A program made the translations under genes and the position numbers. Shown here piece by piece: positions 1-64,000 of a stretch of DNA of 64,000 nucleotides (position 1 is its first letter; the number at the start of each line of letters is the position of its first letter). Location: contig NZ_KI519455.1 of assembly GCF_000482545.1 (NCBI RefSeq), forward strand, positions 558,001 to 622,000. The letters run 5' to 3'. Source of the DNA: Arthrobacter sp. 35W. Its GTDB lineage: Bacteria > Actinomycetota > Actinomycetes > Actinomycetales > Micrococcaceae. Below the pieces are notes generated by a model that saw only the letters and a program-made list of their open reading frames with translations, was not told the origin of the DNA and made no database searches.

Positions 1-29
1 CTGGGACTAGATCCTTCGGTTGTTTCCCT

Positions 30-70
30 CCCGGGCGGCCGAGGCAGCATTGGTGCCGGAGCCGCCCGGG
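30..70. terminator. Inverted repeat, possible terminator of the upstream gene
   Basis: A perfect 10-bp GC-only stem (positions 30-39 and 61-70) encloses a 21-nt loop. There is no clear T-run. It lies just before the first gene and could end transcription coming from outside the window. Confidence 0.3.
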
Positions 71-73
71 ACA

Positions 74-79
74 TAGGCT
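74..79 (+). promoter_or_regulatory. Possible -10 element for a leaderless transcript
   Basis: The hexamer TAGGCT fits the actinobacterial TAnnnT pattern and ends six bases before the ATG at 86. No Shine-Dalgarno sequence is visible. This spacing is what a leaderless mRNA would show; there is no convincing -35. Confidence 0.35.
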
Positions 80-85
80 CGAACT

Positions 86-784
86 ATGCAGCATTCATTA
101 GAGGAAACACCCCAATTGCTGCATGACTGGTTCACCGGCTGGGCTGCCCTGCGCACCTATCCGACGTCGTTCGACACCGGCTACCCGGCAGCCCTGCGGC
201 GGGACCGCGGCGGCACCTGGGAGCATTTCATCGGGGACCCCTCCCCCTTGTCCCTGGCCACCCTCGCGGCCCAGGTCCGCACGGTCCCCGGCAGCACGCT
301 GTCCGTCTGGGGCCACGACGTCCAACGCTATGTCGACCAGGCGCATCTTGCCGGGCTGAAACTGGTGTCCACGGGCGAGATGCTGATGTCCTTGGATCTG
401 GACCTGATGGACGCCGAGGATCCCTATCTGGCGGATCCGGACTTCACCCTGTCCACGGCCCGGCTGGGCGGCCGCCACGATTCTTCGGCAGTGGTGGCGC
501 GCTATGCCACCGCCATCCGGAGCGGACAGGCAATGGTGGCCTGGGGCATGGTGGCCGTCCACTCCGACGTGGCCGTGTTCGACCAGACCCAGACCGTCCC
601 GGCCTTCCGGCGCCGCGGATTCGGCCGGCTGGTGATGGATGCCCTGGCCGCCCGCGCCCTGGACCACCCGGTGCGGCAGGGGCTGCTGCTGGCCTCCCCC
701 TCCGGGCAGCAGCTGTACGAGAAGCTGGGCTGGCGGCGCGTCTGCCCCATTACAGTGCTGGCCGTTCCGGCGCCACGCCAATGA
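86..784 (+). CDS. GNAT-family N-acetyltransferase
   Basis: The protein has 232 residues. The C-terminal half has the GNAT acetyl-CoA fold: a beta-strand with GQAMVAWGMVAV, then the acetyl-CoA pyrophosphate-binding loop VPAFRRRGFGRLVMDALA (about residues 170-188), and finally a YEKLGWRRV strand near the C-terminus typical of the family. The N-terminal half resembles the degenerate first repeat of tandem GNATs. The substrate cannot be read from sequence. The ATG at 86 has no ribosome binding site, and a -10-like hexamer sits six bases upstream, so translation may be leaderless. The gene is followed after 11 bp by the helicase gene on the same strand. Confidence 0.8.
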   Translation: MQHSLEETPQLLHDWFTGWAALRTYPTSFDTGYPAALRRDRGGTWEHFIGDPSPLSLATLAAQVRTVPGSTLSVWGHDVQRYVDQAHLAGLKLVSTGEMLMSLDLDLMDAEDPYLADPDFTLSTARLGGRHDSSAVVARYATAIRSGQAMVAWGMVAVHSDVAVFDQTQTVPAFRRRGFGRLVMDALAARALDHPVRQGLLLASPSGQQLYEKLGWRRVCPITVLAVPAPRQ

Positions 785-795
785 CAGAATGAACC

Positions 796-3129
796 GTGTC
801 CTCCTCCGAATCGCTGATCTCCCTGCTGGGCCGCGGCGACGCCCCCGAGCAGCTGCAGCATGTGCGCAGGATTCCGGCGCGGACGGCGGTCACCGCACCG
901 TGGCCCGAGTGGGTCCACCCGGATGTGGTGTCGGCCTACGGCGCCCTGGGCATCCAGGAGCCGTGGCAGCACCAGATCGAGGGCGCACAGCTGGCCCATG
1001 ACGGCCGGCACGTGGTGGTCGCCACCGGCACGGCATCCGGCAAGTCGCTGGCCTACCAACTGCCCGCCATCGATGCGATCCACCGGTCCGAGCGCTGGAT
1101 CCTGGACAACCCGGGCAAGCTGGATCCCGACGGCTCGGTGGCCCTGTACCTCTCCCCCACCAAGGCCCTGGCGGCCGACCAGTATGCGGCGGTCAAGGCG
1201 CTCAAGCTGCCCACCGTCCGCGCCGCCACGTACGACGGCGACACCGACCCCGCCGAGCGCCGCTGGATCCGCGACCACGCCAACTTTGTCCTGGCCAACC
1301 CGGACATGCTGCACTTCGGCGTGTTGCCCAACCACACCTGGTGGGCCCGGTTCTTCCGCCGGCTCAAGTACGTCATCATCGACGAGGCGCACAGCTACCG
1401 GGGCGTCTTCGGCTCGCATGTGGCAGCCCTGATGCGCCGGCTGCGGCGGATCTGCGCCCACTACGGTTCCGAGCCGGTGTTCATTGCCGCCTCCGCCACG
1501 TCCTCGGACCCCGAGGTCTCGTTCGGACGCCTGATCGGCGCCCCTGTCACGGCCGTCACCGACGATTGCTCACCCCATGGAGCGACCACCGTGGCGTTTT
1601 GGGAGCCGCTGCTGACCGACCTCAAGGGTGAAAACGGGGCGAAAACCCGCCGCACGGCCATTGCCGAAACGGCGGATCTGATGGCCAACCTCGTCTCCGC
1701 CCGGGTGCGGACCATCGCGTTCATCAAGTCCCGCCGCGGGGCCGAGACCATCTCCACCATCACCAAGCGGCTCCTCGATGAGGTGGACCCCAGCCTCCCC
1801 CGGCGAGTGGCCGCCTACCGCTCCGGGTATCTGCCCGAGGAGCGCCGGGCCCTGGAAAAGGCGCTGCGCTCCGGTGAATTGCTGGGCGTCTCCAGCACCT
1901 CGGCGTTGGAGCTCGGCATCGACATTTCCGGGCTCGACGCCGTGCTGGTGGCCGGCTGGCCCGGAACCAGGGCCTCGCTCTTCCAGCAGATCGGCCGGGC
2001 CGGGCGGGCGGGGCAGGATGCCGTGGCCGCCTTTGTGGCCAGCGACGATCCCCTGGATACGTACCTGGTGCACCACCCCGAGGCCATCTTCGATGTGCCG
2101 GTGGAGGCGACGGTCTTCGACCCGTCCAACCCCTACGTGCTGGGTCCGCACCTGTGCGCGGCTGCGGCCGAGCTGCCCGTGACGGTGGCCGATCTGCCGC
2201 TCTTTGGACCCACGACGGCGGCGCTGCTGGAACGGCTGGTGGCCGACGGCTACCTGCGCAAACGCCCCGCCGGCTGGTTCTGGACGCACCCGCAAAGCGC
2301 CGCCGGGATGGTGAACCTGCGCGCCGACGGCGGCGGTCCCATCAGCATCGTGGAGGCCGACACGGGCTCCCTGCTCGGCACCATGGACTCCCCGCAGTCC
2401 CACTACCAGGCGCACCGCGGGGCCATCTACGTCCACCAGGGCGAGAGCTATCTGGTGGAGGAGTTGAACGAGGGCGACCACTGCGCCATCGTGCGGCGGA
2501 GCAACCCCGACTACTACACCAGCGCCCGCGACGTCACCCAGATCGCCGTGCTGGAATCGCAGCGGCACGAGCTCTGGGGCCCGGTGGAGGCCCATTTCGG
2601 GGACGTGCAGGTCACCACCCAGGTGGTCTCCTTCCAGCGCAAGGCGTACACCTCCAATGAGGTGCTGGGGGAGGAGCCCCTGGAACTGGGCGCCCGGGAC
2701 CTCTTCACCAAGGCCGTCTGGTTCACCATGGACAACGCCACGCTGTTGGCCGGCGGACTGGTTGAACCCCAATTCCCCGGAGCCCTGCACGCGGCCGAGC
2801 ACGCGGCCATCGGGCTGCTGCCGCTGGTGGCCTCCAGCGACCGCTGGGACGTTGGCGGCGTCTCCACCGCCATCCACGCCGACACCGGACAGCCCACCAT
2901 CTTCGTCTACGACGGGCATCCCGGCGGGGCCGGCTTTGCGGAGCGGGGATTCGACATGGCCCGGGTCTGGCTCAAGGCCACCCGCGACGCCATCGAGGCC
3001 TGCGAGTGCGACACCGGCTGCCCCTCGTGCGTCCAGTCGCCCAAATGCGGGAACAAGAACAATCCCCTGGACAAGCGCGGCGCGGTCCTGCTCATCGACG
3101 TCCTGCTGGCCAACGCACCGCTCCGGTAG
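796..3129 (+). CDS. MrfA/Hrq1-like DEAD/DEAH-box helicase with C-terminal four-cysteine (DUF1998/MZB) domain
   Basis: The protein has 777 residues and a superfamily 2 helicase core. Walker A is ATGTASGKS with K83, and motif II is DEAH at 196-199. Motif VI lies in QQIGRAGRAGQ. The C-terminus carries C736, C738, C742, C745 and C751, within the cysteine cluster that defines the DUF1998/MZB domain. Relatives include Bacillus MrfA (repair of mitomycin C damage) and yeast Hrq1; a DNA-repair role here is inferred from the family. The start is GTG at 796. There is no good ribosome site, but CAGAAT ends five bases upstream, so a leaderless transcript or coupling to the acetyltransferase is possible. 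In mycobacteria a homologous helicase also lies next to the Tad/Ssd locus. Confidence 0.88.
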   Translation: MSSSESLISLLGRGDAPEQLQHVRRIPARTAVTAPWPEWVHPDVVSAYGALGIQEPWQHQIEGAQLAHDGRHVVVATGTASGKSLAYQLPAIDAIHRSERWILDNPGKLDPDGSVALYLSPTKALAADQYAAVKALKLPTVRAATYDGDTDPAERRWIRDHANFVLANPDMLHFGVLPNHTWWARFFRRLKYVIIDEAHSYRGVFGSHVAALMRRLRRICAHYGSEPVFIAASATSSDPEVSFGRLIGAPVTAVTDDCSPHGATTVAFWEPLLTDLKGENGAKTRRTAIAETADLMANLVSARVRTIAFIKSRRGAETISTITKRLLDEVDPSLPRRVAAYRSGYLPEERRALEKALRSGELLGVSSTSALELGIDISGLDAVLVAGWPGTRASLFQQIGRAGRAGQDAVAAFVASDDPLDTYLVHHPEAIFDVPVEATVFDPSNPYVLGPHLCAAAAELPVTVADLPLFGPTTAALLERLVADGYLRKRPAGWFWTHPQSAAGMVNLRADGGGPISIVEADTGSLLGTMDSPQSHYQAHRGAIYVHQGESYLVEELNEGDHCAIVRRSNPDYYTSARDVTQIAVLESQRHELWGPVEAHFGDVQVTTQVVSFQRKAYTSNEVLGEEPLELGARDLFTKAVWFTMDNATLLAGGLVEPQFPGALHAAEHAAIGLLPLVASSDRWDVGGVSTAIHADTGQPTIFVYDGHPGGAGFAERGFDMARVWLKATRDAIEACECDTGCPSCVQSPKCGNKNNPLDKRGAVLLIDVLLANAPLR

Positions 3130-3171
3130 CCACAGCCGCGGCGGCAGCGGCAGCGGCAGCCGAAGCGGCGT

Positions 3172-3753
3172 CTACGGCGGCGGGCCAGCCCGCGCCCGCC
3201 CGGTGGCCACCGCCCACGGCACCCCGGCCTCCACCATGACCTCCAGTTCCACCGTGTCCAAGCCGGAGCCCTGGACAGCGCAGGCCGCCAGGACGGCCCC
3301 CTGCGCTGCGGCAATCTGGGCCGCGACACCGCAGGGGTCCCCGGGTGCCAGACCACGGGCGGCATCGGCCGCGGCCAGCGCTGCCAGATCGGCGGCGGTG
3401 GCGGCCCGCGAAGCACCCACGGCGGCCCGGGTGAGCAGCATGGTGCCGCCGAGCAAGGCAATCAGCACCAGCGCCAGTCCCGCCGCCAGCATCGTGCCCG
3501 AGCCGGAGTCATTTTGACGCTTTCCCTCTCCGCCGCAGTGGGTCCAACGGCAGGCAACGGCGGGGCCGCCTCTGCCGTCCCGTTCACTGCATGCCCGGCA
3601 GATTCGGCCGGGTCCACAGGGCTGGTCCGGCCCGCGGCCCCGGCTGGGCCGGCAGATTCGGCCGGGTCCACAGAGGTGGCTGGGCCTCTCGAGGCGGCAG
3701 TACGCTGCAAAGCTTCCCGGGAGGCCACCGCGCTTCCAGCCATGGCCGTTCAT
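3172..3753 (-). CDS. TadG-like / Rv3654c-like secreted or membrane protein, last gene of the Tad operon
   Basis: The protein has 193 residues if it starts at the ATG that overlaps the TadE-like stop (TCAT, 4-bp overlap). From about residue 85 it has the recognisable core: GSGTMLAAG followed by a hydrophobic segment (LALVLIALLGGTMLL), then an Ala-rich domain and a predicted beta-rich end. This matches the helicase/secretion-neighbourhood TadE-like family. The first 80 residues are odd: rich in Cys, Gly and Arg and encoded partly by a 25-bp direct repeat. The true start may therefore be further in, for example a GTG near residue 66. It is convergent with the helicase gene. An extracellular or cell-envelope location is inferred. 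Confidence 0.65.
   Translation of the reverse strand: MNGHGWKRGGLPGSFAAYCRLERPSHLCGPGRICRPSRGRGPDQPCGPGRICRACSERDGRGGPAVACRWTHCGGEGKRQNDSGSGTMLAAGLALVLIALLGGTMLLTRAAVGASRAATAADLAALAAADAARGLAPGDPCGVAAQIAAAQGAVLAACAVQGSGLDTVELEVMVEAGVPWAVATGRARAGPPP
3595..3673. repeat. 25-bp direct repeat inside the TadG-like gene
   Basis: Positions 3595-3619 and 3649-3673 are identical over 25 bp (beginning CCGGCAGATTCGGCC), offset by 54 bp. The offset is a multiple of three, so the TadG-like frame stays open and encodes two copies of a CGPGRICR-type segment. Confidence 0.85.
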
Positions 3754-4178
3754 GGCGACAGACCGGCCCAGTGGCCGACGCCGTCCGGGGCGGCTCCGGC
3801 GGCGGGCGCTGCCTCTATCCGTGCCACCGCCGTGGCAGCCAACGGTGCCGGGAGCATCCCGGACAGTGCACCCGCCAGCCTGGCCCGCACCGTGACAGTG
3901 GCTGTGCCGCCGTCAACGGAAATCGACACCGACGCCTGGGCCCCGGCCAGGGCGGTGGCAATGCCGACGGCCGTGGCGGCGTTCTCCCCGCGTGCCATGG
4001 CCCGCGCCCCTGCCCGGGCCGATTCCTCCAAGCGAAGCTGCAGCACCCCGGCGCCGGCGCCCAGCAGCACCAGCGCCAACAGCAACGCCACCGCGGGGAA
4101 CGTGACGGCCAGCTCCGCCGTCACACTCCCCCGCTCGGCCGCACCCTGCCGTCGGGCAGCGGCCCGGAGCCCCCTCAT
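3750..4178 (-). CDS. TadE-like minor pseudopilin
   Basis: The protein has 142 residues. It starts MRGLRAAARRQG, then a class III prepilin-type site: cleavage is expected after G17 in ERG|SVTAE, with Glu at +5 (E22), followed by a hydrophobic stretch AVTFPAVALLLALVLLGAGAG. This is the standard TadE pattern (TadV/CpaA-type peptidase substrate). The ATG at 4178 overlaps the stop of the upstream DUF4244 gene by 4 bp, and its own stop overlaps the next gene, so translation is probably coupled. It should sit in the membrane as part of the Tad pilus apparatus. Confidence 0.78.
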   Translation of the reverse strand: MRGLRAAARRQGAAERGSVTAELAVTFPAVALLLALVLLGAGAGVLQLRLEESARAGARAMARGENAATAVGIATALAGAQASVSISVDGGTATVTVRARLAGALSGMLPAPLAATAVARIEAAPAAGAAPDGVGHWAGLSP

Positions 4179-4666
4179 TGGAGGCTCAACGCGGTGCGGA
4201 TGATGCTCAGCAGGAATCCCCGGACTTCCTCGCTCTTGAGGATCACCACCAGCAGTCCGGCAAAGCCCACGGCAGCCAGCGTGGCGATGGCGTACTCGGC
4301 GGTGGCCATGCCCAGCTCCGAGCCGAGGCTGAGACGGCGGCGGTCGATGCCCTTTGGCCTGCCGCCGCCGGTCCGGCGGGCGGAGGGTCTTGGGCTGACC
4401 GGTGCCGGCTCGGCCGTTCGGACGCCGTTGACCACAGGCGGCTGGCTGGCCGCTCCGGGATAGATCTCCGCCACAGGCGCCGTCCATCCCTCCTCCTCCC
4501 ACACCTCGGACCCCACCATGTCCGGCTCGAGCATGGCCGGGCACACCATGCCCACGCTGTGCAGTGCCTCCACCGGAGCGGACGGGTTGCTCGTGCTCTG
4601 GCCGGGCTCGTCCACCCCGGCCACTGCGTCCACGACGGCCGGCGGTGTTTCACTCGATGGTTCCAT
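4175..4666 (-). CDS. DUF4244 Flp-type pilin-like protein with an unusually long leader
   Basis: The protein has 163 residues. Near the C-terminus SELG|MATAEYAIATLAAVGF shows a Flp-pilin type processing site: cleavage after G119 and Glu at +5 (E124), then one transmembrane helix and a short tail. The mature part would be only about 44 residues, as expected for Flp pilins. The 119-residue Pro/Glu-rich leader is far longer than normal. The ATG at 4666 has a good AGGGAG ribosome site, which supports this start. Members of this family (Rv3656c type) occupy the same place in actinobacterial Tad loci. The 132 bp upstream, before tadC, hold no gene and could contain an internal promoter. Confidence 0.75.
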   Translation of the reverse strand: MEPSSETPPAVVDAVAGVDEPGQSTSNPSAPVEALHSVGMVCPAMLEPDMVGSEVWEEEGWTAPVAEIYPGAASQPPVVNGVRTAEPAPVSPRPSARRTGGGRPKGIDRRRLSLGSELGMATAEYAIATLAAVGFAGLLVVILKSEEVRGFLLSIIRTALSLQ

Positions 4667-4798
4667 CACGTCTCCCTGTTCGGATCGGACCGCCGCATGG
4701 GCGGATACCTCCACTGTTGGGCGGAGATTCCTGGGGCATAAGAGTCCACCGCGCCAAAGTGCACAGCCGCCCAATGCCGGTGCCCTGTGCAGGGGCCG

Positions 4799-5380
4799 CT
4801 ATGGCATGGCCGGGATCATGGCGACCACCACGGGCACCACGCCCAGGGCGATGAAGGCCGGTAGGGAACACAGCCCCAGGGGCACCACCAGCCGCACCCC
4901 CAGGGCGGCCGCCCGCACCTCTGCCGCCCGCCGGGCCTCGCGCCGCAGCTGGTGCGCCTGGGCGTAGAGCAGGGCGGCCGACGGCGCACCGGTGGCCGCG
5001 GCGAAGGCCAGGGCCCGGAACAGGGCGCCCAGATCGCCATCCCGCTCCACCTGCTGCCAGGAATGCTCCCAGGAAGCGCCCATGGCCAGACCAGCAACCA
5101 CCGAGGCGAGGCCATCACGCAGCCGGGGCGAGCAGCTGGCAGCCACGAGTTCCAAGGCCCGTGGCACGGACAGTCCCGCCTCCATGGCCGCGCCGAGGAG
5201 CTCAAGGATCAGGGAAAGGTCATCGATCCCCTCGCCGGTCTCCGCCGTGGCATGGTCAGCCGGCTGCGGGCGCGCCGGCTGCGGGCGCGCCGGCAAAGAT
5301 CTGAACCGGGCAGCCCGTCCCGGGTGGAGCAGCAGAGCTGCCGCCAGGGCAAGCGCTGCGAAGATCAACAGGGCATTCAT
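4799..5380 (-). CDS. TadC-like type II secretion F-domain membrane protein
   Basis: The protein has 193 residues. It begins MNALLIFAALALAAALLL (membrane helix). A T2SF domain follows (LSLILELLGAAMEAGLSVPRAL...), then a C-terminal hydrophobic helix VPLGLCSLPAFIALGVVPVV. It is the second of two platform proteins of the Tad machine and would act with TadB in the cytoplasmic membrane. The ATG at 5380 overlaps the TadB stop by 4 bp. It is short for a full TadC, which is usual for the split actinobacterial versions. Confidence 0.78.
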   Translation of the reverse strand: MNALLIFAALALAAALLLHPGRAARFRSLPARPQPARPQPADHATAETGEGIDDLSLILELLGAAMEAGLSVPRALELVAASCSPRLRDGLASVVAGLAMGASWEHSWQQVERDGDLGALFRALAFAAATGAPSAALLYAQAHQLRREARRAAEVRAAALGVRLVVPLGLCSLPAFIALGVVPVVVAMIPAMP

Positions 5381-6174
5381 GTGGGTGCCCGGTTCTGCGC
5401 TGCGGCGGCGATCAGCCGCTGCGACCACCACCACCCCACCAGCGTCAGGACAAGGCCTGCCCCCAGCGCAGCCCACCCCACCGGCCCGCCGAGCAGGACT
5501 CCCAGCGGGTCCACGCCCATGGCCACCCCCAGCACCAATCCGATGAGCGGCAGCCAGCCCAGCAGCCTGACGGTGGCCCGCGGCCCCGCGAGCGCCGTCT
5601 CACGCAGGGCGGCGGCGTCCATTTCCGTCTCGAGCCGCGCAGCAAACCGGATGAGCACGGCCGCCAAGGGGGCTCCGCTGGCTGCCGATACATCAAAGCA
5701 GGCGGCAAGCTCACGCCAGGCCACCAGGTCCGCCGGGCCCAGGATGGCTGCACCGGAGCGCCGCTGCGAGGACAGTCTGGCGGCCATCCTGATGGCATCA
5801 CCGGACGGCAGGCCCAACGCTGCGGCCTGGCGGGCGGCGCGGATCACCTGCAGATGCGGAGCAACTGCAGGTGATCCGCGGTCCGAGGCTGCCGCCCCGG
5901 GCACCGTGGACCCCGCAGATTCGGCCGCCAGGGCCGCGGCGGCGTCCTGCCACAGGGCCGGACCCGAGCGTCCGGCAGCCAACAGGGCGGCCAGTTGGCG
6001 CACCACACGGATCATCACCACCTCTGCGCTCTGCCCGGATGGGGGCCGGCCCGGCCACCTCGGTCCCCGGGCCGTTCTTCTGGGCCGCCGTGGATTCCGC
6101 GGCCACCGGGCGGCGGTGCCAGAGGCCAGCAGCGCAGCGGCCGCCAACAGCACGAAGAGGAGCGCCGCCGTCAC
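5377..6174 (-). CDS. TadB-like type II secretion F-domain membrane protein
   Basis: The protein has 265 residues. The GTG start overlaps the TadA stop (GTGA). The N-terminus TAALLFVLLAAAALLASG is a membrane helix. A T2SF domain (VIRAARQAAALGLPSGDAIRMAARL and the following helices) comes next, ending in two hydrophobic segments (LLGWLPLIGLVLGVAMG and AALGAGLVLTLVGWWW). This is the inner-membrane platform of the Tad apparatus that contacts the TadA ATPase. An internal ATG at 6015 would remove the first helix, so the GTG start is preferred. Confidence 0.78.
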   Translation of the reverse strand: MTAALLFVLLAAAALLASGTAARWPRNPRRPRRTARGPRWPGRPPSGQSAEVVMIRVVRQLAALLAAGRSGPALWQDAAAALAAESAGSTVPGAAASDRGSPAVAPHLQVIRAARQAAALGLPSGDAIRMAARLSSQRRSGAAILGPADLVAWRELAACFDVSAASGAPLAAVLIRFAARLETEMDAAALRETALAGPRATVRLLGWLPLIGLVLGVAMGVDPLGVLLGGPVGWAALGAGLVLTLVGWWWSQRLIAAAAQNRAPT

Positions 6175-7397
6175 ACCGGACCGCCCTCGGCCCCGCCGCC
6201 ACCAAGGATGGCGGCCGCACCAAGCCCGCGCTGCAGGGCCTCCCACCCCGGCCCGCGGACAATCCGTCCGGCATCTGGAACCGCTTCCTCCAAGGACAGC
6301 GCCGGCACCACTTCCAGAGCGGTTCCGGACAGTGCCACCACCGCCAGCTGAGCCAGCCGCCGCCCTGCGGGCCCGCGCTCCACATGCAGCACCACGTCGA
6401 CGGCGCTGGCCGCCTGCAGGGCGATGGCTGCACTGTCCAGCCCGGCCAGCACACCAAGGGCCGCCAACCGGGCGGGGACATCGGCGGCGCTGTTGGCATG
6501 CATCGTGGACCCGGCACCGCTGTGGCCGGTGTTCAAGGCCGCCAACAGCTCCCGCACCTCCGCGCCGCGGCATTCGCCCACCACCAGCCGGCTCGGATTC
6601 ATCCGCAGGGCCTGGCGCACGAGCTCGGCCAGGTCGATCCGCCCCGTCCCCTCTGCATTGGCATGCCGGGTCTCCAGCGTCAGGACGTGGGGGTGGTCCG
6701 GCTCCAACTCGGCGGCGTCCTCGATGAGCACCAGCCGCTCCGACGGTCCACACAGCCCCAACAGGGTGGCCAGCAGCGTGGTCTTGCCCGATCCGGTGGC
6801 TCCACTGATGAGGAAGCTGAGCCGGGCCGCCACCAGCGCCTCCAACACCGGCGCCAGCTGCGGATGGACGAAGCCGCTGGACACCAGTCCGGCCAGGGTG
6901 AAGGGCCGCTGGTTGCGAACGCGGATGGACAGCAAGGTGCCCGCGGCGGAAACCGGTGGGAGCACCGCGTGGACGCGGAAGCCGCCGTCGAGCTTGACGT
7001 CTGCACAGGGTGAGCTGTCATCCAACCGCCGGCCGCCGGCGGCAATCAGCCTCACGGCGAGCGCCCTCAGGGCCGGCTCCCCGGCGAAGGCAACACCGGC
7101 CGGTTCCGGCCCGCCGCCCCGGTCCAGCCAGACGGAGTCCGGCGCATTGACGAAGATGTCCGTGACGTGCGGATCCTTCAACAGCGGCTGCAAGGGGCCC
7201 AAGCCGTTGAGCTCGGCGCTGATGCGTTCGACGGCGGCCAGGGAACCGGCGGCGCCCAGCAGCCGCCCACTGTCGCGCACCGCAGTGGCCACGCGAAGGG
7301 CCGTTACGGGCCCGTTCTGCGCCAGCACGGACTGCCGCACAGTGTCCAACAGATCCTCGTCCACCGCCTCGGCAGGGACTGGCAGGCGCCTCGTCAC
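6171..7397 (-). CDS. tadA: TadA/CpaF-type secretion ATPase
   Basis: The protein has 408 residues and is a type II/IV secretion ATPase. Walker A is GATGSGKTT (199-207, K205). The Walker B/Asp box is LVLIEDAAE (222-230). The LETRHANAEGTG and MNPSRLVVGECRGAE signatures typical of CpaF/TadA, and the STMHANS His-box, follow. It would power Flp/Tad pilus assembly from the cytoplasmic face. The GTG start overlaps the Ssd stop by 4 bp (GTGA). The frame continues upstream for several kilobases without a stop, but that part is only the shadow of other genes. Confidence 0.88.
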   Translation of the reverse strand: MTRRLPVPAEAVDEDLLDTVRQSVLAQNGPVTALRVATAVRDSGRLLGAAGSLAAVERISAELNGLGPLQPLLKDPHVTDIFVNAPDSVWLDRGGGPEPAGVAFAGEPALRALAVRLIAAGGRRLDDSSPCADVKLDGGFRVHAVLPPVSAAGTLLSIRVRNQRPFTLAGLVSSGFVHPQLAPVLEALVAARLSFLISGATGSGKTTLLATLLGLCGPSERLVLIEDAAELEPDHPHVLTLETRHANAEGTGRIDLAELVRQALRMNPSRLVVGECRGAEVRELLAALNTGHSGAGSTMHANSAADVPARLAALGVLAGLDSAAIALQAASAVDVVLHVERGPAGRRLAQLAVVALSGTALEVVPALSLEEAVPDAGRIVRGPGWEALQRGLGAAAILGGGGAEGGPV

Positions 7398-8509
7398 CGC
7401 CACCCCTGGGCACTGGACAGTCCGCGGAACAGCGTCGCCGTCAGCCTGCGCACCGCGCGGCCGGAGGCGGCCTGCGCCAGACGCCCGTTCTCCGCAGACT
7501 GGGCCAGGCCCCGCAGTTCGGGCAGAACGCCGGCAACCGGCGCCCCGATCGATGCCGCCACCAGCTCGGCATCCAGTCCATCCCGCAGCCGGCCCCGGAC
7601 CACCAGCCTCACAGGCACCGGCGGCAGCTCGGCCAGCAGCCGGGCACTGGCCACGGCCGGGCGCAGCTGGGCGGGCGTGACCAGCAGGAACTGGTCGCAC
7701 TGGCGTCCCAGCATCGCCAGGGACCCGGGCGAGCGCCCGACGTCCACCACTGTGAGCAGGTAGCCGCGGCGGGCCGCCCGGATGACCTCCGCCCCGGTGT
7801 CGCCGATCCGGGCCGACAGCGCCGGATCCGCCGCATGCGGCCCCCAGGACAGCAGCGAGACACCCGCCACGGTGGGCAGCGCCGCCGCCAGCTGGCCGGG
7901 GTTGATGGTGCCGGTGGCATTGAGCAGATCCGGCCACCGCAGCCCGGGCGCCTCCTCCGCGGCCAGGGCAATATCGAGCCCGCCGCCCCACTCGTCGGCA
8001 TCCACCAGCAGCGTGCTGACCCCCGCGGCGGCGGCTCCCAGTGCCAGCAGGGCGGCCAGGGTCGATGCCCCGGCGCCCCCGCAGCCGCCCACCACACCGA
8101 GAACGGAGCCGGCGGCCGAGGCGTCGCGCAGGGAGCCCAGGAATTCGGCCAGCCATTCGGCTCCCTGCGGCAGCACGGCCACCCTGTCGACGCCCGCCGC
8201 GGAGGCATGCTCCCACAGCGACCCATCGCCGGAGAGCCCCACCATGACCGTCGGAAGTGTTCCGGCCCGCACCGCGCCCGCGGAGTCGGAGCCCAGCAGG
8301 ACCGCCGCCGCCTGCTCCAGGTCCGCGCCCGCGTCCTCCAGCGACTCCGCAATGACAAGCTCGACGGCGGCTGCCGCGCCCACGCGCGCCACCTCGCCGG
8401 CCAGCTCGGCCGAGCCGGTGATGAGCACTACGGTGGCGGTTCCGGCGGGGGTCCACGGCGGCGGTGCCGCCCTGGCCCGGGGCCTGCGGGTGGTCGATGG
8501 CGTTGGCAT
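7394..8509 (-). CDS. Ssd/CpaE-like (septum-site-determining, MinD-family) protein of the Tad operon
   Basis: The protein has 371 residues if it starts at the ATG at 8509. It combines an N-terminal receiver-like domain (VVLITGSAELAGEVARVG onward) with a MinD/ParA-like ATPase fold. The P-loop is degenerate: GGCGGAGAST at 141-150, without the lysines of a deviant Walker A motif. The later VDADEWGGGLDIALAAEE segment is a typical MinD switch region. This matches Ssd (Rv3660c) and CpaE proteins, which direct pilus or septum positioning. It is the first gene of the minus-strand Tad operon and is divergent from the DNA polymerase gene (142 bp between starts). Confidence 0.75.
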   Translation of the reverse strand: MPTPSTTRRPRARAAPPPWTPAGTATVVLITGSAELAGEVARVGAAAAVELVIAESLEDAGADLEQAAAVLLGSDSAGAVRAGTLPTVMVGLSGDGSLWEHASAAGVDRVAVLPQGAEWLAEFLGSLRDASAAGSVLGVVGGCGGAGASTLAALLALGAAAAGVSTLLVDADEWGGGLDIALAAEEAPGLRWPDLLNATGTINPGQLAAALPTVAGVSLLSWGPHAADPALSARIGDTGAEVIRAARRGYLLTVVDVGRSPGSLAMLGRQCDQFLLVTPAQLRPAVASARLLAELPPVPVRLVVRGRLRDGLDAELVAASIGAPVAGVLPELRGLAQSAENGRLAQAASGRAVRRLTATLFRGLSSAQGWR

Positions 8510-8651
8510 CCACCCAGCGTGCCCGCGGCAGGCCGGCGCGGCCACCCCCGCAGACCGATGCGGGGCCAGCGGGGCTGGCGGTGGGGCCTGTGCAGGGCTG
8601 GGGGCGGCCTGCGCGCACATTCGTGTCGGTGCCCCGGGGGACAATGTAGCC

Positions 8652-10391
8652 ATGTACATGCTGCTGGCCACCGCTCCGCCCCCCGGCTCCGATGGCACAG
8701 CCCCCCACGGCACAGTCTCCAACGGCACAACCGGCACGGGTCTCGAGGGCCCCGCCGTCGTGCTCCAGCCCCTGGATGCCGCGGGCGCCGAATCCGGCCC
8801 GGCCCGGACGGTGCCGCTGGCCCACCTGCCCGCCGCCGTCCGCGAGGCGGAGCAAGACTCCCCCCGCTGGGTGTGGGGCCAGGCCCAGCGCTGGTACCCC
8901 CAGCTGCTGCGCGCCGGCACGTCGGTGGAACGCTGCCACGATCTGGCCCTGTGCCAGAACATCCTGGTCTTTTCGCCCTTCACCCAGGCCGGCGGCTACC
9001 CGCGGAGCCACAGCTACGTCCCCATGGACCTCGGCCCGGAACCCGAGGCCCGCGACACCGGCCAGGACAGCCTCTTCGATGCCCCGGTGGTGCACAGCGG
9101 CCCCACCCCGGCCGAGCTGGCCCGGGAGCTGCGCGAGCAGCTGGAGAGCGTGAAAACATCCACCGAGCCGCGCCGGCTGGCCCTGCTGCTGGCCGCCGAA
9201 TCCGCCGGCGCCCTGGTGGCCGCGGAGATGACCCGGGCCGGCGTGCCCTGGCGCGAGGACCTGCACCGGCGCATCCTGTCCGACCGTCTGGGGGCGCAGC
9301 CGGCGGAGTTTGCCCGGCCGGAGCGGATGGAAGCCATCGTCGAGGAACTGCGCACGCTGTTGGGCGCCCCCACTTTGAACCCCGATTCGCCCCAGGAGCT
9401 CATGCGGGCTCTGCACCGGGCCGGCATTGACGCGAAGTCCACCCGCTCCTGGGAACTGATGGAAATCAACCACCCCGCGATCGGGCCGCTGCTTGCCTAC
9501 AAGAAGCTCAGCCGGCTGTTCACCGCCAATGGCTGGGCATGGCTGGAGCAGTGGATCCACGACGGGCGTTTCCGCCCCGAATACGTGGTGGGCGGCGTGG
9601 TGACGGGCCGCTGGTCCTCGCACGGCGGCGGAGCGCTGCAGATCCCCAAGCAGATCCGCGGCGCCGCCCATGCCGACCCGGGCTTCAAATTGATCGTGGC
9701 CGACGCGGCCCAATTGGAGCCGCGGGTGCTCATCGCCCTGTCGCAGGACGCCAAGATGGCCGAGGCGGCCCGGGGCAAAGACCTCTACGCCGGCATCGCC
9801 GCGCAGGGCTTCGGCGGCGAGCGCGACAAGGCCAAGATCGCCCTCCTTGGGGCCATGTACGGCGCCACCACCGGCGAGTCCGGGCGGCTGATGCCGCAGC
9901 TGACGCGCACCTACCCGAAGGCCGTCGGCCTGGTGGAGGCAGGGGCGCGGGCCGGCGAGCGCGGCGAACGGGTGGGGACGTATCTGGGCAGGGGCACGCC
10001 GCCGCCGTCGAAGGAGTGGCTGGCCCTGCAGCAGACCACCAGCGCCGAGGAGCAGCGGCGCGCGGATTCGGCGGCCCGCTCGCGGGGGCGGTTTACGCGG
10101 AACTTCGTGGTCCAGGGGTCGGCGGCCGAATGGGCGCTGTGCTGGCTGGCCGACCTCCGGCGCCGGCTGCGCACCTTGGCCGCCGCAGCGCCGGCGGGTG
10201 CCCCGGTGCCGCAGATGGTGTTCTTCCTGCACGATGAAGTGATGGTCCACTGCCCCGAGGAACAGGTGGCGGCGGTGACGGACATGATGCATCAATCCGC
10301 CGCTGCCGCCGCCAGGCTGATCTACGGGGACATCCCCATCCAGTTCCCCGTCACGGCTGTCGCTGCCGACACCTACGCGGAGGCCAAATAG
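8652..10391 (+). CDS. Bifunctional 3'-5' exonuclease / family-A DNA polymerase lacking the 5' nuclease
   Basis: The protein has 579 residues. The polymerase palm has motif A VADAAQLEPRV with D351 and motif C HDE at 527-529 (LHDEVMVHC). The O-helix region is near KIALLGAMYGATTGESGRL. The N-terminal third aligns only loosely with a 3'-5' exonuclease fold, and the catalytic acids are not obvious by eye. No 5'-nuclease domain is present; PolA is about 900 residues. The ATG at 8652 is favoured because the protein begins there with MYMLLATAP and a GACAAT hexamer ends six bases upstream, suggesting a leaderless mRNA. The function is probably repair or lagging-strand maintenance. Confidence 0.8.
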   Translation: MYMLLATAPPPGSDGTAPHGTVSNGTTGTGLEGPAVVLQPLDAAGAESGPARTVPLAHLPAAVREAEQDSPRWVWGQAQRWYPQLLRAGTSVERCHDLALCQNILVFSPFTQAGGYPRSHSYVPMDLGPEPEARDTGQDSLFDAPVVHSGPTPAELARELREQLESVKTSTEPRRLALLLAAESAGALVAAEMTRAGVPWREDLHRRILSDRLGAQPAEFARPERMEAIVEELRTLLGAPTLNPDSPQELMRALHRAGIDAKSTRSWELMEINHPAIGPLLAYKKLSRLFTANGWAWLEQWIHDGRFRPEYVVGGVVTGRWSSHGGGALQIPKQIRGAAHADPGFKLIVADAAQLEPRVLIALSQDAKMAEAARGKDLYAGIAAQGFGGERDKAKIALLGAMYGATTGESGRLMPQLTRTYPKAVGLVEAGARAGERGERVGTYLGRGTPPPSKEWLALQQTTSAEEQRRADSAARSRGRFTRNFVVQGSAAEWALCWLADLRRRLRTLAAAAPAGAPVPQMVFFLHDEVMVHCPEEQVAAVTDMMHQSAAAAARLIYGDIPIQFPVTAVAADTYAEAK

Positions 10392-10430
10392 CCCGACGGC
10401 GTGGACACCCGTCCGCGCGGGCCAAGGAGC

Positions 10431-11111
10431 CTACAGCGGTGCGGGGATCTCCCGGCGGCTGTCCCACGGAACGGACCAGCCCAGGTGGTCGAACACCCGG
10501 TTCAGGATGCCTGCCGTAAAGCCCCAGACCAGCACGCCGTTGACCAGGAAGGCAGGGCTGGCGTAGGTCTGCCCGCCCCGGGTCAACGTGGCCGTATAGC
10601 GGTTGTCGGGGTCAAGGAGGTCGCGCACTGGAACCCTGAACACCTGGGCGGATTCGCCATAGTCCACCACATCGACGGGCGACGGCGATGCCCACCAAGC
10701 GAGCACGGGCGTCACCTCGAAGTTGCTCACCGGCAGCGATACCTCGGGCATCCGGCCCAGAATCTGGACCCCGGCGGGGTCAAGCCCCGTCTCTTCCCGG
10801 GCCTCCCGCAGAGCCGTGGCGTCCACCGATGCATCCTCCGGGTCGACGCCGCCGCCGGGAAAGGCCACTTGGCCCGGGTGGTCTGTCAGAGTGGCGGCAC
10901 GTTCAACCAGCAGCACGTCCAGATCAGCCGGGGCCAGCGGCTTGTCCGAGCGCGCGGGCACCGAATCCAGCACGCCAAAGAGCAACAGCACGGCGGCCTT
11001 GCGTGCCACGGCCGGGTCGATGGCGACATTCCACCTGTCGTCGCGGGCCAGGGAGACTTCTCCCGCCGTGGCGCGGCGGGCCAGCTCCACCAGATCCGCG
11101 TAGGCGGTCAT
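10431..11111 (-). CDS. Nudix hydrolase, CoA pyrophosphatase (NudL-like)
   Basis: The protein has 226 residues. The Nudix box [25 protein letters not shown] has the REAREETGL catalytic helix. The upstream [11 protein letters not shown] is the extra NuCoA signature typical of CoA-hydrolysing members. It would cleave CoA or related dinucleotides in the cytoplasm. The ATG overlaps the stop of nth by 4 bp, so the two are one transcription unit. Confidence 0.85.
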
Positions 11112-11965
11112 GCCGGCCCCCGCTGCGGCTGGGCCGGCTGGGCCTGCGCCGTTGAGGCCAAGGCCGCACGCTGGGAGTCCTGGCGGTATTCGGCCGCCCG
11201 GGACGTATCGGCCAGCATGCGGGCCAGCAGTTCCTCGTTGCCGGGTGCCAGCTCGTATTTGAGCAGCTTGGCGGCCTTGGCCGGGTCCGTTTCGCCGTCA
11301 CCGAAGGCCGGGCACAGGTGGGCGATCGGGCAGGCTCCGCAGGCGGGCTTGCGGGCATGGCAGATCCGCCGCCCATGGAACACCACCCTGTGCGAGAGCA
11401 TCGTCCAGTCCCGCGGCTCGAACAGCTCCGCCACGTCCGACTCAACCCGGACCGGGTCCTCCGAGGCCGTCCAGCCGAAGCGGCGGGCCAGGCGCAGAAA
11501 GTGCGTGTCAACGGTGATCCCGGGAACGCCAAAGGCATTGCCCAGCACCACATTCGCCGTCTTGCGCCCCACACCCGGGAGCGTCACCAGCTCCTTCAGT
11601 GTGCCCGGGACCTCGCCGTCGTACTCATCGACGAGCCGAGTGGACAGCGCCAGCAGATTGGCCGCCTTGGCGCGGAAGAAGCCGGTGGGCTTGATGATGG
11701 TCTCCAGCTCCGCGGAGTTGGCCTCGGCCATGGCACGCGGATCCGGGTAGCGCGCAAAGAGCTCCGGCGTGGTGGCGTTGACGCGTACATCGGTGGTCTG
11801 GGCGGACAGCACCGTGGCCACCAGGAGCTCAAAGGGATTGAGGAAATCCAACTCCGCGTGCGCGTACGGATACAGCTCAGCGAGCTCGCGGTTGATCCTG
11901 CGGGCACGGCGTTTGAGCGCCAGCATCGATTCGCTGGCGCCCATGCCGCCCCGGGTGGTGGCCAA
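11108..11965 (-). CDS. nth: Endonuclease III (DNA glycosylase/AP lyase)
   Basis: The protein has 285 residues. The helix-hairpin-helix [14 protein letters not shown] holds catalytic K135; catalytic D153 is in [11 protein letters not shown]. The [4Fe-4S] cluster ligands are C202, C209, C212 and C218 (C-X6-C-X2-C-X5-C). It removes oxidised pyrimidines in base excision repair. Possible starts are 11965 or the second Met at 11944. The C-terminal tail of about 65 residues after the cluster is longer than in E. coli Nth and is rich in Ala, Gln and Pro. Confidence 0.93.
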
Positions 11966-11968
11966 GGA

Positions 11969-13414
11969 CTACTCGCCCTCGGGTGCCCGCTCGATCCCGG
12001 ACAGATCCCGCAGCACGCCCACGCGGCCGTCGGTGTTCTGGACCAGGAAATCGTGGCCGCGGTCGGCCAGGGCGAGGACCCAGTTGCCCGGCTCCACGTT
12101 GTACAGGAAGGCTCCCGTGGACTCCTCGACGACGGGGCGGGGACGGTCCACGGCGAACCAGAAGGCATCGTAGACCGGCTGGCCCGAGGCCTGCGGGTCC
12201 ACCGTGGCGCCAATGCTTTCGTGGACGGGGGCGGGGGCCTCCACGCTCTCGGCCGCTTGGACGGGCTCGACGGCGGCCGGCTCCTCAGCGGCCGGCTCCT
12301 CAGCGGCCGGCTCCTCGGCGGGCGCGGCGTCGTCCACGGCTGGGAGGTTTCCGGCCTCGCCAGCGGCTGCGCCCGCGGCAGAGGTCCCAGCGGACACCGG
12401 CTCCGCGTCGGACGGCTCAACATCGGCATCGACGACGTCGACAATTGCGGCCGGGCCGGAGGCGGCGGGGTCGGCGTCTGCCGCTGCGGACTGGGCGGCC
12501 TCGGCGTCGTCCACGGCATCAGCGGCAGGTTCCCCAGCCGGGGAACCGGTTTCGCCGGCCAGCGGCTCGGCGGCCTCAGGCTCGGCCGCAACGGGGGCAT
12601 CCGTGGATCCGGCGTCCATGCCCGCGGCCCCGGTGATGGGGAACGCCATGGTGCCCGGAGCGGAGGAGGTTGCCGGAGCCGCCCAGCGGCTCTCGGCGGC
12701 GCCATCCACCCAAGCGGCGGCAGGTGCAGAGGCACCGAAGGCATCCCGGGCTGCGGCACCAACGGCCGTGGGTGCCTGGGCACCCTGGTCAGCGGCAGCG
12801 GCGCCAAAGGATGCGCCAGCGGCAGCCTGGCCCTGGGTGCTCTGGGCGGCGGCACCCTTTACGGAGGCTCCGGCAGCCACAGCGGTCTTGGGGGCTGCAG
12901 CGGCGGGAACGGCGTCGCGGGCCATGGGGTGGGCCGGCACCTCGGGGCGTCCGGTGAAGTCCGCGGCGAACGCGGGGACGATGCTGGCCCCTACGGTGGC
13001 GGCGAGAAGACCCAGCGAGCCCACCAGCCCGATCAGGAAACCGGGGCCGAAGGTGGTGACTGTAGCCAGGAAGAAGTAGGCAGTGGCGAAACCGGCCACC
13101 ACGGAGGCGAACTGGTCAACGGACAGCGAGCCGACGCGCGGCTGGGCCGCCGGAGAGTAGCGGCGGTAGAGGAACAGGGAGCCCACCAGCAGCGGCAGGA
13201 GCACGCCAATGCCCAGGAAGAACAACGGCGTGGCATTCCAGAGGTTCAGCAGGTACCTGTCCACGATGATGGGCAGCAGGGAGCCGAGGAAGACCACCAG
13301 GACGGACCCGAGGACAGTGATGTCGCGTGCGGTCAGCGGGCCCAGCAGGGCGTGCCCAGCGGTGGCCGAGGGAGTGCTTCCCTCCTGGACGGTGGAGGTG
13401 TGCGGCTGCGTCAT
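11969..13414 (-). CDS. Membrane protein with a long Ala/Pro/Glu-rich disordered linker, unknown function
   Basis: The protein has 481 residues. A clear AAGGAG ribosome site lies 7 bases before the ATG at 13414. Residues about 35-150 hold four hydrophobic helices in two pairs (TVLGSVLVVFLGSLLPIIV, LFFLGIGVLLPLLVGSLFL, and two later ones). Residues about 165-400 are low-complexity Ala, Pro, Glu, Asp and Thr, including EEPAA repeats encoded by tandem 15-bp units near 12285-12325. The end (from about 405) is a compact conserved-looking segment AFWFAVDRPRPVVEES...GNWVLALADRGHDFLVQ. I do not recognise the family. It lies three bases upstream of nth, so they may be co-transcribed. Confidence 0.7.
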   Translation of the reverse strand: MTQPHTSTVQEGSTPSATAGHALLGPLTARDITVLGSVLVVFLGSLLPIIVDRYLLNLWNATPLFFLGIGVLLPLLVGSLFLYRRYSPAAQPRVGSLSVDQFASVVAGFATAYFFLATVTTFGPGFLIGLVGSLGLLAATVGASIVPAFAADFTGRPEVPAHPMARDAVPAAAAPKTAVAAGASVKGAAAQSTQGQAAAGASFGAAAADQGAQAPTAVGAAARDAFGASAPAAAWVDGAAESRWAAPATSSAPGTMAFPITGAAGMDAGSTDAPVAAEPEAAEPLAGETGSPAGEPAADAVDDAEAAQSAAADADPAASGPAAIVDVVDADVEPSDAEPVSAGTSAAGAAAGEAGNLPAVDDAAPAEEPAAEEPAAEEPAAVEPVQAAESVEAPAPVHESIGATVDPQASGQPVYDAFWFAVDRPRPVVEESTGAFLYNVEPGNWVLALADRGHDFLVQNTDGRVGVLRDLSGIERAPEGE

Positions 13415-13860
13415 GTAAGTACTCCTTGGCGGGCGGCCCATGGTGCCGCCACCCGCTCGGTTTGAGGTTGTCCGCCGCCACTGCGCCTGTCACGGCCGCA
13501 CTGCCAACGGACTCCGGGTCAAAGTCACGAATCTGTTACAGCCTAGTAAAGGCGGAGGGCCAACACTACTTCAAAACCCCGTCCGGGCTGGGAATTACCC
13601 CACAGTTCCGGGCCCACCGGACCCCGCACCCCGCACTTTCCCCGCACCCACGCCCTGCATTTGGGCGCAGATCGGCATCCATTCGCCGGTCCTTCATGTG
13701 ACCGTGGACACGTAGGACCTTTTCAGGCGATAAAGTGAAATCTGGAACGCAGGCCCCCACCACCGCGCCCGCCCCGCTTGCCGGGACAGGGCTCCCCTGC
13801 AAGGGAGGACGCGCGGCGGCCCAGGCGGGCACGGCAGGAACTTTATTGAAGGGGTTAGAG
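13415..13860. other. Divergent intergenic region between the membrane protein and acs
   Basis: This 446-bp stretch has no convincing gene. Positions 13697-13712 contain a TGTGA-N6-ACACG sequence, two mismatches from the Crp consensus. TAAAGT at 13731-13736 could be a -10 for acs. Crp control of acs is well known in actinobacteria, so the weak site is worth noting. The lower part near 13815-13835 is very GC-rich. Confidence 0.4.
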
Positions 13861-15873
<2,013 letters not shown>

Positions 15874-15877
15874 CCCC

Positions 15878-15939
15878 CAACTGAGGCGCAGCAACTGCTC
15901 GAAATCGCTGGATTTCCTGCAGTTGCTGCGCCTCAGTTG
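15878..15939. terminator. Perfect 21-bp hairpin after acs
   Basis: The arms 15878-15898 and 15919-15939 are exact reverse complements over 21 bp. The 20-nt loop contains a second stem (GAAATC/GATTTC). It begins four bases after the acs stop, so it is very likely the terminator. Confidence 0.8.
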
Positions 15940-16165
15940 TAGTTAAGCGCCGGACACGGCATCGGAATGCCCGCACCGTAGAACTCTTTCGCGGAGTCGC
16001 TCACGAAGTAGCACTTCTTATCTTTGCAAAACTTCTTTACAAATTTACATAAAGGAAAGCGCCGGACTTCGGGTTTCGCACATTGTGAAACACCGGAGTC
16101 CAGCGCTTTTCCATTTTCGACCACCAAATCGTTACAAAGTGATTGAAAAGTTTTTCTTTTGAGTC
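15940..16165. other. AT-rich gap with a second hairpin
   Basis: This region is markedly poorer in GC than its neighbours. Positions 16056-16077 and 16087-16109 form a long imperfect hairpin (about 20 pairs with one wobble, one mismatch and one bulge) followed by TTTT, like an intrinsic terminator reading rightward. A small open frame on the minus strand (15933-16127, 64 codons, Lys and Cys rich) lies across both hairpins and is probably not a gene. A short untranslated RNA between the two hairpins cannot be excluded. Confidence 0.45.
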
Positions 16166-16194
16166 TTGACGTTCGCTTTTGATCCGATCATGCT
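16166..16194 (+). promoter_or_regulatory. Promoter of the sugar ABC operon
   Basis: The -35 TTGACG (16166-16171) and -10 CATGCT (16189-16194) are separated by 17 bp, predicting a start near 16201. The leader to the ATG at 16243 would be about 42 nt and includes AAGGGAG. Confidence 0.6.
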
Positions 16195-16201
16195 GTTTGT
16201 A

Positions 16202-16217
16202 TGTGATCTGATTCACA
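16202..16217. promoter_or_regulatory. Perfect Crp/GlxR-type operator
   Basis: TGTGATCTGATTCACA is a full match to TGTGAN6TCACA. It starts right at the predicted transcription start, so bound Crp would more likely block than activate this promoter. A Crp gene of this type lies in the same window at 24812-25489. Confidence 0.75.
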
Positions 16218-16242
16218 AAACATGTCTTTCAAGGGAGAAATC

Positions 16243-17550
16243 ATGACATCCAATGGTTCGATGCCTGCCTTCGGAATGGACCGCCGGTCAGTGCTCAAGA
16301 CCCTCGGCATCGGTGCCGTTGGGCTGGCTGGCATTCCGCTGCTGACCGCCTGCACCGGTGGCAGCGGCCCCGGCACCGGCTCGGGTTCCGCAACGTCGCT
16401 GACTTTTGGGTCCGGGTCCTCCGACGACGTCCCCAAGGCCGCCTACAAGGCCGTCACCGACGCGTTCACCAAAAAGTCCGGCATCACCGTGGCCACCAAC
16501 GTGGTCCCGCACAACGACTTCCAGAACAAGATCGCCACCTACCTCCAGGGCAGCCCCGACGACGCGTTCACCTGGTTCTCCGGCTACCGCATGCAGTACT
16601 ACGCCGCCCAGGGCCAGCTCGCCCCGATCGATGACGTCTGGGAAAAGATCGGCGGGAACTTCTCCCCCGCGATGAAGAAGGCCTCCACCGGCCCCGACGG
16701 GAAGATGTACTTCGTCCCCAACTACAACTACCCCTGGGGCTTCTTCTACCGCAAGAGCCTGTGGGCCGAAAAGGGCTACCAGGTCCCCACCACCTTCGAC
16801 GCGCTCACCACCCTGGCCGCGAAGATGAAGTCCGACGGCCTGGTCCCGATCGAGTTCGCCGACAAGGACGGCTGGCCGGCGATGGGCACCTTCGACTACA
16901 TCAACATGCGCCTGAACGGCTACCAGTTCCACATGGACCTCACCGCCCACAAGGAATCCTGGGACCAGCCCAAGGTCGCCGCGATCTTTGACACCTGGAA
17001 GGCGCTGCTGCCCTTCCAGAACCCCGCCGCCCTGGGCATGACCTGGCAGGACGCGGCCATCTCCCTGGGCGCGAAGAAATCCGGCATGTACCTGCTGGGC
17101 TCCTTCGTCACCCAGCAGTTCACCGACCCCGCCGTGCTGGCCGACATCGACTTCTTCCCGTTCCCCGAGATCGCCGTCGAGGGCCAGGACGCCGTCGAGG
17201 CCCCGATCGACGGGCTGCTGCTGTCCAAAAAGGGCGGCACCAACCAGGGCGCCCGCGACTTCCTGGCCTTCATGGGCTCCGCCGAGGGCCAGGACGCCTA
17301 CGCCGCCGTGGACCCCTCCAACATTGCCACCGTCAAGGGTGCGGACACCTCCAAGTTCTCCCCGCTGAACAAGAAGTGCGCGGACGTGATCGCCAACGCC
17401 AAGAGCATCAGCCAGTTCTTCGACCGCGACGCCCTGCCCGCGATGGCCACGAACGTGATGATCCCGGCCCTGCAGGGCTTCGTCAAGGACGGCACCATCG
17501 ACATCAAGAACCTCGAAGCACAGGCCAAGGCGCTCTACGCCGCCCAGTAG
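16243..17550 (+). CDS. Sugar ABC transporter substrate-binding lipoprotein (CUT1, family 1)
   Basis: The protein has 435 residues. The N-terminus has a twin-arginine-like DRRSVLK followed by a hydrophobic stretch and the lipobox LLTAC, so it is a lipoprotein exported across the membrane. The mature part is a family 1 solute-binding fold, with the sugar-contacting region around FPVPNYN, WAEKGYQVP and DGLLLSKKGG. The ATG at 16243 has a strong AAGGGAG. It is the first gene of SBP-permease-permease; no ATPase is encoded here, so a shared MsmK/MalK-type ATPase elsewhere is probably used. The specific sugar is not evident. Confidence 0.85.
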   Translation: MTSNGSMPAFGMDRRSVLKTLGIGAVGLAGIPLLTACTGGSGPGTGSGSATSLTFGSGSSDDVPKAAYKAVTDAFTKKSGITVATNVVPHNDFQNKIATYLQGSPDDAFTWFSGYRMQYYAAQGQLAPIDDVWEKIGGNFSPAMKKASTGPDGKMYFVPNYNYPWGFFYRKSLWAEKGYQVPTTFDALTTLAAKMKSDGLVPIEFADKDGWPAMGTFDYINMRLNGYQFHMDLTAHKESWDQPKVAAIFDTWKALLPFQNPAALGMTWQDAAISLGAKKSGMYLLGSFVTQQFTDPAVLADIDFFPFPEIAVEGQDAVEAPIDGLLLSKKGGTNQGARDFLAFMGSAEGQDAYAAVDPSNIATVKGADTSKFSPLNKKCADVIANAKSISQFFDRDALPAMATNVMIPALQGFVKDGTIDIKNLEAQAKALYAAQ

Positions 17551-17559
17551 CACCCGTAC

Positions 17560-17594
17560 GGTGTGGGGCCCGGCCACCATCCGGGCCCCACACC
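17560..17594 (+). terminator. Hairpin between the binding protein and permease genes
   Basis: A perfect 14-bp stem (17560-17573 and 17581-17594) with a 7-nt loop lies in the 127-bp gap within the operon. It probably stabilises the 3' end of the SBP mRNA or partly terminates it, so the SBP is made in excess over the permeases. Confidence 0.7.
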
Positions 17595-17677
17595 ATTTCG
17601 ATCAAGCACCTTCCTGGCCCTGCACCGTCGCGGCCTTCCACGTTTTGATACGGAACTATCCCGAGGGAGAACTCCCC

Positions 17678-18655
17678 ATGAGCTCCACCACCGAGGTGCC
17701 CCCGGCCGGCCCGGCCGCGGCACCCCCGACCCCCACACCCCGGCGCGGACTGCGCAAGAACCGCGGAGTGCGGCGCCTGTCCCGAATGGACAAGATCGTC
17801 CTGGGCATCATGGTCGGGATCCCCACCCTGATCCAGCTGGTCCTGGTCTGGATCCCCACCCTGCTCTCCATCCTGCTCTCCTTCACCCGCTGGAACGGCC
17901 TGTCGCTGGAGAACATCCGCGCCGCCGGCCTGGCGAACTACCAATACGTCTTCAACGACAGCCCCGCGTTCTGGCCCGCCGTGCAGCACAACATCCTCTG
18001 GCTGCTCTTTCTGGCCGTCGTCGCCACCCCGCTGGGCCTTTTGCTGGCCGTGCTGCTGGACCAGAACATCCGCGGCTCGAAGATCTACCAAAGCATCTTC
18101 TTCGTCCCCGTCATGCTCTCCCTGGCCCTGGTCGGCATCATCTGGCAGCTGTTCTACCAAAAGGACAACGGCCTGCTGAACTTCGTCCTGGGCACCGCCG
18201 GCACACCCCAAGCCGTGGACTGGTTCGGAGACCCCAGCGTGAACATCTGGGCCGCCATGATCGCCGCGACCTGGCGCCACGCCGGCTACGTCATGATCCT
18301 GTACCTGGCCGGGCTGAAGGGTGTCGACGGGTCCCTGCGCGAGGCCGCCTCCCTGGACGGCGCCAACGCCGTGCAAACATTCTTCCGCGTCGTGTTCCCG
18401 GCCATGCGGCCGGTGAACATCGTGATCGTGGTCATCACCATCATCGAGTCCCTGCGCGCCTTCGACGTCGTCTGGGTCATCAACAAGGGCACCAACGGGC
18501 TCGAACTCATCAGCGCCCTGGTCATCACCTACCTCGTCGGAGAGGGCCAGTCCATCGGCATCGGCTCCGCCTTCGCCGTGATCCTGCTGGTGGTCTCCCT
18601 GGTGCCGATCATCATCTACCTGTCCCGCACCTTTGGGAAGGAAAGCAAATCATGA
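17678..18655 (+). CDS. Sugar ABC transporter permease (MalF/UgpA type)
   Basis: The protein has 325 residues with about six hydrophobic segments after a Pro/Ala-rich N-terminus. The EAA loop signature appears as REAASLDGANAVQTFFRVVFP (about residues 225-245), which contacts the ATPase. The start ATG at 17678 follows GAGGGAG. It pairs with the next gene, which it overlaps by 4 bp (ATGA), to form the membrane channel. Confidence 0.85.
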   Translation: MSSTTEVPPAGPAAAPPTPTPRRGLRKNRGVRRLSRMDKIVLGIMVGIPTLIQLVLVWIPTLLSILLSFTRWNGLSLENIRAAGLANYQYVFNDSPAFWPAVQHNILWLLFLAVVATPLGLLLAVLLDQNIRGSKIYQSIFFVPVMLSLALVGIIWQLFYQKDNGLLNFVLGTAGTPQAVDWFGDPSVNIWAAMIAATWRHAGYVMILYLAGLKGVDGSLREAASLDGANAVQTFFRVVFPAMRPVNIVIVVITIIESLRAFDVVWVINKGTNGLELISALVITYLVGEGQSIGIGSAFAVILLVVSLVPIIIYLSRTFGKESKS

Positions 18656-19560
18656 CCAGCACACCCTCGATCCTGCGCCCCCGCACCGCCCTGCCCGGCA
18701 CCAGGGGCGCCGGCAAACGCCACTACGGCACCCACATCTTCCTCACCGTCATGGCCGTGATGTGGATGGTGCCCCTGGGCTGGGCCCTGTTCACCGCGCT
18801 GCGCCCCAAGGCCGACACCGACAAATACGGGTACTTCAGCCTCGGCGGGGCCTTCAACTTCGACAACTTCGCCACCGCCTGGACCCAGGGCGGGTTCCTG
18901 CGCTACTTCGGCAACTCCCTGATCATCACCATCCCCACGATCATCCTGGTCCTGCTGTTCTCCTCCATGATGGCCTTCGCCGTCAGCCGGGTGTCCTGGA
19001 AGTTCAACATCACCCTGCTGATCATGTTCACCGCCGGCAACCTGCTGCCCCCGCAGGTCCTGGCGACCCCGTTGTTTGAAATGTTCAAACTCCTCCAGGT
19101 CCCCTACTGGTTCTCCGACTCCGGCAACCTGCTCAACACCTACCTCTCGGTCATCCTGGCCAACACCGCCTTCCAGATCGGGTTCTGCACCTTCGTGCTC
19201 TCCAACTACATGAAGGCCCTCTCCCCGGACCTGACCGAGGCGGCCCTGGTCGACGGGGCCGGGCTCTGGCGCCAGTACTGGTCGATCATCCTGCCCCTGT
19301 GCCGGCCCGCCCTGGCCGCGATGGCCACCCTGCAGGTCATCTTCATCTACAACGACTACTTCTGGCCGCTGCTGTTCATCCAATCCGGCGACAGGCTCCC
19401 GGTCACCACCGCCATCAACAACCTCCAGGGCACCTTCCTCTCCAACTACAACCTCCTCGCCGCCGGCGCCACCATCACCGTCATCCCGACCCTGATCGTG
19501 TACATCGCCCTCCAACGCCACTTCGTGGCCGGACTGACCCTGGGCTCCAGCAAAGGCTAA
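18652..19560 (+). CDS. Sugar ABC transporter permease (MalG/UgpE type)
   Basis: The protein has 302 residues with six hydrophobic segments. The EAA motif is TEAALVDGAGLWRQYWSIILP. The last residues VAGLTLGSSKG are the classic MalG-type C-terminal tail (GLTxGAVKG). The ATG overlaps the stop of the first permease. The transcript ends at the hairpin 55 bp downstream. Confidence 0.86.
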   Translation: MTSTPSILRPRTALPGTRGAGKRHYGTHIFLTVMAVMWMVPLGWALFTALRPKADTDKYGYFSLGGAFNFDNFATAWTQGGFLRYFGNSLIITIPTIILVLLFSSMMAFAVSRVSWKFNITLLIMFTAGNLLPPQVLATPLFEMFKLLQVPYWFSDSGNLLNTYLSVILANTAFQIGFCTFVLSNYMKALSPDLTEAALVDGAGLWRQYWSIILPLCRPALAAMATLQVIFIYNDYFWPLLFIQSGDRLPVTTAINNLQGTFLSNYNLLAAGATITVIPTLIVYIALQRHFVAGLTLGSSKG

Positions 19561-19614
19561 GCCCGCACGGACAGGGAGCATGATGCCCCGCGGCTGGGCA
19601 CCACATAGCCTATT

Positions 19615-19651
19615 GGTGCGTGTTTTGGCCGTCCCGGCCAAAACACGCACC
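19615..19651. terminator. Perfect 17-bp hairpin after the sugar permease operon
   Basis: Arms 19615-19631 and 19635-19651 are exact complements with a 3-nt loop. It lies between the permease and the DeoR gene. There is no T-run, but the very stable stem suggests termination or a 3'-stability structure. Confidence 0.7.
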
Positions 19652-19678
19652 CCACCGCCACAACGAAGTGAGGTAGAA

Positions 19679-20455
19679 ATGCTTGCCGACACCAGACGTT
19701 CGGCCATTGTTGACGCTGTTCAGCGTGAGCGTGTGGTCAGCGTCGCCGCCCTGGCCAAGATGTTCGACGTCTCGCTCATGACGGTCAGGCGGGACATAGA
19801 TGCCTTGGAGGATGCCGGCCTGCTCGAAAAGATCCACGGCGGGGCCAAGATCCACACAGGCGTCAGCACCCACGAGCCAGGGTTCGACCTCAAATCCACC
19901 CAGGGCCAGGGCGAAAAGCACGCCATCGCCCGCGATGCCGCCAAGATGGTCAAGCCCGGCATGGCCATTGGCCTCAGCGCCGGGACCACCACGTGGGTGT
20001 TGGCCAAATACCTCACCACCGTGCCGGACCTGACGGTCGTCACCAACTCGGTGCCCATTTCGGAGGTCTTCCGTGCGGCCAAGGCTGCCACCACCGTCAT
20101 CCTCACCGGCGGCGAGCGTACGCCGTCGGATGCCTTGGTGGGGACCATCGCCGTCGCCTCCATCCGGCAGCTGCACATGGACCTGTTGTTTCTGGGCGTC
20201 CACGGCGTGGATGCGGTGGCGGGGTTCACCACGCCCAACCTGCAGGAGGCCGACACGGACCGGGCCTTGATCGAGGCCTCGCGGCGGGTGGTGGTGCTGG
20301 CCGACGAGAGCAAATGGGGCGTCATGGGCATCAGCACCATTGCCCGGCTGGATGATGTGGACGAGGTCATCTCCGATTCCGGGCTGGCCATCGAGGCCCA
20401 GCGCGTGCTGCGCCAGCATGTGCGGCTGCGGCTGGTGGACGTCCCGGGTTCCTAA
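19679..20455 (+). CDS. DeoR-family transcriptional regulator
   Basis: The protein has 258 residues. The N-terminal winged helix holds VSVAALAKMFDVSLMTVRRDIDALE (about 17-41). The C-terminal sugar-phosphate effector domain has GLSAGTTTW, the LTGGER and EADTDRALIEASRRVVVLADESKWG signatures. Such proteins repress sugar operons until a phosphorylated sugar binds. It follows the ABC importer on the same strand and is the most likely regulator of it. The start at 19679 is the first Met with a ribosome site (GTGAGG). It ends in a 4-bp overlap with the convergent LacI gene. Confidence 0.88.
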   Translation: MLADTRRSAIVDAVQRERVVSVAALAKMFDVSLMTVRRDIDALEDAGLLEKIHGGAKIHTGVSTHEPGFDLKSTQGQGEKHAIARDAAKMVKPGMAIGLSAGTTTWVLAKYLTTVPDLTVVTNSVPISEVFRAAKAATTVILTGGERTPSDALVGTIAVASIRQLHMDLLFLGVHGVDAVAGFTTPNLQEADTDRALIEASRRVVVLADESKWGVMGISTIARLDDVDEVISDSGLAIEAQRVLRQHVRLRLVDVPGS

Positions 20456-21468
20456 GCGCAGCCGCAGGAGCGCCGGATCACCAGCTGCGCATCGAAGGCA
20501 TGGTGGCGCGGCTCCGCGGAAGGTCCACCCAGCAGGGCATCCACCGCCGCCTCGGCCATTGCGGCCACGGGCTGGGCCAGCGTGGTCAGCGGCGGCCAGC
20601 AGAATTCAGCCTCCGGAGAGCCGTCAAAGGAGACAACGGCGATGTCATCCGGAACGCGCACCCCCGCCTCGTGGAAGGCGTGCAGCATGCCCACCGCCTG
20701 CATGTCGGAGCTGGCAAACACCGCCGTCGGCCGTCCACCGGCCAGCAGCTGCCGCCCGGCCCGGTAGCCGCCGTCGCGCGTGAACGCGGCCCGCACCACC
20801 GGCCCCGGCGGCAGAGAAGCCGCGGCCAGCGCATCCCGGAAGCCGCGCTCCCGACCGTCCAGCCGGCCGTCGGAGGCGACGCCGATGGCCAGCCCAATGT
20901 TCTGGTGTCCATGCCCCAGCAAGTGCTCCACCCCCGCCACGGCGCCGGCGTACAGATCGGTGCCCACGGAGCCAAACCCCTCGGTCCCGGACCCGCGGTC
21001 CAGCAGCACCACGGGGACCTCCAGCGAGGCCAGTGCCGCCGGATCCACCGTTGCGCCAACGGAAATCAGCAGCAGCCCGTCCACCTGCCGCGCGGCAAGG
21101 TTGCGCAGCTGCGCCTCCTCGATGGCCGCCGAGCCGTCCGAGTTGGCCAGAACCATCACGTGGCCCCGGGCGGCGGCCGCGACCTCCACGGCATGGGCCA
21201 GCTCGTTGATGAAGGGATTCCGGTTGTCGGGGATGACCAGGCCGATCATCTCCGCGGACCCCAGCCGCAGCGCCCGCGCTGCGGCATTGGGCCGGTAGCC
21301 CAGCGCCGCGATGGCCGCCAGGACACGCTCCCGTGTGGCCGGTGCCACCGGGCGGGGCCCGTTGTTCACCACGTAGCTGACGACGGCGGAGCTCACCCCG
21401 GCGTGCCGGGCCACATCCGCGCGGGTTGCCGTGGGGCGCGTGGCGGGGGTTTTGGTCATGGGCTCCAT
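20452..21468 (-). CDS. LacI-family transcriptional regulator
   Basis: The protein has 338 residues. The HTH is ATRADVARHAGVSSAVVSYVVNNG, followed by the hinge LGYRPNAAARALRLG. The periplasmic-binding-type domain includes GLVIPDNRNPF and ending segments typical for sugar effectors. An unusual C-terminus RRSCGCA has two cysteines. It lies downstream of the Gfo/Idh gene on the same strand, separated by a hairpin. The CG-centred palindrome upstream of that gene at 22774 is its likely operator. Confidence 0.87.
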   Translation of the reverse strand: MEPMTKTPATRPTATRADVARHAGVSSAVVSYVVNNGPRPVAPATRERVLAAIAALGYRPNAAARALRLGSAEMIGLVIPDNRNPFINELAHAVEVAAAARGHVMVLANSDGSAAIEEAQLRNLAARQVDGLLLISVGATVDPAALASLEVPVVLLDRGSGTEGFGSVGTDLYAGAVAGVEHLLGHGHQNIGLAIGVASDGRLDGRERGFRDALAAASLPPGPVVRAAFTRDGGYRAGRQLLAGGRPTAVFASSDMQAVGMLHAFHEAGVRVPDDIAVVSFDGSPEAEFCWPPLTTLAQPVAAMAEAAVDALLGGPSAEPRHHAFDAQLVIRRSCGCA

Positions 21469-21480
21469 GCTAGCGAAGGG

Positions 21481-21524
21481 CTGGGCCCCAGCCGTGGCCG
21501 GTGTCCGGACACGGCTGGGCCCAG
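21481..21524 (-). terminator. Hairpin after the Gfo/Idh gene
   Basis: Arms 21481-21496 and 21510-21524 pair over 15 bp with one bulged C; the loop contains a smaller stem. It is placed just beyond the stop of the leftward-reading Gfo/Idh gene and before the LacI gene. Confidence 0.65.
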
Positions 21525-21531
21525 GCTCCTC

Positions 21532-22734
21532 TTAGAGGCTGGCCGGCGCGTCACCGTGGTCCGGGATGTCCAACCGCTCGCCGCGCTGCAGTGCCGACTG
21601 GTGTGCAATGATGCCCGGCAGCGTGAAGCGGGCGGCGGTCCAGGCATTCACCGGCGGCATGGAGCCGGTGGCCACGGCCGTCACGAAGTCATCCACCAGG
21701 AAGTGGTGGCTGCCCTCGTGGCCGTTGCCGGCGCCCAGGAACTCCCGGGGCAGGCGGGCGCCGTCGTGGACCGGGGCCATGCCGGAGACGAAGGCATCGC
21801 GCAGCGACGGGTCGACATCGGCCAGCGACGGGTCGTCCAGGGCCAGCGTCGGCTTCGTGTCGATCAGCTCGGAGACGTCCGTAACTGTCTCCTTGTCCTG
21901 CCAGACGGCGGTCTGGGCGAGCTGCTCAAAGCTGGCCTCGGTGCCGAAGAAGCGGAAGCGGGATTCGCGGATGTGGGACGGGTAGCCCACCCGGCGCATC
22001 TCGTTGATCCGCATGGCGCCGCCGTCGTTCATTTCAAACAGCGCCGTGGCGTTGGAGAAATCGTTGTCGAACATGCTGACGTCCTTGTCGAAGACGCCGT
22101 CGCCGCGCTGGTCCTTCACGCCGATGCAGCTGACGCTCACGGCGTGCGCATCGATGGCGCCCAGCACGCCGCCCACGGAGTGGGTCGGGTAGAGCATGGG
22201 AGGGTAGCTGGCAGTGCTCTTCCACGCCTCGCCGCCGCTGTACTCGTAGGCGGAGTAGAACCCCAGATCCATGTCGTGGACGTAGTCGCCCTCGGTGTAG
22301 AAGACGCGGCCGAAGCGGCCCTCGGCCTGCTGCTTGCGGGCGTAGACGGTGGCCGGGTTGTAGTAGCTGGTCTCCCCCATCATGTAGGTCAGCTTCGTCT
22401 CGCGGACGGCCTCGATGATGGCGGCGATCTCCTCCTCGGAGATGGCCATGGGCACGGCCGAGTACACGTGCTTGCCGGCGCGCAGGGCGGCGAGCACCAG
22501 CGGGCCGTGGGTCCAGCGCTGGGTGAAGATGGCGACGGCGTCCACGTCGGAGGCCAGCATGGCCTCGAAGCTTTCCATGGTGCCGGTGAGGTCGTACCGC
22601 TCAGTAGTGGCCTGCGCGCGCTCGGGCAGCAGGTCGGTGATGAACACGTTCTCCACCTCGGGGTGCAGCTTGAAGAGTTTGGCGAAGTGGCCGGCGAACT
22701 GGCCGGCGCCGACGATGCCCAGGGAGATGCCCAT
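21532..22734 (-). CDS. Gfo/Idh/MocA-family oxidoreductase
   Basis: The protein has 400 residues. The Rossmann fold starts at once with ISLGIVGAGQFAGHFAKLF. The usual EKP is replaced by SAVPMAI, close to the second Rossmann end. The C-terminal domain is long (KLTYMMGETSYYNPATVYARK and VHDMDLGFYSAYEYSGG) and resembles glycoside-modifying oxidoreductases rather than IolG. The ATG at 22734 has AAAGGA; the frame extends further upstream without support. Substrate unknown; the adjoining LacI gene suggests a sugar or glycoside. Confidence 0.78.
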   Translation of the reverse strand: MGISLGIVGAGQFAGHFAKLFKLHPEVENVFITDLLPERAQATTERYDLTGTMESFEAMLASDVDAVAIFTQRWTHGPLVLAALRAGKHVYSAVPMAISEEEIAAIIEAVRETKLTYMMGETSYYNPATVYARKQQAEGRFGRVFYTEGDYVHDMDLGFYSAYEYSGGEAWKSTASYPPMLYPTHSVGGVLGAIDAHAVSVSCIGVKDQRGDGVFDKDVSMFDNDFSNATALFEMNDGGAMRINEMRRVGYPSHIRESRFRFFGTEASFEQLAQTAVWQDKETVTDVSELIDTKPTLALDDPSLADVDPSLRDAFVSGMAPVHDGARLPREFLGAGNGHEGSHHFLVDDFVTAVATGSMPPVNAWTAARFTLPGIIAHQSALQRGERLDIPDHGDAPASL

Positions 22735-22773
22735 GGATGGTCCTTTCGGGGAGGGTGGCGTAGTGCAACACTG

Positions 22774-22787
22774 TCTACACGTGTAGA
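22774..22787. promoter_or_regulatory. LacI-type operator
   Basis: TCTACACGTGTAGA is a perfect 14-bp palindrome with the central CG typical of LacI operators. It sits 40 bp upstream of the Gfo/Idh start and 39 bp from aroQ, so it could affect either promoter. Confidence 0.65.
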
Positions 22788-22825
22788 TTAGCAGGCCCGT
22801 CAACCCCGTGCGGCATAGTTAAGCC

Positions 22826-23281
22826 ATGACTTCCACTTCTGCCCCTCGCGGCACCATTCTGGTGATCAACGGCCCCAACCTGAACCTGCTGGGCACCCGC
22901 GAGCCGGGCATCTACGGCACCGCAACCCTGGACGACGTCGAGCAGCTCGCCATTGGCGCGGCCGCCGGGCACGGCTTCGAGGCCGATTGCATCCAGTCCA
23001 ACCATGAGGGCGACCTGCTGGACGCCATCCACGCGGCCCGGGAGACGGCGTCGGGCATTGTCATCAACGCCGGCGCGTACACGCACACCTCAGTGGCGCT
23101 GCGCGATGCCCTGGCCTCGGTGGCGCTGCCCGCCGTCGAGGTCCACATCTCCAACGTCCACAAGCGCGAGGAATTCCGCCACCACTCCTACCTCTCCCCC
23201 GTGGTGGATTCGGTGATCGTCGGCGCCGGCGTCCACGGCTATGTCCTGGCCATCGACTACCTGGCCCACACCCTCCCCTGA
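22826..23281 (+). CDS. aroQ: 3-dehydroquinate dehydratase, type II
   Basis: The protein has 151 residues, typical for the dodecameric type II enzyme of the shikimate pathway. Catalytic Y30 is in [10 protein letters not shown]81 in [12 protein letters not shown] and H107 in [15 protein letters not shown]. It converts 3-dehydroquinate to 3-dehydroshikimate. CATAGT ends six bases before the ATG and no ribosome site is visible, so the mRNA may be leaderless. It is isolated from other aro genes and is convergent with the protease gene. Confidence 0.95.
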
Positions 23282-23348
23282 CCCAACTGGGTGACAGCTA
23301 TCGCACGAAAACTGCGAAAAAATGTGTCACAAGTGTCACCTAGTTGGG
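23282..23348. terminator. Bidirectional hairpin between aroQ and the protease gene
   Basis: Arms 23282-23296 and 23334-23348 pair over 15 bp with one G-T wobble. The loop contains a small CGCA/TGCG stem and a direct repeat of GTGTCAC. It fills the space between two convergent stops. Confidence 0.7.
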
Positions 23349-23352
23349 CGGG

Positions 23353-24537
23353 CTACTTGGCGGTGCAGTGGCCGGAGGAGACCTGGTTGGACAGGGCGGG
23401 GGCGGCTGCGGCCACCGGGCCCAGCTCGTCCATGGTGAAGGCGAAGCCAACGTTGTCGGCGGAGGTGGCCTTGGCGAAGATGACGCCCACCACGTTGCCG
23501 GCGGTGTCGAACATCGGCCCGCCGGAGTTGCCGGGCTGCACATTGCCGGCCAACTGGTAGACCTGCGCCGGAGCGGGGTTGGCCCCGTAGATGTCCGGCA
23601 CCATCAGCGGCCCCACACTCGCGACGGCGGCCGGGCGCATCTGGAACGGCCCACCCAGGGGGTAGCCGGCAAAGGCCGCGCCGGCTCCGGGGACAAGCTC
23701 CGGGCCAAGCGGCAGCGGTGCCACGCCCAGGGAGTCAACGGCGACGACGGCGAGATCCTTCTGCGGGTCGAAGAACACCACACGCCCGGGAACCGACCGT
23801 CCGCCGCGCAATTCGACCACCGGGGCGTCCACGCCGGCCACCACATGGGCGTTCGTGACTACGCGGTCAGCTGAAACGACGAATCCGGATCCGGTCTGGT
23901 TCTGCCCGCACTGGAAGGCCGCGCCGGTGATCTTGACCACGGCGCCCGAGGCGGAATTGAGCGCCTCGGTGTTGACGCTGGAGTCAGGCGGCGCCGCCAG
24001 CACGGGTGCGTTCTGCTGGCCCAGAATCTGAGGGATGCCCTCATCGAGCACCAGCGACCGCAGCTGGGCCGCGGCTGCCTTGACCGGGTCAGGGGTGAAC
24101 TTATCGATGTTGCGGATCACCTGGGAGTCGGCCAGGGCCGTGGACAGGAACGGGACACCGAGGTTTCCCACACCAAAGGCGAGCAGCGAGAGGACCAGCG
24201 CCCCGACCAGCACGTTGAGCACGCCGCCCAGCAGGCGGTTGACCGCGCGGACGGGTTGGAACCGTACGCCGCGCCCCAACAGGGATCCAAGCCTGATTCC
24301 TACGCCATGGCCCACCACAATGAACAGTACAGTCGAGCCGATCACCAGAGCCGTGCGCCAGCCGCTGTCACCGGCCAGCGGGCTGATGAACGGCACGGCA
24401 AGGAAGGCTGCCGCGGCGCCGGCGGCGAAACCGGCCAGGCCGCCGAGGCTGGCCACCAGGCCAACCCGCAGCCCATAGACCAGCTGGCCGAAAAGCCACA
24501 GCAGCAGCACCACATCGAGCACAGTAAATCCGAACAT
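23353..24537 (-). CDS. MarP-like membrane serine protease (CvpA plus trypsin-like domain)
   Basis: The protein has 394 residues. Residues 1-130 hold four hydrophobic helices of a CvpA/colicin V production domain. The C-terminal half is a trypsin-like protease with H231 (TNAHVVAG), D261 (KDLAVV) and S338 (GNSGGP). The extracytoplasmic C10-type pair (C210 and C391) could form a disulfide. Mycobacterial MarP has the same layout and acts in acid and stress resistance; a similar envelope role is inferred. The start at 24537 follows GAGGGAG. The upstream frame starting at 24717 is not supported. Confidence 0.87.
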   Translation of the reverse strand: MFGFTVLDVVLLLWLFGQLVYGLRVGLVASLGGLAGFAAGAAAAFLAVPFISPLAGDSGWRTALVIGSTVLFIVVGHGVGIRLGSLLGRGVRFQPVRAVNRLLGGVLNVLVGALVLSLLAFGVGNLGVPFLSTALADSQVIRNIDKFTPDPVKAAAAQLRSLVLDEGIPQILGQQNAPVLAAPPDSSVNTEALNSASGAVVKITGAAFQCGQNQTGSGFVVSADRVVTNAHVVAGVDAPVVELRGGRSVPGRVVFFDPQKDLAVVAVDSLGVAPLPLGPELVPGAGAAFAGYPLGGPFQMRPAAVASVGPLMVPDIYGANPAPAQVYQLAGNVQPGNSGGPMFDTAGNVVGVIFAKATSADNVGFAFTMDELGPVAAAAPALSNQVSSGHCTAK

Positions 24538-24811
24538 AGCTCCCTCAAGATTGCCCGGGCGCGGCTGCCAATCCTGCCGGGCCGGCACTTTCCACAGTGG
24601 CGGCCACCGCCGGAATTCCAGCCCAGCCGTCCACCGGCCCGGAGTGAGGATCATACAGCGCAAGGCTGGGCAAACCCTCAACGAGGGCATCCGAGGGGCC
24701 GCTGAAGGGTCCGACACCGCCCCCGGATGCCAAATTGGTCACAAAAAACCCTAAAATCTGAAACAATCAGTAGCAAGGACACGCACATTGGCTACACATT
24801 CAGGAGATTTC

Positions 24812-25489
24812 ATGGACATCGAGGTACTGCGCCGCGCACCGCTTTTTGCCACACTCGACGATGAGGCATTCGCCTTGCTGACGGACGAGCTGGCCGAGGT
24901 GGATCTGTCCCGCGGAGCCTCCGTATTCCGCGAGGGCGACCAGGGCGACCAGCTGTACTTCATCGTCTCCGGCAAGGTGAAGCTTGGCCGCACCTCCCCC
25001 GACGGCCGCGAGTCGCTGGTGGCCATCCTCGGCCCGGGCGAGCTCTTCGGCGAGATGGCCCTGTTTGACCCGGCCCCCCGCAGCACCACCGCCACGGCCG
25101 TCTCGGAGACGCGCCTGGCCGGGTTGAAGAACGAGAGCCTGAACGCCCTGCTGCGCCAGCGCCCGGAGGTCTCCATGCAGCTGCTGCAGGCCCTGGCCCG
25201 CCGTCTGCGCCGCACCAACGACAACCTCTCCGACCTGGTCTTCTCCGATGTCCCCGGCCGCGTGGCCAAGGCCATTCTGGATCTGGCAGACCGCTTCGGC
25301 CGCCCCGCCACGGACGGCATCCTGGTGGCACACGAGCTCACGCAGGAGGAGCTGGCCCAGCTGGTGGGTGCCTCGCGTGAAACCGTCAACAAGGCCCTGG
25401 CCGAGTTCGTCCAGCGCGGCTGGCTGCGCCTGGAGGCCCGCGCCGTCGTCATCCTGGACGTCAACCGTCTGCGCCAGCGCTCCCGCTAG
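24812..25489 (+). CDS. crp: Crp/Fnr-family regulator (Crp/GlxR type)
   Basis: The protein has 225 residues, close to mycobacterial Crp (224) and C. glutamicum GlxR. The cAMP-binding domain shows GDQGDQLYFIVSGKVKL and [25 protein letters not shown], which carries the phosphate-binding Glu and Arg. The HTH is ELTQEELAQLVGASRETVNKALAEF. It should regulate many carbon genes through TGTGAN6TCACA sites, and such sites occur in this window (16202, 48817, 63541). The ATG at 24812 follows AGGAG; a TTG at 24788 would add eight residues. It is convergent with crtEb across a hairpin. Confidence 0.92.
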   Translation: MDIEVLRRAPLFATLDDEAFALLTDELAEVDLSRGASVFREGDQGDQLYFIVSGKVKLGRTSPDGRESLVAILGPGELFGEMALFDPAPRSTTATAVSETRLAGLKNESLNALLRQRPEVSMQLLQALARRLRRTNDNLSDLVFSDVPGRVAKAILDLADRFGRPATDGILVAHELTQEELAQLVGASRETVNKALAEFVQRGWLRLEARAVVILDVNRLRQRSR

Positions 25490-25496
25490 GCCCAAC

Positions 25497-25576
25497 GCAC
25501 AACTGTCCCGCAGATATCGTCCGATTGGAGCCCCTAAACAGGCTCCAAGCAAGCGATAGGTGCGGGACAGTTGTGC
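25497..25576. terminator. Long nested hairpin between crp and crtEb
   Basis: The outer arms 25497-25512 and 25561-25576 pair over 16 bp. The inner part holds an 8-bp stem TTGGAGCC/GGCTCCAA and an ATATCG/CGATAG stem. It lies in the 87-bp gap between two convergent genes and would end both transcripts. Confidence 0.72.
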
Positions 25577-26461
25577 TTAACGGGCGACGGCGGCAAACCA
25601 GATCATCAGCATGGTCACCAGGAACCCTGTGGCGTAGTTCAGCCACAGGAACCTTTTCCAGGCGCTGTTGCTGCCTTCGCAGTCGGCATCGTGCAAAGAG
25701 CGGTACGGCAGGATGTTGGCGATGTAGGGCAGCACCAGCAGGCCGGCCAGGGCGCCTGGCCAGCCGGCGGCGAGCATCAAGAGCCCGGCCAATGCGTAGA
25801 AGAGGACCGCGAGGCGGACGGTGGCTGCCGCGCCAATGACCGTGGCAATTGAGCCCACACCGCCCTCGCGGTCGGCGGCAATGTCCTGCACGGCACCGAA
25901 GGCGTGGCTGGCCATGCCCCAGAGGAAGAATCCGCCCAGCACGGCCAACAGCCCGGCCGTGGGCTGGGTTGCGGACAAGGCGGCGCCGAACAGCGCCGGG
26001 CTGGCAAAATGGAAGCTGGAGATGGCGGAGTCCAGGAAGGGCCGCTCCTTGAACCGCAGCCGCGGTGCACTGTAGGCCGCCACCGCGAAGACGCTCAGGG
26101 CCAGCACCGTGCCGGAAGCCCACGAGCCCACGGCCCACAAATAGGCAAGAAACGGAACGTTGGCAGCGATGGCGGCAACGAGCGTCCCGCGGTGAAGGCT
26201 GCGTTCCAGCACCGCCCCCTCGACCCCGCCCTTGCGTGGATTGCGGATGTCGGATTCATAGTCGAAGACATCGTTGATCCCGTACATGGCCAGGTTGTAG
26301 GGCACCAGGAAGTACAACGTGCCCAGCACAAGTGTCAGGTCAACACGGCCCGTTCCGAGCAGGTAGGCAGCCGCAAAGGGGAAGGCAGTGTTCACCCAGG
26401 ACACGGGGCGTGAGGCCACCAGCAGTTTCAGCGGCAGGGTTGCTGCCCGCGGAGCGCTCAC
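25577..26461 (-). CDS. crtEb: Lycopene elongase, UbiA-type prenyltransferase (CrtEb)
   Basis: The protein has 294 residues and about eight membrane helices. The first Asp-rich motif is NDVFDYESD and the second is DIAADREGG, both typical of UbiA prenyltransferases. It adds two dimethylallyl units to lycopene, giving flavuxanthin, the C50 step. The GTG start overlaps the previous stop by 4 bp. It is the last gene of the operon crtE-B-I-Ye-Yf-Eb. Confidence 0.88.
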   Translation of the reverse strand: MSAPRAATLPLKLLVASRPVSWVNTAFPFAAAYLLGTGRVDLTLVLGTLYFLVPYNLAMYGINDVFDYESDIRNPRKGGVEGAVLERSLHRGTLVAAIAANVPFLAYLWAVGSWASGTVLALSVFAVAAYSAPRLRFKERPFLDSAISSFHFASPALFGAALSATQPTAGLLAVLGGFFLWGMASHAFGAVQDIAADREGGVGSIATVIGAAATVRLAVLFYALAGLLMLAAGWPGALAGLLVLPYIANILPYRSLHDADCEGSNSAWKRFLWLNYATGFLVTMLMIWFAAVAR

Positions 26462-26796
26462 CGGGCCTCCTGGGCAGTACCGGGTGACAGCAGCGTCCAC
26501 AGCGAGGGCAGGAGCAGGGCCGCGCCCACAATGTAGGCAAAATCCTCCACCGGGGCCAGCCCGATGGTCCATCCGGAGATGAGCTCCGGGGCGTAGCTGA
26601 ACAGCCCCGCTGAAATCATCACGTTGTCGAAGACAACCGTCAACACGAACAGCACCAGAGCCGTGGCGCCGGTGGCCTTCGCCACGGGCCGAAGCGCGCG
26701 CGGTGCTGCCCCTGGCCGGCGGCCCTGCAGCCAGAGCACGACGGCGGGGACGGCGGACACGGCCAGGAAGACGGCGTTCAGGGTCCAGTAGGTCAT
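26458..26796 (-). CDS. crtYf: C50 carotenoid cyclase subunit (CrtYf type)
   Basis: The protein has 112 residues with three membrane helices; LAPVEDFAYIVGAALLLP carries the Pro-x-Glu motif of heterodimeric lycopene cyclases. It works with the next subunit to close the end rings of the C50 carotenoid (decaprenoxanthin or sarcinaxanthin type). It overlaps its upstream partner by 4 bp. Confidence 0.85.
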   Translation of the reverse strand: MTYWTLNAVFLAVSAVPAVVLWLQGRRPGAAPRALRPVAKATGATALVLFVLTVVFDNVMISAGLFSYAPELISGWTIGLAPVEDFAYIVGAALLLPSLWTLLSPGTAQEAR

Positions 26797-27200
26797 GGCC
26801 GGCTCCGCCGCCCTGCCCGGCCGGATGCGCCGGGGGTCGAGGCGTGCGTGCGGTGGTCCGCCGGGGCGGCCCCCGGCGGCGCAAACCGCCCCGTGGCGAG
26901 CCGGCGCGAGGCCAACAGGAAGATGTTCATCGCCAGGTAGCCGAGGAAGACCAGGAAGAACACTTCTTCCAGGGGCAGCTGCGGCGCCACCAGCACTCCG
27001 GATTGCGCCCCGGGATGGCCACGTTGGAAGATCCCCAGCCCGATGCCTGCCAGGTCCCAGCTGAGGAAGAACGCCAGGGACGCTGCCATCACCACCGCCG
27101 CCCGCACCGGCGCGGCCCAAAAGAACAGGGCATGGCGCCAGTCCAGCAGGACCATGCCGGCCAGGGACGCCAGCAGCACCCCCAAATAGAGCAGGTTCAC
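26793..27200 (-). CDS. crtYe: C50 carotenoid cyclase subunit (CrtYe type)
   Basis: The protein has 135 residues with three membrane helices. The motif LPLEEVFFLVFLGYLAMN is the conserved PxEE region of CrtYe/CrtYc proteins. The GTG start overlaps the crtI stop (GTGA). A cytoplasmic Pro/Ala tail ends the protein. Whether the ring is epsilon or gamma cannot be told from sequence by eye. Confidence 0.85.
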   Translation of the reverse strand: MNLLYLGVLLASLAGMVLLDWRHALFFWAAPVRAAVVMAASLAFFLSWDLAGIGLGIFQRGHPGAQSGVLVAPQLPLEEVFFLVFLGYLAMNIFLLASRRLATGRFAPPGAAPADHRTHASTPGASGRAGRRSRP

Positions 27201-28825
27201 GATGCGGCACCCTTTCTGCTGTCCGCCCGCCGGCGGGCCGGTGGTTCGGGCAACGGCCCCGTGCTGGTGTCCCCACGCAGCCGCTTGAGGAGGATCTCGG
27301 CACTGATCAGGCACATGGGCAGTCCAATGCCTGGCCTCGTTGACGAACCGCAATAGTAGAGGCCGTCCACCTTGGCACTCTTGTTGCTGCTGCGCAGGAA
27401 GGCGCTCTGCCGCAGCACATGGGCCGGGCCCAGCGCCGTACCCCGCCAGGCATTGAGCTCTGTGGCGAAGTCCCCGGGCCCCACCGTGCGCCGAACGGTG
27501 ATCCGCTCTGCGAGGTCCGGCGTTCGGGACCACACGGCAATCTGCGCAATCACGCGGTCCGCCAGCGCCTCCAGCACGGCATTCCCCGCCCCCGACATGC
27601 CGCCGCGTCCCAGGCCCGGATCCGCGGGAATCGGAACCAGCACAAACAGATTCTCAGATCCCTCTGGCGCCGTGGATGGATCGGTGGCGCTGGGCCTGCA
27701 GACGTAGATGGATGCCGGTTCGGGAATCTTCGGAGCTGGACCGAAAATATCGCCAAAATTCGACTTCCAGTCCTCGGCGAAGAACAGGGTGTGGTGGCCC
27801 AGCCGGGGAAGCGGACCACTGACACCCAGAAACACCAGCAGCGCACCGGGGCCGGCCACCTTGTGCCCCCAATACCGTTCGGGATAGGTCTGCAGATTCC
27901 GCGGCAGCAGCGCCGTTTCGGTGTGGTGCAGGTCCGCCGCGGAGACGACGGCGTCCACCGCCAGAACGTGTTCGCCGTTGCCGTCGGTGAAGCGGAGGCC
28001 TGTCACGGCGGCCCTCCCCCGGCGGTTTTCCGTGACCAGGGAGCGCACCCGCGCCCCTGTCCGGATCCTGGCCCCGCCGTCCCGGGCCAGGGCCTCGATG
28101 GCGTCAATGATGGTCCCGAACCCTCCGGCGGGGTACTGGACGCCGTCGGCCAGGTCCAGGTGGCTCATCAGGTGGTAGAGGCTGGGCGCGTCCGACGGCG
28201 AAGTGCCCAGAAACACCGCCGGATACCCCAGGATCTGGCGCAGCCGGTTGTCTCGGAAGCACCGTGCCGCAAAGCCGTCCAGCGGAAGCAGGAGTTGGGA
28301 CAGCAGGGCTGGAACGTTGGCCAGCACCTCACGGTTGAGCAGCGGCAGGAATGAGGCGAACGAGGTGTAAAGGAAGTGCCTTCTGGCCAGGTCATAGCTC
28401 TTGCGGGCCGAGTCCAAATAGGCCGCGAGCCTCCGCCCGGAGCCCGGTTCAATGCCCTCGAAGAGGGCAATGTTCCGCTGCCGGCCCTGGCGTACGTCCA
28501 CCGGCTCATCGTGGTGTTCGAAGTAGACGCGGTATCCGGGGTCCAGGGTGGTGAGGTCCAACTGCTCCTGTGTCGAGGTCCCGAGCAACCGGAAGAAGTG
28601 GTCAAAGACCTCGGGCATCAGATACCAGGAGGGACCCGTGTCGAACCGGAATCCGTCCTGCTCCCAGCGGCCGGCCCGTCCGCCCACCTGGTCCTGTTGT
28701 TCCAGCACGGTGACCTTGAACCCTTCCCGCACCAGCAGGGCCGCCACCGCCAGGCCGCTGATGCCGGCACCCACGACGGCGATGTGCCTGCCTGGTTCGA
28801 TGGCGGCAACGCGGGGCGCCCTCAT
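27197..28825 (-). CDS. crtI: Phytoene desaturase
   Basis: The protein has 542 residues. The N-terminal FAD-binding motif is HIAVVGAGISGLAVAALLVREGFKVTVLEQ. The C-terminal bacterial-type desaturase signature YYCGSSTRPGIGLPMCLISAE is also present. It converts phytoene to lycopene in the membrane. It overlaps crtB by 4 bp upstream (ATGA). Confidence 0.95.
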   Translation of the reverse strand: MRAPRVAAIEPGRHIAVVGAGISGLAVAALLVREGFKVTVLEQQDQVGGRAGRWEQDGFRFDTGPSWYLMPEVFDHFFRLLGTSTQEQLDLTTLDPGYRVYFEHHDEPVDVRQGRQRNIALFEGIEPGSGRRLAAYLDSARKSYDLARRHFLYTSFASFLPLLNREVLANVPALLSQLLLPLDGFAARCFRDNRLRQILGYPAVFLGTSPSDAPSLYHLMSHLDLADGVQYPAGGFGTIIDAIEALARDGGARIRTGARVRSLVTENRRGRAAVTGLRFTDGNGEHVLAVDAVVSAADLHHTETALLPRNLQTYPERYWGHKVAGPGALLVFLGVSGPLPRLGHHTLFFAEDWKSNFGDIFGPAPKIPEPASIYVCRPSATDPSTAPEGSENLFVLVPIPADPGLGRGGMSGAGNAVLEALADRVIAQIAVWSRTPDLAERITVRRTVGPGDFATELNAWRGTALGPAHVLRQSAFLRSSNKSAKVDGLYYCGSSTRPGIGLPMCLISAEILLKRLRGDTSTGPLPEPPARRRADSRKGAAS

Positions 28826-29730
28826 GCTGCGGCCCTCCGGGCGTCGGCGCCGCCCCAGCGGACGGTCCGGTGCCGGAGCAGGGCCAGCGCCACCAGCTTC
28901 AGTTTGACGTGGTTCGGCACACTCACACGGTTGCCGAGCAGCGTCCCCGCCGGGGTGCGCTCCAGCCTGTCGGCCAGTTCGCTGAACAACAGCAGCGAGG
29001 CCTCGACCGCGCTGCGGCAGCCATGGGGCAGTTGCCAGATGGCTGCCGCCGCCACCCCAAGATCACTGCGGATGTCTGCCAGCAGGAGGTCCTTTTCCCC
29101 TTCGCTCACCCTCCCCGGGTCAAGGTCGGGAAAGTAGCTGCGCCCCCGGCCACGGTAGTCCTGTTCCAGATCGCGCAGAAAGTTGACCTTTTGGAACGCG
29201 GCGCCAAGCCTGCACGCACCATGGTCCAGGACGGCGAACCGATCCGGGGCAATCGCCTCGCCGAGCAGAAACCCACGCAGGCACATCTGCCCCACCACTT
29301 CGGCCGAACCGTGGACGTACTGGGCAAAGCTCTCGGCCGAATGCAACCCAGCCGCCAGGTCACGGCGCATGGAGGCGAAGAAGGGCGTGGTGAGGGATGC
29401 GTCTATGCCCACCTCCCGGGCCGTCAACGCAAAGGCGTGGACCACCAGGTTTCCCGAATATCCACTCTCCACAGCCACCATCAGCTCCTGTTCAAGCTGG
29501 TCCAGGCATTCCCGGATGCGTTCCGGGCTGGCACCGGCCTGCTCCCCCGCGCCGTCGACGATTTCATCGGCAATGCGCACCAGCGCATAGATGTTTTCCA
29601 CGTGCCGGCGCATGGGGGCGGCCAGCAGCCGGCTCGCCAGGGCGAAGGATGTGGAGTATCTGCGGATCACCACGGCAGCGGCCTCGTGTGCGACCTCGCT
29701 GTAGAGCTGGTGCGCAGCCTTGGCATTCAT
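28822..29730 (-). CDS. crtB: Phytoene synthase
   Basis: The protein has 302 residues. The first Asp-rich region is ALVRIADEIVDG, and the squalene/phytoene synthase signature is GAAFQKVNFLRDLEQDYRGRGRSYFP. It joins two GGPP to phytoene. The ATG at 29730 shares one base with the crtE stop, so the two are coupled. Confidence 0.94.
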   Translation of the reverse strand: MNAKAAHQLYSEVAHEAAAVVIRRYSTSFALASRLLAAPMRRHVENIYALVRIADEIVDGAGEQAGASPERIRECLDQLEQELMVAVESGYSGNLVVHAFALTAREVGIDASLTTPFFASMRRDLAAGLHSAESFAQYVHGSAEVVGQMCLRGFLLGEAIAPDRFAVLDHGACRLGAAFQKVNFLRDLEQDYRGRGRSYFPDLDPGRVSEGEKDLLLADIRSDLGVAAAAIWQLPHGCRSAVEASLLLFSELADRLERTPAGTLLGNRVSVPNHVKLKLVALALLRHRTVRWGGADARRAAA

Positions 29731-30824
29731 CAGTGGTTCCTCGCGGTGGCCTCGGCCAACAGCCCCTCGATGGCTGCCTGCAGGGGAGCCCCCAGCCCGG
29801 ACGAGGTGAGCAGCTCCCGGCCCCGCTGGGCGTACGCGGCGGCAACGGCCTGGACGTGGTCCCGGGCTCCGCACTGCTCCAGCAGCCTGCGGATGTCCGC
29901 AAAGTCCTGGCTGGATGGTTCACTCTTGCGCTGGATCCTGGCAATCTCGGACCATTCACGCGTCCCCGCGGCATGGGCCATCAGCAAGGTGAACTTGCCT
30001 TCCGCGAGGTCGCTGGTGGTGCTCTTGCCGGTGGTCGAACTCTTTCCGAAGACGCCCAGCAGATCGTCCACCAGTTGGTAGGCCACACCGGTGTTCTCGC
30101 CGATTGCTGCCAGGGTGTCCTCCACATGGGCGCCGGCGCCGGCCAGAATGGCACCGGCGCGCAGCGGCGCCTCGAAGGAGTAGACGGCCGTCTTGAGCCG
30201 GGTCATGCCCAGCACCGCGTGGGCATCCGGCCCCTTTCCGAAGGCGGAGCCCGGCCCCAGGGCGGAATAGGCCAGATCCAGCATCTCTCCGGCGGCCGAG
30301 GAGAAAACGGCTTCATCCAGGAGGTCCAAAAGTTTCGCACGCACCGGCGCTGCCACATCGGTGCGGCCCAGCAGGGTGAAGGCACCGGCCAGCGCAAGGT
30401 CTCCGGCAATGATTGCCGCCGACTGGCCCCGGTGGTCGGCGGCGCGGCTGTCCAGCCCAGCCACGGCCAGGGAGGACCTGTAGTGCCCCGCAATGTTGGG
30501 GCGTCCCCTGCGCCGGAAATCATTGTCGATGACGTCGTCGTGGATCACCAGCGCGGTGTGCAGCAGCTCAAACGCGGCACCCACCTGCGCCGCGGCGCCT
30601 AGGTCGCGGCCGCCCAGACCCGCGTAGCTTGCCATCACCAGCTTCGGCCGCAGCCGCTTTCCACCTCCCGCGCTTTTGCGCAGCAGCTGCCACATGGTGG
30701 TGTAGACGCCGTCCAGCCCGCCCGCCCTCGCCATGCCGTGCTCGAAGAACTCGTCAAGCACACGGTCCACCTCGGCGGTGTCGTCGGACACTGCCTCTAG
30801 TTCATCGGGGAATCCGAGAGTCAT
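29730..30824 (-). CDS. crtE: Geranylgeranyl diphosphate synthase
   Basis: The protein has 364 residues and is an all-trans polyprenyl synthase. The first Asp-rich motif is HDDVID (D96, D97, D100) and the second is VDDLLGVFG. GGGKRLRPKLVM is the substrate lysine-arginine loop. It makes the C20 precursor and is the first gene of the carotenoid operon, divergent from idi across a 56-bp region that holds a palindrome. Confidence 0.92.
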   Translation of the reverse strand: MTLGFPDELEAVSDDTAEVDRVLDEFFEHGMARAGGLDGVYTTMWQLLRKSAGGGKRLRPKLVMASYAGLGGRDLGAAAQVGAAFELLHTALVIHDDVIDNDFRRRGRPNIAGHYRSSLAVAGLDSRAADHRGQSAAIIAGDLALAGAFTLLGRTDVAAPVRAKLLDLLDEAVFSSAAGEMLDLAYSALGPGSAFGKGPDAHAVLGMTRLKTAVYSFEAPLRAGAILAGAGAHVEDTLAAIGENTGVAYQLVDDLLGVFGKSSTTGKSTTSDLAEGKFTLLMAHAAGTREWSEIARIQRKSEPSSQDFADIRRLLEQCGARDHVQAVAAAYAQRGRELLTSSGLGAPLQAAIEGLLAEATARNH

Positions 30825-30844
30825 AGCTTCAGTAAACAGGAAAG

Positions 30845-30863
30845 TATTTCGAAAATCGAGATA
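30845..30863. promoter_or_regulatory. Imperfect palindrome between crtE and idi (possible MarR operator)
   Basis: TATTTCGAAAATCGAGATA reads as an inverted repeat TATTTCGA-AAA-TCGAGATA with one mismatch per arm. It occupies the short divergent promoter region. MarR-type repressors of C50-carotenoid operons (CrtR) are known in related actinobacteria, and a MarR gene is next to idi here. The link is inferred. Confidence 0.5.
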
Positions 30864-30880
30864 GTTGTATGGTGGATTCT

Positions 30881-31432
30881 ATGAGCACGTCCACGCGGCA
30901 GATGGCCGCTCCCGAGCAGGTGGTCCTCCTTGACCGCTTCGGGGCTGCCGTCGGCGCGGCGGACAAGGACACCGTCCATTCGACAGCCACACCGCTGCAT
31001 CTGGCCTTTTCGGCCTACGTCTTCAACCCTGCCGGCGAACTGCTGGTGACGCGGCGCGCCCTGGGCAAGAAGACCTGGCCCGGCGTCTGGACCAACTCAT
31101 TTTGCGGGCACCCGGCCCCGGGCGAAGACAGCGGGGACGCAGTGCGGCGGCGTGGGCGCCAGGAACTGGGGATCACCGTGGTGGACCTGCGGCTGCTGCT
31201 GCCCGATTTCAGCTACCGCGCCACCGATGCCTCGGGGATTGTGGAGAACGAATTCTGCCCGGTCTACTCGGCCCGGTGCGCCACGGATCCGGTGCCAAAC
31301 CCCGGCGAGGTGGCGGAGTGCAGATGGGTGGATGCCGCCGGACTGCGCGCTGCAGTGGCCGCCGCACCGTGGGCCTTCAGCCCGTGGATGGCGCTGCAGC
31401 TGCCTCAACTGGAGGGGCTGGTGCTCCCATGA
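30881..31432 (+). CDS. idi: Isopentenyl-diphosphate delta-isomerase type I
   Basis: The protein has 183 residues from the ATG at 30881, which has GGTGG upstream (an ATG at 30869 would add four). The active-site Cys is in TNSFCGHPAPGE, and the Glu-rich Nudix-like helix is RRRGRQELGI; ENEFCPVYSA carries the second essential Glu. It equilibrates IPP and DMAPP, supplying the divergent carotenoid operon. Its last 28 bp overlap the convergent MarR gene. Confidence 0.92.
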   Translation: MSTSTRQMAAPEQVVLLDRFGAAVGAADKDTVHSTATPLHLAFSAYVFNPAGELLVTRRALGKKTWPGVWTNSFCGHPAPGEDSGDAVRRRGRQELGITVVDLRLLLPDFSYRATDASGIVENEFCPVYSARCATDPVPNPGEVAECRWVDAAGLRAAVAAAPWAFSPWMALQLPQLEGLVLP

Positions 31433-32028
31433 GGGTCCGCCGCCCGGCCTGGCGATGCCGGGGAGCCCGGGAACTCCGGCGAGCCGGACACCGTGGAACG
31501 GGCGCGGCCAATGGCCTGGGTCAGTTCGGGGACGAGCTCCCGCAGGACGGCCAATTCGGCTTCGCTGCGCCGGCCGATCACCGCCATCATCTCCCGCGCC
31601 ATCGGGACGAACGCCGCGGCTCCGGTTTCACGCGCGCTGGGCGTGGAGCCAATGTCCACCGAGCGCCGGTCCCGGGCGCTTCTGCTGCGCACCAAATGGC
31701 CGGAGGCGCCAAGCCTGTCGATCACAGCGGTGGTGGCCGCGGAACTAAGCATCAGCTCCTCGGCAAGCGCCCCGGGCGTAATGGCGGCACCGTTCCGCTC
31801 CGCCCCCATGACAGCGTTGAGGGCGTGCATCTCGCGGCGGGAGAGGCCGGCGGCCCTGCCCGCCGCCTCGACGTAGCGTTCGGCTTCGACGGTGAAGGCC
31901 CGCAGCATCATCAGCACATCCAGCCCAGCGTAGTCCTGGCGCTGGGGAGGGCCGCCGGACGGATGCGTCGGCGGATCCGCGGCGGCGGCTCTCTTGGGGG
32001 GGTGGGCACTGCTGGGCATAGCATCCAT
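31405..32028 (-). CDS. MarR-family transcriptional regulator (candidate carotenoid regulator)
   Basis: The protein has 207 residues. The winged helix region has LSRREMHALNAVMGAERNG...LAEELMLSSAATTAVIDRLGASGHLVRSRSARDRRSVDIG. It has extended Pro-rich ends. GGAGGA supports the ATG at 32028. By position and by analogy with CrtR it is a candidate repressor of crtE-idi; the palindrome at 30845 is a possible target. Confidence 0.82.
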   Translation of the reverse strand: MDAMPSSAHPPKRAAAADPPTHPSGGPPQRQDYAGLDVLMMLRAFTVEAERYVEAAGRAAGLSRREMHALNAVMGAERNGAAITPGALAEELMLSSAATTAVIDRLGASGHLVRSRSARDRRSVDIGSTPSARETGAAAFVPMAREMMAVIGRRSEAELAVLRELVPELTQAIGRARSTVSGSPEFPGSPASPGRAADPHGSTSPSS

Positions 32029-32117
32029 CGTATTCCTCCTTCAGCCCACCAGCGCCGGGCTTCCGCCCACCAGCAACGTGGCGGAACACCCACCACCATT
32101 GAAGGGGGTGCACGGCG

Positions 32118-33656
32118 GTGACGAATCCCTCATTGGTGCTGGCCACCGGTGCAACCGGGTATGTGGGCGGCCGCCTGGTCCCGCTCCTGCTGGCCGCCGG
32201 GTACACGGTCAGGCTGCTGGTCCGCTCCCCCGGGAAGCTGGCAGGGGTGCCCTGGCGCGACGACGTCGAGATCGTCCAGGGTGATCTGAGCATCCCGGAA
32301 TCCCTGCCCGCCGCCCTCGGCGGCGTCCACACAGTCTTCTATCTGGTCCATTCAATGGGCTCCGGCCGGGATTTTGAGGCCATGGAACTCCGGCAGGCCG
32401 CGGCGATGGCCGCTGCCGCCGAAACCGCCCACGTCAAGCGCATCGTCTATCTGGGCGGCCTGCACCGCAAGGGCGACCACCTCTCAACCCACATGCGCTC
32501 GCGCGCCGCCGTCGGTGAAACGTTCCTCGCCGGCGCCGTTCCCGCCGTCGTCTTCCAGGCCGGGATCATCACCGGCTCCGGATCGGCGTCGTTCGAAATG
32601 GTTCGGCATCTGACCGAGAACCTGCCGTTGATGCCGGCCCCCAGCTGGGTTGCCAACCTGGTGGAACCCATCGCCATCCGCGATGTCCTGCACTATCTGG
32701 TGGCTGCACCGTCGCTGCCGGCGGCGCTGAACCGCACCTTTGACATCGGTTCGGGGGAAACCTTCACCTATGCGGCGATGATGTACGGCTACGCGCATGA
32801 GGCCGGCCTGTCCCAGCGCTACGTCTTTGCCCTGCCCATCCCCGCGCCCAAACTGGCCGGCTGGTGGGTGGCGTTGGCGACGCCCATCCCCCATTCCATG
32901 GCCGTTCCCCTGGTGGAGTCGCTGCAGAACGACGCCGTGGCGGGCGAGCACGACATCGATGGGGTCATTCCCAGGCCCGACGGCGGATTGACCGGCTACC
33001 GGGAGTCGCTGCGGCTCGCACTGGGCAAGATCGACGCGGGCACCGTGGAGACCACGTGGGCCTCGGCCTCGGGCAATGCCCCCTCCCAGCCGCTGCCCAG
33101 CGACCCGGAATGGGCGGGCCAGAGCGTCTACACCGACAGGCGGGAACGCCGCAGCACGGTGGCCCCGCGCCACGTCTGGGCGGTCATTGAGGGCATTGGG
33201 GGCCTCAATGGCTGGTACTCCTGGCCGGCCGCCTGGGTGGTCCGCGGCCTCGCCGACAAGCTGGTGGGCGGTGCGGGGCACAACCGCGGGCGGCGGCACG
33301 CCTCCCGGCTTCAGCCCGGCGACGCCGTGGACTGGTGGCGGGTGGAAACCCTGGAGCCAGGGCATCTGCTGCGCCTGCGGGCCGAAATGAAGGTACCCGG
33401 CGATGCTTGGCTGGAGTTCGCCGCCGAGCCCGACGGCGGCGGCACCGTCTACATCCAGCGCGCCATCTACTTCCCCCGCGGTGTGCTGGGAAAGCTCTAC
33501 TGGTGGGCCATCCTACCCTTCCACGGGCTCATCTTCCCCTCGATGGCAAGGAACATTCTGGCCAAGGCCGCGCACCTGGAATCTGCTGCCGAGCAAGGAC
33601 CGGCCGCCGGGCTGGAGCCCGGCGGCCGAACCCCGCCACCCGGCGGCGGGGGCTAG
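32118..33656 (+). CDS. NAD(P)-binding atypical SDR fused to a C-terminal SRPBCC/DUF2867 domain
   Basis: The protein has 512 residues. The N-terminal half is a Rossmann fold (LVLATGATGYVGGRLVPLLLAAG) with YLVHSMGSG and an NmrA-like strand pattern. The C-terminal part from about residue 335 (VAPRHVWAVIEGIGGLNGWYSWP) is a polyketide-cyclase-like DUF2867 domain. Such proteins are often found near carotenoid or membrane redox genes, but no substrate is known. The GTG start has AGGGGG upstream. Its stop TAG shares three bases with the stop of the convergent Nudix gene (CTAG). An 11- to 12-bp GC stem inside its last codons probably terminates both transcripts. Confidence 0.8.
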   Translation: MTNPSLVLATGATGYVGGRLVPLLLAAGYTVRLLVRSPGKLAGVPWRDDVEIVQGDLSIPESLPAALGGVHTVFYLVHSMGSGRDFEAMELRQAAAMAAAAETAHVKRIVYLGGLHRKGDHLSTHMRSRAAVGETFLAGAVPAVVFQAGIITGSGSASFEMVRHLTENLPLMPAPSWVANLVEPIAIRDVLHYLVAAPSLPAALNRTFDIGSGETFTYAAMMYGYAHEAGLSQRYVFALPIPAPKLAGWWVALATPIPHSMAVPLVESLQNDAVAGEHDIDGVIPRPDGGLTGYRESLRLALGKIDAGTVETTWASASGNAPSQPLPSDPEWAGQSVYTDRRERRSTVAPRHVWAVIEGIGGLNGWYSWPAAWVVRGLADKLVGGAGHNRGRRHASRLQPGDAVDWWRVETLEPGHLLRLRAEMKVPGDAWLEFAAEPDGGGTVYIQRAIYFPRGVLGKLYWWAILPFHGLIFPSMARNILAKAAHLESAAEQGPAAGLEPGGRTPPPGGGG

Positions 33657-34594
33657 CGTTCGCGGGCCGCGGCGCCTTCCGAGGCCGGGGCCACGTCCAC
33701 CTCGAGGAGGAACTGGTCCTCCGCGTGCACCAGCCGGGGCTGGTAGGCCACGGTGGGGCGCTTGTGGTTCAGGTAGGCGATGCAGCCGCGGGCCGCCGCC
33801 ACCTTCTCCAGGATGATCTCCGCCCCCGGAACCGTCAGCTCCTCCAGGGTCAGGCCAACGGTGTTGGGTGCGCCGATCTCATCGCCCAGGGCCGTGCCCG
33901 CGCGGCCGGCCACCAGATCCCCGGCGCACACCCAGCGGCCCCAGACACCCTTGCTCTGAAGCAACGCCGGCTCCTGGTTCACGGGAGCGGCAGCGGCAAA
34001 GTAGCGGGTGTTGAAGCGCCGGTGCATGAAGTCAGGGCTGACCCAGTTGACCAGCGGCTTGAGCAGATCGGTGCGCAGGGCCAGCCCACGCCGCCCCAGC
34101 ATCTCCGCAAAGGTCTTGTCCTGGGCGGCGATGGCCTCGCGGGCCTTCATCCACTCGGCGCTCTGCACACCCTCCACCAGGGAGGATGCATCGGGGCCGG
34201 CCAGCAGGATGCCGGTTTCCTCGAAGGTTTCCCGGATCGCCGCCACCACGTGCCGGCGGGCCAGCACCTCGTCGTCCATGCCCATCGACTTGGCCCACTG
34301 GGCGGGCGAGGGGCCCACCCAGTCCATGGCGTCGTCGTCGGCGGTTTCGATGCTGCCGCCGGGGAAGGCAACGATCCCCAGCGGCGAGGCGCCGCTGCGA
34401 TAGCCAAGATAGGTCTGCAGGCCGGACGGACCGTCCTTGAGCAGCACCACCGAGGAGGCGAAACGTGGCTTGCTGGGGGTTCGTCCACCGAAGTCCACCC
34501 AGGCCTGGGCGGCCTCCCGCTGGTCGGGGTGGAGCGGGAAGAACCGCTTTGCTGGGGGCTTGGCGCCCGCAGCGTTGTTACTCGAATTCAGCAA
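33653..34594 (-). CDS. Nudix hydrolase with extended domain
   Basis: The protein has 313 residues. The Nudix box begins FPGGSIETADDDAMD and is completed, after an unusual insert, by VAAIRETFEETGILLAG, which holds the catalytic REx2EE. The family is the NUDIX group with a C-terminal extension; the substrate is unknown. It overlaps the ridA-like gene by 17 bp at its start, so the two form one unit. Confidence 0.8.
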   Translation of the reverse strand: MLNSSNNAAGAKPPAKRFFPLHPDQREAAQAWVDFGGRTPSKPRFASSVVLLKDGPSGLQTYLGYRSGASPLGIVAFPGGSIETADDDAMDWVGPSPAQWAKSMGMDDEVLARRHVVAAIRETFEETGILLAGPDASSLVEGVQSAEWMKAREAIAAQDKTFAEMLGRRGLALRTDLLKPLVNWVSPDFMHRRFNTRYFAAAAPVNQEPALLQSKGVWGRWVCAGDLVAGRAGTALGDEIGAPNTVGLTLEELTVPGAEIILEKVAAARGCIAYLNHKRPTVAYQPRLVHAEDQFLLEVDVAPASEGAAARER

Positions 34595-35066
34595 TCAGCT
34601 CTACCTCTACCGGGGAATCCAGCGGCAGCACCGCGACACCCACCGCGGAGCGCGAGTGCACGCCCTTCTCGCCAAAAACCTCGCCCAGCAGCTCGGAGGC
34701 GCCGTTGATGACGCCGGGCTGGCCGGTGAAGGAAAGATCGGAGGACACGAAGCCCACGACCTTCACGATGCGGGTGACGCGGTCCAGGTTGCCGATGACG
34801 CTCTTGACGGCGGCCAGCGCGTTGATGGCGCAGGTGGCGGCCAGGGCCTTGGCCTCCTCGGGGGAAACGCCCTCGGCGCCGACCTTGCCCGTAGCTGTGA
34901 GTTTGCCGTCAATAAACGGCAGCTGCCCGGAGGTGTAGACGTGGTTGCCGGAGACGACGGCGGGCACGTAGGCGGCCACGGGTGCGGCGACGGCGGGCAG
35001 GGCCAGGCCCAGCTCGGCCAGACGTGCCTCGATGGCCGAAGTTGCTTGGTTCTGTGCGGAATCCAT
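34578..35066 (-). CDS. RidA family protein (reactive intermediate deaminase-like)
   Basis: The protein has 162 residues. The YjgF/YER057c fold is shown by AAYVPAVVSGNHVYTSGQLPF and the C-terminal SAVGVAVLPLDSPVEVELIAEFE. The usual catalytic Arg (R105 in E. coli RidA, in RxxV) is not in its normal place; RSAVGVAVLPL offers one candidate. It may deaminate enamine or imine metabolites. It begins 2 bp after the DUF4177 gene. Confidence 0.83.
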   Translation of the reverse strand: MDSAQNQATSAIEARLAELGLALPAVAAPVAAYVPAVVSGNHVYTSGQLPFIDGKLTATGKVGAEGVSPEEAKALAATCAINALAAVKSVIGNLDRVTRIVKVVGFVSSDLSFTGQPGVINGASELLGEVFGEKGVHSRSAVGVAVLPLDSPVEVELIAEFE

Positions 35067-35068
35067 GG

Positions 35069-35224
35069 CTATGCCTTCTCCCTCTTCAGGTAGGCAACCA
35101 GGCCGTTTCCATCGGGCCCGGGGACAACCTGGACCAGCTCCCAGCCGTCAGCCCCCCACTGGTCGAGGATGGCCTTCGTGGCGTGGATGATGAGCGGAAT
35201 CGTGGCGTACTCCCATTTGGTCAT
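35069..35224 (-). CDS. DUF4177 mini-protein
   Basis: A 51-residue protein beginning MTKWEYATIPLIIHATKAIL and containing QWGADGWELVQVVPG, the hallmark of DUF4177. The ATG at 35224 follows AAGAAAG. It lies directly upstream of ridA (2-bp gap) and is convergently spaced against pbp. Function unknown. It is short and easily missed in automated annotation. Confidence 0.8.
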   Translation of the reverse strand: MTKWEYATIPLIIHATKAILDQWGADGWELVQVVPGPDGNGLVAYLKREKA

Positions 35225-35248
35225 GAAAGAAAGATTAGCCCGTGCCGG

Positions 35249-35254
35249 TAAACT
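35249..35254 (+). promoter_or_regulatory. Possible -10 element of a leaderless penicillin-binding protein mRNA
   Basis: TAAACT ends six bases before the ATG at 35261. No Shine-Dalgarno sequence precedes this ATG. Confidence 0.4.
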
Positions 35255-35260
35255 GGAAAA

Positions 35261-37510
35261 ATGGCAGCACAGAAGAACCCCCTTTTCGATACCGCCACCA
35301 CCCTGGGAAAGCTAGTACTTTTCCTTGGTGTGAGCGCCATTTGTGGTGTCCTGGTAGCGGGGCTGATGGTTCCCGCCGTCGCCCTCACAGGAAACACCGC
35401 AAGCAGTTCTATCAGCTTTTTTGATGATCTGCCGGGGGAACTGGAGATCGGCGCGCCGGCCCAGTCCACGAAGATTCTGGCGAACGATGGCTCCGAGCTG
35501 GCCACCTTCTACGACCAGAACCGTGTGGAGGTGGGCCTGGACGCGATGTCCCCGTTCATCAAGGACGGCATCATCGCCATTGAGGACTCCCGCTTCTACG
35601 AGCACGGCGGCATCGACTCCACAGGCATCCTGCGCGCCGCAGCCTCCATGGTGCAGGGCGGAAGCCGCCAGGGCGCCTCAACGATCACCCAGCAGTACGT
35701 GAACAACGTGATCATCCAGACCAAGGCCGCTGCCGGCCAAACGGATGAGGTCAAGCTGGGCTCGGACAAGGGCCTTGGCGACAAGGTCCGCGAGATCAAG
35801 CTGGCCATTGCGCTGGAGAAGAAGTACTCCAAGGACGACGTGCTGAAGGGCTACCTGAACATCGTCTACTTCGCCAACAACAACTACGGCATCGAAGCCG
35901 CCAGCGACTACTACTTTGGCGTGCATGCCAAGGATCTGACCCTGGCCCAGGCCGCCGTGCTGGCCGGCGTGGTCAACAGCCCCAGCTTCTACGATCCGGT
36001 GGTGAACCCGGAGAACGCACAGTCCCGCCGCGACATGGTGCTGGGCAAGATGCTCGAGCAGAACAAGATCGACAAGGCGCAGTACGACGAGGCCATCGCC
36101 ACGCCCCTGGTGCTGAACATCCACCAGAACAAGAACGGCTGCGTCTCCGCCGTCCGGGCCGAGTACTTCTGCAACTACATCACGCACCTGATCACCAACG
36201 ATCCCGCGTACGGCGCCACCGTGGACGACAGGAACAAGCTGCTCAACCAGGGCGGCCTGACGATCAAGACCACGCTCAACCCTGTCATGCAGGACACCAT
36301 GCAGGCCCAGATCAACACCATCCTGCCGATGGACAACAACCCGGACAAGGTGGGCCACTCGATGGTCTCCGTACAGCCGGGGACCGGCCAGATCCTGGCC
36401 ATGGCGCAGAACACCATGTACAACGCCCCCGAGGGCCAGTGGAGCAGCGACTACAACTTCAACGTTGATTCCTACGACGGCAATGGCGGCTCGCTTGGCG
36501 GTGCCCCCGGCTTCGCCGCGGGTTCCACCTTGAAGCCCTTCATCTTCGCCGAGTGGCTGAACTCCGGCCACACCCTCAATGAGATCGTCAACGGCCAGAC
36601 GCGCCGCTATCCGGCGTCCTTCCAATGGAAGAACAGCTGTGGCACCACCACCGGCGTCTACGACTCCTCCAACCCGGCCGCTGACAAGGACCTCCAGAAT
36701 GCCTCCCCGGACTTCTACCGCCAGATGACGGCGCTGGAGGGTCTGTACAACTCCTTCAACACGGCAACCTTTGCCGAGGCAGCCAAGCTGGACTTCTGCA
36801 ATATCCAGAAGATGATGACCGCCGCGGGAATCCATGACAGCCGCGACGGCAAGAGCCCCTACGACATGTCCAAGACAGCCAACCTGATCGGTGCCGAGCC
36901 GGTGTCCCCGATGACCATGGCCGCCTCCTTCGCGACCTTCGCTTCCGGCGGCATCCACTGCGACCCGATCGCCATGCTGGAGATCACCGACAACCTGGGC
37001 AACAAGTACCCTGTGCCGAACGCCAACTGCCAGCAGACCATCAAGCCCGAGGTCGCCGCCGGTGTCACAGTGGCCCTGCAGGATGTACTCAAGAAGGGCT
37101 CCGGCTACCAGATCCCGCTGAAGTACCCGGCCGGCGCCAAGACCGGTACCACCAACGTTTCCGAGCAGACCTGGACCGTGGGCTTCACCAAGGGCCTGTC
37201 CACCGCCTCGTGGGTGGGCAACCTGGATCTGGGATCACGCTCCTCCAACGGCCTGCTCATCGCCGGCAAGCGCATCGACTACGTTGACGGCGCCACCTAT
37301 GCGGGCAAGTCCTGGCAGCAGTACATGAACGCCGTCGCTGGCAACTTCGACACCAGCGGCTTCCCGAGCCCGCCGGCCAGCATGGTCAACGCTCCGTCCA
37401 AGGCCACCACAACGCCGGTGCAGCCCTCCGCCCCGGCGCAGACGCAGACGGACACCAAGGACAATTCCTCAAGCAACTCGTCCAGCAACTCCTCGGACAA
37501 GAAGGACTAG
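35261..37510 (+). CDS. Class A penicillin-binding protein (transglycosylase/transpeptidase)
   Basis: The protein has 749 residues. A membrane anchor spans about residues 17-43. The GT51 glycosyltransferase has catalytic E108 in IAIEDSRFYEHGGID and the ASTITQQYVNN motif. The transpeptidase has SxxK at 422-425 (STLK), SFN at 498-500 and KTGT at 627-630. It polymerises and cross-links peptidoglycan outside the membrane. A Ser/Asn-rich tail follows; no PASTA repeats are seen, unlike mycobacterial PonA2. It is followed five bases later by the metallophosphoesterase gene. Confidence 0.93.
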   Translation: MAAQKNPLFDTATTLGKLVLFLGVSAICGVLVAGLMVPAVALTGNTASSSISFFDDLPGELEIGAPAQSTKILANDGSELATFYDQNRVEVGLDAMSPFIKDGIIAIEDSRFYEHGGIDSTGILRAAASMVQGGSRQGASTITQQYVNNVIIQTKAAAGQTDEVKLGSDKGLGDKVREIKLAIALEKKYSKDDVLKGYLNIVYFANNNYGIEAASDYYFGVHAKDLTLAQAAVLAGVVNSPSFYDPVVNPENAQSRRDMVLGKMLEQNKIDKAQYDEAIATPLVLNIHQNKNGCVSAVRAEYFCNYITHLITNDPAYGATVDDRNKLLNQGGLTIKTTLNPVMQDTMQAQINTILPMDNNPDKVGHSMVSVQPGTGQILAMAQNTMYNAPEGQWSSDYNFNVDSYDGNGGSLGGAPGFAAGSTLKPFIFAEWLNSGHTLNEIVNGQTRRYPASFQWKNSCGTTTGVYDSSNPAADKDLQNASPDFYRQMTALEGLYNSFNTATFAEAAKLDFCNIQKMMTAAGIHDSRDGKSPYDMSKTANLIGAEPVSPMTMAASFATFASGGIHCDPIAMLEITDNLGNKYPVPNANCQQTIKPEVAAGVTVALQDVLKKGSGYQIPLKYPAGAKTGTTNVSEQTWTVGFTKGLSTASWVGNLDLGSRSSNGLLIAGKRIDYVDGATYAGKSWQQYMNAVAGNFDTSGFPSPPASMVNAPSKATTTPVQPSAPAQTQTDTKDNSSSNSSSNSSDKKD

Positions 37511-37515
37511 CAGCC

Positions 37516-38454
37516 GTGGCTGCCCGCAGCAGGGCCGCGGTGCTGGGCCGCACGGCCGGGGTGGTGCTGGCCGCCGGCGCAGGCTGTGTGGCCTACGGGA
37601 CCTTCATCGAGCGCAACTGGTTCACGCTGCGCCATGAAACGGTGCCCGTGCTGCCCGCCGGATCGGCTCCGCTGCGCGTGCTGCACCTCTCCGACATCCA
37701 CCTGAGCCTGGGCCAGGACAAGAAGACGGACTGGCTGAAGTCCCTCGCCGAGCTGGAGCCGGACCTGGTGGTCAACACCGGCGACAACCTCAGCCACCCC
37801 CGGGCCATCCCGCCGCTGCTGGAGGCGCTGCGCCCGTTGATGGAATTCCCGGGCGTCTTCGTGCCCGGCTCCAATGACTACTTCGCGCCGATGCTGAAGA
37901 ACCCGTTCCGCTACTTTGCCGGGCCTTCCAAGCTGCCCGGCGCCGCCCAGCGCGGCCCCGTGCCTCTGGACACGCAGGCGCTGCATGCAGGGTTCGGCAT
38001 GGGCGGCTGGGTGGACCTCACCAACCGCGCCCAGTCGCTGCCGCTGCACGGCATCCGCTTCGACTTCTCGGGCGTCGATGATCCCCACCTCAAGCGCGAG
38101 GTCTACGCGGGGTGGCCCCGCGGGGCGGCCGGACAGGACTCGGCGCCGCATGTGAGGATCGCCGTCGCCCACGCCCCCTACCAGCGCGTGCTTGACCACT
38201 TCACCGAGGACGGCGCGGATCTGATCCTGGCCGGACACACCCACGGCGGCCAGGTCTGCGTCCCCGGCTACGGGGCGCTGGTCAGCAATTGCGACCTTCC
38301 TACGTGGCGGGCCAAGGGCCTCACCGAGTGGGAAAGCAAGGGGCGCACGACGCCGGTCAACGTCTCGGGCGGGATCGGCACCTCGCGCTTCGCGCCGTTC
38401 CGCTTCGCCTGCCGCCCCGAGGCCGTCGTCCTGACGCTCACGGCCCGCCCCTAG
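37516..38454 (+). CDS. Membrane-associated metallophosphoesterase
   Basis: The protein has 312 residues with an N-terminal hydrophobic anchor (RTAGVVLAAGAGCVAYG). The calcineurin-like fold has the metal ligands DIH (LHLSDIHLS), GDN (NTGDNLS), GxND (PGSNDYF) and GHTHGGQ. YkuE/YaeI-type enzymes act on phospholipid or UDP-linked lipids. The GTG at 37516 has AAGGA upstream. It is coupled to the PBP gene, in line with an envelope role. Confidence 0.86.
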   Translation: MAARSRAAVLGRTAGVVLAAGAGCVAYGTFIERNWFTLRHETVPVLPAGSAPLRVLHLSDIHLSLGQDKKTDWLKSLAELEPDLVVNTGDNLSHPRAIPPLLEALRPLMEFPGVFVPGSNDYFAPMLKNPFRYFAGPSKLPGAAQRGPVPLDTQALHAGFGMGGWVDLTNRAQSLPLHGIRFDFSGVDDPHLKREVYAGWPRGAAGQDSAPHVRIAVAHAPYQRVLDHFTEDGADLILAGHTHGGQVCVPGYGALVSNCDLPTWRAKGLTEWESKGRTTPVNVSGGIGTSRFAPFRFACRPEAVVLTLTARP

Positions 38455-38497
38455 ACATCCCCGGGGTCCGCTAATTTGGACCATGTGTGCTGATGTA

Positions 38498-38530
38498 TTG
38501 ACAACCTCTTGCAATAACTTTGTACTGACA
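38498..38530 (+). promoter_or_regulatory. Promoter and probable autoregulatory operator of the GntR gene
   Basis: A good -35 TTGACA (38498-38503) and a -10 TGTACT (38521-38526), with 17 bp between. The motif TTTGTACTGACA (38519-38530) covers the -10. The same motif, or its reverse, recurs at the other inositol promoters, so this is probably the operator of the GntR protein itself. Confidence 0.65.
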
Positions 38531-38615
38531 ATAGGATATGGGCTACGGCAACAGAGGGCGGCCCGTCTCGGCTGAGCCGCGCTTTTCTGCGGCGCCGATG
38601 CACTAGGAGATCCCC

Positions 38616-39356
38616 ATGGCCAACTCGCTCAACCTCAACATTGACCGTTCCTCCCCCGTTCCGCTGTACCACCAGGTGGTCAAGGGCATCGAGGCGGCCA
38701 TCCATACCGGCGTCCTGATTCCCGGCAGCAAGCTGGACAATGAGATCGATCTTGCCTCCCAGCTGAACCTTTCCCGCCCCACCATGCGCAAGGCCATGGA
38801 CGAATTGGTCCGGTCAGGGCTGCTGGTGCGCAAACGCGGGGTGGGCACCCAGGTGGTGGCCAGCCAGGTCCGCCGTCCGCTGGAACTCTCCAGCCTCTTC
38901 GACGACCTCAGCGCCCGCGGCAGCAAACCCAGCACCTCTGTCCTGACGTTTTCCCACACGGAGGCGGACCAGGCCACGCTTGAATCCCTGGGCTTGGAGC
39001 CCGGCTCCAAGGTGTACCACTTCACCCGGCTGCGCAAGGTGGATGGCAAGCCGCTGGCCCTGATGGAGAACTGGGTCCGCGACGACATCACGGCCATTGA
39101 CGAGGCCATGCTGGCCAGCCAAGGCCTATACGGGATCCTGCGGAACGCGGGCGTCAACTTCCGCCTGGCCAGCCAGCGCATTGGCGCCATGGTGGCCAAC
39201 GACTACCAGGCTCCGCTGCTGGAGGCGGGGGTTGGGTCCGCCCTGGTCACCATGGACCGCACGGCCGTGGACGACAAGGGACGCATGGTGGAAACCGGCC
39301 ACCACGTCTACCGGGCGGACAACTACAGCTTTGAAATGACACTCGTTCAGCGCTAG
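38616..39356 (+). CDS. iolR: GntR/HutC-family regulator, IolR-like
   Basis: The protein has 246 residues. The HTH is in residues about 12-75 (PLYHQVVKGIEAAIHTGVLIPGSKL...LASQLNLSRPTMRKAMDELVRSGLLVRKRGVGTQV). The C-terminal UTRA effector domain begins near LSSLFDDLSARGSKPSTSVL. The ATG follows AGGAGA. It is next to iolB and carries its own promoter with the shared motif. The symbol iolR is given by context; specificity is not proved by sequence. Confidence 0.85.
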   Translation: MANSLNLNIDRSSPVPLYHQVVKGIEAAIHTGVLIPGSKLDNEIDLASQLNLSRPTMRKAMDELVRSGLLVRKRGVGTQVVASQVRRPLELSSLFDDLSARGSKPSTSVLTFSHTEADQATLESLGLEPGSKVYHFTRLRKVDGKPLALMENWVRDDITAIDEAMLASQGLYGILRNAGVNFRLASQRIGAMVANDYQAPLLEAGVGSALVTMDRTAVDDKGRMVETGHHVYRADNYSFEMTLVQR

Positions 39357-39374
39357 CAGGAAGACCAACAACTT

Positions 39375-40268
39375 ATGGCGAACTGGGTTTACCAACTAGG
39401 TGATGCACGCGACGGGCTCTGGGATGTTTCCCTGGGCACCAGCGATTCGGCGCTAACGGTGGATGGCTGGGCCCACACGGGCCTGAAGGTGGCAACACTT
39501 GAGGCAGGTGCCGCCGTCGAGCTTCCATCCGCCGCCGAAGAACGAATAGTCATCCCCCTCAGCGGCGCCTTCACCGTTGCCGTCGACGGCACGGAGCACC
39601 AGTTGGCGGGCCGCGCCTCGGTCTTCACCGGCCCTTCGGATGTCCTCTATTCGGGCATCAACAAGGCACTGGCCATCAGCTCTGCCGACGGCGGCAGGGT
39701 GGCCATTGCCACCGCGCCTGCGCGCAACCACTACCCCACCCGGCTGGTCGCGGCGGCCGACATCCCGGTCGAATTGCGCGGCGCGGGCAACTGTTCCCGC
39801 CAGGTGCACAATTTCGGCACCCCCGCGGCCCTGGAGGCAGACAGATTCATTGTCTGCGAGGTGATCACGCCCGCGGGCAACTGGTCCTCTTATCCGCCGC
39901 ACAAGCACGATGAGGAAAAAGAAGGCGAAACCGCCCTCGAAGAGATCTACTACTTCGAAACCCGGACAGCCGCCGGTTCACCAGCGCCCGCCGACGCCGA
40001 TGCCATCGGCTACCAGCGCGTGTACGCCTCAGACGAGCGCCCGATCGATGTCAATGCCGAGGTCCGCACAGGCGACACCGTACTGGTCCCGTACGGCTGG
40101 CACGGCCCGGCCATGGCGGCGCCGGGCTACGACCTCTACTACCTCAACATCATGGCTGGCCCCGGCCCAGTCCGCGAGTGGCTGATCAGCGATGACCCGC
40201 ACCACGGTTGGGTCCGGCAGACCTGGGACAGCACGGCCATCGATCCCCGCCTCCCGTTCAGCAGCTAG
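39375..40268 (+). CDS. iolB: 5-deoxy-glucuronate isomerase
   Basis: The protein has 297 residues, a bicupin typical of IolB. The metal-binding region is SSYPPHKHDEEKEGETALEEIYYFE, and the C-terminal YGWHGPAMAAPGYDLYYLNIMAGPG is conserved. It isomerises 5-deoxy-D-glucuronate to 2-deoxy-5-keto-D-gluconate in myo-inositol breakdown. It follows iolR after 18 bp and ends at a hairpin. The rest of the pathway is 14-23 kb away. Confidence 0.93.
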   Translation: MANWVYQLGDARDGLWDVSLGTSDSALTVDGWAHTGLKVATLEAGAAVELPSAAEERIVIPLSGAFTVAVDGTEHQLAGRASVFTGPSDVLYSGINKALAISSADGGRVAIATAPARNHYPTRLVAAADIPVELRGAGNCSRQVHNFGTPAALEADRFIVCEVITPAGNWSSYPPHKHDEEKEGETALEEIYYFETRTAAGSPAPADADAIGYQRVYASDERPIDVNAEVRTGDTVLVPYGWHGPAMAAPGYDLYYLNIMAGPGPVREWLISDDPHHGWVRQTWDSTAIDPRLPFSS

Positions 40269-40290
40269 CCGGACCTCCACAGCACCGCCG

Positions 40291-40327
40291 GCAGTGGGCC
40301 CGAAGCACCAGGCTTCGGGCCCACTGC
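40291..40327. terminator. Hairpin between iolB and the convergent iolG-like gene
   Basis: Arms 40291-40305 and 40313-40327 pair perfectly over 15 bp with a 7-nt loop. It should terminate both convergent genes. Confidence 0.72.
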
Positions 40328-40347
40328 GAGAGGTAGACTGCCCGCCA

Positions 40348-41370
40348 CTAAGGCGCGACCCGCACCGGAACGCCTGTCTCCAGGGATTCCTGGGCTGCGT
40401 CAGCCACCTTCGAGGCGGCGACGGCGTCCTCGGGGGTGCAGGGATTGGTGCGCCGGCCAAGGATCAGCTCGACAAACGCGGCGAGCTCGGCACGGTAGGC
40501 CGTTTCGAAGCGTTCGGCAAAGGTTTGGTGCGGCATGCCGGACGGGAAGCCCACACCCTGCTCCGCGGACCGCAAGGCCGTCTTCTCGTCCAGTCCGACC
40601 ATCAATGAGCCTTGCGAGCCCTGGATTTCCAGCCGGACATCATGCCCGGCGCCGTTGTAGCGTGTGGCCGAGACCGTGCCCACCGTGCCGTCGTCGAAGG
40701 TAACAATGGCGAGGGCGGTGTCTACATCGCCCACGCCGCCAATGGCCGGGTCGCCATTGTTGGAGCCCCGTGCATAGACCTCCACAATGTCGCGGCCCGT
40801 CAGCCAGCGCAGGATGTCGAAATCGTGGACGGAGCAGTCGCGGAACAGCCCGCCGGAGGTGGCCAGGAACTCCACCGGCGGCGGCGCCATGTCTCCGGTG
40901 ACGGCGCGCAGCGAGTGGATCCAGCCCAGTTCGCCGGCGTCGAAGGCCCGCTTTGCTTCCAGATAGCCGGCATCGAAGCGGCGCTGGTGGCCGATCTGCA
41001 CTGTGCCACTCTTGGCCTTGATGTACGCCAGCACGGGGATGGACTCGGCCACATTGACGCCCACGGGCTTTTCACAGAAGACCGGAATCCCGGCGTCGAC
41101 TCCTGCCCTGATCAGCTCCGGGTGGGTGGCCGTGCCCGTGGCGATGACCAGCCCGTCCACACCGGAGGCGACAAGGTCGGCGACGGAGGGCAGGAACGTT
41201 GCGCCGAGCCCCGCCGCAACGGCGCGCGCATGATCGGTGGCAACATCCGTCACGGCCAGCTTGACCGTGATTCCCTGCGGTTTCATCAGCTCATTGAGGG
41301 CCAGAATGTTGTGGGCATGGAGAACGCCAATGCGTCCAACGCCAACAAGGCCAAGGGTGAGGTCTGTCAT
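40348..41370 (-). CDS. Gfo/Idh/MocA oxidoreductase, inositol 2-dehydrogenase-like
   Basis: The protein has 340 residues. It has the Rossmann start LTLGLVGVGRIGVLHAHNI, the CEKPVG motif, and HQRRFDAGYLEAKRAFDAGELG, which is typical for inositol dehydrogenases. HDFDILRWLTGRDIVEV completes the catalytic region. A second IolG-like paralog occurs at 55986. It is divergent from a LacI gene; both share a control region with a LacI palindrome and the inositol motif. Confidence 0.85.
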   Translation of the reverse strand: MTDLTLGLVGVGRIGVLHAHNILALNELMKPQGITVKLAVTDVATDHARAVAAGLGATFLPSVADLVASGVDGLVIATGTATHPELIRAGVDAGIPVFCEKPVGVNVAESIPVLAYIKAKSGTVQIGHQRRFDAGYLEAKRAFDAGELGWIHSLRAVTGDMAPPPVEFLATSGGLFRDCSVHDFDILRWLTGRDIVEVYARGSNNGDPAIGGVGDVDTALAIVTFDDGTVGTVSATRYNGAGHDVRLEIQGSQGSLMVGLDEKTALRSAEQGVGFPSGMPHQTFAERFETAYRAELAAFVELILGRRTNPCTPEDAVAASKVADAAQESLETGVPVRVAP

Positions 41371-41415
41371 GGGGGTCCTTTGCTACAGGAGCGCCAGCTG
41401 GCGGCTATGAAATGA

Positions 41416-41427
41416 TGGAACGTTCCA
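41416..41427. promoter_or_regulatory. LacI-type palindrome near the iolG-like promoter
   Basis: TGGAACGTTCCA is a perfect 12-bp palindrome with a central CG. It lies about +7 to +18 from the predicted start of the iolG-like gene, as expected for a repressor site. Confidence 0.62.
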
Positions 41428-41440
41428 CTATCTGCAAGCT

Positions 41441-41470
41441 AGACTAGATGCACACCCGCAGGTGCGTCAA
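41441..41470 (-). promoter_or_regulatory. Promoter of the iolG-like gene
   Basis: On the minus strand the -35 is TTGACG (41465-41470) and the -10 is TAGTCT (41441-41446), 18 bp apart. The spacing is one base longer than ideal. Confidence 0.45.
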
Positions 41471-41473
41471 CAC

Positions 41474-41487
41474 TTTGTCAGTACAAA
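41474..41487. promoter_or_regulatory. Inositol-type GntR motif (TTTGTCAGTACAAA)
   Basis: TTTGTCAGTACAAA is the exact reverse complement of the 12-bp motif at the GntR promoter (TGTCAGTACAAA) and also forms a short palindrome. It is just upstream of the -35 of the iolG-like gene. Confidence 0.6.
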
Positions 41488-41529
41488 CTTTGGGGTTCAC
41501 AGACTTGGACCTGTCCACTGGAGGAACCA

Positions 41530-42570
41530 TTGTCCACTCCCCCGTCCCGCCGCGCCGCCACCATCCTGGACGTCGCCGCGCGCGCAGGCGTTTCAAAATC
41601 CGTGGTCTCCCTGGTCCTACGCGGCACCGGCTACGTCAGCGCCGCCAAACGGACGGCTGTGGAAACAGCCATGGCGGAGCTGGACTACCGGCCCAATGCC
41701 GCAGCCCGGGCCATGGGCGAATCACGCAGCCGCACCGTCGGTGTGGTGCTCAACGACATGCGCAACCCCTGGTTCGTCAGCGCCGTCGAGGGGCTCAACG
41801 CCACGCTCAACGAGCACGGCATGCAAATGCTGATGGGTGACTTTCGGTTGGACAGCCGCAGCGGCGAGTCCCTGCTCCGCAAGCTGCTGGAAATGAACAT
41901 CGAGGGCCTGGTGCTGGTGGGAACCATGCCGCCCAGTGGCTCGCTGGCCGCCGCCGCAGCCCAGGTGCCCACCGTGGTGCTGGGGGCACCCTCCCCGCCG
42001 GGGCCCAACGTCACAGTCGTCACCAACGACGACGGCGCAGGCGCCCGTCTGGCCGTGGAGCACCTCATCGGGATCGGGCACCGCAGCATTGCCCACGTGG
42101 CGGCCCCCGGCACCGCCGTCGGTGCTGCACGCCAACGCGGCTATGAACAGTCCATGGCCACGGCCGGGCTGGAGTCCTTTGTCCAGGTTGCCGCCGGTGG
42201 ATTGACGGAAGAGGAGGGCTACCGGGCCGGCATCGGCCTGCTCTCCGGCCGGAACCGCCCCAGTGCCGTCTTTGCCGTCAACGACATGGCCGCCCTCGGC
42301 GTGCTCTCCGCCGCGGAGGAACTCGGCCTCGCCGTGCCGGCGGACCTATCCGTGGCCGGCTACGACAACACCCCACTGGCCCAGCTGCGCCGCATCAGCC
42401 TCACCTCGGTGGACAATGCCAGCCGCGAGGCCGGGCAGCGGGCCGCCGAGATCCTGCTGGCCAGGCTGGTCCCGGGTTCCGCGGTCCCGCAGGACCAGAT
42501 GCTGCCGCCCACCCTGGAGGTGCGCGGCAGCACGGCAGCCCCGCGGCCGGCTATGCGGCCGACGGACTGA
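41530..42570 (+). CDS. LacI-family regulator divergent from the iolG-like gene
   Basis: The protein has 346 residues. The HTH is TILDVAARAGVSKSVVSLVLRGTGYVS. The effector domain has VGVVLNDMRNPWFVSAVEGLN and later AVFAVNDMAALGVL. TTG at 41530 is the probable start; GGAGGA is 5-6 bases upstream. Its 3' end overlaps the convergent hyi-like gene by 20 bp. It probably controls the iolG-like gene through the site at 41416. Confidence 0.87.
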   Translation: MSTPPSRRAATILDVAARAGVSKSVVSLVLRGTGYVSAAKRTAVETAMAELDYRPNAAARAMGESRSRTVGVVLNDMRNPWFVSAVEGLNATLNEHGMQMLMGDFRLDSRSGESLLRKLLEMNIEGLVLVGTMPPSGSLAAAAAQVPTVVLGAPSPPGPNVTVVTNDDGAGARLAVEHLIGIGHRSIAHVAAPGTAVGAARQRGYEQSMATAGLESFVQVAAGGLTEEEGYRAGIGLLSGRNRPSAVFAVNDMAALGVLSAAEELGLAVPADLSVAGYDNTPLAQLRRISLTSVDNASREAGQRAAEILLARLVPGSAVPQDQMLPPTLEVRGSTAAPRPAMRPTD

Positions 42571-43327
42571 AGGCTCCCCGGAAGGCTGCCAGGGCAGCCT
42601 CGCTGTCGGCGCTTGCCCATGCCTCCATCCCGACAGTGCCGGTGTAGCCGGCGTCGGCCAGCGCGCGGTGCACCGCGGCATAGTTGATTTCCCCGGTGCC
42701 GGGTTCACAACGGCCCGGCACATCCGCCACCTGGACCTCGCCGACAAACGGCAGGGATGAGCGGAGCAGTTCGATCAGGTTCCCCTCCCCCAGCTGGGCG
42801 TGGTAGAGGTCGAGCATCATCCGGGCGCTGGGGTGGCCGGCCGCCTCGACCAGCGCCCGGGTGTCCTTGGCCCGGGCCAGCGGGATCCCTGGATGGTCCA
42901 GCACTGTGTTGAGGTTTTCCAGACAGAACGTCACACCGTGCGCAGCCCCCAGCTCCCCCAACCGCTGCAGCGTCCGTGCCCCGGTGGCCCACATGGTCCC
43001 CGTGGACCGAAAGACCGGCCGGGCGGCCTGCCCGTCCACCAGCTCGGCGGAGTGGACCACCATGCGGCTGATCCCCAGTTCCAATGCCGTGGGAATGAGC
43101 TCCGCAGCGGTGCGGACCACCTCGTCCGCCGTGTCCGGGTCCACAAGGGAGCCGGCGCTGTACCCGGTCATCGAGGAAAAGACGGCGCCGGTGGCCTTGA
43201 GCGCGGGGATGTCCTTCGGGCGCGAGTCCCACAATTCGACGTCGAAGCCCAGGTCATCGATGCGCCGCACCCGCTCCACAAAGGGCAGCTCCGTAAAGAG
43301 CATTTCCGCGCAGGCGGCCAAGCGCAT
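42551..43327 (-). CDS. Hydroxypyruvate isomerase-like TIM-barrel protein
   Basis: The protein has 258 residues. The xylose isomerase-like barrel shows VELWDSRPKDIP, ENLNTVLDHPG, LDLYHAQLGEGN and the metal region DVPGRCEPGTGEINY, all close to Hyi/OtnI proteins. The reaction could be hydroxypyruvate or another ketose isomerisation. Its ATG shares one base with the stop of the Gfo/Idh gene, so they are coupled under the control of the LacI operators at 44471-44541. Confidence 0.82.
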   Translation of the reverse strand: MRLAACAEMLFTELPFVERVRRIDDLGFDVELWDSRPKDIPALKATGAVFSSMTGYSAGSLVDPDTADEVVRTAAELIPTALELGISRMVVHSAELVDGQAARPVFRSTGTMWATGARTLQRLGELGAAHGVTFCLENLNTVLDHPGIPLARAKDTRALVEAAGHPSARMMLDLYHAQLGEGNLIELLRSSLPFVGEVQVADVPGRCEPGTGEINYAAVHRALADAGYTGTVGMEAWASADSEAALAAFRGAFSPSAA

Positions 43328-44418
43328 CAGGCACCCTTTCCGGCAGGCAACCGGTCGAGCCGGACGGGGGTGCCCTGCTGGACGGATTCGATGCAGGCCA
43401 GCGCCATGCGCAGTGCCCGGCGCGCATCCTCCGGTCCCGGAGCCGCCGTTCCAGCGGGGGCTGCCGCACCCTCGCGGCGGCTGCGGATGGTGGCTGCGAA
43501 GTCCGCCAGCTCGCCGATGTACGCCTCGCGGAAGAGCCCAATGTTCAGCCGCGGGGTTGCCGCGGACAGGCCCTCCACCGTGTAGCGGCGGGCCGCGGTT
43601 TCCGTCGCCCGGCCGGCCTGGACCATCCCTCGGGACCCAAACACCTCACCCCGGATGTCGTAGCCATAGAGTGCACTGAAACTGGCCTCCGCCACGGCCA
43701 GGGCGCCGTTGCCGTAGCGGATGGTCACCACAGCAGTGTCCAGGAATCCGGCCGCTTTGAATGCCGGTTCCACCAGCGCATCGGCCAGGGCATGGATCTC
43801 CACCGGCTCGGCGCCCTCGTTGAACCAGTTGAGCGTGTCGAAATCGTGGATCAGGGTTTCCAGGAAGATGGTCCACGCCGGGGTGCGCCCCGCCTGGGGA
43901 ATGCTGCCGGTGCCGGGATCGCGGGTGAGCGAGCGCAGCAGCTGCGGCCGGCCCACCACACCGGCGGCAATGTCGGCTTTGGCGGCTGCGAAGTCCTCGG
44001 CATAGCGCCGGTTGAAGCCAATCTGGAAAACCACTCCGGCGGACTCCACCTCGGCCAGCGCTGCATCCAGCTCCGGCAGTGCCAGGCCCGCCGGCTTTTC
44101 ACAGAAGACGTGCTTTCCGGCCCGGGCCGCCTGGGCAATCAACTCCGCATGAAAGCGGGCCGGGCTGGCGATGACGACGCCGTCGATCGCCGGATCCGCG
44201 AGCAGGTCCGCGGCGTCCGCCGTCACCTTGGCGACGCCCAGCCGGGCGGCCAGCGCACTGGCCGCCTCCAGCGCCGGGTCCGCGATGGCCGCCAGGGTGG
44301 CGCCCGGGATGTGCCGGGCAATGCTCTCGGCATGGAAGGCGCCCATCCAGCCGGAGCCCACCAGCCCCAGCCGTACTGGCGGCTCTCCTGCCGTTGGCTC
44401 TGTTTCGATGTAGGCCAT
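43327..44418 (-). CDS. Gfo/Idh/MocA-family oxidoreductase
   Basis: The protein has 363 residues. The Rossmann motif is RLGLVGSGWMGAFHAESI; the CEKPAGLA motif carries the catalytic Lys. FNRRYAEDFAAAKADIAAGVVGRPQLLRSLTRDPG and HDFDTLNWFNEGAEPVEI follow. The ATG at 44418 follows AGGAAAGGA. It forms a two-gene operon with the hydroxypyruvate isomerase-like gene, suggesting oxidation of a sugar followed by ketose isomerisation. Confidence 0.84.
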   Translation of the reverse strand: MAYIETEPTAGEPPVRLGLVGSGWMGAFHAESIARHIPGATLAAIADPALEAASALAARLGVAKVTADAADLLADPAIDGVVIASPARFHAELIAQAARAGKHVFCEKPAGLALPELDAALAEVESAGVVFQIGFNRRYAEDFAAAKADIAAGVVGRPQLLRSLTRDPGTGSIPQAGRTPAWTIFLETLIHDFDTLNWFNEGAEPVEIHALADALVEPAFKAAGFLDTAVVTIRYGNGALAVAEASFSALYGYDIRGEVFGSRGMVQAGRATETAARRYTVEGLSAATPRLNIGLFREAYIGELADFAATIRSRREGAAAPAGTAAPGPEDARRALRMALACIESVQQGTPVRLDRLPAGKGA

Positions 44419-44470
44419 GGGCCCGTCCTTTCCTCGGTTGGTCCTCGTTTGGGTTGCTGCACGCGCACAA

Positions 44471-44484
44471 CTAGATCGATCTAG
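44471..44484. promoter_or_regulatory. LacI operator 1 (CTAGATCGATCTAG)
   Basis: Perfect 14-bp palindrome with a central CG, identical to the second copy at 44528. It lies 53 bp upstream of the Gfo/Idh start. Confidence 0.8.
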
Positions 44485-44527
44485 CAAGCGGGGTTAATGC
44501 CAGTCTCGCACAGCCTCCGGGAAATAT

Positions 44528-44541
44528 CTAGATCGATCTAG
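44528..44541. promoter_or_regulatory. LacI operator 2 (CTAGATCGATCTAG)
   Basis: Second identical copy, with a 57-bp centre-to-centre spacing. It lies just upstream of the divergent LacI gene. Two exact copies suggest DNA looping or paired repression of both promoters. Confidence 0.8.
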
Positions 44542-44581
44542 TAGCATGGTTGAACGAGCATCCAGCGCACCAGGAGATCAC

Positions 44582-45616
44582 GTGGCAGCCACACCCCGCC
44601 CCACCATGACCGACGTCGCAGCGGCAGCCGGCGTTTCCCGGGCCCTCGTGTCGATCGTCATCCGTGGTGCCACCGGAGCCAGCGAGGCAACGCGGGCACG
44701 GGTCCTGGCGGCCGCCGCGGACCTCGGCTACCGCCGCGACACCCGTGCCCGGTTGCTCCGCAGCAGCCGCACCGCCATGCTGGGCGTCGCATTCAACGTC
44801 ACCGAGCCCTACCAGGCCGAACTCGTGGAGCTGCTCTACGAGGCCGCCGAGTTGGCCGGGTATGGGATTACGCTCAGCGCCACCGGCCCCCGGCGCAGCG
44901 AGCAGCAAGCCATCGAATCACTGCTGGATCTGGGGGCCGAGGCATTGATCCTGCTCTCCCCTGAAACGCCGGAAGAGGTCCTTGCCGCACTGGGACTGCC
45001 GGTGGTCTCCCTGCTCCACCCCCTGCGTGCCGGCGCCGTCGGGAGCGTCTCCACCGACGAGGCGGCTGGAATCTCCCTGGCGATGGAGCACCTGCGGTCC
45101 CTGGGGCACCACCGGATTGCCCACATCGACGGCGGTTCGGCCGTCGGCTCCGCCGCCCGCCGCCAGGCCTATCTGGAGTTCATGCACCTCCAGGGCTGGG
45201 GTCCGTCCGCCGCCGTCGTTTCCGGGGGGCCCAGCGAGGCCGATGGCTCCCGGGCCGCCCGGGAGCTCCTGGACGGCGCCCGGCGCCCCGGAGCGGAACC
45301 GCACACCGCCGTCGTCGTCTTCAACGACCGCTGCGCCCTGGGGGTGCTGGATGTTTTCGGCAAGACCGGCCTCAGCGTCCCCGGGGACATCTCCGTGGTG
45401 GGCTACGACAACTCGCGGCTGGCCCGGCTTGGGCACATCAACCTGACCTCGATCGGCCAGGACGGGGCGCAGTTGGCTGCCCGGGCCGTCCAGGCCGCCG
45501 TCTCAAGGATCGACGGCGGACCCGTGGTCCACGAGGTGGTGGCGCCCTATCTGGAACCCGGCGGGACCACGGCGGCACCCCAGTGCGAGCCGCCCGGAGG
45601 GCCGGCGATCCCGTAG
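44582..45616 (+). CDS. LacI-family regulator of the divergent Gfo/Hyi operon
   Basis: The protein has 344 residues. The HTH is TMTDVAAAAGVSRALVSIVIRGATGAS. The GTG at 44582 follows CAGGAG at the right spacing; an ATG at 44546 would add twelve residues but sits beside the operator. The effector domain resembles a sugar-binding fold (VVVFNDRCALGVLDVFG). The twin CTAGATCGATCTAG sites in the divergent region are its likely targets. Confidence 0.87.
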   Translation: MAATPRPTMTDVAAAAGVSRALVSIVIRGATGASEATRARVLAAAADLGYRRDTRARLLRSSRTAMLGVAFNVTEPYQAELVELLYEAAELAGYGITLSATGPRRSEQQAIESLLDLGAEALILLSPETPEEVLAALGLPVVSLLHPLRAGAVGSVSTDEAAGISLAMEHLRSLGHHRIAHIDGGSAVGSAARRQAYLEFMHLQGWGPSAAVVSGGPSEADGSRAARELLDGARRPGAEPHTAVVVFNDRCALGVLDVFGKTGLSVPGDISVVGYDNSRLARLGHINLTSIGQDGAQLAARAVQAAVSRIDGGPVVHEVVAPYLEPGGTTAAPQCEPPGGPAIP

Positions 45617-45627
45617 CCGCACGGCAA

Positions 45628-45667
45628 AACCCCCGACTGCCGGCACCAGTGCCGCCAACCGGGGGTT
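45628..45667. terminator. Hairpin between the LacI gene and the ABC ATPase gene
   Basis: An AACCCCCG/CGGGGGTT stem (45628-45635 and 45660-45667) encloses a second GC-rich stem. It lies in the 62-bp space between convergent genes. Confidence 0.6.
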
Positions 45668-45678
45668 CACGCCGTGGC

Positions 45679-46605
45679 TCAGCCCTGCCGCTGGCTGGAC
45701 ACTCCGGCCACCTCGGCAACTTCGGCCACTTCGGCCTGGACCTCCTGGACGACGTCGCTGTGGCCACCCAGCTCTGCGAGTTCGTGGGCCAGCTCGGCCA
45801 GTTCCGCACCGCCGGCCATCTGGGCCGTCAGCTCCTCGAGGGTGACGTCCTTCTTGTCGTAGTAGCCGATCGACTTGCCCCGCTTGAGCAGCAGGAACCT
45901 GTCGCCCACGGGGAAGGCATGGTGCGGGTTGTGGGTGATGAAAATGACCCCCAGCCCGCGGTCGCGGGCCTGCAGGATGTAGCGCAGCACCACACCGGAC
46001 TGCTTCACGCCCAGGGCCGCCGTCGGCTCGTCAAGGATCAGCACCTTGGCCCCGAAATACACGGCGCGGGCAATTGCGACACATTGGCGCTCGCCACCGG
46101 AGAGCTGGCCGATGGGCTGTTCGACGTCGCGCAGGTCGATGCCCATCGCCGCCAGTTCCGCCAGCGTGATGTCCTTCATCTTCTGGACGTCCATGCTCTT
46201 GAACGGGCCCCAGCCGGTGGTCAGCTCGGATCCGAGGAAGAAGTTGCGCCAGATCGGCATGAGCGGGACGACGGCGAGGTCCTGGTAGACCGTGGCGATG
46301 CCCGCGTCCAATGCATCCCTGGGGGAACTGAACTTTCGTTCGGTGCCCATGATGTGCAGCACGCCCTCATCATGCTGGTGGAGGCCGGCAATGATCTTGA
46401 TCAGCGTGGACTTGCCGGCGCCGTTGTCGCCCAGCACGCAGGTCACGCGGCCGTTGTCCACGGCCATGGTGACATCGCGGAGGGCGATGATGTTGCCGTA
46501 GTGCTTTCCCACGCCGTCGAGCGAGAGCAGGTGGACGGGCGTATGGGTCAGTGGATCTTTTTCATCTTTGAGCAGCGTCTGCTGGTCGATCTGTTTGGCA
46601 TTCAT
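45679..46605 (-). CDS. ABC transporter ATPase, CUT2 sugar importer (FrcA type, single NBD)
   Basis: The protein has 308 residues. Walker A is GDNGAGKST, the signature is LSGGERQ and Walker B is [10 protein letters not shown]. Only one nucleotide-binding domain is present, unlike RbsA. From about residue 260 a Glu/Ala-rich helical tail ([27 protein letters not shown]) follows, with coiled-coil-like spacing. It energises the importer whose permease and SBP genes lie upstream. Confidence 0.88.
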
Positions 46606-46617
46606 TGGCCTGGCCCC

Positions 46618-47685
46618 TTACTTGAGTTCTGCTCGGCGCTTGACGATGAGGTTGACGATGGTGGCCAGCAGCAGCATGAGCCCGAGGAAGAACTTGAACC
46701 AGTCGGGGTTCCACTGGGCATAGACGATGCCCTTGTTGGCCATGCCGAAGATGAAGGCACCGATCGCCCCGCCCACGGCCGAGCCGTAGCCTCCGGTGAG
46801 CAGGCAGCCGCCAATCACCGCGGCGATGATGTAGAGGAATTCGTTGCCGACACCCTCACCGGACTGCACTGCATCAAAGGCGAAGAGATTGTGCATGCCC
46901 AGGATCCAACCACAGAAGCCCACGGCCATGAAGAGGCCGATCTTGGTCTTGGTGACGGGCACTCCGACGGCGCGGGCCGCGTTCGCGTCGCCGCCCACGG
47001 CGAAGATCCAGTTGCCGACCTTGGTGCGCAGCAGGATCCATGAGGCCACCGCGACCAGGATGATCCAGATGAAGATCGTGTTCTTGAATTCGATGCCTGC
47101 GATGTTGATGCTTGAGGCGAAGATGGCCCGGGCGGATGCGAAACCGTCCATGGTGGCGATCGACGGCGAGGACACACTCCCGCCGACTGCCCGCGTGAGG
47201 GCGAGGTTGAGGCCCGTCAGCATCAGAAAGGTTGCGAGCGTGACGATGAAGCTCGGCAGTTTGGTCTTGATCAGGATGTAGCCATTGATGAATCCAATTC
47301 CGAGGGAGACCCCGAGCGCCAGCACGACACCCACCCAGATGTTCGTCGAGAAGTACCAGCTGAACAGTGAGGCCGTGAGCGCGGACGAGATCACTGCAAC
47401 ACCTGCGGAGAGATCGAATTCGCCGCCAATCATCAACAGCGCCACCCCCACCGCCATGATCCCGATTGTCGAGGACCCGTACAGCACCGTCGAAAAGGCG
47501 CTCGGCGTCAGGAAGGTGCTGGAGACGAGCGAGAAGAAGATGAAGAGGACCACAGCACCGACGAGTGCACCTACCTCGGGGCGCCCCAGAAGCTTCTGGA
47601 ACGGACTGCGCCGCCCCATCCGCTCGTCGCTGCGTGACCCGGACTTCGAAGCCGGCGCCGGCGGCAGGGTTGTTGTGCTTGCCAT
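46618..47685 (-). CDS. ABC transporter permease, CUT2 (RbsC type)
   Basis: The protein has 355 residues with about ten hydrophobic segments. An RbsC-like pattern is seen in FIVTLATFLMLTGL, IGAFIFGMANKGIVY and others. The gap to the ATPase gene is only 12 bp. It is the membrane channel of the polyol/inositol importer. A hairpin upstream separates it from the SBP gene. Confidence 0.87.
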   Translation of the reverse strand: MASTTTLPPAPASKSGSRSDERMGRRSPFQKLLGRPEVGALVGAVVLFIFFSLVSSTFLTPSAFSTVLYGSSTIGIMAVGVALLMIGGEFDLSAGVAVISSALTASLFSWYFSTNIWVGVVLALGVSLGIGFINGYILIKTKLPSFIVTLATFLMLTGLNLALTRAVGGSVSSPSIATMDGFASARAIFASSINIAGIEFKNTIFIWIILVAVASWILLRTKVGNWIFAVGGDANAARAVGVPVTKTKIGLFMAVGFCGWILGMHNLFAFDAVQSGEGVGNEFLYIIAAVIGGCLLTGGYGSAVGGAIGAFIFGMANKGIVYAQWNPDWFKFFLGLMLLLATIVNLIVKRRAELK

Positions 47686-47706
47686 GGAAAAACTCCTTGT
47701 TGGTCA

Positions 47707-47739
47707 GGCCGCGCGGCGGCGGTTGTCCGCCGCGCGGCC
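47707..47739 (-). terminator. Hairpin between the SBP and permease genes
   Basis: A perfect 13-bp GC stem (47707-47719 and 47727-47739) with a 7-nt loop in the 66-bp gap. It probably partly terminates, or protects the SBP mRNA, as at 17560. Confidence 0.68.
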
Positions 47740-47751
47740 AGAGGCCTGGAT

Positions 47752-48747
47752 CTAGCGGATGCCCTGCTGGGCGAATGCGAGGACGCTTGCGGCGTTGGAC
47801 TTGTCCACGATGGTGGGTCCGGTGAGCACCGGCTGGCCGCCACCGATGGTGAATCCGCCGCGCTTCTTCTGCCACAGCGCGTCAACGGACATGTAGCCCT
47901 GGAGCCACGGCTGCTGGTCAACGGTGAACAGAACCTTGCCGTCCACGATGTCCTGGGCCAGTTCGGCATTGAGGTCGAAGCTTGCCACCTTGGCCGCGCT
48001 GCCGGCGTCCGCGGCGGACTTGATCAGCGTGACGGTGATCGGGGCGCCGAGGCCGATGACGACGTCGACGTCCTTCGAGGCCTGGAGCTTGGCGGTTGCG
48101 GTGGACTGGACGGCCGTCATGTCCTGGCCGTTCACATACAGGATCTCCGTGCCGGGCACCTCTTCCTTGACGCCGGCGCACCGGGCCTCCAGACCCACGT
48201 GGCCCTGTGCCTGGATGACGCAGACCGGATGCGTGAAGCCTTCCGCGGCCAGCTTGGTGCCAACAGCCTCACCGGCGAGCTTCTCGTTCGATCCGAAGTG
48301 GGTAAAGGCGCCAAGGGCGACGGAAACGTTCTCGCCCGCATTGAGGCTGACGATCGGAATTCCGGCGTCCGATGCCTTCTTCAGGACATCCTTGAGTGCA
48401 TCAGGCGTCGCCAGTGTAACGGCGATGCCATCCACCTTCTGGTCAATGGCCTGCTGCACCAGCTGCGCCTGCCGGCCGGCTTCGGGATCATTGAGGTACT
48501 GGAGGTCAACGTTGTCCTTCGCAGCCGCTTCCTCGGCGCCCTTGCGGACAATGTCCCAGAAGGTGTCGCCGGAGGGTGCATGGGTGATGAGGGCTACCTT
48601 GATCCGCGGGGTGCTGGCGGCCTGGCCGCCGCCACCGGCGTTGCCGGTTTCAGCAGGCTTGCCGCCAGTGCTGGAACAGGCACTGAGGGCCAACATCGGA
48701 ACAACAGCCGCCACGAGGGCGGCCTGTCGCCAGGAAAACTTCTTCAC
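47752..48747 (-). CDS. CUT2 sugar/inositol-type substrate-binding lipoprotein
   Basis: The protein has 331 residues. The signal peptide MKKFSWRQAALVAAVVPMLALSAC ends in a lipobox (LSAC). The mature fold is a periplasmic-binding type I domain like RbsB (KVALITHAPSGDTFWDIVRKGAEEAA). The GTG at 48747 has AAGGAG. It is the first gene of SBP-permease-ATPase; the promoter carries the shared GntR motif, a Crp site and a LacI-type site. The substrate is probably inositol or a related polyol, inferred from these sites. Confidence 0.87.
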   Translation of the reverse strand: MKKFSWRQAALVAAVVPMLALSACSSTGGKPAETGNAGGGGQAASTPRIKVALITHAPSGDTFWDIVRKGAEEAAAKDNVDLQYLNDPEAGRQAQLVQQAIDQKVDGIAVTLATPDALKDVLKKASDAGIPIVSLNAGENVSVALGAFTHFGSNEKLAGEAVGTKLAAEGFTHPVCVIQAQGHVGLEARCAGVKEEVPGTEILYVNGQDMTAVQSTATAKLQASKDVDVVIGLGAPITVTLIKSAADAGSAAKVASFDLNAELAQDIVDGKVLFTVDQQPWLQGYMSVDALWQKKRGGFTIGGGQPVLTGPTIVDKSNAASVLAFAQQGIR

Positions 48748-48811
48748 TATTTATCTCCTTCGATAAGGTGCAGCCTTGCCACTCCGCGGGAGTTGAAAGC
48801 CGTCTACTCAG

Positions 48812-48840
48812 ATCATGGTGACTCATCTCACAAATGTCAA
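48812..48840 (-). promoter_or_regulatory. Promoter of the CUT2 importer
   Basis: On the minus strand -35 TTGACA (48835-48840) and -10 CATGAT (48812-48817) have a 17-bp spacer. It is one of the best promoters in the window. Confidence 0.65.
48817..48832. promoter_or_regulatory. Crp-type site inside the promoter spacer
   Basis: GGTGACTCATCTCACA has one mismatch from TGTGAN6TCACA. It lies between -35 and -10, so Crp binding would probably repress. Confidence 0.6.
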
Positions 48841-48843
48841 TAC

Positions 48844-48855
48844 TTTGTCCTGACA
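48844..48855. promoter_or_regulatory. Inositol-type GntR motif TTTGTCCTGACA
   Basis: This 12-bp copy differs by one base from the motif at the GntR gene. It is 3 bp upstream of the -35. It is also part of a wider inverted repeat AATGTCA-N11-TGACATT (48833-48857). Confidence 0.62.
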
Positions 48856-48911
48856 TTAGGATGTTTTGACGTATGAGATGACGTGAAGCGGCCAGATTCC
48901 GGGCCAAAAAA

Positions 48912-48925
48912 TTGTTGCGCTCCAA
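48912..48925. promoter_or_regulatory. LacI-type operator TTGTTGCGCTCCAA
   Basis: The sequence differs by one base from TTGTAGCGCTCCAA at 50089. Both resemble a palindrome TTGGAGCGCTCCAA. It is upstream of the importer promoter and just after the 3' end of the LacI gene. Confidence 0.6.
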
Positions 48926-48971
48926 TTCCCCGGCGCCCGACATTCGCGTGGCGGCCGGGGCCCATGCCGGG

Positions 48972-49997
48972 TTACTGCCCGGGTTGCTGCGCGGGGCGGG
49001 CCGTGGTGCTGCGGACCGCGAGGACCGGCTCGATCAGCGTGCGCTGGGGCCTGATGGCAGGATCCTGGATCCGGGCGAGGAGCATGCGGGCGACGTCGGC
49101 ACCGACCAGGTCGCTGCGGTTGTCGATCGAGGTCAGGTCCAGATACCGCGACTTCGCCAGCGGTGAATTGTCGTAGCCAATGACCGAAACGTCGTCAGGG
49201 ACACCCAGCCCGCGGGCCTTGAGCGCGGCGAAGGCGCCCATGGCCATCGTGTCATTGGCCGCGAAAATCGCCGTAATGCCGGGATGCTGGTCAAGCAGCC
49301 AACAGGCGGCAGCATAGCCATCCTCCTCGGAGGTCCCGCCCGATTCGCCCGCGATCAGGACCTCCATTCCGGCCTCTCGCATGCGGCTGTGGAACCCGTC
49401 CCGGCGGTGGGCCGCCGCACCGCCAGTGCCCGAGAGGTGGCCAATGCGCGTATGCCCAAGCCCCAGCAGGTGGTCGACGGCCATCCGGCCGCCGCCGTCG
49501 TCGTCGCTGGTGACCAGGTCCGCGCCGTCCGGCACGCCGTTGCGCCAGCCGGCCACCACCGTGGGCACCCAAAAGCGGTCCAGCATGGAATCGCTCGGTT
49601 CCGCAGCGATCACCAGCCCATCCACATGCATGGACAACAGCCCATCGGTGGCCTCCTGGATGCGGTTTTCCCCGGGCTGGGAATCGGCCAACGTGACCTG
49701 GTATCCATGCACCGACAGTGCGGACTGCATGCTTCGCAGCAGATCCACAAACCACAGGTTCCGATAGTCGTCGATCACCAGGCCAATGCTCTTGGTCCGG
49801 TTGCTGGCAAGGGTGGTCGCCGCCCGGCTCGGGCGGTAGCCTAGGTCCGCGATGGCCGCCTGCACCGCCTCGCGGCGCTTGTCGCTGACCCTCGACGGCG
49901 ACTGGAGGACCAGGGACACCAGCGATGGCGAGACTCCTGCATGCTTGGCGACGTCATAGATCGTCGGGCGGCGGGTTCTGGGGCTTGGCGCATTCAT
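48972..49997 (-). CDS. LacI-family regulator of the importer/gfo unit
   Basis: The protein has 341 residues. The HTH is TIYDVAKHAGVSPSLVSLVLQSPSRVS, followed by the hinge LGYRPSRAATTLASN and an effector domain with GLVIDDYRNLWFVDLL. It starts at the ATG at 49997; a Met 13 residues upstream is less supported. It lies between the ABC importer and the divergent gfo operon and probably controls both through the matched sites at 48912 and 50089. Confidence 0.87.
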   Translation of the reverse strand: MNAPSPRTRRPTIYDVAKHAGVSPSLVSLVLQSPSRVSDKRREAVQAAIADLGYRPSRAATTLASNRTKSIGLVIDDYRNLWFVDLLRSMQSALSVHGYQVTLADSQPGENRIQEATDGLLSMHVDGLVIAAEPSDSMLDRFWVPTVVAGWRNGVPDGADLVTSDDDGGGRMAVDHLLGLGHTRIGHLSGTGGAAAHRRDGFHSRMREAGMEVLIAGESGGTSEEDGYAAACWLLDQHPGITAIFAANDTMAMGAFAALKARGLGVPDDVSVIGYDNSPLAKSRYLDLTSIDNRSDLVGADVARMLLARIQDPAIRPQRTLIEPVLAVRSTTARPAQQPGQ

Positions 49998-50043
49998 GGG
50001 ACGGGAACCTTTCTTCTCTGTCTTGAGGATATCCACTGGATCA

Positions 50044-50072
50044 TTGACAGGACATACTCACATGATTAGGCT
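50044..50072 (+). promoter_or_regulatory. Promoter of the gfo-TIM operon with GntR motif
   Basis: -35 TTGACA (50044-50049), 17-bp spacer and -10 TAGGCT (50067-50072). TTGACAGGACAT overlaps the -35 and repeats exactly at the iolC promoter, where it lies on the minus strand. Confidence 0.65.
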
Positions 50073-50088
50073 TTGAATCCAGCGCAAA

Positions 50089-50102
50089 TTGTAGCGCTCC
50101 AA
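50089..50102. promoter_or_regulatory. LacI-type operator TTGTAGCGCTCCAA
   Basis: CG-centred near-palindrome about +10 to +23 from the predicted start, matched by the site at 48912. Confidence 0.63.
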
Positions 50103-50153
50103 AATGCCGTATCGGGTGCCCGTCACCCCGGCTGAATTTCGAAGGAGAAATCA

Positions 50154-51332
50154 ATGGCTGAAAGCCTAGGGGTTGCCGTCATCGGTGCCGGGATGGCCGG
50201 CAAGGCCCATGCGGCGGCCTACCGGACCGCGTCCACCCTGTACAGCCCGGTGCTTCCCCCGGTGCGCCTCGTCTCGATCGGCGACGTCAACGCAGAGTTC
50301 GGCTCGCTGGCAGCCCGCCGTTTCGGCTACGAGCGCCACGACACCTCGTGGCAGGCCATCGCGGAAGCCGACGACATCGACGTCGTCAGCGTGGTCATCG
50401 CGAACTCCCTCCACCGCGAGGTGGTTGAAGGCCTGCTGGCCGCCGGCAAGCACGTTCTGTGCGAGAAGCCGCTCAGCGACTCCCTTGAGGACGCCCGGGC
50501 CATGGCCGATGCAGCACGCAATGCGTCCAGCATTGCCCGGATCGGCTTCACCTTCCGCCGCACGCCGGGCATTGCCTACATCCGCGACCTCATCCGCAAC
50601 GGCGTCCTGGGCAACGTCCTGCACTTCAGCGGCCGCTACTGGACCGACTACGGATTCAGCCCCGATGCCCCCATGAGCTGGCGCTACAAGGGCGGCCCCG
50701 GTTCCGGGGCGCTGGCCGACGTCGGAAGCCACCTGGCCTACGTCTCCGAGTTCCTCTGCGGAGACATCAAGTCCATCAGCGGAGGCCGCCTGAGCACCGT
50801 GATCAACAAGCGTCCGCTGCCGCTCGGTGCCGTCATGGGACACGACCACGCTGCCGTCAGCGACACCTTTGAAGCCGTGGAGAATGACGACTACGCAGCC
50901 TTCTCCGCCGAGTTTGCAACTGGTGCCGGCAGCTTTGAAGTCTCCCGCGTTGCCGCTGGACACGCCAACAGCCTGAACTTTGAGGTGTTCTGTGAGAACG
51001 GAGCCGCCAAGTTCGACCAGCGCCGCCCCGCCGAAATCCAGCTGTTCCTCAATGATGGCTCGGGAAACCAGAACGGCTACCGCCAGGTCATCCTCGGCCC
51101 GGGCCACCCCTACATCGCCGGCGGCCTCGCCATGGACGCTCCCGAGGTCGGCTTCGGCCAGAACGACGCCTTCGGCTACCAGGCCCGGGCCTTCCTCGAG
51201 GAAGTGGCAGGCCTCAGCGAGGCAGAATCGCTGCCCCGCTGCGCCACGTTCGACGAGGGCGTGCGCAACATGGAACTGCTCGGCGCCGTCACCGAGTCCG
51301 CGCTCAACCACGGAAAGGAAGTCACGCTGTGA
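50154..51332 (+). CDS. Gfo/Idh/MocA-family oxidoreductase
   Basis: The protein has 392 residues. Rossmann fold SLGVAVIGAGMAGKAHAAAYR, CEKPLSDSLEDA and GFTFRRTPGIAYIRDLIRNGVLG motifs. It is longer than IolG, with an extra C-terminal beta-region. ATG 50154 has AAGGAG. It overlaps the following TIM-barrel gene by 4 bp. Probably oxidises an inositol isomer or sugar acid. Confidence 0.84.
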   Translation: MAESLGVAVIGAGMAGKAHAAAYRTASTLYSPVLPPVRLVSIGDVNAEFGSLAARRFGYERHDTSWQAIAEADDIDVVSVVIANSLHREVVEGLLAAGKHVLCEKPLSDSLEDARAMADAARNASSIARIGFTFRRTPGIAYIRDLIRNGVLGNVLHFSGRYWTDYGFSPDAPMSWRYKGGPGSGALADVGSHLAYVSEFLCGDIKSISGGRLSTVINKRPLPLGAVMGHDHAAVSDTFEAVENDDYAAFSAEFATGAGSFEVSRVAAGHANSLNFEVFCENGAAKFDQRRPAEIQLFLNDGSGNQNGYRQVILGPGHPYIAGGLAMDAPEVGFGQNDAFGYQARAFLEEVAGLSEAESLPRCATFDEGVRNMELLGAVTESALNHGKEVTL

Positions 51333-52348
51333 AACTCGGCGTCTACAATGCAATCCTGCACGACCGCCCCCTTCCCGAAGCCTTGAAGGTCATTGCCGGC
51401 CTCGGTCTGACGGGCATTGAGATCAACACCGGCGGGTTCCTGCCGGCGGTGCACGTGCCCACGATGGACCAGATCCTTCTCAGCGATGCCGCCCGTGACG
51501 ACTACATGGCGATTTTCGAGGGCACCGGCGTTTCGATCGCGGGCCTGAATTGCAACGGCAATCCGCTCCACCCCAACCGCACGATCGGTGGCAAACATGC
51601 CGAGGACATCCGCCGCTCGATCCGGCTTGCCCATCGGCTGGGGCAGGACCGCGTAGTGACCATGTCCGGCCTGCCCGGCGGCGAGCCGGGAGCCACAGTC
51701 ACCAACTGGATCGTCAACGCCTGGAACTCCGCCGCACTGGACGTGCTGGACTACCAGTGGGGAATCGCCGCCGAATTCTGGAAGGAAACCGACCGCTTGG
51801 CCGCCGACCATGGCGTCAGGGTGGCCCTGGAACTGCACCCGCAGAACCTCGTGTTCAATACGGCCGATGTCCACAAACTCATCGAGCTCACCGGCGCGAC
51901 GCATGTCGGCGTCGAGCTGGACGCCTCCCACCTGTTCTGGCAGCAGATGGACCCCGTTGCAGTGGTCCGTGAGCTCGGCCCACTCGTGTTCCAGGCCGCA
52001 GCGAAGGACGTCCGCGTCAACACCGCGAACGCCGCACTCTACGGCGTGCTCGACAACAGCTTCCGACGGCTCTCGCCGGATGAGGAGCGCACCAACCTCG
52101 GCGGCGATGAATGGGCCAATGAGTGGCCGAAGAACTCCGCCTGGGATTTTGTCGCTCTGGGACGCGGACACGACACGGCGTTCTGGACCGAGTTCCTGCG
52201 CGCCCTGCACGACGTGGACCCCGGGATGCTCGTCAACATCGAGCACGAGGACGTATCGCTGGGCCGGATCGAAGGGCTCGAGGTGGCGGCCAAGGTCCTG
52301 CGGGATGCCGATGCGGCCCTCGCCGGCTCGCTGCATCCGGCGGTCTAG
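51329..52348 (+). CDS. TIM-barrel sugar isomerase/epimerase
   Basis: The protein has 339 residues of the xylose isomerase-like superfamily. Signatures are LGLTGIEINTGGF, ALELHPQNLVFN, GVELDASHLFWQQMDP and the end EHEDVSLGRIEGLEVAAKVL. The metal ligands E, D, H, E are consistent. The GTG start overlaps the stop of the Gfo/Idh gene, so the two enzymes are made together. The exact substrate is unknown. Confidence 0.84.
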   Translation: MKLGVYNAILHDRPLPEALKVIAGLGLTGIEINTGGFLPAVHVPTMDQILLSDAARDDYMAIFEGTGVSIAGLNCNGNPLHPNRTIGGKHAEDIRRSIRLAHRLGQDRVVTMSGLPGGEPGATVTNWIVNAWNSAALDVLDYQWGIAAEFWKETDRLAADHGVRVALELHPQNLVFNTADVHKLIELTGATHVGVELDASHLFWQQMDPVAVVRELGPLVFQAAAKDVRVNTANAALYGVLDNSFRRLSPDEERTNLGGDEWANEWPKNSAWDFVALGRGHDTAFWTEFLRALHDVDPGMLVNIEHEDVSLGRIEGLEVAAKVLRDADAALAGSLHPAV

Positions 52349-52358
52349 CACCTGCAGA

Positions 52359-52402
52359 CAGACACCTTGGGGCGGCGCACATGCGCCGCCCCAAGGTGTC
52401 TG
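52359..52402 (+). terminator. 21-bp hairpin after the TIM-barrel gene
   Basis: Arms 52359-52379 and 52382-52402 pair perfectly over 21 bp, separated by only 2 nt. It lies in the 102-bp gap before the next gene and probably ends or attenuates the transcript. Confidence 0.72.
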
Positions 52403-52450
52403 AGGAATGTTCCATCCGGCCACACCACCAGCAGAAACGGAAGAGGAATC

Positions 52451-53473
52451 ATGCGCATTGGCATTGTTGGCTACGGAGCAGGCGGTCGGTACTTCCACGC
52501 CCCCTTCATTAAAGCGGCGGAGGGCATCGAACTGGTGGGTGTGGTGGCCCGTTCCCAGGACAAAAGGGCGCAGGTAGGAGCGGATTTCCCGGGCCTGCCG
52601 GTCTATGGAAGCCTGTCCGAGATGCTCGACGCCGGGGTGGACGCTGTGGCCATCACGACGCCGCCGCACACCCGCCACGGCCTTGTCCTGGAAGCCATCG
52701 CGGCCGGCGTGCATGTTGTGGCCGACAAGCCCTTCGGCCCCAACGCGGAGGGCGGGCGGAAGCTCGCCGAGGCCGCCGAAGCGGCCGGTGTGGTGCTCAA
52801 CGTCTTCCACAACCGGCGGCGCGACGCGGACTTCCTCACCTTGGCCAAGGTCCTGGCCTCGGGAGAGCTGGGGACAACGTGGCGGGTCCATTCGATCATG
52901 GACCAGAACCATGCACAGACCCTTGAACTTGGTGCCACCGGCGGCCTCCTCCGGGACCTCGGCAGCCACCTTGTGGACCAGATGCTGTGGCTGCTGGGGC
53001 CGGCAACCCACGTGTACGCGACCCTGGACTGGACCGACCGCTTCGGCGAGCTGACGGACTGCGGCTTTGCCGTCACCATGACCCACGCCTCAGGGGCTGT
53101 CTCGACGGTGTCCGCCAGCAAATTGAACCATTCGACCACCCGGGAGCTGCGCGCCTACGGCAGCGAGGGCAGTTACATCGCCTCGGGTGCCGACGTCCAA
53201 GCCGATGCGCTGGCCGCCGGACGCAGGCCCGCCGCGGAACCGGAAACCTGGGGCATTGACGTGGCGGAAAATTGGGGAATCCTGGCCACTAGTGCCGGCC
53301 GCAGACCCATTCCGTCCGCCCAGGGGAACTACGCAACCTTCTACACAGAATTTGCCCGGGCCGTTCGCGGCGGGGGCCCGGCGCCGGTGCCGGCCCAGGA
53401 GGGGATCCGAACGCTCGAGGTGCTCGACGCCGCCCGCCGAAGCGCACAGGAGCGCTGCGTGGTCGCGCTCTAG
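52451..53473 (+). CDS. Gfo/Idh/MocA oxidoreductase, IolW/YdgJ-like (scyllo-inositol dehydrogenase type)
   Basis: The protein has 340 residues. MRIGIVGYGAGGRYFHAPFI is the hallmark N-terminus of the IolW/YdgJ group. ADKPFGPNAEGGRKLAEAAE replaces the usual EKP. FHNRRRDADFLTLAKVLASGELG and LGSHLVDQMLWLLG follow. The ATG at 52451 follows AAGAGGA. Activity as NADP-dependent scyllo-inositol dehydrogenase is inferred from family similarity. It is convergent with the IolT-like gene. Confidence 0.82.
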   Translation: MRIGIVGYGAGGRYFHAPFIKAAEGIELVGVVARSQDKRAQVGADFPGLPVYGSLSEMLDAGVDAVAITTPPHTRHGLVLEAIAAGVHVVADKPFGPNAEGGRKLAEAAEAAGVVLNVFHNRRRDADFLTLAKVLASGELGTTWRVHSIMDQNHAQTLELGATGGLLRDLGSHLVDQMLWLLGPATHVYATLDWTDRFGELTDCGFAVTMTHASGAVSTVSASKLNHSTTRELRAYGSEGSYIASGADVQADALAAGRRPAAEPETWGIDVAENWGILATSAGRRPIPSAQGNYATFYTEFARAVRGGGPAPVPAQEGIRTLEVLDAARRSAQERCVVAL

Positions 53474-53486
53474 CCGCCCCTGCACA

Positions 53487-53530
53487 CAAAGGCCAGGTGC
53501 CGGCCCCCAGGGGGCGGCACCTGGCCTTTG
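53487..53530. terminator. Hairpin between convergent gfo and MFS genes
   Basis: Perfect 16-bp stem (53487-53502 and 53515-53530) with an inner CCCCC/GGGGG. A bidirectional terminator is likely. Confidence 0.72.
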
Positions 53531-53553
53531 CCTGTGGCAATGCAGACTGGGGT

Positions 53554-55008
53554 CTACTTGGCCGCGGCCGTTTGCTTGAAAAAGTGCTCCAGCTCTTCCA
53601 GGGTCTTGCCCCGGGTCTCCGGAACCACGCGCTTGACCCAGACGATGGCCACCAGCTGCAGCGCGACGAAGATGATGAATGTGGTGGAGACACCGATCCA
53701 CGAGACCAGCTGTGGAAAGGAGAAGCCGATCAGGAAGTTGATCATCCACAACACAAAAACGCAGATGCCCATCCCCAGCCCACGTACGTGCAGCGGGAAG
53801 ATCTCGGACATGGTCAGCCAGGTGACGGTGCCGATGCACGACTGCATGGAGGCCAGGAAGGTCACCATGAACAGCAGCACCAGATAGCCGCGGAGAGTGC
53901 CCTCCGGCAGCAGCATGGAGATCACGGCGATGGCCAGCAGCGACGCGGCCGTGCCGCCCAGGCCTGCGATCAGCATCGGTTTGCGCGCCACGCGCGTCAT
54001 GAAATACATGCCGACGATGACGGCCACCACGGAGGTGACGCCGTTGAGGATGTTGGCGATCAGGGCACCCCTGTCGCCGAATCCCGACGTCGAGAGGATG
54101 GACGTCCCGTAGTACATGATGGCGTTGACGCCGCTGATCTGATTGATGATGGCCATGCCCAGGCCCACCACGAAGATCCTGCGGATCCAGGGAACCGTGA
54201 GGTCCTTGAAGGTGCCGAGCCTGGATTGGTAGTCCTCCCGGGCTGCCTGGCGCACCTCATCGAACTCGGCCGAGACGTCACCGGCCGCGCGGGTGCTCCG
54301 CAGGACCTCCAGGACGGCCTCGAAGCGTCCGGCCGATGCCAGCCAGCGTGGGCTCTCGGGCAGCACCAGCATCCCGAACCAGAGGACGACGGCCGGCAGC
54401 GTCGCGATCACCAGCATCCAGCGCCATACATGCATGGATTCGGGGAAGATATTGCCCAGCACGGCATTGAAGGTGAAGGCCAGGAACTGGCCGGTGACGA
54501 TCATGAGCTCGTTCTGCGTGACGATCCGTCCGCGCTGGGCCGCCGGCGACATTTCCGCCAGATACACAGGTACAATCACCGAGGCACCACCGACCGCCAG
54601 TCCCAGCAGGGTCCGGGCGGCGATCAGCAGTTCCGTGCTTGGCGCGAAGGTGCAGGCGAGGGTGGCCACGGCGAAGACCAGGGCCAGGCCCATAATGGTC
54701 CTGCGCCGGCCGAAGCGGTCCGAGAGCCGGCCGGCGCTGATGGCGCCCAATGCCGCACCAAACAGCAGGGTGGATGTCACCAGCCCCTCGGTGAGCGGCG
54801 TCAGGCCGAGATCCTTTTGCATGAACGGCAGGGCGCCGTTGATGACGCCTGTGTCATAGCCGAACAGCAGGCCGCCGAAGGTGGAGAACAGCGCAACCTT
54901 CCGCATGAACTTCTTCGGGTTGGCCCCCGCGGCCGGTTTAGTGGGGCCGGCGCCCGGGGACTGGACGGCGGCGGGATTCGTCATGGTTTGCTTCAAGCCG
55001 GCCGCCAC
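53554..55008 (-). CDS. iolT: MFS sugar/inositol:H+ symporter (IolT-like)
   Basis: The protein has 484 residues with twelve membrane helices. Sugar porter signatures are [38 protein letters not shown] and [13 protein letters not shown]. It is the last gene of the iol operon and probably imports myo-inositol. GTG at 55008 gives a start linked to the IolH stop; an ATG at 54984 would shorten it by eight. Confidence 0.87.
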
Positions 55009-55880
55009 TATTTCACCTTGTCGATGTACTGGCCCATGGTTTCGCGCTGGTAGCGGGACACGTCCTCCGCGTTGTCATCCTCGGCAAAGACGCTGGAGAC
55101 CATCACGGTGTTGTCCTTGTCCAGGAAGCCGATTTCCTTCAGGCCGCCGAAGAACTCGTCCCAGTTGACGTCGCCGCCGCCGATCTTCAGGTGCTGGTGC
55201 ACCCGCACGGCGTTTCCGGGCGGGTTGGTGATGTAGCGCAGTCCGTGGGAGGCGTGGTGGTCCATGGTGTCCGAGACGTGGACGAGGCGCAGCCTGTCCC
55301 CTGCGGCCCGCATGATCTCCAGCGGCTTGTTGCCCATGTGGAAGGAGTGCGAGGCGACGTAGACCATGCCGATGTTGGGCGAGTTGACGCCGCGGATGAC
55401 GCGGATGGCGGCGAGGCCGTCCTCGACGAAGTCGTCGGGGTGCGGGTCGATCAGGACATCCAGACCCTCGCGCTCGATGATCGGCAGCAGTTCCTCCATG
55501 GAGCGGTAGAAGGCGCGTTCGGACTCCTCGGCCTTCTCGGGTCGGCCGCTGAACTCGGTGTTCATGGTGCTGACGCCCAGGTCCACGGCGATCTGGATGG
55601 CACGCTTCCAGTAGCGGACTGCCGCTTCGCGGGCATCCTCATCCGGGCCGGACCAGCGCAGCACGGGAAGCACAGAGGCGATTTCCACGCCGGCGTCCTT
55701 GCAGGCCTTGTTCATCTGGGCGACGAGTTCATCGTCGGCCTTGGGGTGGTTGAAGAACGGAATCATGTCCGCATGCGGCGTCAGCTGCAGGTACTTGTAG
55801 CCGAGGTCGGCGGCAACGCGCGGAAATTCCAGCAGGCTGTGGCTGTGGTGGAACGGGGTGGGGTCCAGGGCAATTTTCAT
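55008..55880 (-). CDS. iolH: IolH-like sugar phosphate isomerase/epimerase
   Basis: The protein has 290 residues of the TIM-barrel isomerase group, close to IolH. Motifs [39 protein letters not shown] and [15 protein letters not shown] are typical. Its exact reaction in inositol use is not firmly known. The ATG at 55880 follows AAGGAG. It sits between iolG and iolT in the operon. Confidence 0.85.
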
Positions 55881-55985
55881 CGTCACTCCTTTGTATCGTC
55901 AAACGGTTCTGCCCAAGGGCGCATCGGCGGAAACGCGGATGGCCGACCGCAACTGCCGGCCGGCCACCCGGTGCACCCCAGAGGT

Positions 55986-56999
55986 TTAGTTGTACAGGTC
56001 CGGCCTGGTGTTGAGCAGGACCTTGACCTTCTCGCCCGATTTCTGGGCTTCGACGCCGGCCTCGCAGCAGGCGGCGGTGGCGTAGCCGTCCCAGGCTGTC
56101 GGACCGCCGACCTCGCCGCGCAGCGCTGCGTCGACCCAGGCCTGGATTTCGACGTCGTACGCGGCACCGAAGCGCTCCTCGAAGCCAGGGGTGACGGAGC
56201 CGCCCCAGCGGCCGGCGGTGCGGATGTAGGGGCCGGCGTCGTTGCCGATGCTGACTATGCCGTCCTCGAAGGTGGCCTGGGTGGCCACCTCGTAGCCGAA
56301 CTTGGCGTTGACATAGATCTCCACGTCGGCCAGAACACCTGACTCGGTCTCAAGCAGCACGTGCTGGGGATCGTGCTGCCCCGCCGGGGCATTGCGCGTG
56401 GCCTTGCCCAGGCGCACCTGCACCGAGGTGATTTCCTCCCCGGTGAAGAAGCGGATGGCGTCGAACTCGTGCACCACCGAGTCGTTGATGAGCATCTCGT
56501 TGGTAAAGCCCTCGGGGGTGTTCGGGTTGCGGTGCTGGTGGTGGAGCATGAGCAGCCCGCCGAGGCCGCCGTCGCGGATCACGGAGCCAAGGGCGGCGTA
56601 TTCGGCGTCGAAACGGCGCATGAAGCCGACCTGGATGCGCTTGCGGCCCAGCTTCTCCTCGGCCTGGACGATCTTCCAGGCGGACTCCGCATCAGGGGTG
56701 AGCGGCTTTTCGCACAGGATGGGGATGTCATGGTCCAGCGCCGTGTAAAGGATGTCCTCGTGCAGGAAACCCGGGGTGGCGATGAGAACGGCGTTGACGT
56801 CGCCGTTGGCCAGGGCCTCCTCGGCACTGGCCAACGCCACGGCACCGGGGATGCCTTCGATGGCGGCCTGGGCCCGGGCCAGGTCGACGTCGACGACGGC
56901 GGCCACCTCGGCACCGTGGATGCGGGTGTTGAGGCGCTTGATGTGGTCTGCGCCCATGCGTCCGGCCCCGATGACGGCTACGCGGAGAATCTCGGTCAT
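55986..56999 (-). CDS. iolG: Inositol 2-dehydrogenase
   Basis: The protein has 337 residues. Rossmann motif RVAVIGAGRMGADHIKRL, catalytic K in CEKPLTPD, GFMRRFDAEYAALG, and the catalytic HEFDAIRFF region are as in IolG. It oxidises myo-inositol to scyllo-inosose with NAD+. It lies in the operon order iolC-(aldolase)-iolD-iolA-iolE-iolG-iolH-iolT. Confidence 0.92.
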   Translation of the reverse strand: MTEILRVAVIGAGRMGADHIKRLNTRIHGAEVAAVVDVDLARAQAAIEGIPGAVALASAEEALANGDVNAVLIATPGFLHEDILYTALDHDIPILCEKPLTPDAESAWKIVQAEEKLGRKRIQVGFMRRFDAEYAALGSVIRDGGLGGLLMLHHQHRNPNTPEGFTNEMLINDSVVHEFDAIRFFTGEEITSVQVRLGKATRNAPAGQHDPQHVLLETESGVLADVEIYVNAKFGYEVATQATFEDGIVSIGNDAGPYIRTAGRWGGSVTPGFEERFGAAYDVEIQAWVDAALRGEVGGPTAWDGYATAACCEAGVEAQKSGEKVKVLLNTRPDLYN

Positions 57000-57038
57000 T
57001 GTCGTGTCCTTAAGTGTCGGAAGTGCTAAAGGGGCGGG

Positions 57039-57950
57039 TCAGTGGACTCGGGTGCGGGAGCCGCAGGAGAGCAGGTAGTTCCGGGTGCGCTTGGCGATCG
57101 GCATGGGAACGTCGAAGGCCACCGGGTACATGTCCTGCTCCACGATGCCGAAGATCGGACGGTTGAGGGCCTCGACCGCCTCGATGACGGCGCGCAGGTC
57201 CGGAAGGCCGCTGGGCGGTTCGGTCATGACGCCGGCCAGATTGGCCGCGGCCCAGGTCAGGCCCTCAGCATTGACCTTGGCCAGAATGTCCGGGTTGATC
57301 TGCTTCAGGTGCAGGTAGCCGATCCGCTCCGGGTGGTTGGTGATCAGCTCCAGGCTGGATGCTCCGCAGTACTCGGCGTGGCCGGTGTCCAGGCACAGGT
57401 TCAGCAGCTCCGGATCCGTTTCGGCCAACAGGCGCTCGATGTCCGCCTGCGCACCCACGTGGGAATCTGCATGCGAGTGGAACTGCTGCTTCAGGCCGAA
57501 GTCCTTCAGCAGCACCGCGCCGAGCTTGTTGTGCCCGGCAAAGAGGTCCGCCCAGGCCCGCTCGGTCAGCTGGCCGCTTTCCACGGCCTCCCCCGTCACG
57601 TCGTCGCGCCACATGGCCGGGATCACCACGATGTTCTCCCCGCCCATGGCGGCAGTGAGTTCGGCGACGTCGCGCGCCGGCTTCCAGGCCTCGTCCCACT
57701 GCTGGGCGCCGCGGTGGAAGGCCGTGAACACGGTTCCGGCCGATACCTGCAGATCGCGGGCTTTGAGCTCTTCGGCGAGCCGGGCCGGATCGGTTGGCAG
57801 GTAGCCATACGGGCCCAGCTCGATCCACTTGTAACCGGACTCGGCCACCTCATCGAGGAAGCGCTCCCACGGCGTCTGCTTCGGATCATCGGCGAACCAG
57901 ACACCCCAGGAATCCGGAGCCGTACCAATGGTCAATGTGTTCTCGGTCAT
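57039..57950 (-). CDS. iolE: myo-Inosose-2 dehydratase
   Basis: The protein has 303 residues, TIM-barrel type. IGTAPDSWGVWF is the IolE N-terminal signature; GYKWIELGPYGYLP and LLNLCLDTGHAEYCG hold metal and substrate residues. It dehydrates scyllo-inosose. The ATG at 57950 is preferred; the upstream frame runs into a hairpin. Confidence 0.93.
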   Translation of the reverse strand: MTENTLTIGTAPDSWGVWFADDPKQTPWERFLDEVAESGYKWIELGPYGYLPTDPARLAEELKARDLQVSAGTVFTAFHRGAQQWDEAWKPARDVAELTAAMGGENIVVIPAMWRDDVTGEAVESGQLTERAWADLFAGHNKLGAVLLKDFGLKQQFHSHADSHVGAQADIERLLAETDPELLNLCLDTGHAEYCGASSLELITNHPERIGYLHLKQINPDILAKVNAEGLTWAAANLAGVMTEPPSGLPDLRAVIEAVEALNRPIFGIVEQDMYPVAFDVPMPIAKRTRNYLLSCGSRTRVH

Positions 57951-57974
57951 CGCAGCCTGTTCTTTCTCGGTCAC

Positions 57975-58042
57975 GCCCAGCTGTGTAGCAGTAGATGCTC
58001 CTATGGGGCTCCATAGGAGCATCTACTGCTATACAGCTGGGC
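57975..58042. terminator. 32-bp hairpin between iolA and iolE
   Basis: Arms 57975-58006 and 58011-58042 pair over 32 bp with one wobble and a 4-nt loop. It is the longest stem in the window and lies inside the iol operon, so it probably acts as an attenuator or processing site. Confidence 0.75.
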
Positions 58043-58048
58043 AGGGGG

Positions 58049-59566
58049 CTAGTTGGAGGGGAAGTTGTAGGAGGCTCCCGAGGCGTGGGCCGGCTCCGGC
58101 CAGCGGGAGGTGATGACCTTGCCACGGGTGTAGAAGGACACGCCCTCCGGACCGTAGATGTGCTTGTCGCCGAAGAGCGAATTCTTCCAGCCGCCGAAGG
58201 AGTGGTAGGCGACGGGGACAGGCAGCGGCACGTTGATGCCGATCATGCCGACATCCACCGAACGCTGGAACTTGCGGGCATTGGCGCCGGAGGACGTGAA
58301 GATCGCGGTGCCGTTGCCGTAGGGGTTGGCGTTGATGAGCTTGATGCCGGCATCGAGGTCTTCAACGCGGACGACGACGAGGACCGGTCCGAAGATCTCC
58401 TCCGTGTACGCCGTCATCTCAGCGTTGACGTAGTCGATCACGGTGGGGCCGACCCAGAACCCGTCTTCATGGCCGGGAACCACCAGGTCGCGGCCGTCCA
58501 CCACCATGGCGGCGCCGGCGGCTTCCGCCTCGGTGACAATCCGGACGATGCGCTCCTTGGAGGCGGGGGTGATGACCGGGCCCATCTCGGCACCGGGCGC
58601 GGTGCCGTTGTCGACCTTCACGGCCAGGGCACGCTCTTCGACCTTCTTCACCAGCAGGTCCGCGGCATCTCCCACGGCCACGGCCACGGAGATGGCCATG
58701 CAGCGCTCACCGGCGGAGCCGAAGGCGGCGGCGGCGAGGTGGTCTGCCGCATTGTCCAGGTCGGCGTCGGGCATCACGATGGCATGGTTCTTCGCACCGC
58801 CCAGGGCCTGAACGCGCTTGCCGTGCGCGGTGGCAGTCTCGTGGACATACTGGGCGATGGGCGTGGAACCGACAAAGGAGATGGCGTCCACATCGGGGTG
58901 GGTCAACAGGCCGTCGACGGTTTCCTTGCCACCGTGCAGCACCTGGAAGACGCCGTCAGGCAGGCCGGCCTCGGTCCACAGCTTGGCCAGCAGCATCGCC
59001 GGGGAGGGATCGCGCTCGGAGGGCTTGAGGATGAAGGCGTTGCCGGTGGCGATGGCAATGGGGCACATCCACAGCGGCACCATGACGGGGAAGTTGAAGG
59101 GCGTGATGCCCGCAACCACACCCACGGGCTCACGGAAGGAAAAGACGTCGATGCCGGTGGAGGCCTGGTCCGAGTACTCGCCCTTGAGCAGCTGCGGAAT
59201 GCCGCAGGCGAACTCGATGACCTCCAGGCCGCGGCCGATCTCGCCCTTGGCATCGGAGAGGACCTTGCCGTGCTCGGCGGTGATCAGGACGGCCAGCTCG
59301 TCCACATGGGCTGCGACCAGTTCGCGGAACTTGAAGAGCACGGTGGTGCGCTTGGCCAGGGACGTCTCGCCCCAGGAGTCGGCGGCATTGCGGGCGGCGG
59401 CCACTGTGGCGTCCAGGTCCACCTGGTTGGCCAGGCGCAGCTGCGCGGTGACGGCACCGGTGGCCGGGTTGTAGACGGGCTGGGTGCGCGCCGACGTGCC
59501 GGCGCTCGGGGCACCGTTGATGAAGTGCTCGATGGTGGCCAATGTTTGTGTTGCAACATCATTCAT
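58049..59566 (-). CDS. iolA: Methylmalonate-semialdehyde dehydrogenase (acylating)
   Basis: The protein has 505 residues of the aldehyde dehydrogenase family. NAD-binding is in TPFNFPVMVPLWMCPIAIATGNAFILKPSERDPS. The catalytic Cys lies in GSAGERCMAIS, and the C-terminal TRGKVITSRW is typical of MmsA. It converts malonate semialdehyde to acetyl-CoA, the last iol step. AAGGAAG supports the ATG at 59566. Confidence 0.93.
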   Translation of the reverse strand: MNDVATQTLATIEHFINGAPSAGTSARTQPVYNPATGAVTAQLRLANQVDLDATVAAARNAADSWGETSLAKRTTVLFKFRELVAAHVDELAVLITAEHGKVLSDAKGEIGRGLEVIEFACGIPQLLKGEYSDQASTGIDVFSFREPVGVVAGITPFNFPVMVPLWMCPIAIATGNAFILKPSERDPSPAMLLAKLWTEAGLPDGVFQVLHGGKETVDGLLTHPDVDAISFVGSTPIAQYVHETATAHGKRVQALGGAKNHAIVMPDADLDNAADHLAAAAFGSAGERCMAISVAVAVGDAADLLVKKVEERALAVKVDNGTAPGAEMGPVITPASKERIVRIVTEAEAAGAAMVVDGRDLVVPGHEDGFWVGPTVIDYVNAEMTAYTEEIFGPVLVVVRVEDLDAGIKLINANPYGNGTAIFTSSGANARKFQRSVDVGMIGINVPLPVPVAYHSFGGWKNSLFGDKHIYGPEGVSFYTRGKVITSRWPEPAHASGASYNFPSN

Positions 59567-59585
59567 GACTGTGGACTTCCTTGGT

Positions 59586-61529
59586 TCAGCCGAGCAGCGT
59601 GCGCTGGCGGGTCTTGTGGTCGGTGTAGGTGGCGAAGGCCCGCTGGGTGGATTCGAGCTCGGACGTCTGGGAGACGGGAACGTCCCACCATGATTCGGAG
59701 CTGGGTGCGTCAAGCAGTGGATCCGATTCGATGTAGATGACGATCGGCCCGGAATGCTCCGGCGCGTCCTTGGCCTGGCCAACGGCGGCTTCCAGATCCT
59801 TGATGGTGTCCTCGCCGGAGGCCACCCGGATCACGCGGGCGCCCAGGCTTTCGGCGTTCAGGGCCAGATCGATCGGCAGTGTCTCGCCGTCGTCGAAGGA
59901 ATGCGCCGCCGGATCGAGGTGGCGGTACTTGGTGCCGAACCGCTGCGAGCCCAGCGACTCCGAGAGTGCGCCGATGGAGGCATAGCCGTGGTTTTGGATC
60001 AGCACCAGGATCAGTTTGATCTTCTCGGCCACAGCCGTGACCAGCTCGGTGTGCATCATCAGGTAGGAGCCGTCACCCACCATGACGACGACGTCGCGCT
60101 GGGCGCCGCCGGCGGCCGCCTCGGCGAGCGCCGCGCGCTTGACGCCCAGACCGCCGGGGATTTCGTAGCCCATGCAGGAGTAGGCATATTCGACGTGGTA
60201 GCCAAACGGATCCGCCACGCGCCACATCTTGTGCAGGTCGCCGGGGAGGGACCCTGCCGCGCAGATGACAACATCCTGGGGGTCCATGGCGCGGTTGGTG
60301 GCGCCGATGATCTCGTTTTGCGACGGCAGCGGGGTGTAGCGGGTGTCGAAGGCGTCATCGACGACGGCGTCCCAACGCTTCTTCTGCGCCGCCACGTCCC
60401 GCTCCAGGTCGCCGCCGACGCGGTAGCCGCCCATGGCCTGGTTCAGCTTGACCAGTGCCTTGCGGGCATCGGCCACGATGGGCAGCGACGTGCCGTGCTT
60501 GTAGGCGTCCAAGGGTGCGACGTTGATGTTGATGAACCGTACGTCCGGGTTCTGGAAGGCCGTCCGCGAGGCGGTGGTGAAGTCCTCGTAGCGGGTGCCG
60601 ATGCCGATGATCAGGTCCGCTTCGGCGGCGATGGCGTTGGCCGCCGTCGTGCCGGTGGAGCCGATGGCTCCGAGGGAGAGCGGGTGGTTCCACGGCAGGA
60701 CGCCAACGCCGGCCTGGGTGTTGCCCACCGGGATCCCCGTGGCTTCGGCAAACCTGGCCAACTCGCCGTCGGCATAGGCGTAGAGCACCCCGCCGCCGGC
60801 GATGACCAGCGGCCGTTTGGCGGCGCGGATCGCCTCAACTGCACGGCGGATATCATCGTCCTCCGGCTCCGGGCGGCGGACGCGCCATTCGCGCTCGGCC
60901 AGGAACTCATCCGGCACCTCGAAGGCCTCGGCCTGGACATCCTGCGGCAGCGAAATGGTCACGGCCCCTGTTTCGGCCGGGTCCGTCAGGACGCGCAGGC
61001 CGCTGAACATCGCGGAGAACAGCTGCTCCGGCCGGGACACCCGGTCGAAGAACTTCGAGAGCGGGCGGAACGCATCGTTGACCGTGATGTCGTAGGCGTA
61101 GGGCTGTTCGAGCTGCTGCAGCACCGGATCCGACGCGCGGGTGGCAAAGGTGTCCGAGGGCAGCAGCAGCACGGGCAGCCTGTTGGTGGTGGCCAGCGCG
61201 GCACCGGTGAGCAGGTTGGTGGAACCCGGGCCGATGGAGGTGCTGATGGCAAAGGTCTGGCGGCGGCGGGTGTGCCGGGCATAACCCACGGCCTGGTGCG
61301 CCTGTGCCTGCTCATTGCGGCCCTGGTAGTAGGGCATCAGGGTTGGATCGTTGAGCTGGTACTGCTTGAGCGCCTGTCCGACACCTGCCACATTGCCGTG
61401 CCCGAAAATGCCAAACATGCCCGGAATCAGGCGGCCGCGGTATTCCTGGCCATCGATCGTGTCGACGGTGTACTGATTGCCGAGGAACTCCACTACGGCC
61501 TGGGCAACCGTCATTGTGCGTGTAGCCAT
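59586..61529 (-). CDS. iolD: 3D-(3,5/4)-trihydroxycyclohexane-1,2-dione hydrolase
   Basis: The protein has 647 residues, thiamine diphosphate-dependent. GDGSYLMMHTELVTAVAEKIKLILVLIQNHGYASIG carries the ThDP motif GDGSx..N; YQGRNEQAQAHQAVGYARHTRRRQTFAISTSIGPGSTN is the N-terminal domain. It opens the ring to 5-deoxyglucuronate. 20 bp upstream of iolA. Confidence 0.94.
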   Translation of the reverse strand: MATRTMTVAQAVVEFLGNQYTVDTIDGQEYRGRLIPGMFGIFGHGNVAGVGQALKQYQLNDPTLMPYYQGRNEQAQAHQAVGYARHTRRRQTFAISTSIGPGSTNLLTGAALATTNRLPVLLLPSDTFATRASDPVLQQLEQPYAYDITVNDAFRPLSKFFDRVSRPEQLFSAMFSGLRVLTDPAETGAVTISLPQDVQAEAFEVPDEFLAEREWRVRRPEPEDDDIRRAVEAIRAAKRPLVIAGGGVLYAYADGELARFAEATGIPVGNTQAGVGVLPWNHPLSLGAIGSTGTTAANAIAAEADLIIGIGTRYEDFTTASRTAFQNPDVRFININVAPLDAYKHGTSLPIVADARKALVKLNQAMGGYRVGGDLERDVAAQKKRWDAVVDDAFDTRYTPLPSQNEIIGATNRAMDPQDVVICAAGSLPGDLHKMWRVADPFGYHVEYAYSCMGYEIPGGLGVKRAALAEAAAGGAQRDVVVMVGDGSYLMMHTELVTAVAEKIKLILVLIQNHGYASIGALSESLGSQRFGTKYRHLDPAAHSFDDGETLPIDLALNAESLGARVIRVASGEDTIKDLEAAVGQAKDAPEHSGPIVIYIESDPLLDAPSSESWWDVPVSQTSELESTQRAFATYTDHKTRQRTLLG

Positions 61530-61532
61530 TGT

Positions 61533-62471
61533 TTACTCCTGGACCAGGGCGGGCGAGTGGTTGAGCAGCGAGGCGGCGGTGGCGACGGCCGCGGCCACGT
61601 CACCGTCCTGCGGATAGAGCAGCGTCCGTCCCACGGTGAGGCCGCGCACGCCCGGCAGCGCCAGGGCGGCCTGCCAGCTGGCGAAGACCTCATCCGGGTG
61701 CCCCGAAGGATCCCCGCCGAGCAGCACGGTGGGCAGTGTGGTGGCCGCCATGACACGCTCCATCTCCGCCACCACGGGAAGCTTCATCCAGGTGTAGGCA
61801 CTGGTGGATCCCAGACCCTGGGCGATGGCCACGGACTTGATCACGGCATCGGCGGAAAGGTCGTTGCGGACCTTGCCGTTCTCCCACACCGAGAGGAACG
61901 GCTCCACCATGGCGATCAACCGGCGCTCGGCCAGCGAATCAATGACCCTCGCCGTGGCTTCAAGCGTTCCCACGGTGTCCGGATCGCCCAGGCAGATGCG
62001 GGTGAGCATCTTGCCGCCGTCGGCGCCCATCGATTGCAGGGCGGTGGCGGTGTGGCCGGTGAAGCGGTCGTCAAACTCGTTGACCAGGCCGGCCAGTCCC
62101 CCACGGTTCATGGACCCAAAGATCAGCTTGCCTTCGAGGGCACCCATCAGCATGAGGTCGTCCATGATGTCCGGGGAGGCCAGCACACCGTCGACGGCCG
62201 GGTTTGCCAGGGCAATCTGCAAACGGTCCAGCAGGGTGCGCCGGTCCGCCATCGCCACCGCGTCCGTGCGGACGGACAGGGCTCCGCGTGCCGGGTGGTC
62301 TGCGGCGACGATGAAGTTCTGCTGCCCGTACTTCAGCCCGGGGTGGCGGCGGCGCGCTGCCGCCGCCCGCGCAATGGCCGCCGGATCCTCAAGCCGGATT
62401 CTGCTCAGATGCTCGTACCGGCGCGGGTCGTCATTGGCGCCGTCGACGATGCTCAACGTTGGTGTGCTCAC
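61533..62471 (-). CDS. Putative aldolase, Cgl0159-type (beta/alpha)8 protein of the iol cluster
   Basis: The protein has 312 residues. A (beta/alpha)8 domain related to DeoC/LacD aldolases has IVAADHPARGALS, MVEPFLSVWENG and TVLLGGDPSGHPDEVF. Homologs occupy the same position in Corynebacterium and Streptomyces iol clusters. It may cleave 2-deoxy-5-keto-gluconate 6-phosphate (the IolJ step), since no IolJ is seen. The GTG start overlaps the iolC stop by 4 bp. Confidence 0.8.
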   Translation of the reverse strand: MSTPTLSIVDGANDDPRRYEHLSRIRLEDPAAIARAAAARRRHPGLKYGQQNFIVAADHPARGALSVRTDAVAMADRRTLLDRLQIALANPAVDGVLASPDIMDDLMLMGALEGKLIFGSMNRGGLAGLVNEFDDRFTGHTATALQSMGADGGKMLTRICLGDPDTVGTLEATARVIDSLAERRLIAMVEPFLSVWENGKVRNDLSADAVIKSVAIAQGLGSTSAYTWMKLPVVAEMERVMAATTLPTVLLGGDPSGHPDEVFASWQAALALPGVRGLTVGRTLLYPQDGDVAAAVATAASLLNHSPALVQE

Positions 62472-63463
62472 TGTGCGGCACCTTCCGGGGTCAGCCGGCC
62501 GCGTTCGGCCAGCAGTGAATTGACTTCCTCCGGTGTGGGCATGGCATCCGCGCAGGAAAGACGGGAGGCCACAATGGCACCGGCGGCGTTCGCATAGTCC
62601 AGAACCCGCTCCAACGGCCAGCCGGAGAGCAGTCCGTGGACGAAGGCTCCACCGAAGGAGTCGCCGGCGCCCAGACCATTGAGCGTCTCCACGGGAACGG
62701 GGGCGGAGACGACTCGCTCGGTGCGGGTCTTGGCCATCACGCCCTCGGGCCCCAGCTTGACGACGGCGATCTCCACACCGGCTGCGAGCAGCCTGTCGGC
62801 CTGCTCGTCCGGGGTGCCTTCGCCGACGGCCACCGCACATTCCTTGTCATTGCCGATGGCAACGGTGACATGCGGCAGAATCCTGGCGATCTGGGTCCGT
62901 GCGGCCTCTTCGGATTCCCAGAACATGGGGCGGTAGTCGAGGTCAAGGATGGTGTACTGGCCGATGCGCAGCTGGTCCCGGTCCCGCGCCTCATGGGCCC
63001 TGAGGTGTGCCCCTCGGCTGGGTTCCTGGCTCAGTCCCGTGACAGTGGACCAGAAGACCCGGGCATCCCTGATGGCGTCGGTGTCCAATTCCGCGGCCCT
63101 GATCTGCAGGTCCGGGGCGGTGGGGAAACGTCCGTAGAAGTACAGCGGAAAGTCATCAGGGGGCATGATGGCGCAAAATGTGACGGGCGTCTGCAGCTTC
63201 GCGACGGGGGTGACGAACTGGTCGTCAACGTTGAACTTTCGCAGTTCGCGGTGCAGGTAGGCGCCGAAGGAGTCGTCCCCGGTGCGGGTGATGACAGCCG
63301 TCCGGCGTCCGTGCCGGGCCGCAGCCACGGCGACGTTGGAGGGGGAACCGCCAAGGTACTTCCCGAAGGAATTGACGTCTTCCAGACCCACGCCAATGTC
63401 GTTGGGGTAGATGTCGACGCTGATGCGCCCGATGGTAAGCAATTCATGTGACACGGTGATCAA
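62468..63463 (-). CDS. iolC: 5-Dehydro-2-deoxygluconokinase
   Basis: The protein has 331 residues if it starts at TTG 63463; a GTG at 63454 would also fit. PfkB carbohydrate kinase: N-terminal GKYLGGSPSNVAVAAARHG and C-terminal NGLGAGDSFGGAF with the catalytic Asp. It phosphorylates 2-deoxy-5-keto-gluconate. It is the first gene of the iol operon, downstream of a promoter with two GntR motifs and a Crp site. Confidence 0.9.
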   Translation of the reverse strand: MITVSHELLTIGRISVDIYPNDIGVGLEDVNSFGKYLGGSPSNVAVAAARHGRRTAVITRTGDDSFGAYLHRELRKFNVDDQFVTPVAKLQTPVTFCAIMPPDDFPLYFYGRFPTAPDLQIRAAELDTDAIRDARVFWSTVTGLSQEPSRGAHLRAHEARDRDQLRIGQYTILDLDYRPMFWESEEAARTQIARILPHVTVAIGNDKECAVAVGEGTPDEQADRLLAAGVEIAVVKLGPEGVMAKTRTERVVSAPVPVETLNGLGAGDSFGGAFVHGLLSGWPLERVLDYANAAGAIVASRLSCADAMPTPEEVNSLLAERGRLTPEGAAQ

Positions 63464-63540
63464 AAGACCTTTCTGCGACGAACGTTCCCCAGGACTGGTA
63501 GATCATTGATCCGGCGGAGCCTTGATGCTGGCGGCCGCCG

Positions 63541-63556
63541 TGTGAGCGGGGCCACA
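63541..63556. promoter_or_regulatory. Crp-type site at the iolC promoter
   Basis: TGTGAGCGGGGCCACA has one mismatch from TGTGAN6TCACA. It begins at the predicted start of the iolC transcript, as at the sugar ABC promoter. Confidence 0.6.
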
Positions 63557-63562
63557 AGAACC

Positions 63563-63606
63563 ACTGTGCATCAAAATTCATGTCCTGTCAAAGGTTTGTT
63601 CTGACA
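63563..63606 (-). promoter_or_regulatory. iolC promoter with two GntR motifs
   Basis: -35 TTGACA (minus strand, 63586-63591) and -10 CACAGT (63563-63568), 17 bp apart. Motif copies are TGTCCTGTCA (63581-63590), overlapping the -35, and TTTGTTCTGACA (63595-63606) just upstream. Confidence 0.6.
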
Positions 63607-63679
63607 TATTTACAACTTTATGAATCTGGCTTCGCGCGCCCCGAGGGACAGGTGCGGACCACCCTGCGAGTGGCGCCCC

Positions 63680-64000
63680 CTAGCTCTTGTGTCGGCGGGG
63701 AACGGCCAGCTCTCCGGTCACGTATTGGGCCCGCCCGTAGCCGAAGGACCAGTCGCCGGCGGTGTTTTCCACATAGCCCACAAACACGTCCTCGCCGGCA
63801 ATGCCAACGGCGGCCAAATTCGCCGATATGGCGGCAAAAAGCGATTGCTTGGCCTCCTGCGAACGCCCCTCCTGGGTGAAGATCTGGATCATGACAACGC
63901 CGGCGGTGCGCTCGAACCCCAGCCCGGCATCCTGGGCAACAATCTGCCCCGCACGGTGCTCGGTCAGGATGTGGAAGTAGTCCCTTTCCGGGATGCCATA
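63680..64000 (-). CDS. Tautomerase family protein (5' end outside window)
   Basis: The visible 106 residues run to the window edge and continue beyond it. The motif YFHILTEHRAGQIVAQDAGLGFERTAGVVMIQIF and RSQEAKQSLFAAI are typical of the Tautomerase_2/MIF-like group, and the catalytic Pro1 is off the window. A Met at 63892 would give only a fragment, so the true start is outside. Separate from the iol operon; divergent-type spacing is not seen, as both read leftward. Confidence 0.72.
   Translation of the reverse strand, partial: YGIPERDYFHILTEHRAGQIVAQDAGLGFERTAGVVMIQIFTQEGRSQEAKQSLFAAISANLAAVGIAGEDVFVGYVENTAGDWSFGYGRAQYVTGELAVPRRHKS

Follow-up and report, generated by a model that had tools for sequence, protein, structure and literature searches.

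Genes and predicted sites at the inositol locus

The window, a 64-kb stretch of the Arthrobacter sp. 35W genome, carries an iol operon and further inositol-related genes, among which lie one gntR and three lacI genes (Table 1). The iol operon consists, in order, of iolC, a Cgl0159-like gene, iolD, mmsA/iolA, an iolE-like gene, iolG3, a TIM-barrel gene (iolH/I-like), and a sugar porter gene (iolT). Models for iolC, iolD, mmsA, and the sugar porter scored above cut-off, and those for iolE and iolG below it. The longer reading of iolG2 (43327-44487) reached 301 bits with TIGR04380, under the cut-off of 355, and the nearest NCBIfam model for the importer binding protein, that of a rhizopine-binding protein, scored 176 bits, under its cut-off of 420. 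Genes were called with a home-made caller trained on 12 window genes, which marked 92% of positions 38000-64000 as coding and missed genes in some of the relatives' loci.

Table 1. Genes and candidate regulatory sites of the locus, in window positions
Feature	Position	Strand	Remarks
GntR word TGTACTGACA, extended form TGTACTGACAATAGGATA	38521..38530	+	upstream of gntR; position kept in close relatives
gntR, GntR/UTRA regulator, 246 aa	38616..39356	+	presumed reader of the word; Pfam domains
iolB, 5-deoxy-glucuronate isomerase	39375..40268	+	downstream of gntR; TIGR04378 above cut-off
iolG1, inositol 2-dehydrogenase-like	40348..41370	-	divergent from lacI_A; TIGR04380 299 bits, under cut-off of 355
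Palindrome TGGAACGTTCCA	41416..41427		presumed LacI_A operator; similar palindromes adjoin the GntR word in relatives
GntR word TGTACTGACA	41476..41485	-	between iolG1 and lacI_A; exact match
lacI_A, LacI-family regulator	41530..42570	+	Pfam LacI
isoX, xylose-isomerase-like TIM barrel	42551..43327	-	
iolG2, inositol 2-dehydrogenase-like	43327..44346	-	start per gene caller; without upstream GntR word
Palindrome CTAGATCGATCTAG, copy 1	44471..44484		presumed LacI_B operator
Palindrome CTAGATCGATCTAG, copy 2	44528..44541		presumed LacI_B operator
lacI_B, LacI-family regulator	44582..45616	+	
Sugar-type ABC importer	45679..48747	-	ATPase 45679-46605, permease 46618-47685, binding protein 47752-48747
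GntR word TGTCCTGACA	48846..48855	+	upstream of importer; adjoins -35/-10-like pair
TTGTTGCGCTCCAA, LacI_C-like site	48912..48925		between lacI_C and importer
lacI_C, LacI-family regulator	48972..50036	-	Pfam LacI
GntR word TGTCCTGTCA	50045..50054	-	between lacI_C and gfoA
TTGTAGCGCTCCAA	50089..50102		presumed LacI_C operator; 44 bases from GntR word, start to start
gfoA operon	50154..53473	+	GFO/IDH/MocA dehydrogenase, xylose-isomerase-like TIM barrel, second GFO/IDH/MocA dehydrogenase
iol operon	53554..63463	-	first gene iolC 62468-63463
GntR word TGTCCTGTCA	63581..63590	+	first of tandem upstream of iolC
GntR word TGTTCTGACA	63597..63606	+	second of iolC tandem; starts 16 bases after first
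Tautomerase gene	63680..64000, continues to 64093	-	
GntR word TGTCCTGTCA	64113-64122		tautomerase-gene site, beyond window end

A ten-base word clusters between the genes of the locus

An earlier, sequence-only reading had listed six copies of TGTNCTGWCA in this region. All six are where that reading put them and are the only exact matches in the window; according to the gene caller, each is intergenic. One hundred shuffled versions of the window contained a mean of 0.58 matches and at most 4, and none reached 6. A seventh site starts 113 bases beyond the window end, before the tautomerase gene. The whole genome was searched with exact patterns and with a mismatch-tolerant extended pattern. 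It holds 18 exact matches, compared with 24 for the reversed word, and the A variant, TGTNCTAWCA, adds 2 (reversed control, 24). Seven of these 20 matches fall within one 25.6-kb stretch of the 4.66-Mb genome; the binomial p of 1e-11 is descriptive because the stretch was picked on account of its sites. Searching with the 15-base extended pattern and up to 3 mismatches gave 26 matches, versus 11 for the reversed pattern.

Chance words combined with promoter-like composition could produce some of these matches: one-mismatch matches are not enriched in the window (19 versus 15.75 expected), and genome-wide the word is rarer than its reversed control. The clustering of six sites in the window and the recurrence of the word at orthologous promoters (see below) make this explanation extremely improbable. 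Alternatively, the word might mark a global carbon or stress regulator, with the cluster included by happenstance. Eleven of the 18 exact matches do lie elsewhere, 9 of them outside genes according to a loose gene calling, done in 4-kb pieces, by which long reading frames were missed, and relatives without the GntR gene still have about one copy each. Within the cluster, however, the word is about 100 times denser (7 copies in 25.6 kb versus 13 elsewhere), its outside matches are no commoner than the reversed word, and its copy number tracks the presence of the GntR gene, so we assign this alternative a very low probability.

The word recurs before the same genes in relatives

Loci surrounding GntR homologs were compared among relatives. 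Of the 36 places with a homolog scoring at least 150 bits, all but G080 were used. In these 35 loci, TGTNCTRWCA, whose R at position 7 was introduced after the relatives' sites had been seen, occurs 50 times between genes and once inside a gene; the reversed word gave 2 and 2, and 200 column permutations gave a mean of 2.0 intergenic matches and a maximum of 8. The unwidened TGTNCTGWCA was distributed 33:1 (reversed, 2:2). In 80 named loci, TGTNCTRWCA was distributed 118:5 (reversed, 1:4), and 100 permutations had a mean of 4.5 and a maximum of 15. A set of 112 loci was compiled by dropping three named loci that repeat genomes of the first set and are still counted among the 80. In this set the word precedes gntR in 67 cases, the binding-protein gene in 26, iolC in 11, gfoA in 11, and iolG1 in 10. 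Twenty-one of its 162 word sites are without a recognized target, and 28 of the 112 GntR loci have no word between genes. The word also recurs before the tautomerase gene in relatives. Such recurrence before the same genes points to one common regulator encoded beside them. Because the loci were located via the GntR gene, the nearness of the word to gntR is partly built in; the comparison of word copy number by GntR presence, given below, is a locus-independent test.

Upstream regions of 330 bases, with at most 40 listed per gene, were then compared gene by gene. Where iolC is at least 80% identical at the protein level, in an unselected set, the word is present in 4 of 4 regions and is a tandem in the same 16-base register in 3 of 4. 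The architecture is likewise found in five of six further loci chosen because they contained such matches; loci L228-L231, L234, and L235 were picked for their word matches, and their sites are therefore not independent counts. Among the regions listed, 11 of 26 upstream of iolC and 9 of 40 upstream of iolG1 have the word. For importers whose binding protein is at least 61% identical, it was found in 23 of 29 regions; within 330 bases it was absent from six, with binding proteins 65-71% identical.

A test in more distant actinobacteria covered 42 iolD genomes (41 of the 44 above cut-off, plus G081). Loci were available from 20 of the 25 genomes with a GntR homolog, several of them excluding gntR itself, and from 16 of the 17 without. 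The word thins out at this distance: it is intergenic in 3 of the 20 iolD loci of the former group, and one further distant iolD locus has two matches, both called inside a gene. At L211, the gene caller is probably wrong in placing two word matches inside a gene. The word occurs in 0 of the 16 loci from genomes without a GntR homolog, a comparison that is weak as a test of absence, is confounded by kinship, and includes some short loci. G081, from the same order, has iolD and lacks both the GntR ortholog and, at its iolD locus, the word. In G001 and G022, a close pair of words adjoins a gene that is FtsK-like by eye, and L232 and L233 have single word sites inside genes; these sites are seemingly unrelated to inositol.

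Three kinds of LacI-type palindrome accompany the lacI genes

Each of the three lacI genes has a separate CG-centered palindrome that is found again beside the lacI genes of closer relatives. Going beyond the earlier reading, we presume three kinds of LacI palindrome, two of which pair with the GntR word and one of which belongs to the iolG2 operon, where the word is lacking. Distances between palindrome and word are near constant, at 30-45 bases for LacI_C and 59-60 for LacI_A (60, start to start, to the word at 41476). The LacI_B palindrome is present in 6 of 7 listed relatives' lacI_B upstream regions, and the GntR word in 0 of 7 (330 bases). Upstream of iolG2, the word is found neither in the window nor in 15 listed relatives' regions of 330 bases. 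The LacI_C-like site TTGTTGCGCTCCAA was not found in any of the relatives' 40 listed importer upstream regions.

Could the word be the operator of one of these LacI-family regulators? Such proteins are reported to control sugar genes commonly, and themselves in 72% of those studied (PMC4052901); here, the sites at 41476 and 50045 adjoin lacI genes, and a third, at 48846, has lacI_C on one side and the importer on the other. Most LacI operators, however, are described as having a characteristic central CG (PMC4052901), and the word is not an even palindrome with a central CG, whereas the three lacI genes have other palindromes of that kind. The lacI_B upstream regions have the palindrome in 6 of 7 cases and the word in none, and 58 of 84 word-bearing loci have no lacI-like gene in the stretch examined. 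On palindrome type and distribution we rejected LacI ownership of the word, which we consider very unlikely.

A GntR/UTRA protein is the candidate reader of the word

The gntR product matches Pfam models UTRA (PF07702; 5.9e-31) and GntR (PF00392; 2.2e-14), both above cut-off, and has the HutC-subfamily arrangement of an N-terminal GntR winged helix followed by a C-terminal UTRA domain. Its best solved relatives are 2ra5 and then YvoA/NagR and DasR; PDB 2p19, which we take to be a C. glutamicum protein, matches the UTRA part (8e-24). The word has the consensus TGTCCTRWCA with A/T on both flanks, and GGACA often stands as a half-site 13 bases past the start of the core. Compared with the NagR operator, the TGTC-CT-GACA core of the conserved sites is a predicted site of HutC-type spacing, its GTC-NN-GAC being spaced like the GTC-TA-GAC of NagR in GTGGTCTAGACCAC (PMC4333415). 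NagR is described as contacting the guanines at -5 and -4 through Arg38 and Arg48 (PMC4333415). When the window protein was aligned with those of 20 of 29 relatives' loci, all 21 sequences had I, L, or V at the Arg38 position and an arginine at that of Arg48. An aliphatic residue at the first position and a kept arginine at the second would fit T, not G, before the conserved G of the word, by a residue argument drawn from a single solved relative.

The GntR gene co-occurs with iol genes, as would be expected of an IolR-type regulon: in 98 genomes, a GntR homolog (at least 150 bits) and iolD were both present in 32, both absent in 62, and discordant in 4. Family members with the GntR gene have a mean of 4.95 copies of WTGTCCTRWCAW (n = 21), compared with 1.0 in those without it (n = 39; p = 6e-8, uncorrected for kinship); the reversed-word controls were 1.33 and 0.74.

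Promoters and proposed control

The sequence-only reading had also placed every site on or beside a -35/-10 pair, which our scan did not confirm at its threshold. Of six regions scanned, five containing the window's six sites and one the seventh, a single region had a sigma-70-like pair at the scanner threshold: TTGACA-17-CATGAT in the importer region (48840-48812, minus strand). By eye, TTGACA hexamers lie in or adjoin the sites at 38498 and 50044, with poor -10 partners. As activated promoters may lack a good pair, the other five regions could indicate that the GntR protein is an activator, or both activator and repressor, at some promoters, and the title of one paper names B. thuringiensis NagR a dual regulator (PMC6141813). 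We regard this as unlikely, since C. glutamicum IolR (PMC9603128), NagR (PMC4333415), and DasR (PMC4918961) are each described as repressors.

We conclude that the word is very probably the core operator of the GntR/UTRA repressor, with three LacI regulators layered on their own palindromes. The regulon is best read as IolR-type. Conservation, co-occurrence, and operator geometry uphold the inclusion of the importer and the gfo operon in the single GntR regulon first proposed, but iolG2-isoX, within the same 25 kb, falls outside it. A GntR dimer would bind upstream of gntR (then iolB), iolC (two sites), the tautomerase gene, and the importer, as well as at gfoA/lacI_C and iolG1/lacI_A, and, by analogy with its relatives, would keep these targets off. 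Inositol or a breakdown product may bind the UTRA domain, whereupon GntR would release the DNA. Each LacI-family regulator would recognize a CG-centered palindrome of its own, LacI_A and LacI_C acting in promoter regions common to the GntR word and LacI_B by itself serving iolG2-isoX.

Tentatively, and with somewhat less than even confidence, we suggest that this control has two layers across several genera, GntR gating the whole pathway and LacI repressors gating single feeder modules. GntR would then sense demand for inositol breakdown, and the LacI repressors particular inositols or derivatives. If so, both signals would be required at gfoA and lacI_A/iolG1, iolG2-isoX would depend on its own LacI only, and the near-constant distances between GntR and LacI sites would stem from the two proteins working together at a single promoter.

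Relation to known systems

IolR of Bacillus subtilis is a DeoR-type protein, and that of Sinorhizobium is said, in a reference title, to be RpiR-type; these systems share inositol-linked control of iol genes with ours but differ in regulator family. The consensus of C. glutamicum IolR is reportedly KGWCHTRACA, which would fit TGTCCTRACA. C. glutamicum IolR is described as a GntR-type repressor of 22 genes, mostly for inositol (PMC9603128, PMC6475665), and in both systems a GntR-type regulator is linked to inositol uptake and breakdown genes. A Cgl0159-like gene in the Arthrobacter iol operon is a further likeness, whereas the word-bearing ABC importer and the three nested lacI genes with their own palindromes set the Arthrobacter cluster apart. 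NagR (YvoA) and DasR, GntR/HutC repressors that read dre sites, are related to the gntR product by sequence but differ at the Arg38 position, at base -5 (here T rather than G), and in target genes.

Among the papers listed by our searches of open-access literature in PMC, none was seen to describe this regulon for Arthrobacter-like bacteria. The predicted operator map for inositol use in these bacteria comprises seven GntR sites and five LacI-type palindromes of three kinds and links uncharacterized dehydrogenase/isomerase operons, the tautomerase, and the ABC importer to the inositol pathway. As in the local sugar regulons described for the LacI family, CG-centered palindromes adjoin the lacI genes (PMC4052901). 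Unlike in those regulons, two of the three palindromes pair with the GntR word at near-constant distances, and such paired operators would suit the study of a general and a specific repressor on one promoter.

Gene content of the locus and occurrence of the GntR word

The locus contains a minus-strand operon running from iolC through a sugar porter gene. The iolC, iolD, iolA (methylmalonate-semialdehyde dehydrogenase), and porter genes exceed NCBIfam cutoffs, the iolE-like and iolG-like genes score under the cutoff, and Cgl0159-like and TIM-barrel genes are likewise present. On the plus strand, gntR, encoding a GntR/UTRA regulator, is followed by iolB. Between gntR-iolB and the iol operon lie two more iolG-like genes, three lacI genes (lacI_A, lacI_B, and lacI_C), a sugar-type ABC importer, and an operon headed by the GFO/IDH/MocA dehydrogenase gene gfoA.

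An exact-pattern search of the window for the presumed GntR operator, TGTNCTGWCA, confirmed the six copies reported in the sequence-only reading and returned no others; one-mismatch versions were not enriched in the window. The word may also fit the Corynebacterium glutamicum IolR consensus. Across all 4.66 Mb of the genome (four contigs), the word matches exactly 18 times and the reversed word 24 times; the variant TGTNCTAWCA has 2, and its reversed control has 24. Seven of the 20 matches to both forms fall within window positions 38494 to 64123. Elsewhere, TGTCCTAACA may mark another gene of the regulon or may have arisen by chance, and TGTTCTGTCA, whose downstream genes by eye resemble those for hydroxypyruvate isomerase and hydroxyacid dehydrogenase, is probably due to chance. 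Ahead of gntR, TGTATTGACA may be either an additional, weak site or part of a promoter as its -35 element.

Sequence features of the locus and of related sites (window positions unless a contig or locus is named)
Feature	Sequence	Position	Setting
GntR word, six copies	TGTNCTGWCA	38521+, 41476-, 48846+, 50045-, 63581+, 63597+	
Seventh word		64113	Just past window end; 19 bases upstream of called tautomerase start
Word with one mismatch	TGTATTGACA	38494-38503	Begins 27 bases ahead of gntR site
CG-centered palindrome	TGGAACGTTCCA	41416	Beside lacI_A
CG-centered palindrome	CTAGATCGATCTAG	44471 and 44528	Beside lacI_B
CG-centered palindrome	TTGTAGCGCTCCAA	50089	Beside lacI_C
Palindrome variant	One letter off TTGTAGCGCTCCAA	48912	Ahead of importer
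Word outside the window	TGTCCTAACA	C1:425126 (L236 10127-10136)	29-base gap; LacI-like gene on one side, further GFO/IDH/MocA dehydrogenase gene on the other
Word outside the window	TGTTCTGTCA	C1:467145 (L003 2001-2010)	Intergenic by gene calls
Word pair in a relative	TGTCCTATCA	L224 7344 and 8155 (G015 C2)	Opposite directions, 811 bases apart
Hairpin		57975-58048	Inside iol operon, between called iolE and iolA; 31 pairs, one mismatch
GC-rich inverted repeat		52349-52450	tim51 (TIM barrel)/gfoB (second dehydrogenase) gap
GC-rich inverted repeat		53474-53553	Convergent gfoB/iolT gap

Conservation of the word in relatives

We compared two sets of loci, one of 35 stretches (at most 20 kb each) surrounding GntR homologs 38 to 93% identical and the other of 80 named loci; called intergenic sequence makes up 18% of each set. 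Loci with a GntR protein 74 to 85% identical came from Arthrobacter, Paenarthrobacter, Pseudarthrobacter, Paeniglutamicibacter, and Sinomonas. The word was widened to TGTNCTRWCA after inspection of the relatives' sites, and this form gave intergenic:intragenic counts of 50:1 in the 35 loci and 118:5 in the 80 loci. The reversed word gave 2:2 and 1:4, and permuted words gave mean intergenic counts of 2.0 (maximum, 8) and 4.5 (maximum, 15), respectively. Unwidened, the word gave 33:1 in the 35 loci.

After removal of three repeated genomes, an intergenic word was present in 84 of the combined 112 loci and missing from 28. Downstream targets were gntR (67 loci), the binding-protein gene (26), iolC (11), gfoA (11), iolG1 (10), lacI_C (8), and iolT (6), with a site in a divergent gap scored for both flanking genes; 21 of the 162 word sites lacked a recognized target. 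Of 29 importer upstream regions whose binding protein is at least 61% identical, 23 have the word no more than 330 bases away. The word preceded iolC in 11 of 26 regions, and in 4 of 4 where iolC is at least 80% identical, and iolG1 in 9 of the 40 regions listed. Tautomerase genes carried it in seven of eight loci, six of the eight having been fetched for such matches.

Among 157 unique sites, A or T flanks the core on the 5' side in 153 and on the 3' side in 155. A second half-site, GGACA, matched in at least four of five letters at offset 13 in 47 sites; each remaining offset from 10 to 22 gave 0 to 8. In our genome's seven sites, the gntR site matches four of the five letters and the rest match one to three. 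Tandem iolC words start 16 bases apart in the window and in eight of nine relatives compared (three from unselected sets, six fetched for their matches); in a fourth unselected iolC (81% identical), two sites are 71 bases apart, not 16.

Association of the word with the GntR protein

A GntR homolog (at least 150 bits) and iolD (over cutoff) were concordant in 94 of 98 genomes: 32 had both, 62 neither, 3 GntR only, and 1 iolD only. A whole-genome scan with WTGTCCTRWCAW, which does not depend on locus choice, found a mean of 4.95 matches per genome where family members carry the GntR gene (n = 21) versus 1.0 where they lack it (n = 39; P = 6e-8, kinship ignored); reversed-word controls gave 1.33 and 0.74, respectively. 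Restricting the comparison to the genus gave means of 6.4 (n = 9) and 2.0 (n = 14), respectively (P = 3e-4, kinship ignored). At iolD loci of distant genomes, the word was found in none of 16 without a GntR homolog, but the intergenic word was also missing from 17 of 20 with one, so this comparison says little.

NagR recognizes two guanines through Arg38 and Arg48 (PMC4333415). In all 21 aligned sequences, I, L, or V stands in place of Arg38, and Arg48 is retained. Judged from sequence, this pair of residues would fit half-sites beginning with TG, not GG.

A probable LacI layer nested in the proposed GntR regulon

A central CG is present in most even LacI operators (PMC4052901). In relatives, all 10 gfoA genes that are at least 76% identical carry the GntR word together with a LacI_C-type palindrome (at most one mismatch), 30 to 45 bases apart (44 in the window); of four more distant gfoA-like genes, a single one carries the word and the palindrome is missing from all. 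Likewise, all three lacI_A genes at least 57% identical have word and palindrome 59 to 60 bases apart (60 in the window), and of five more distant ones, a single gene has the word and all lack the palindrome. No counterpart of the importer palindrome was seen among 40 importer upstream regions listed.

LacI_B palindromes (at most two mismatches) lie upstream of six of seven lacI_B and 7 of 15 iolG2 genes, and none of these 22 genes, several pairs of which share one gap, has a GntR word within 330 bases. The sequence-only observation is sound, and the proposal of a single GntR regulon probably holds for the most part; the importer, gfoA, iolC, and gntR sites recur in relatives, but iolG2 and lacI_B are without the word in the window and in the upstream regions listed.

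Most likely, the GntR protein acts at all seven sites, which fall in six promoter regions including its own, and the LacI layer most likely contributes substrate-specific control. By analogy with characterized relatives, the GntR protein would repress rather than activate; published work assigns C. glutamicum IolR to the GntR type and describes it as repressing inositol genes. The regulon is probably of this IolR type, and we met no description of its proposed nesting of LacI control in the portions of the literature searched.

Other sequence features

The relative's TGTCCTATCA pair lies in a 14.6-kb stretch in which the gene caller found one gene. The GC-rich inverted repeats around gfoB are possible terminators. 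With a minimum energy of -61.3 kcal/mol (z, -10.9), the iol operon hairpin may represent a small repeat element or serve to stabilize the mRNA; weaker related hairpins occur at two other genomic positions, C2:257840-257903 and C1:2039854-2039915.
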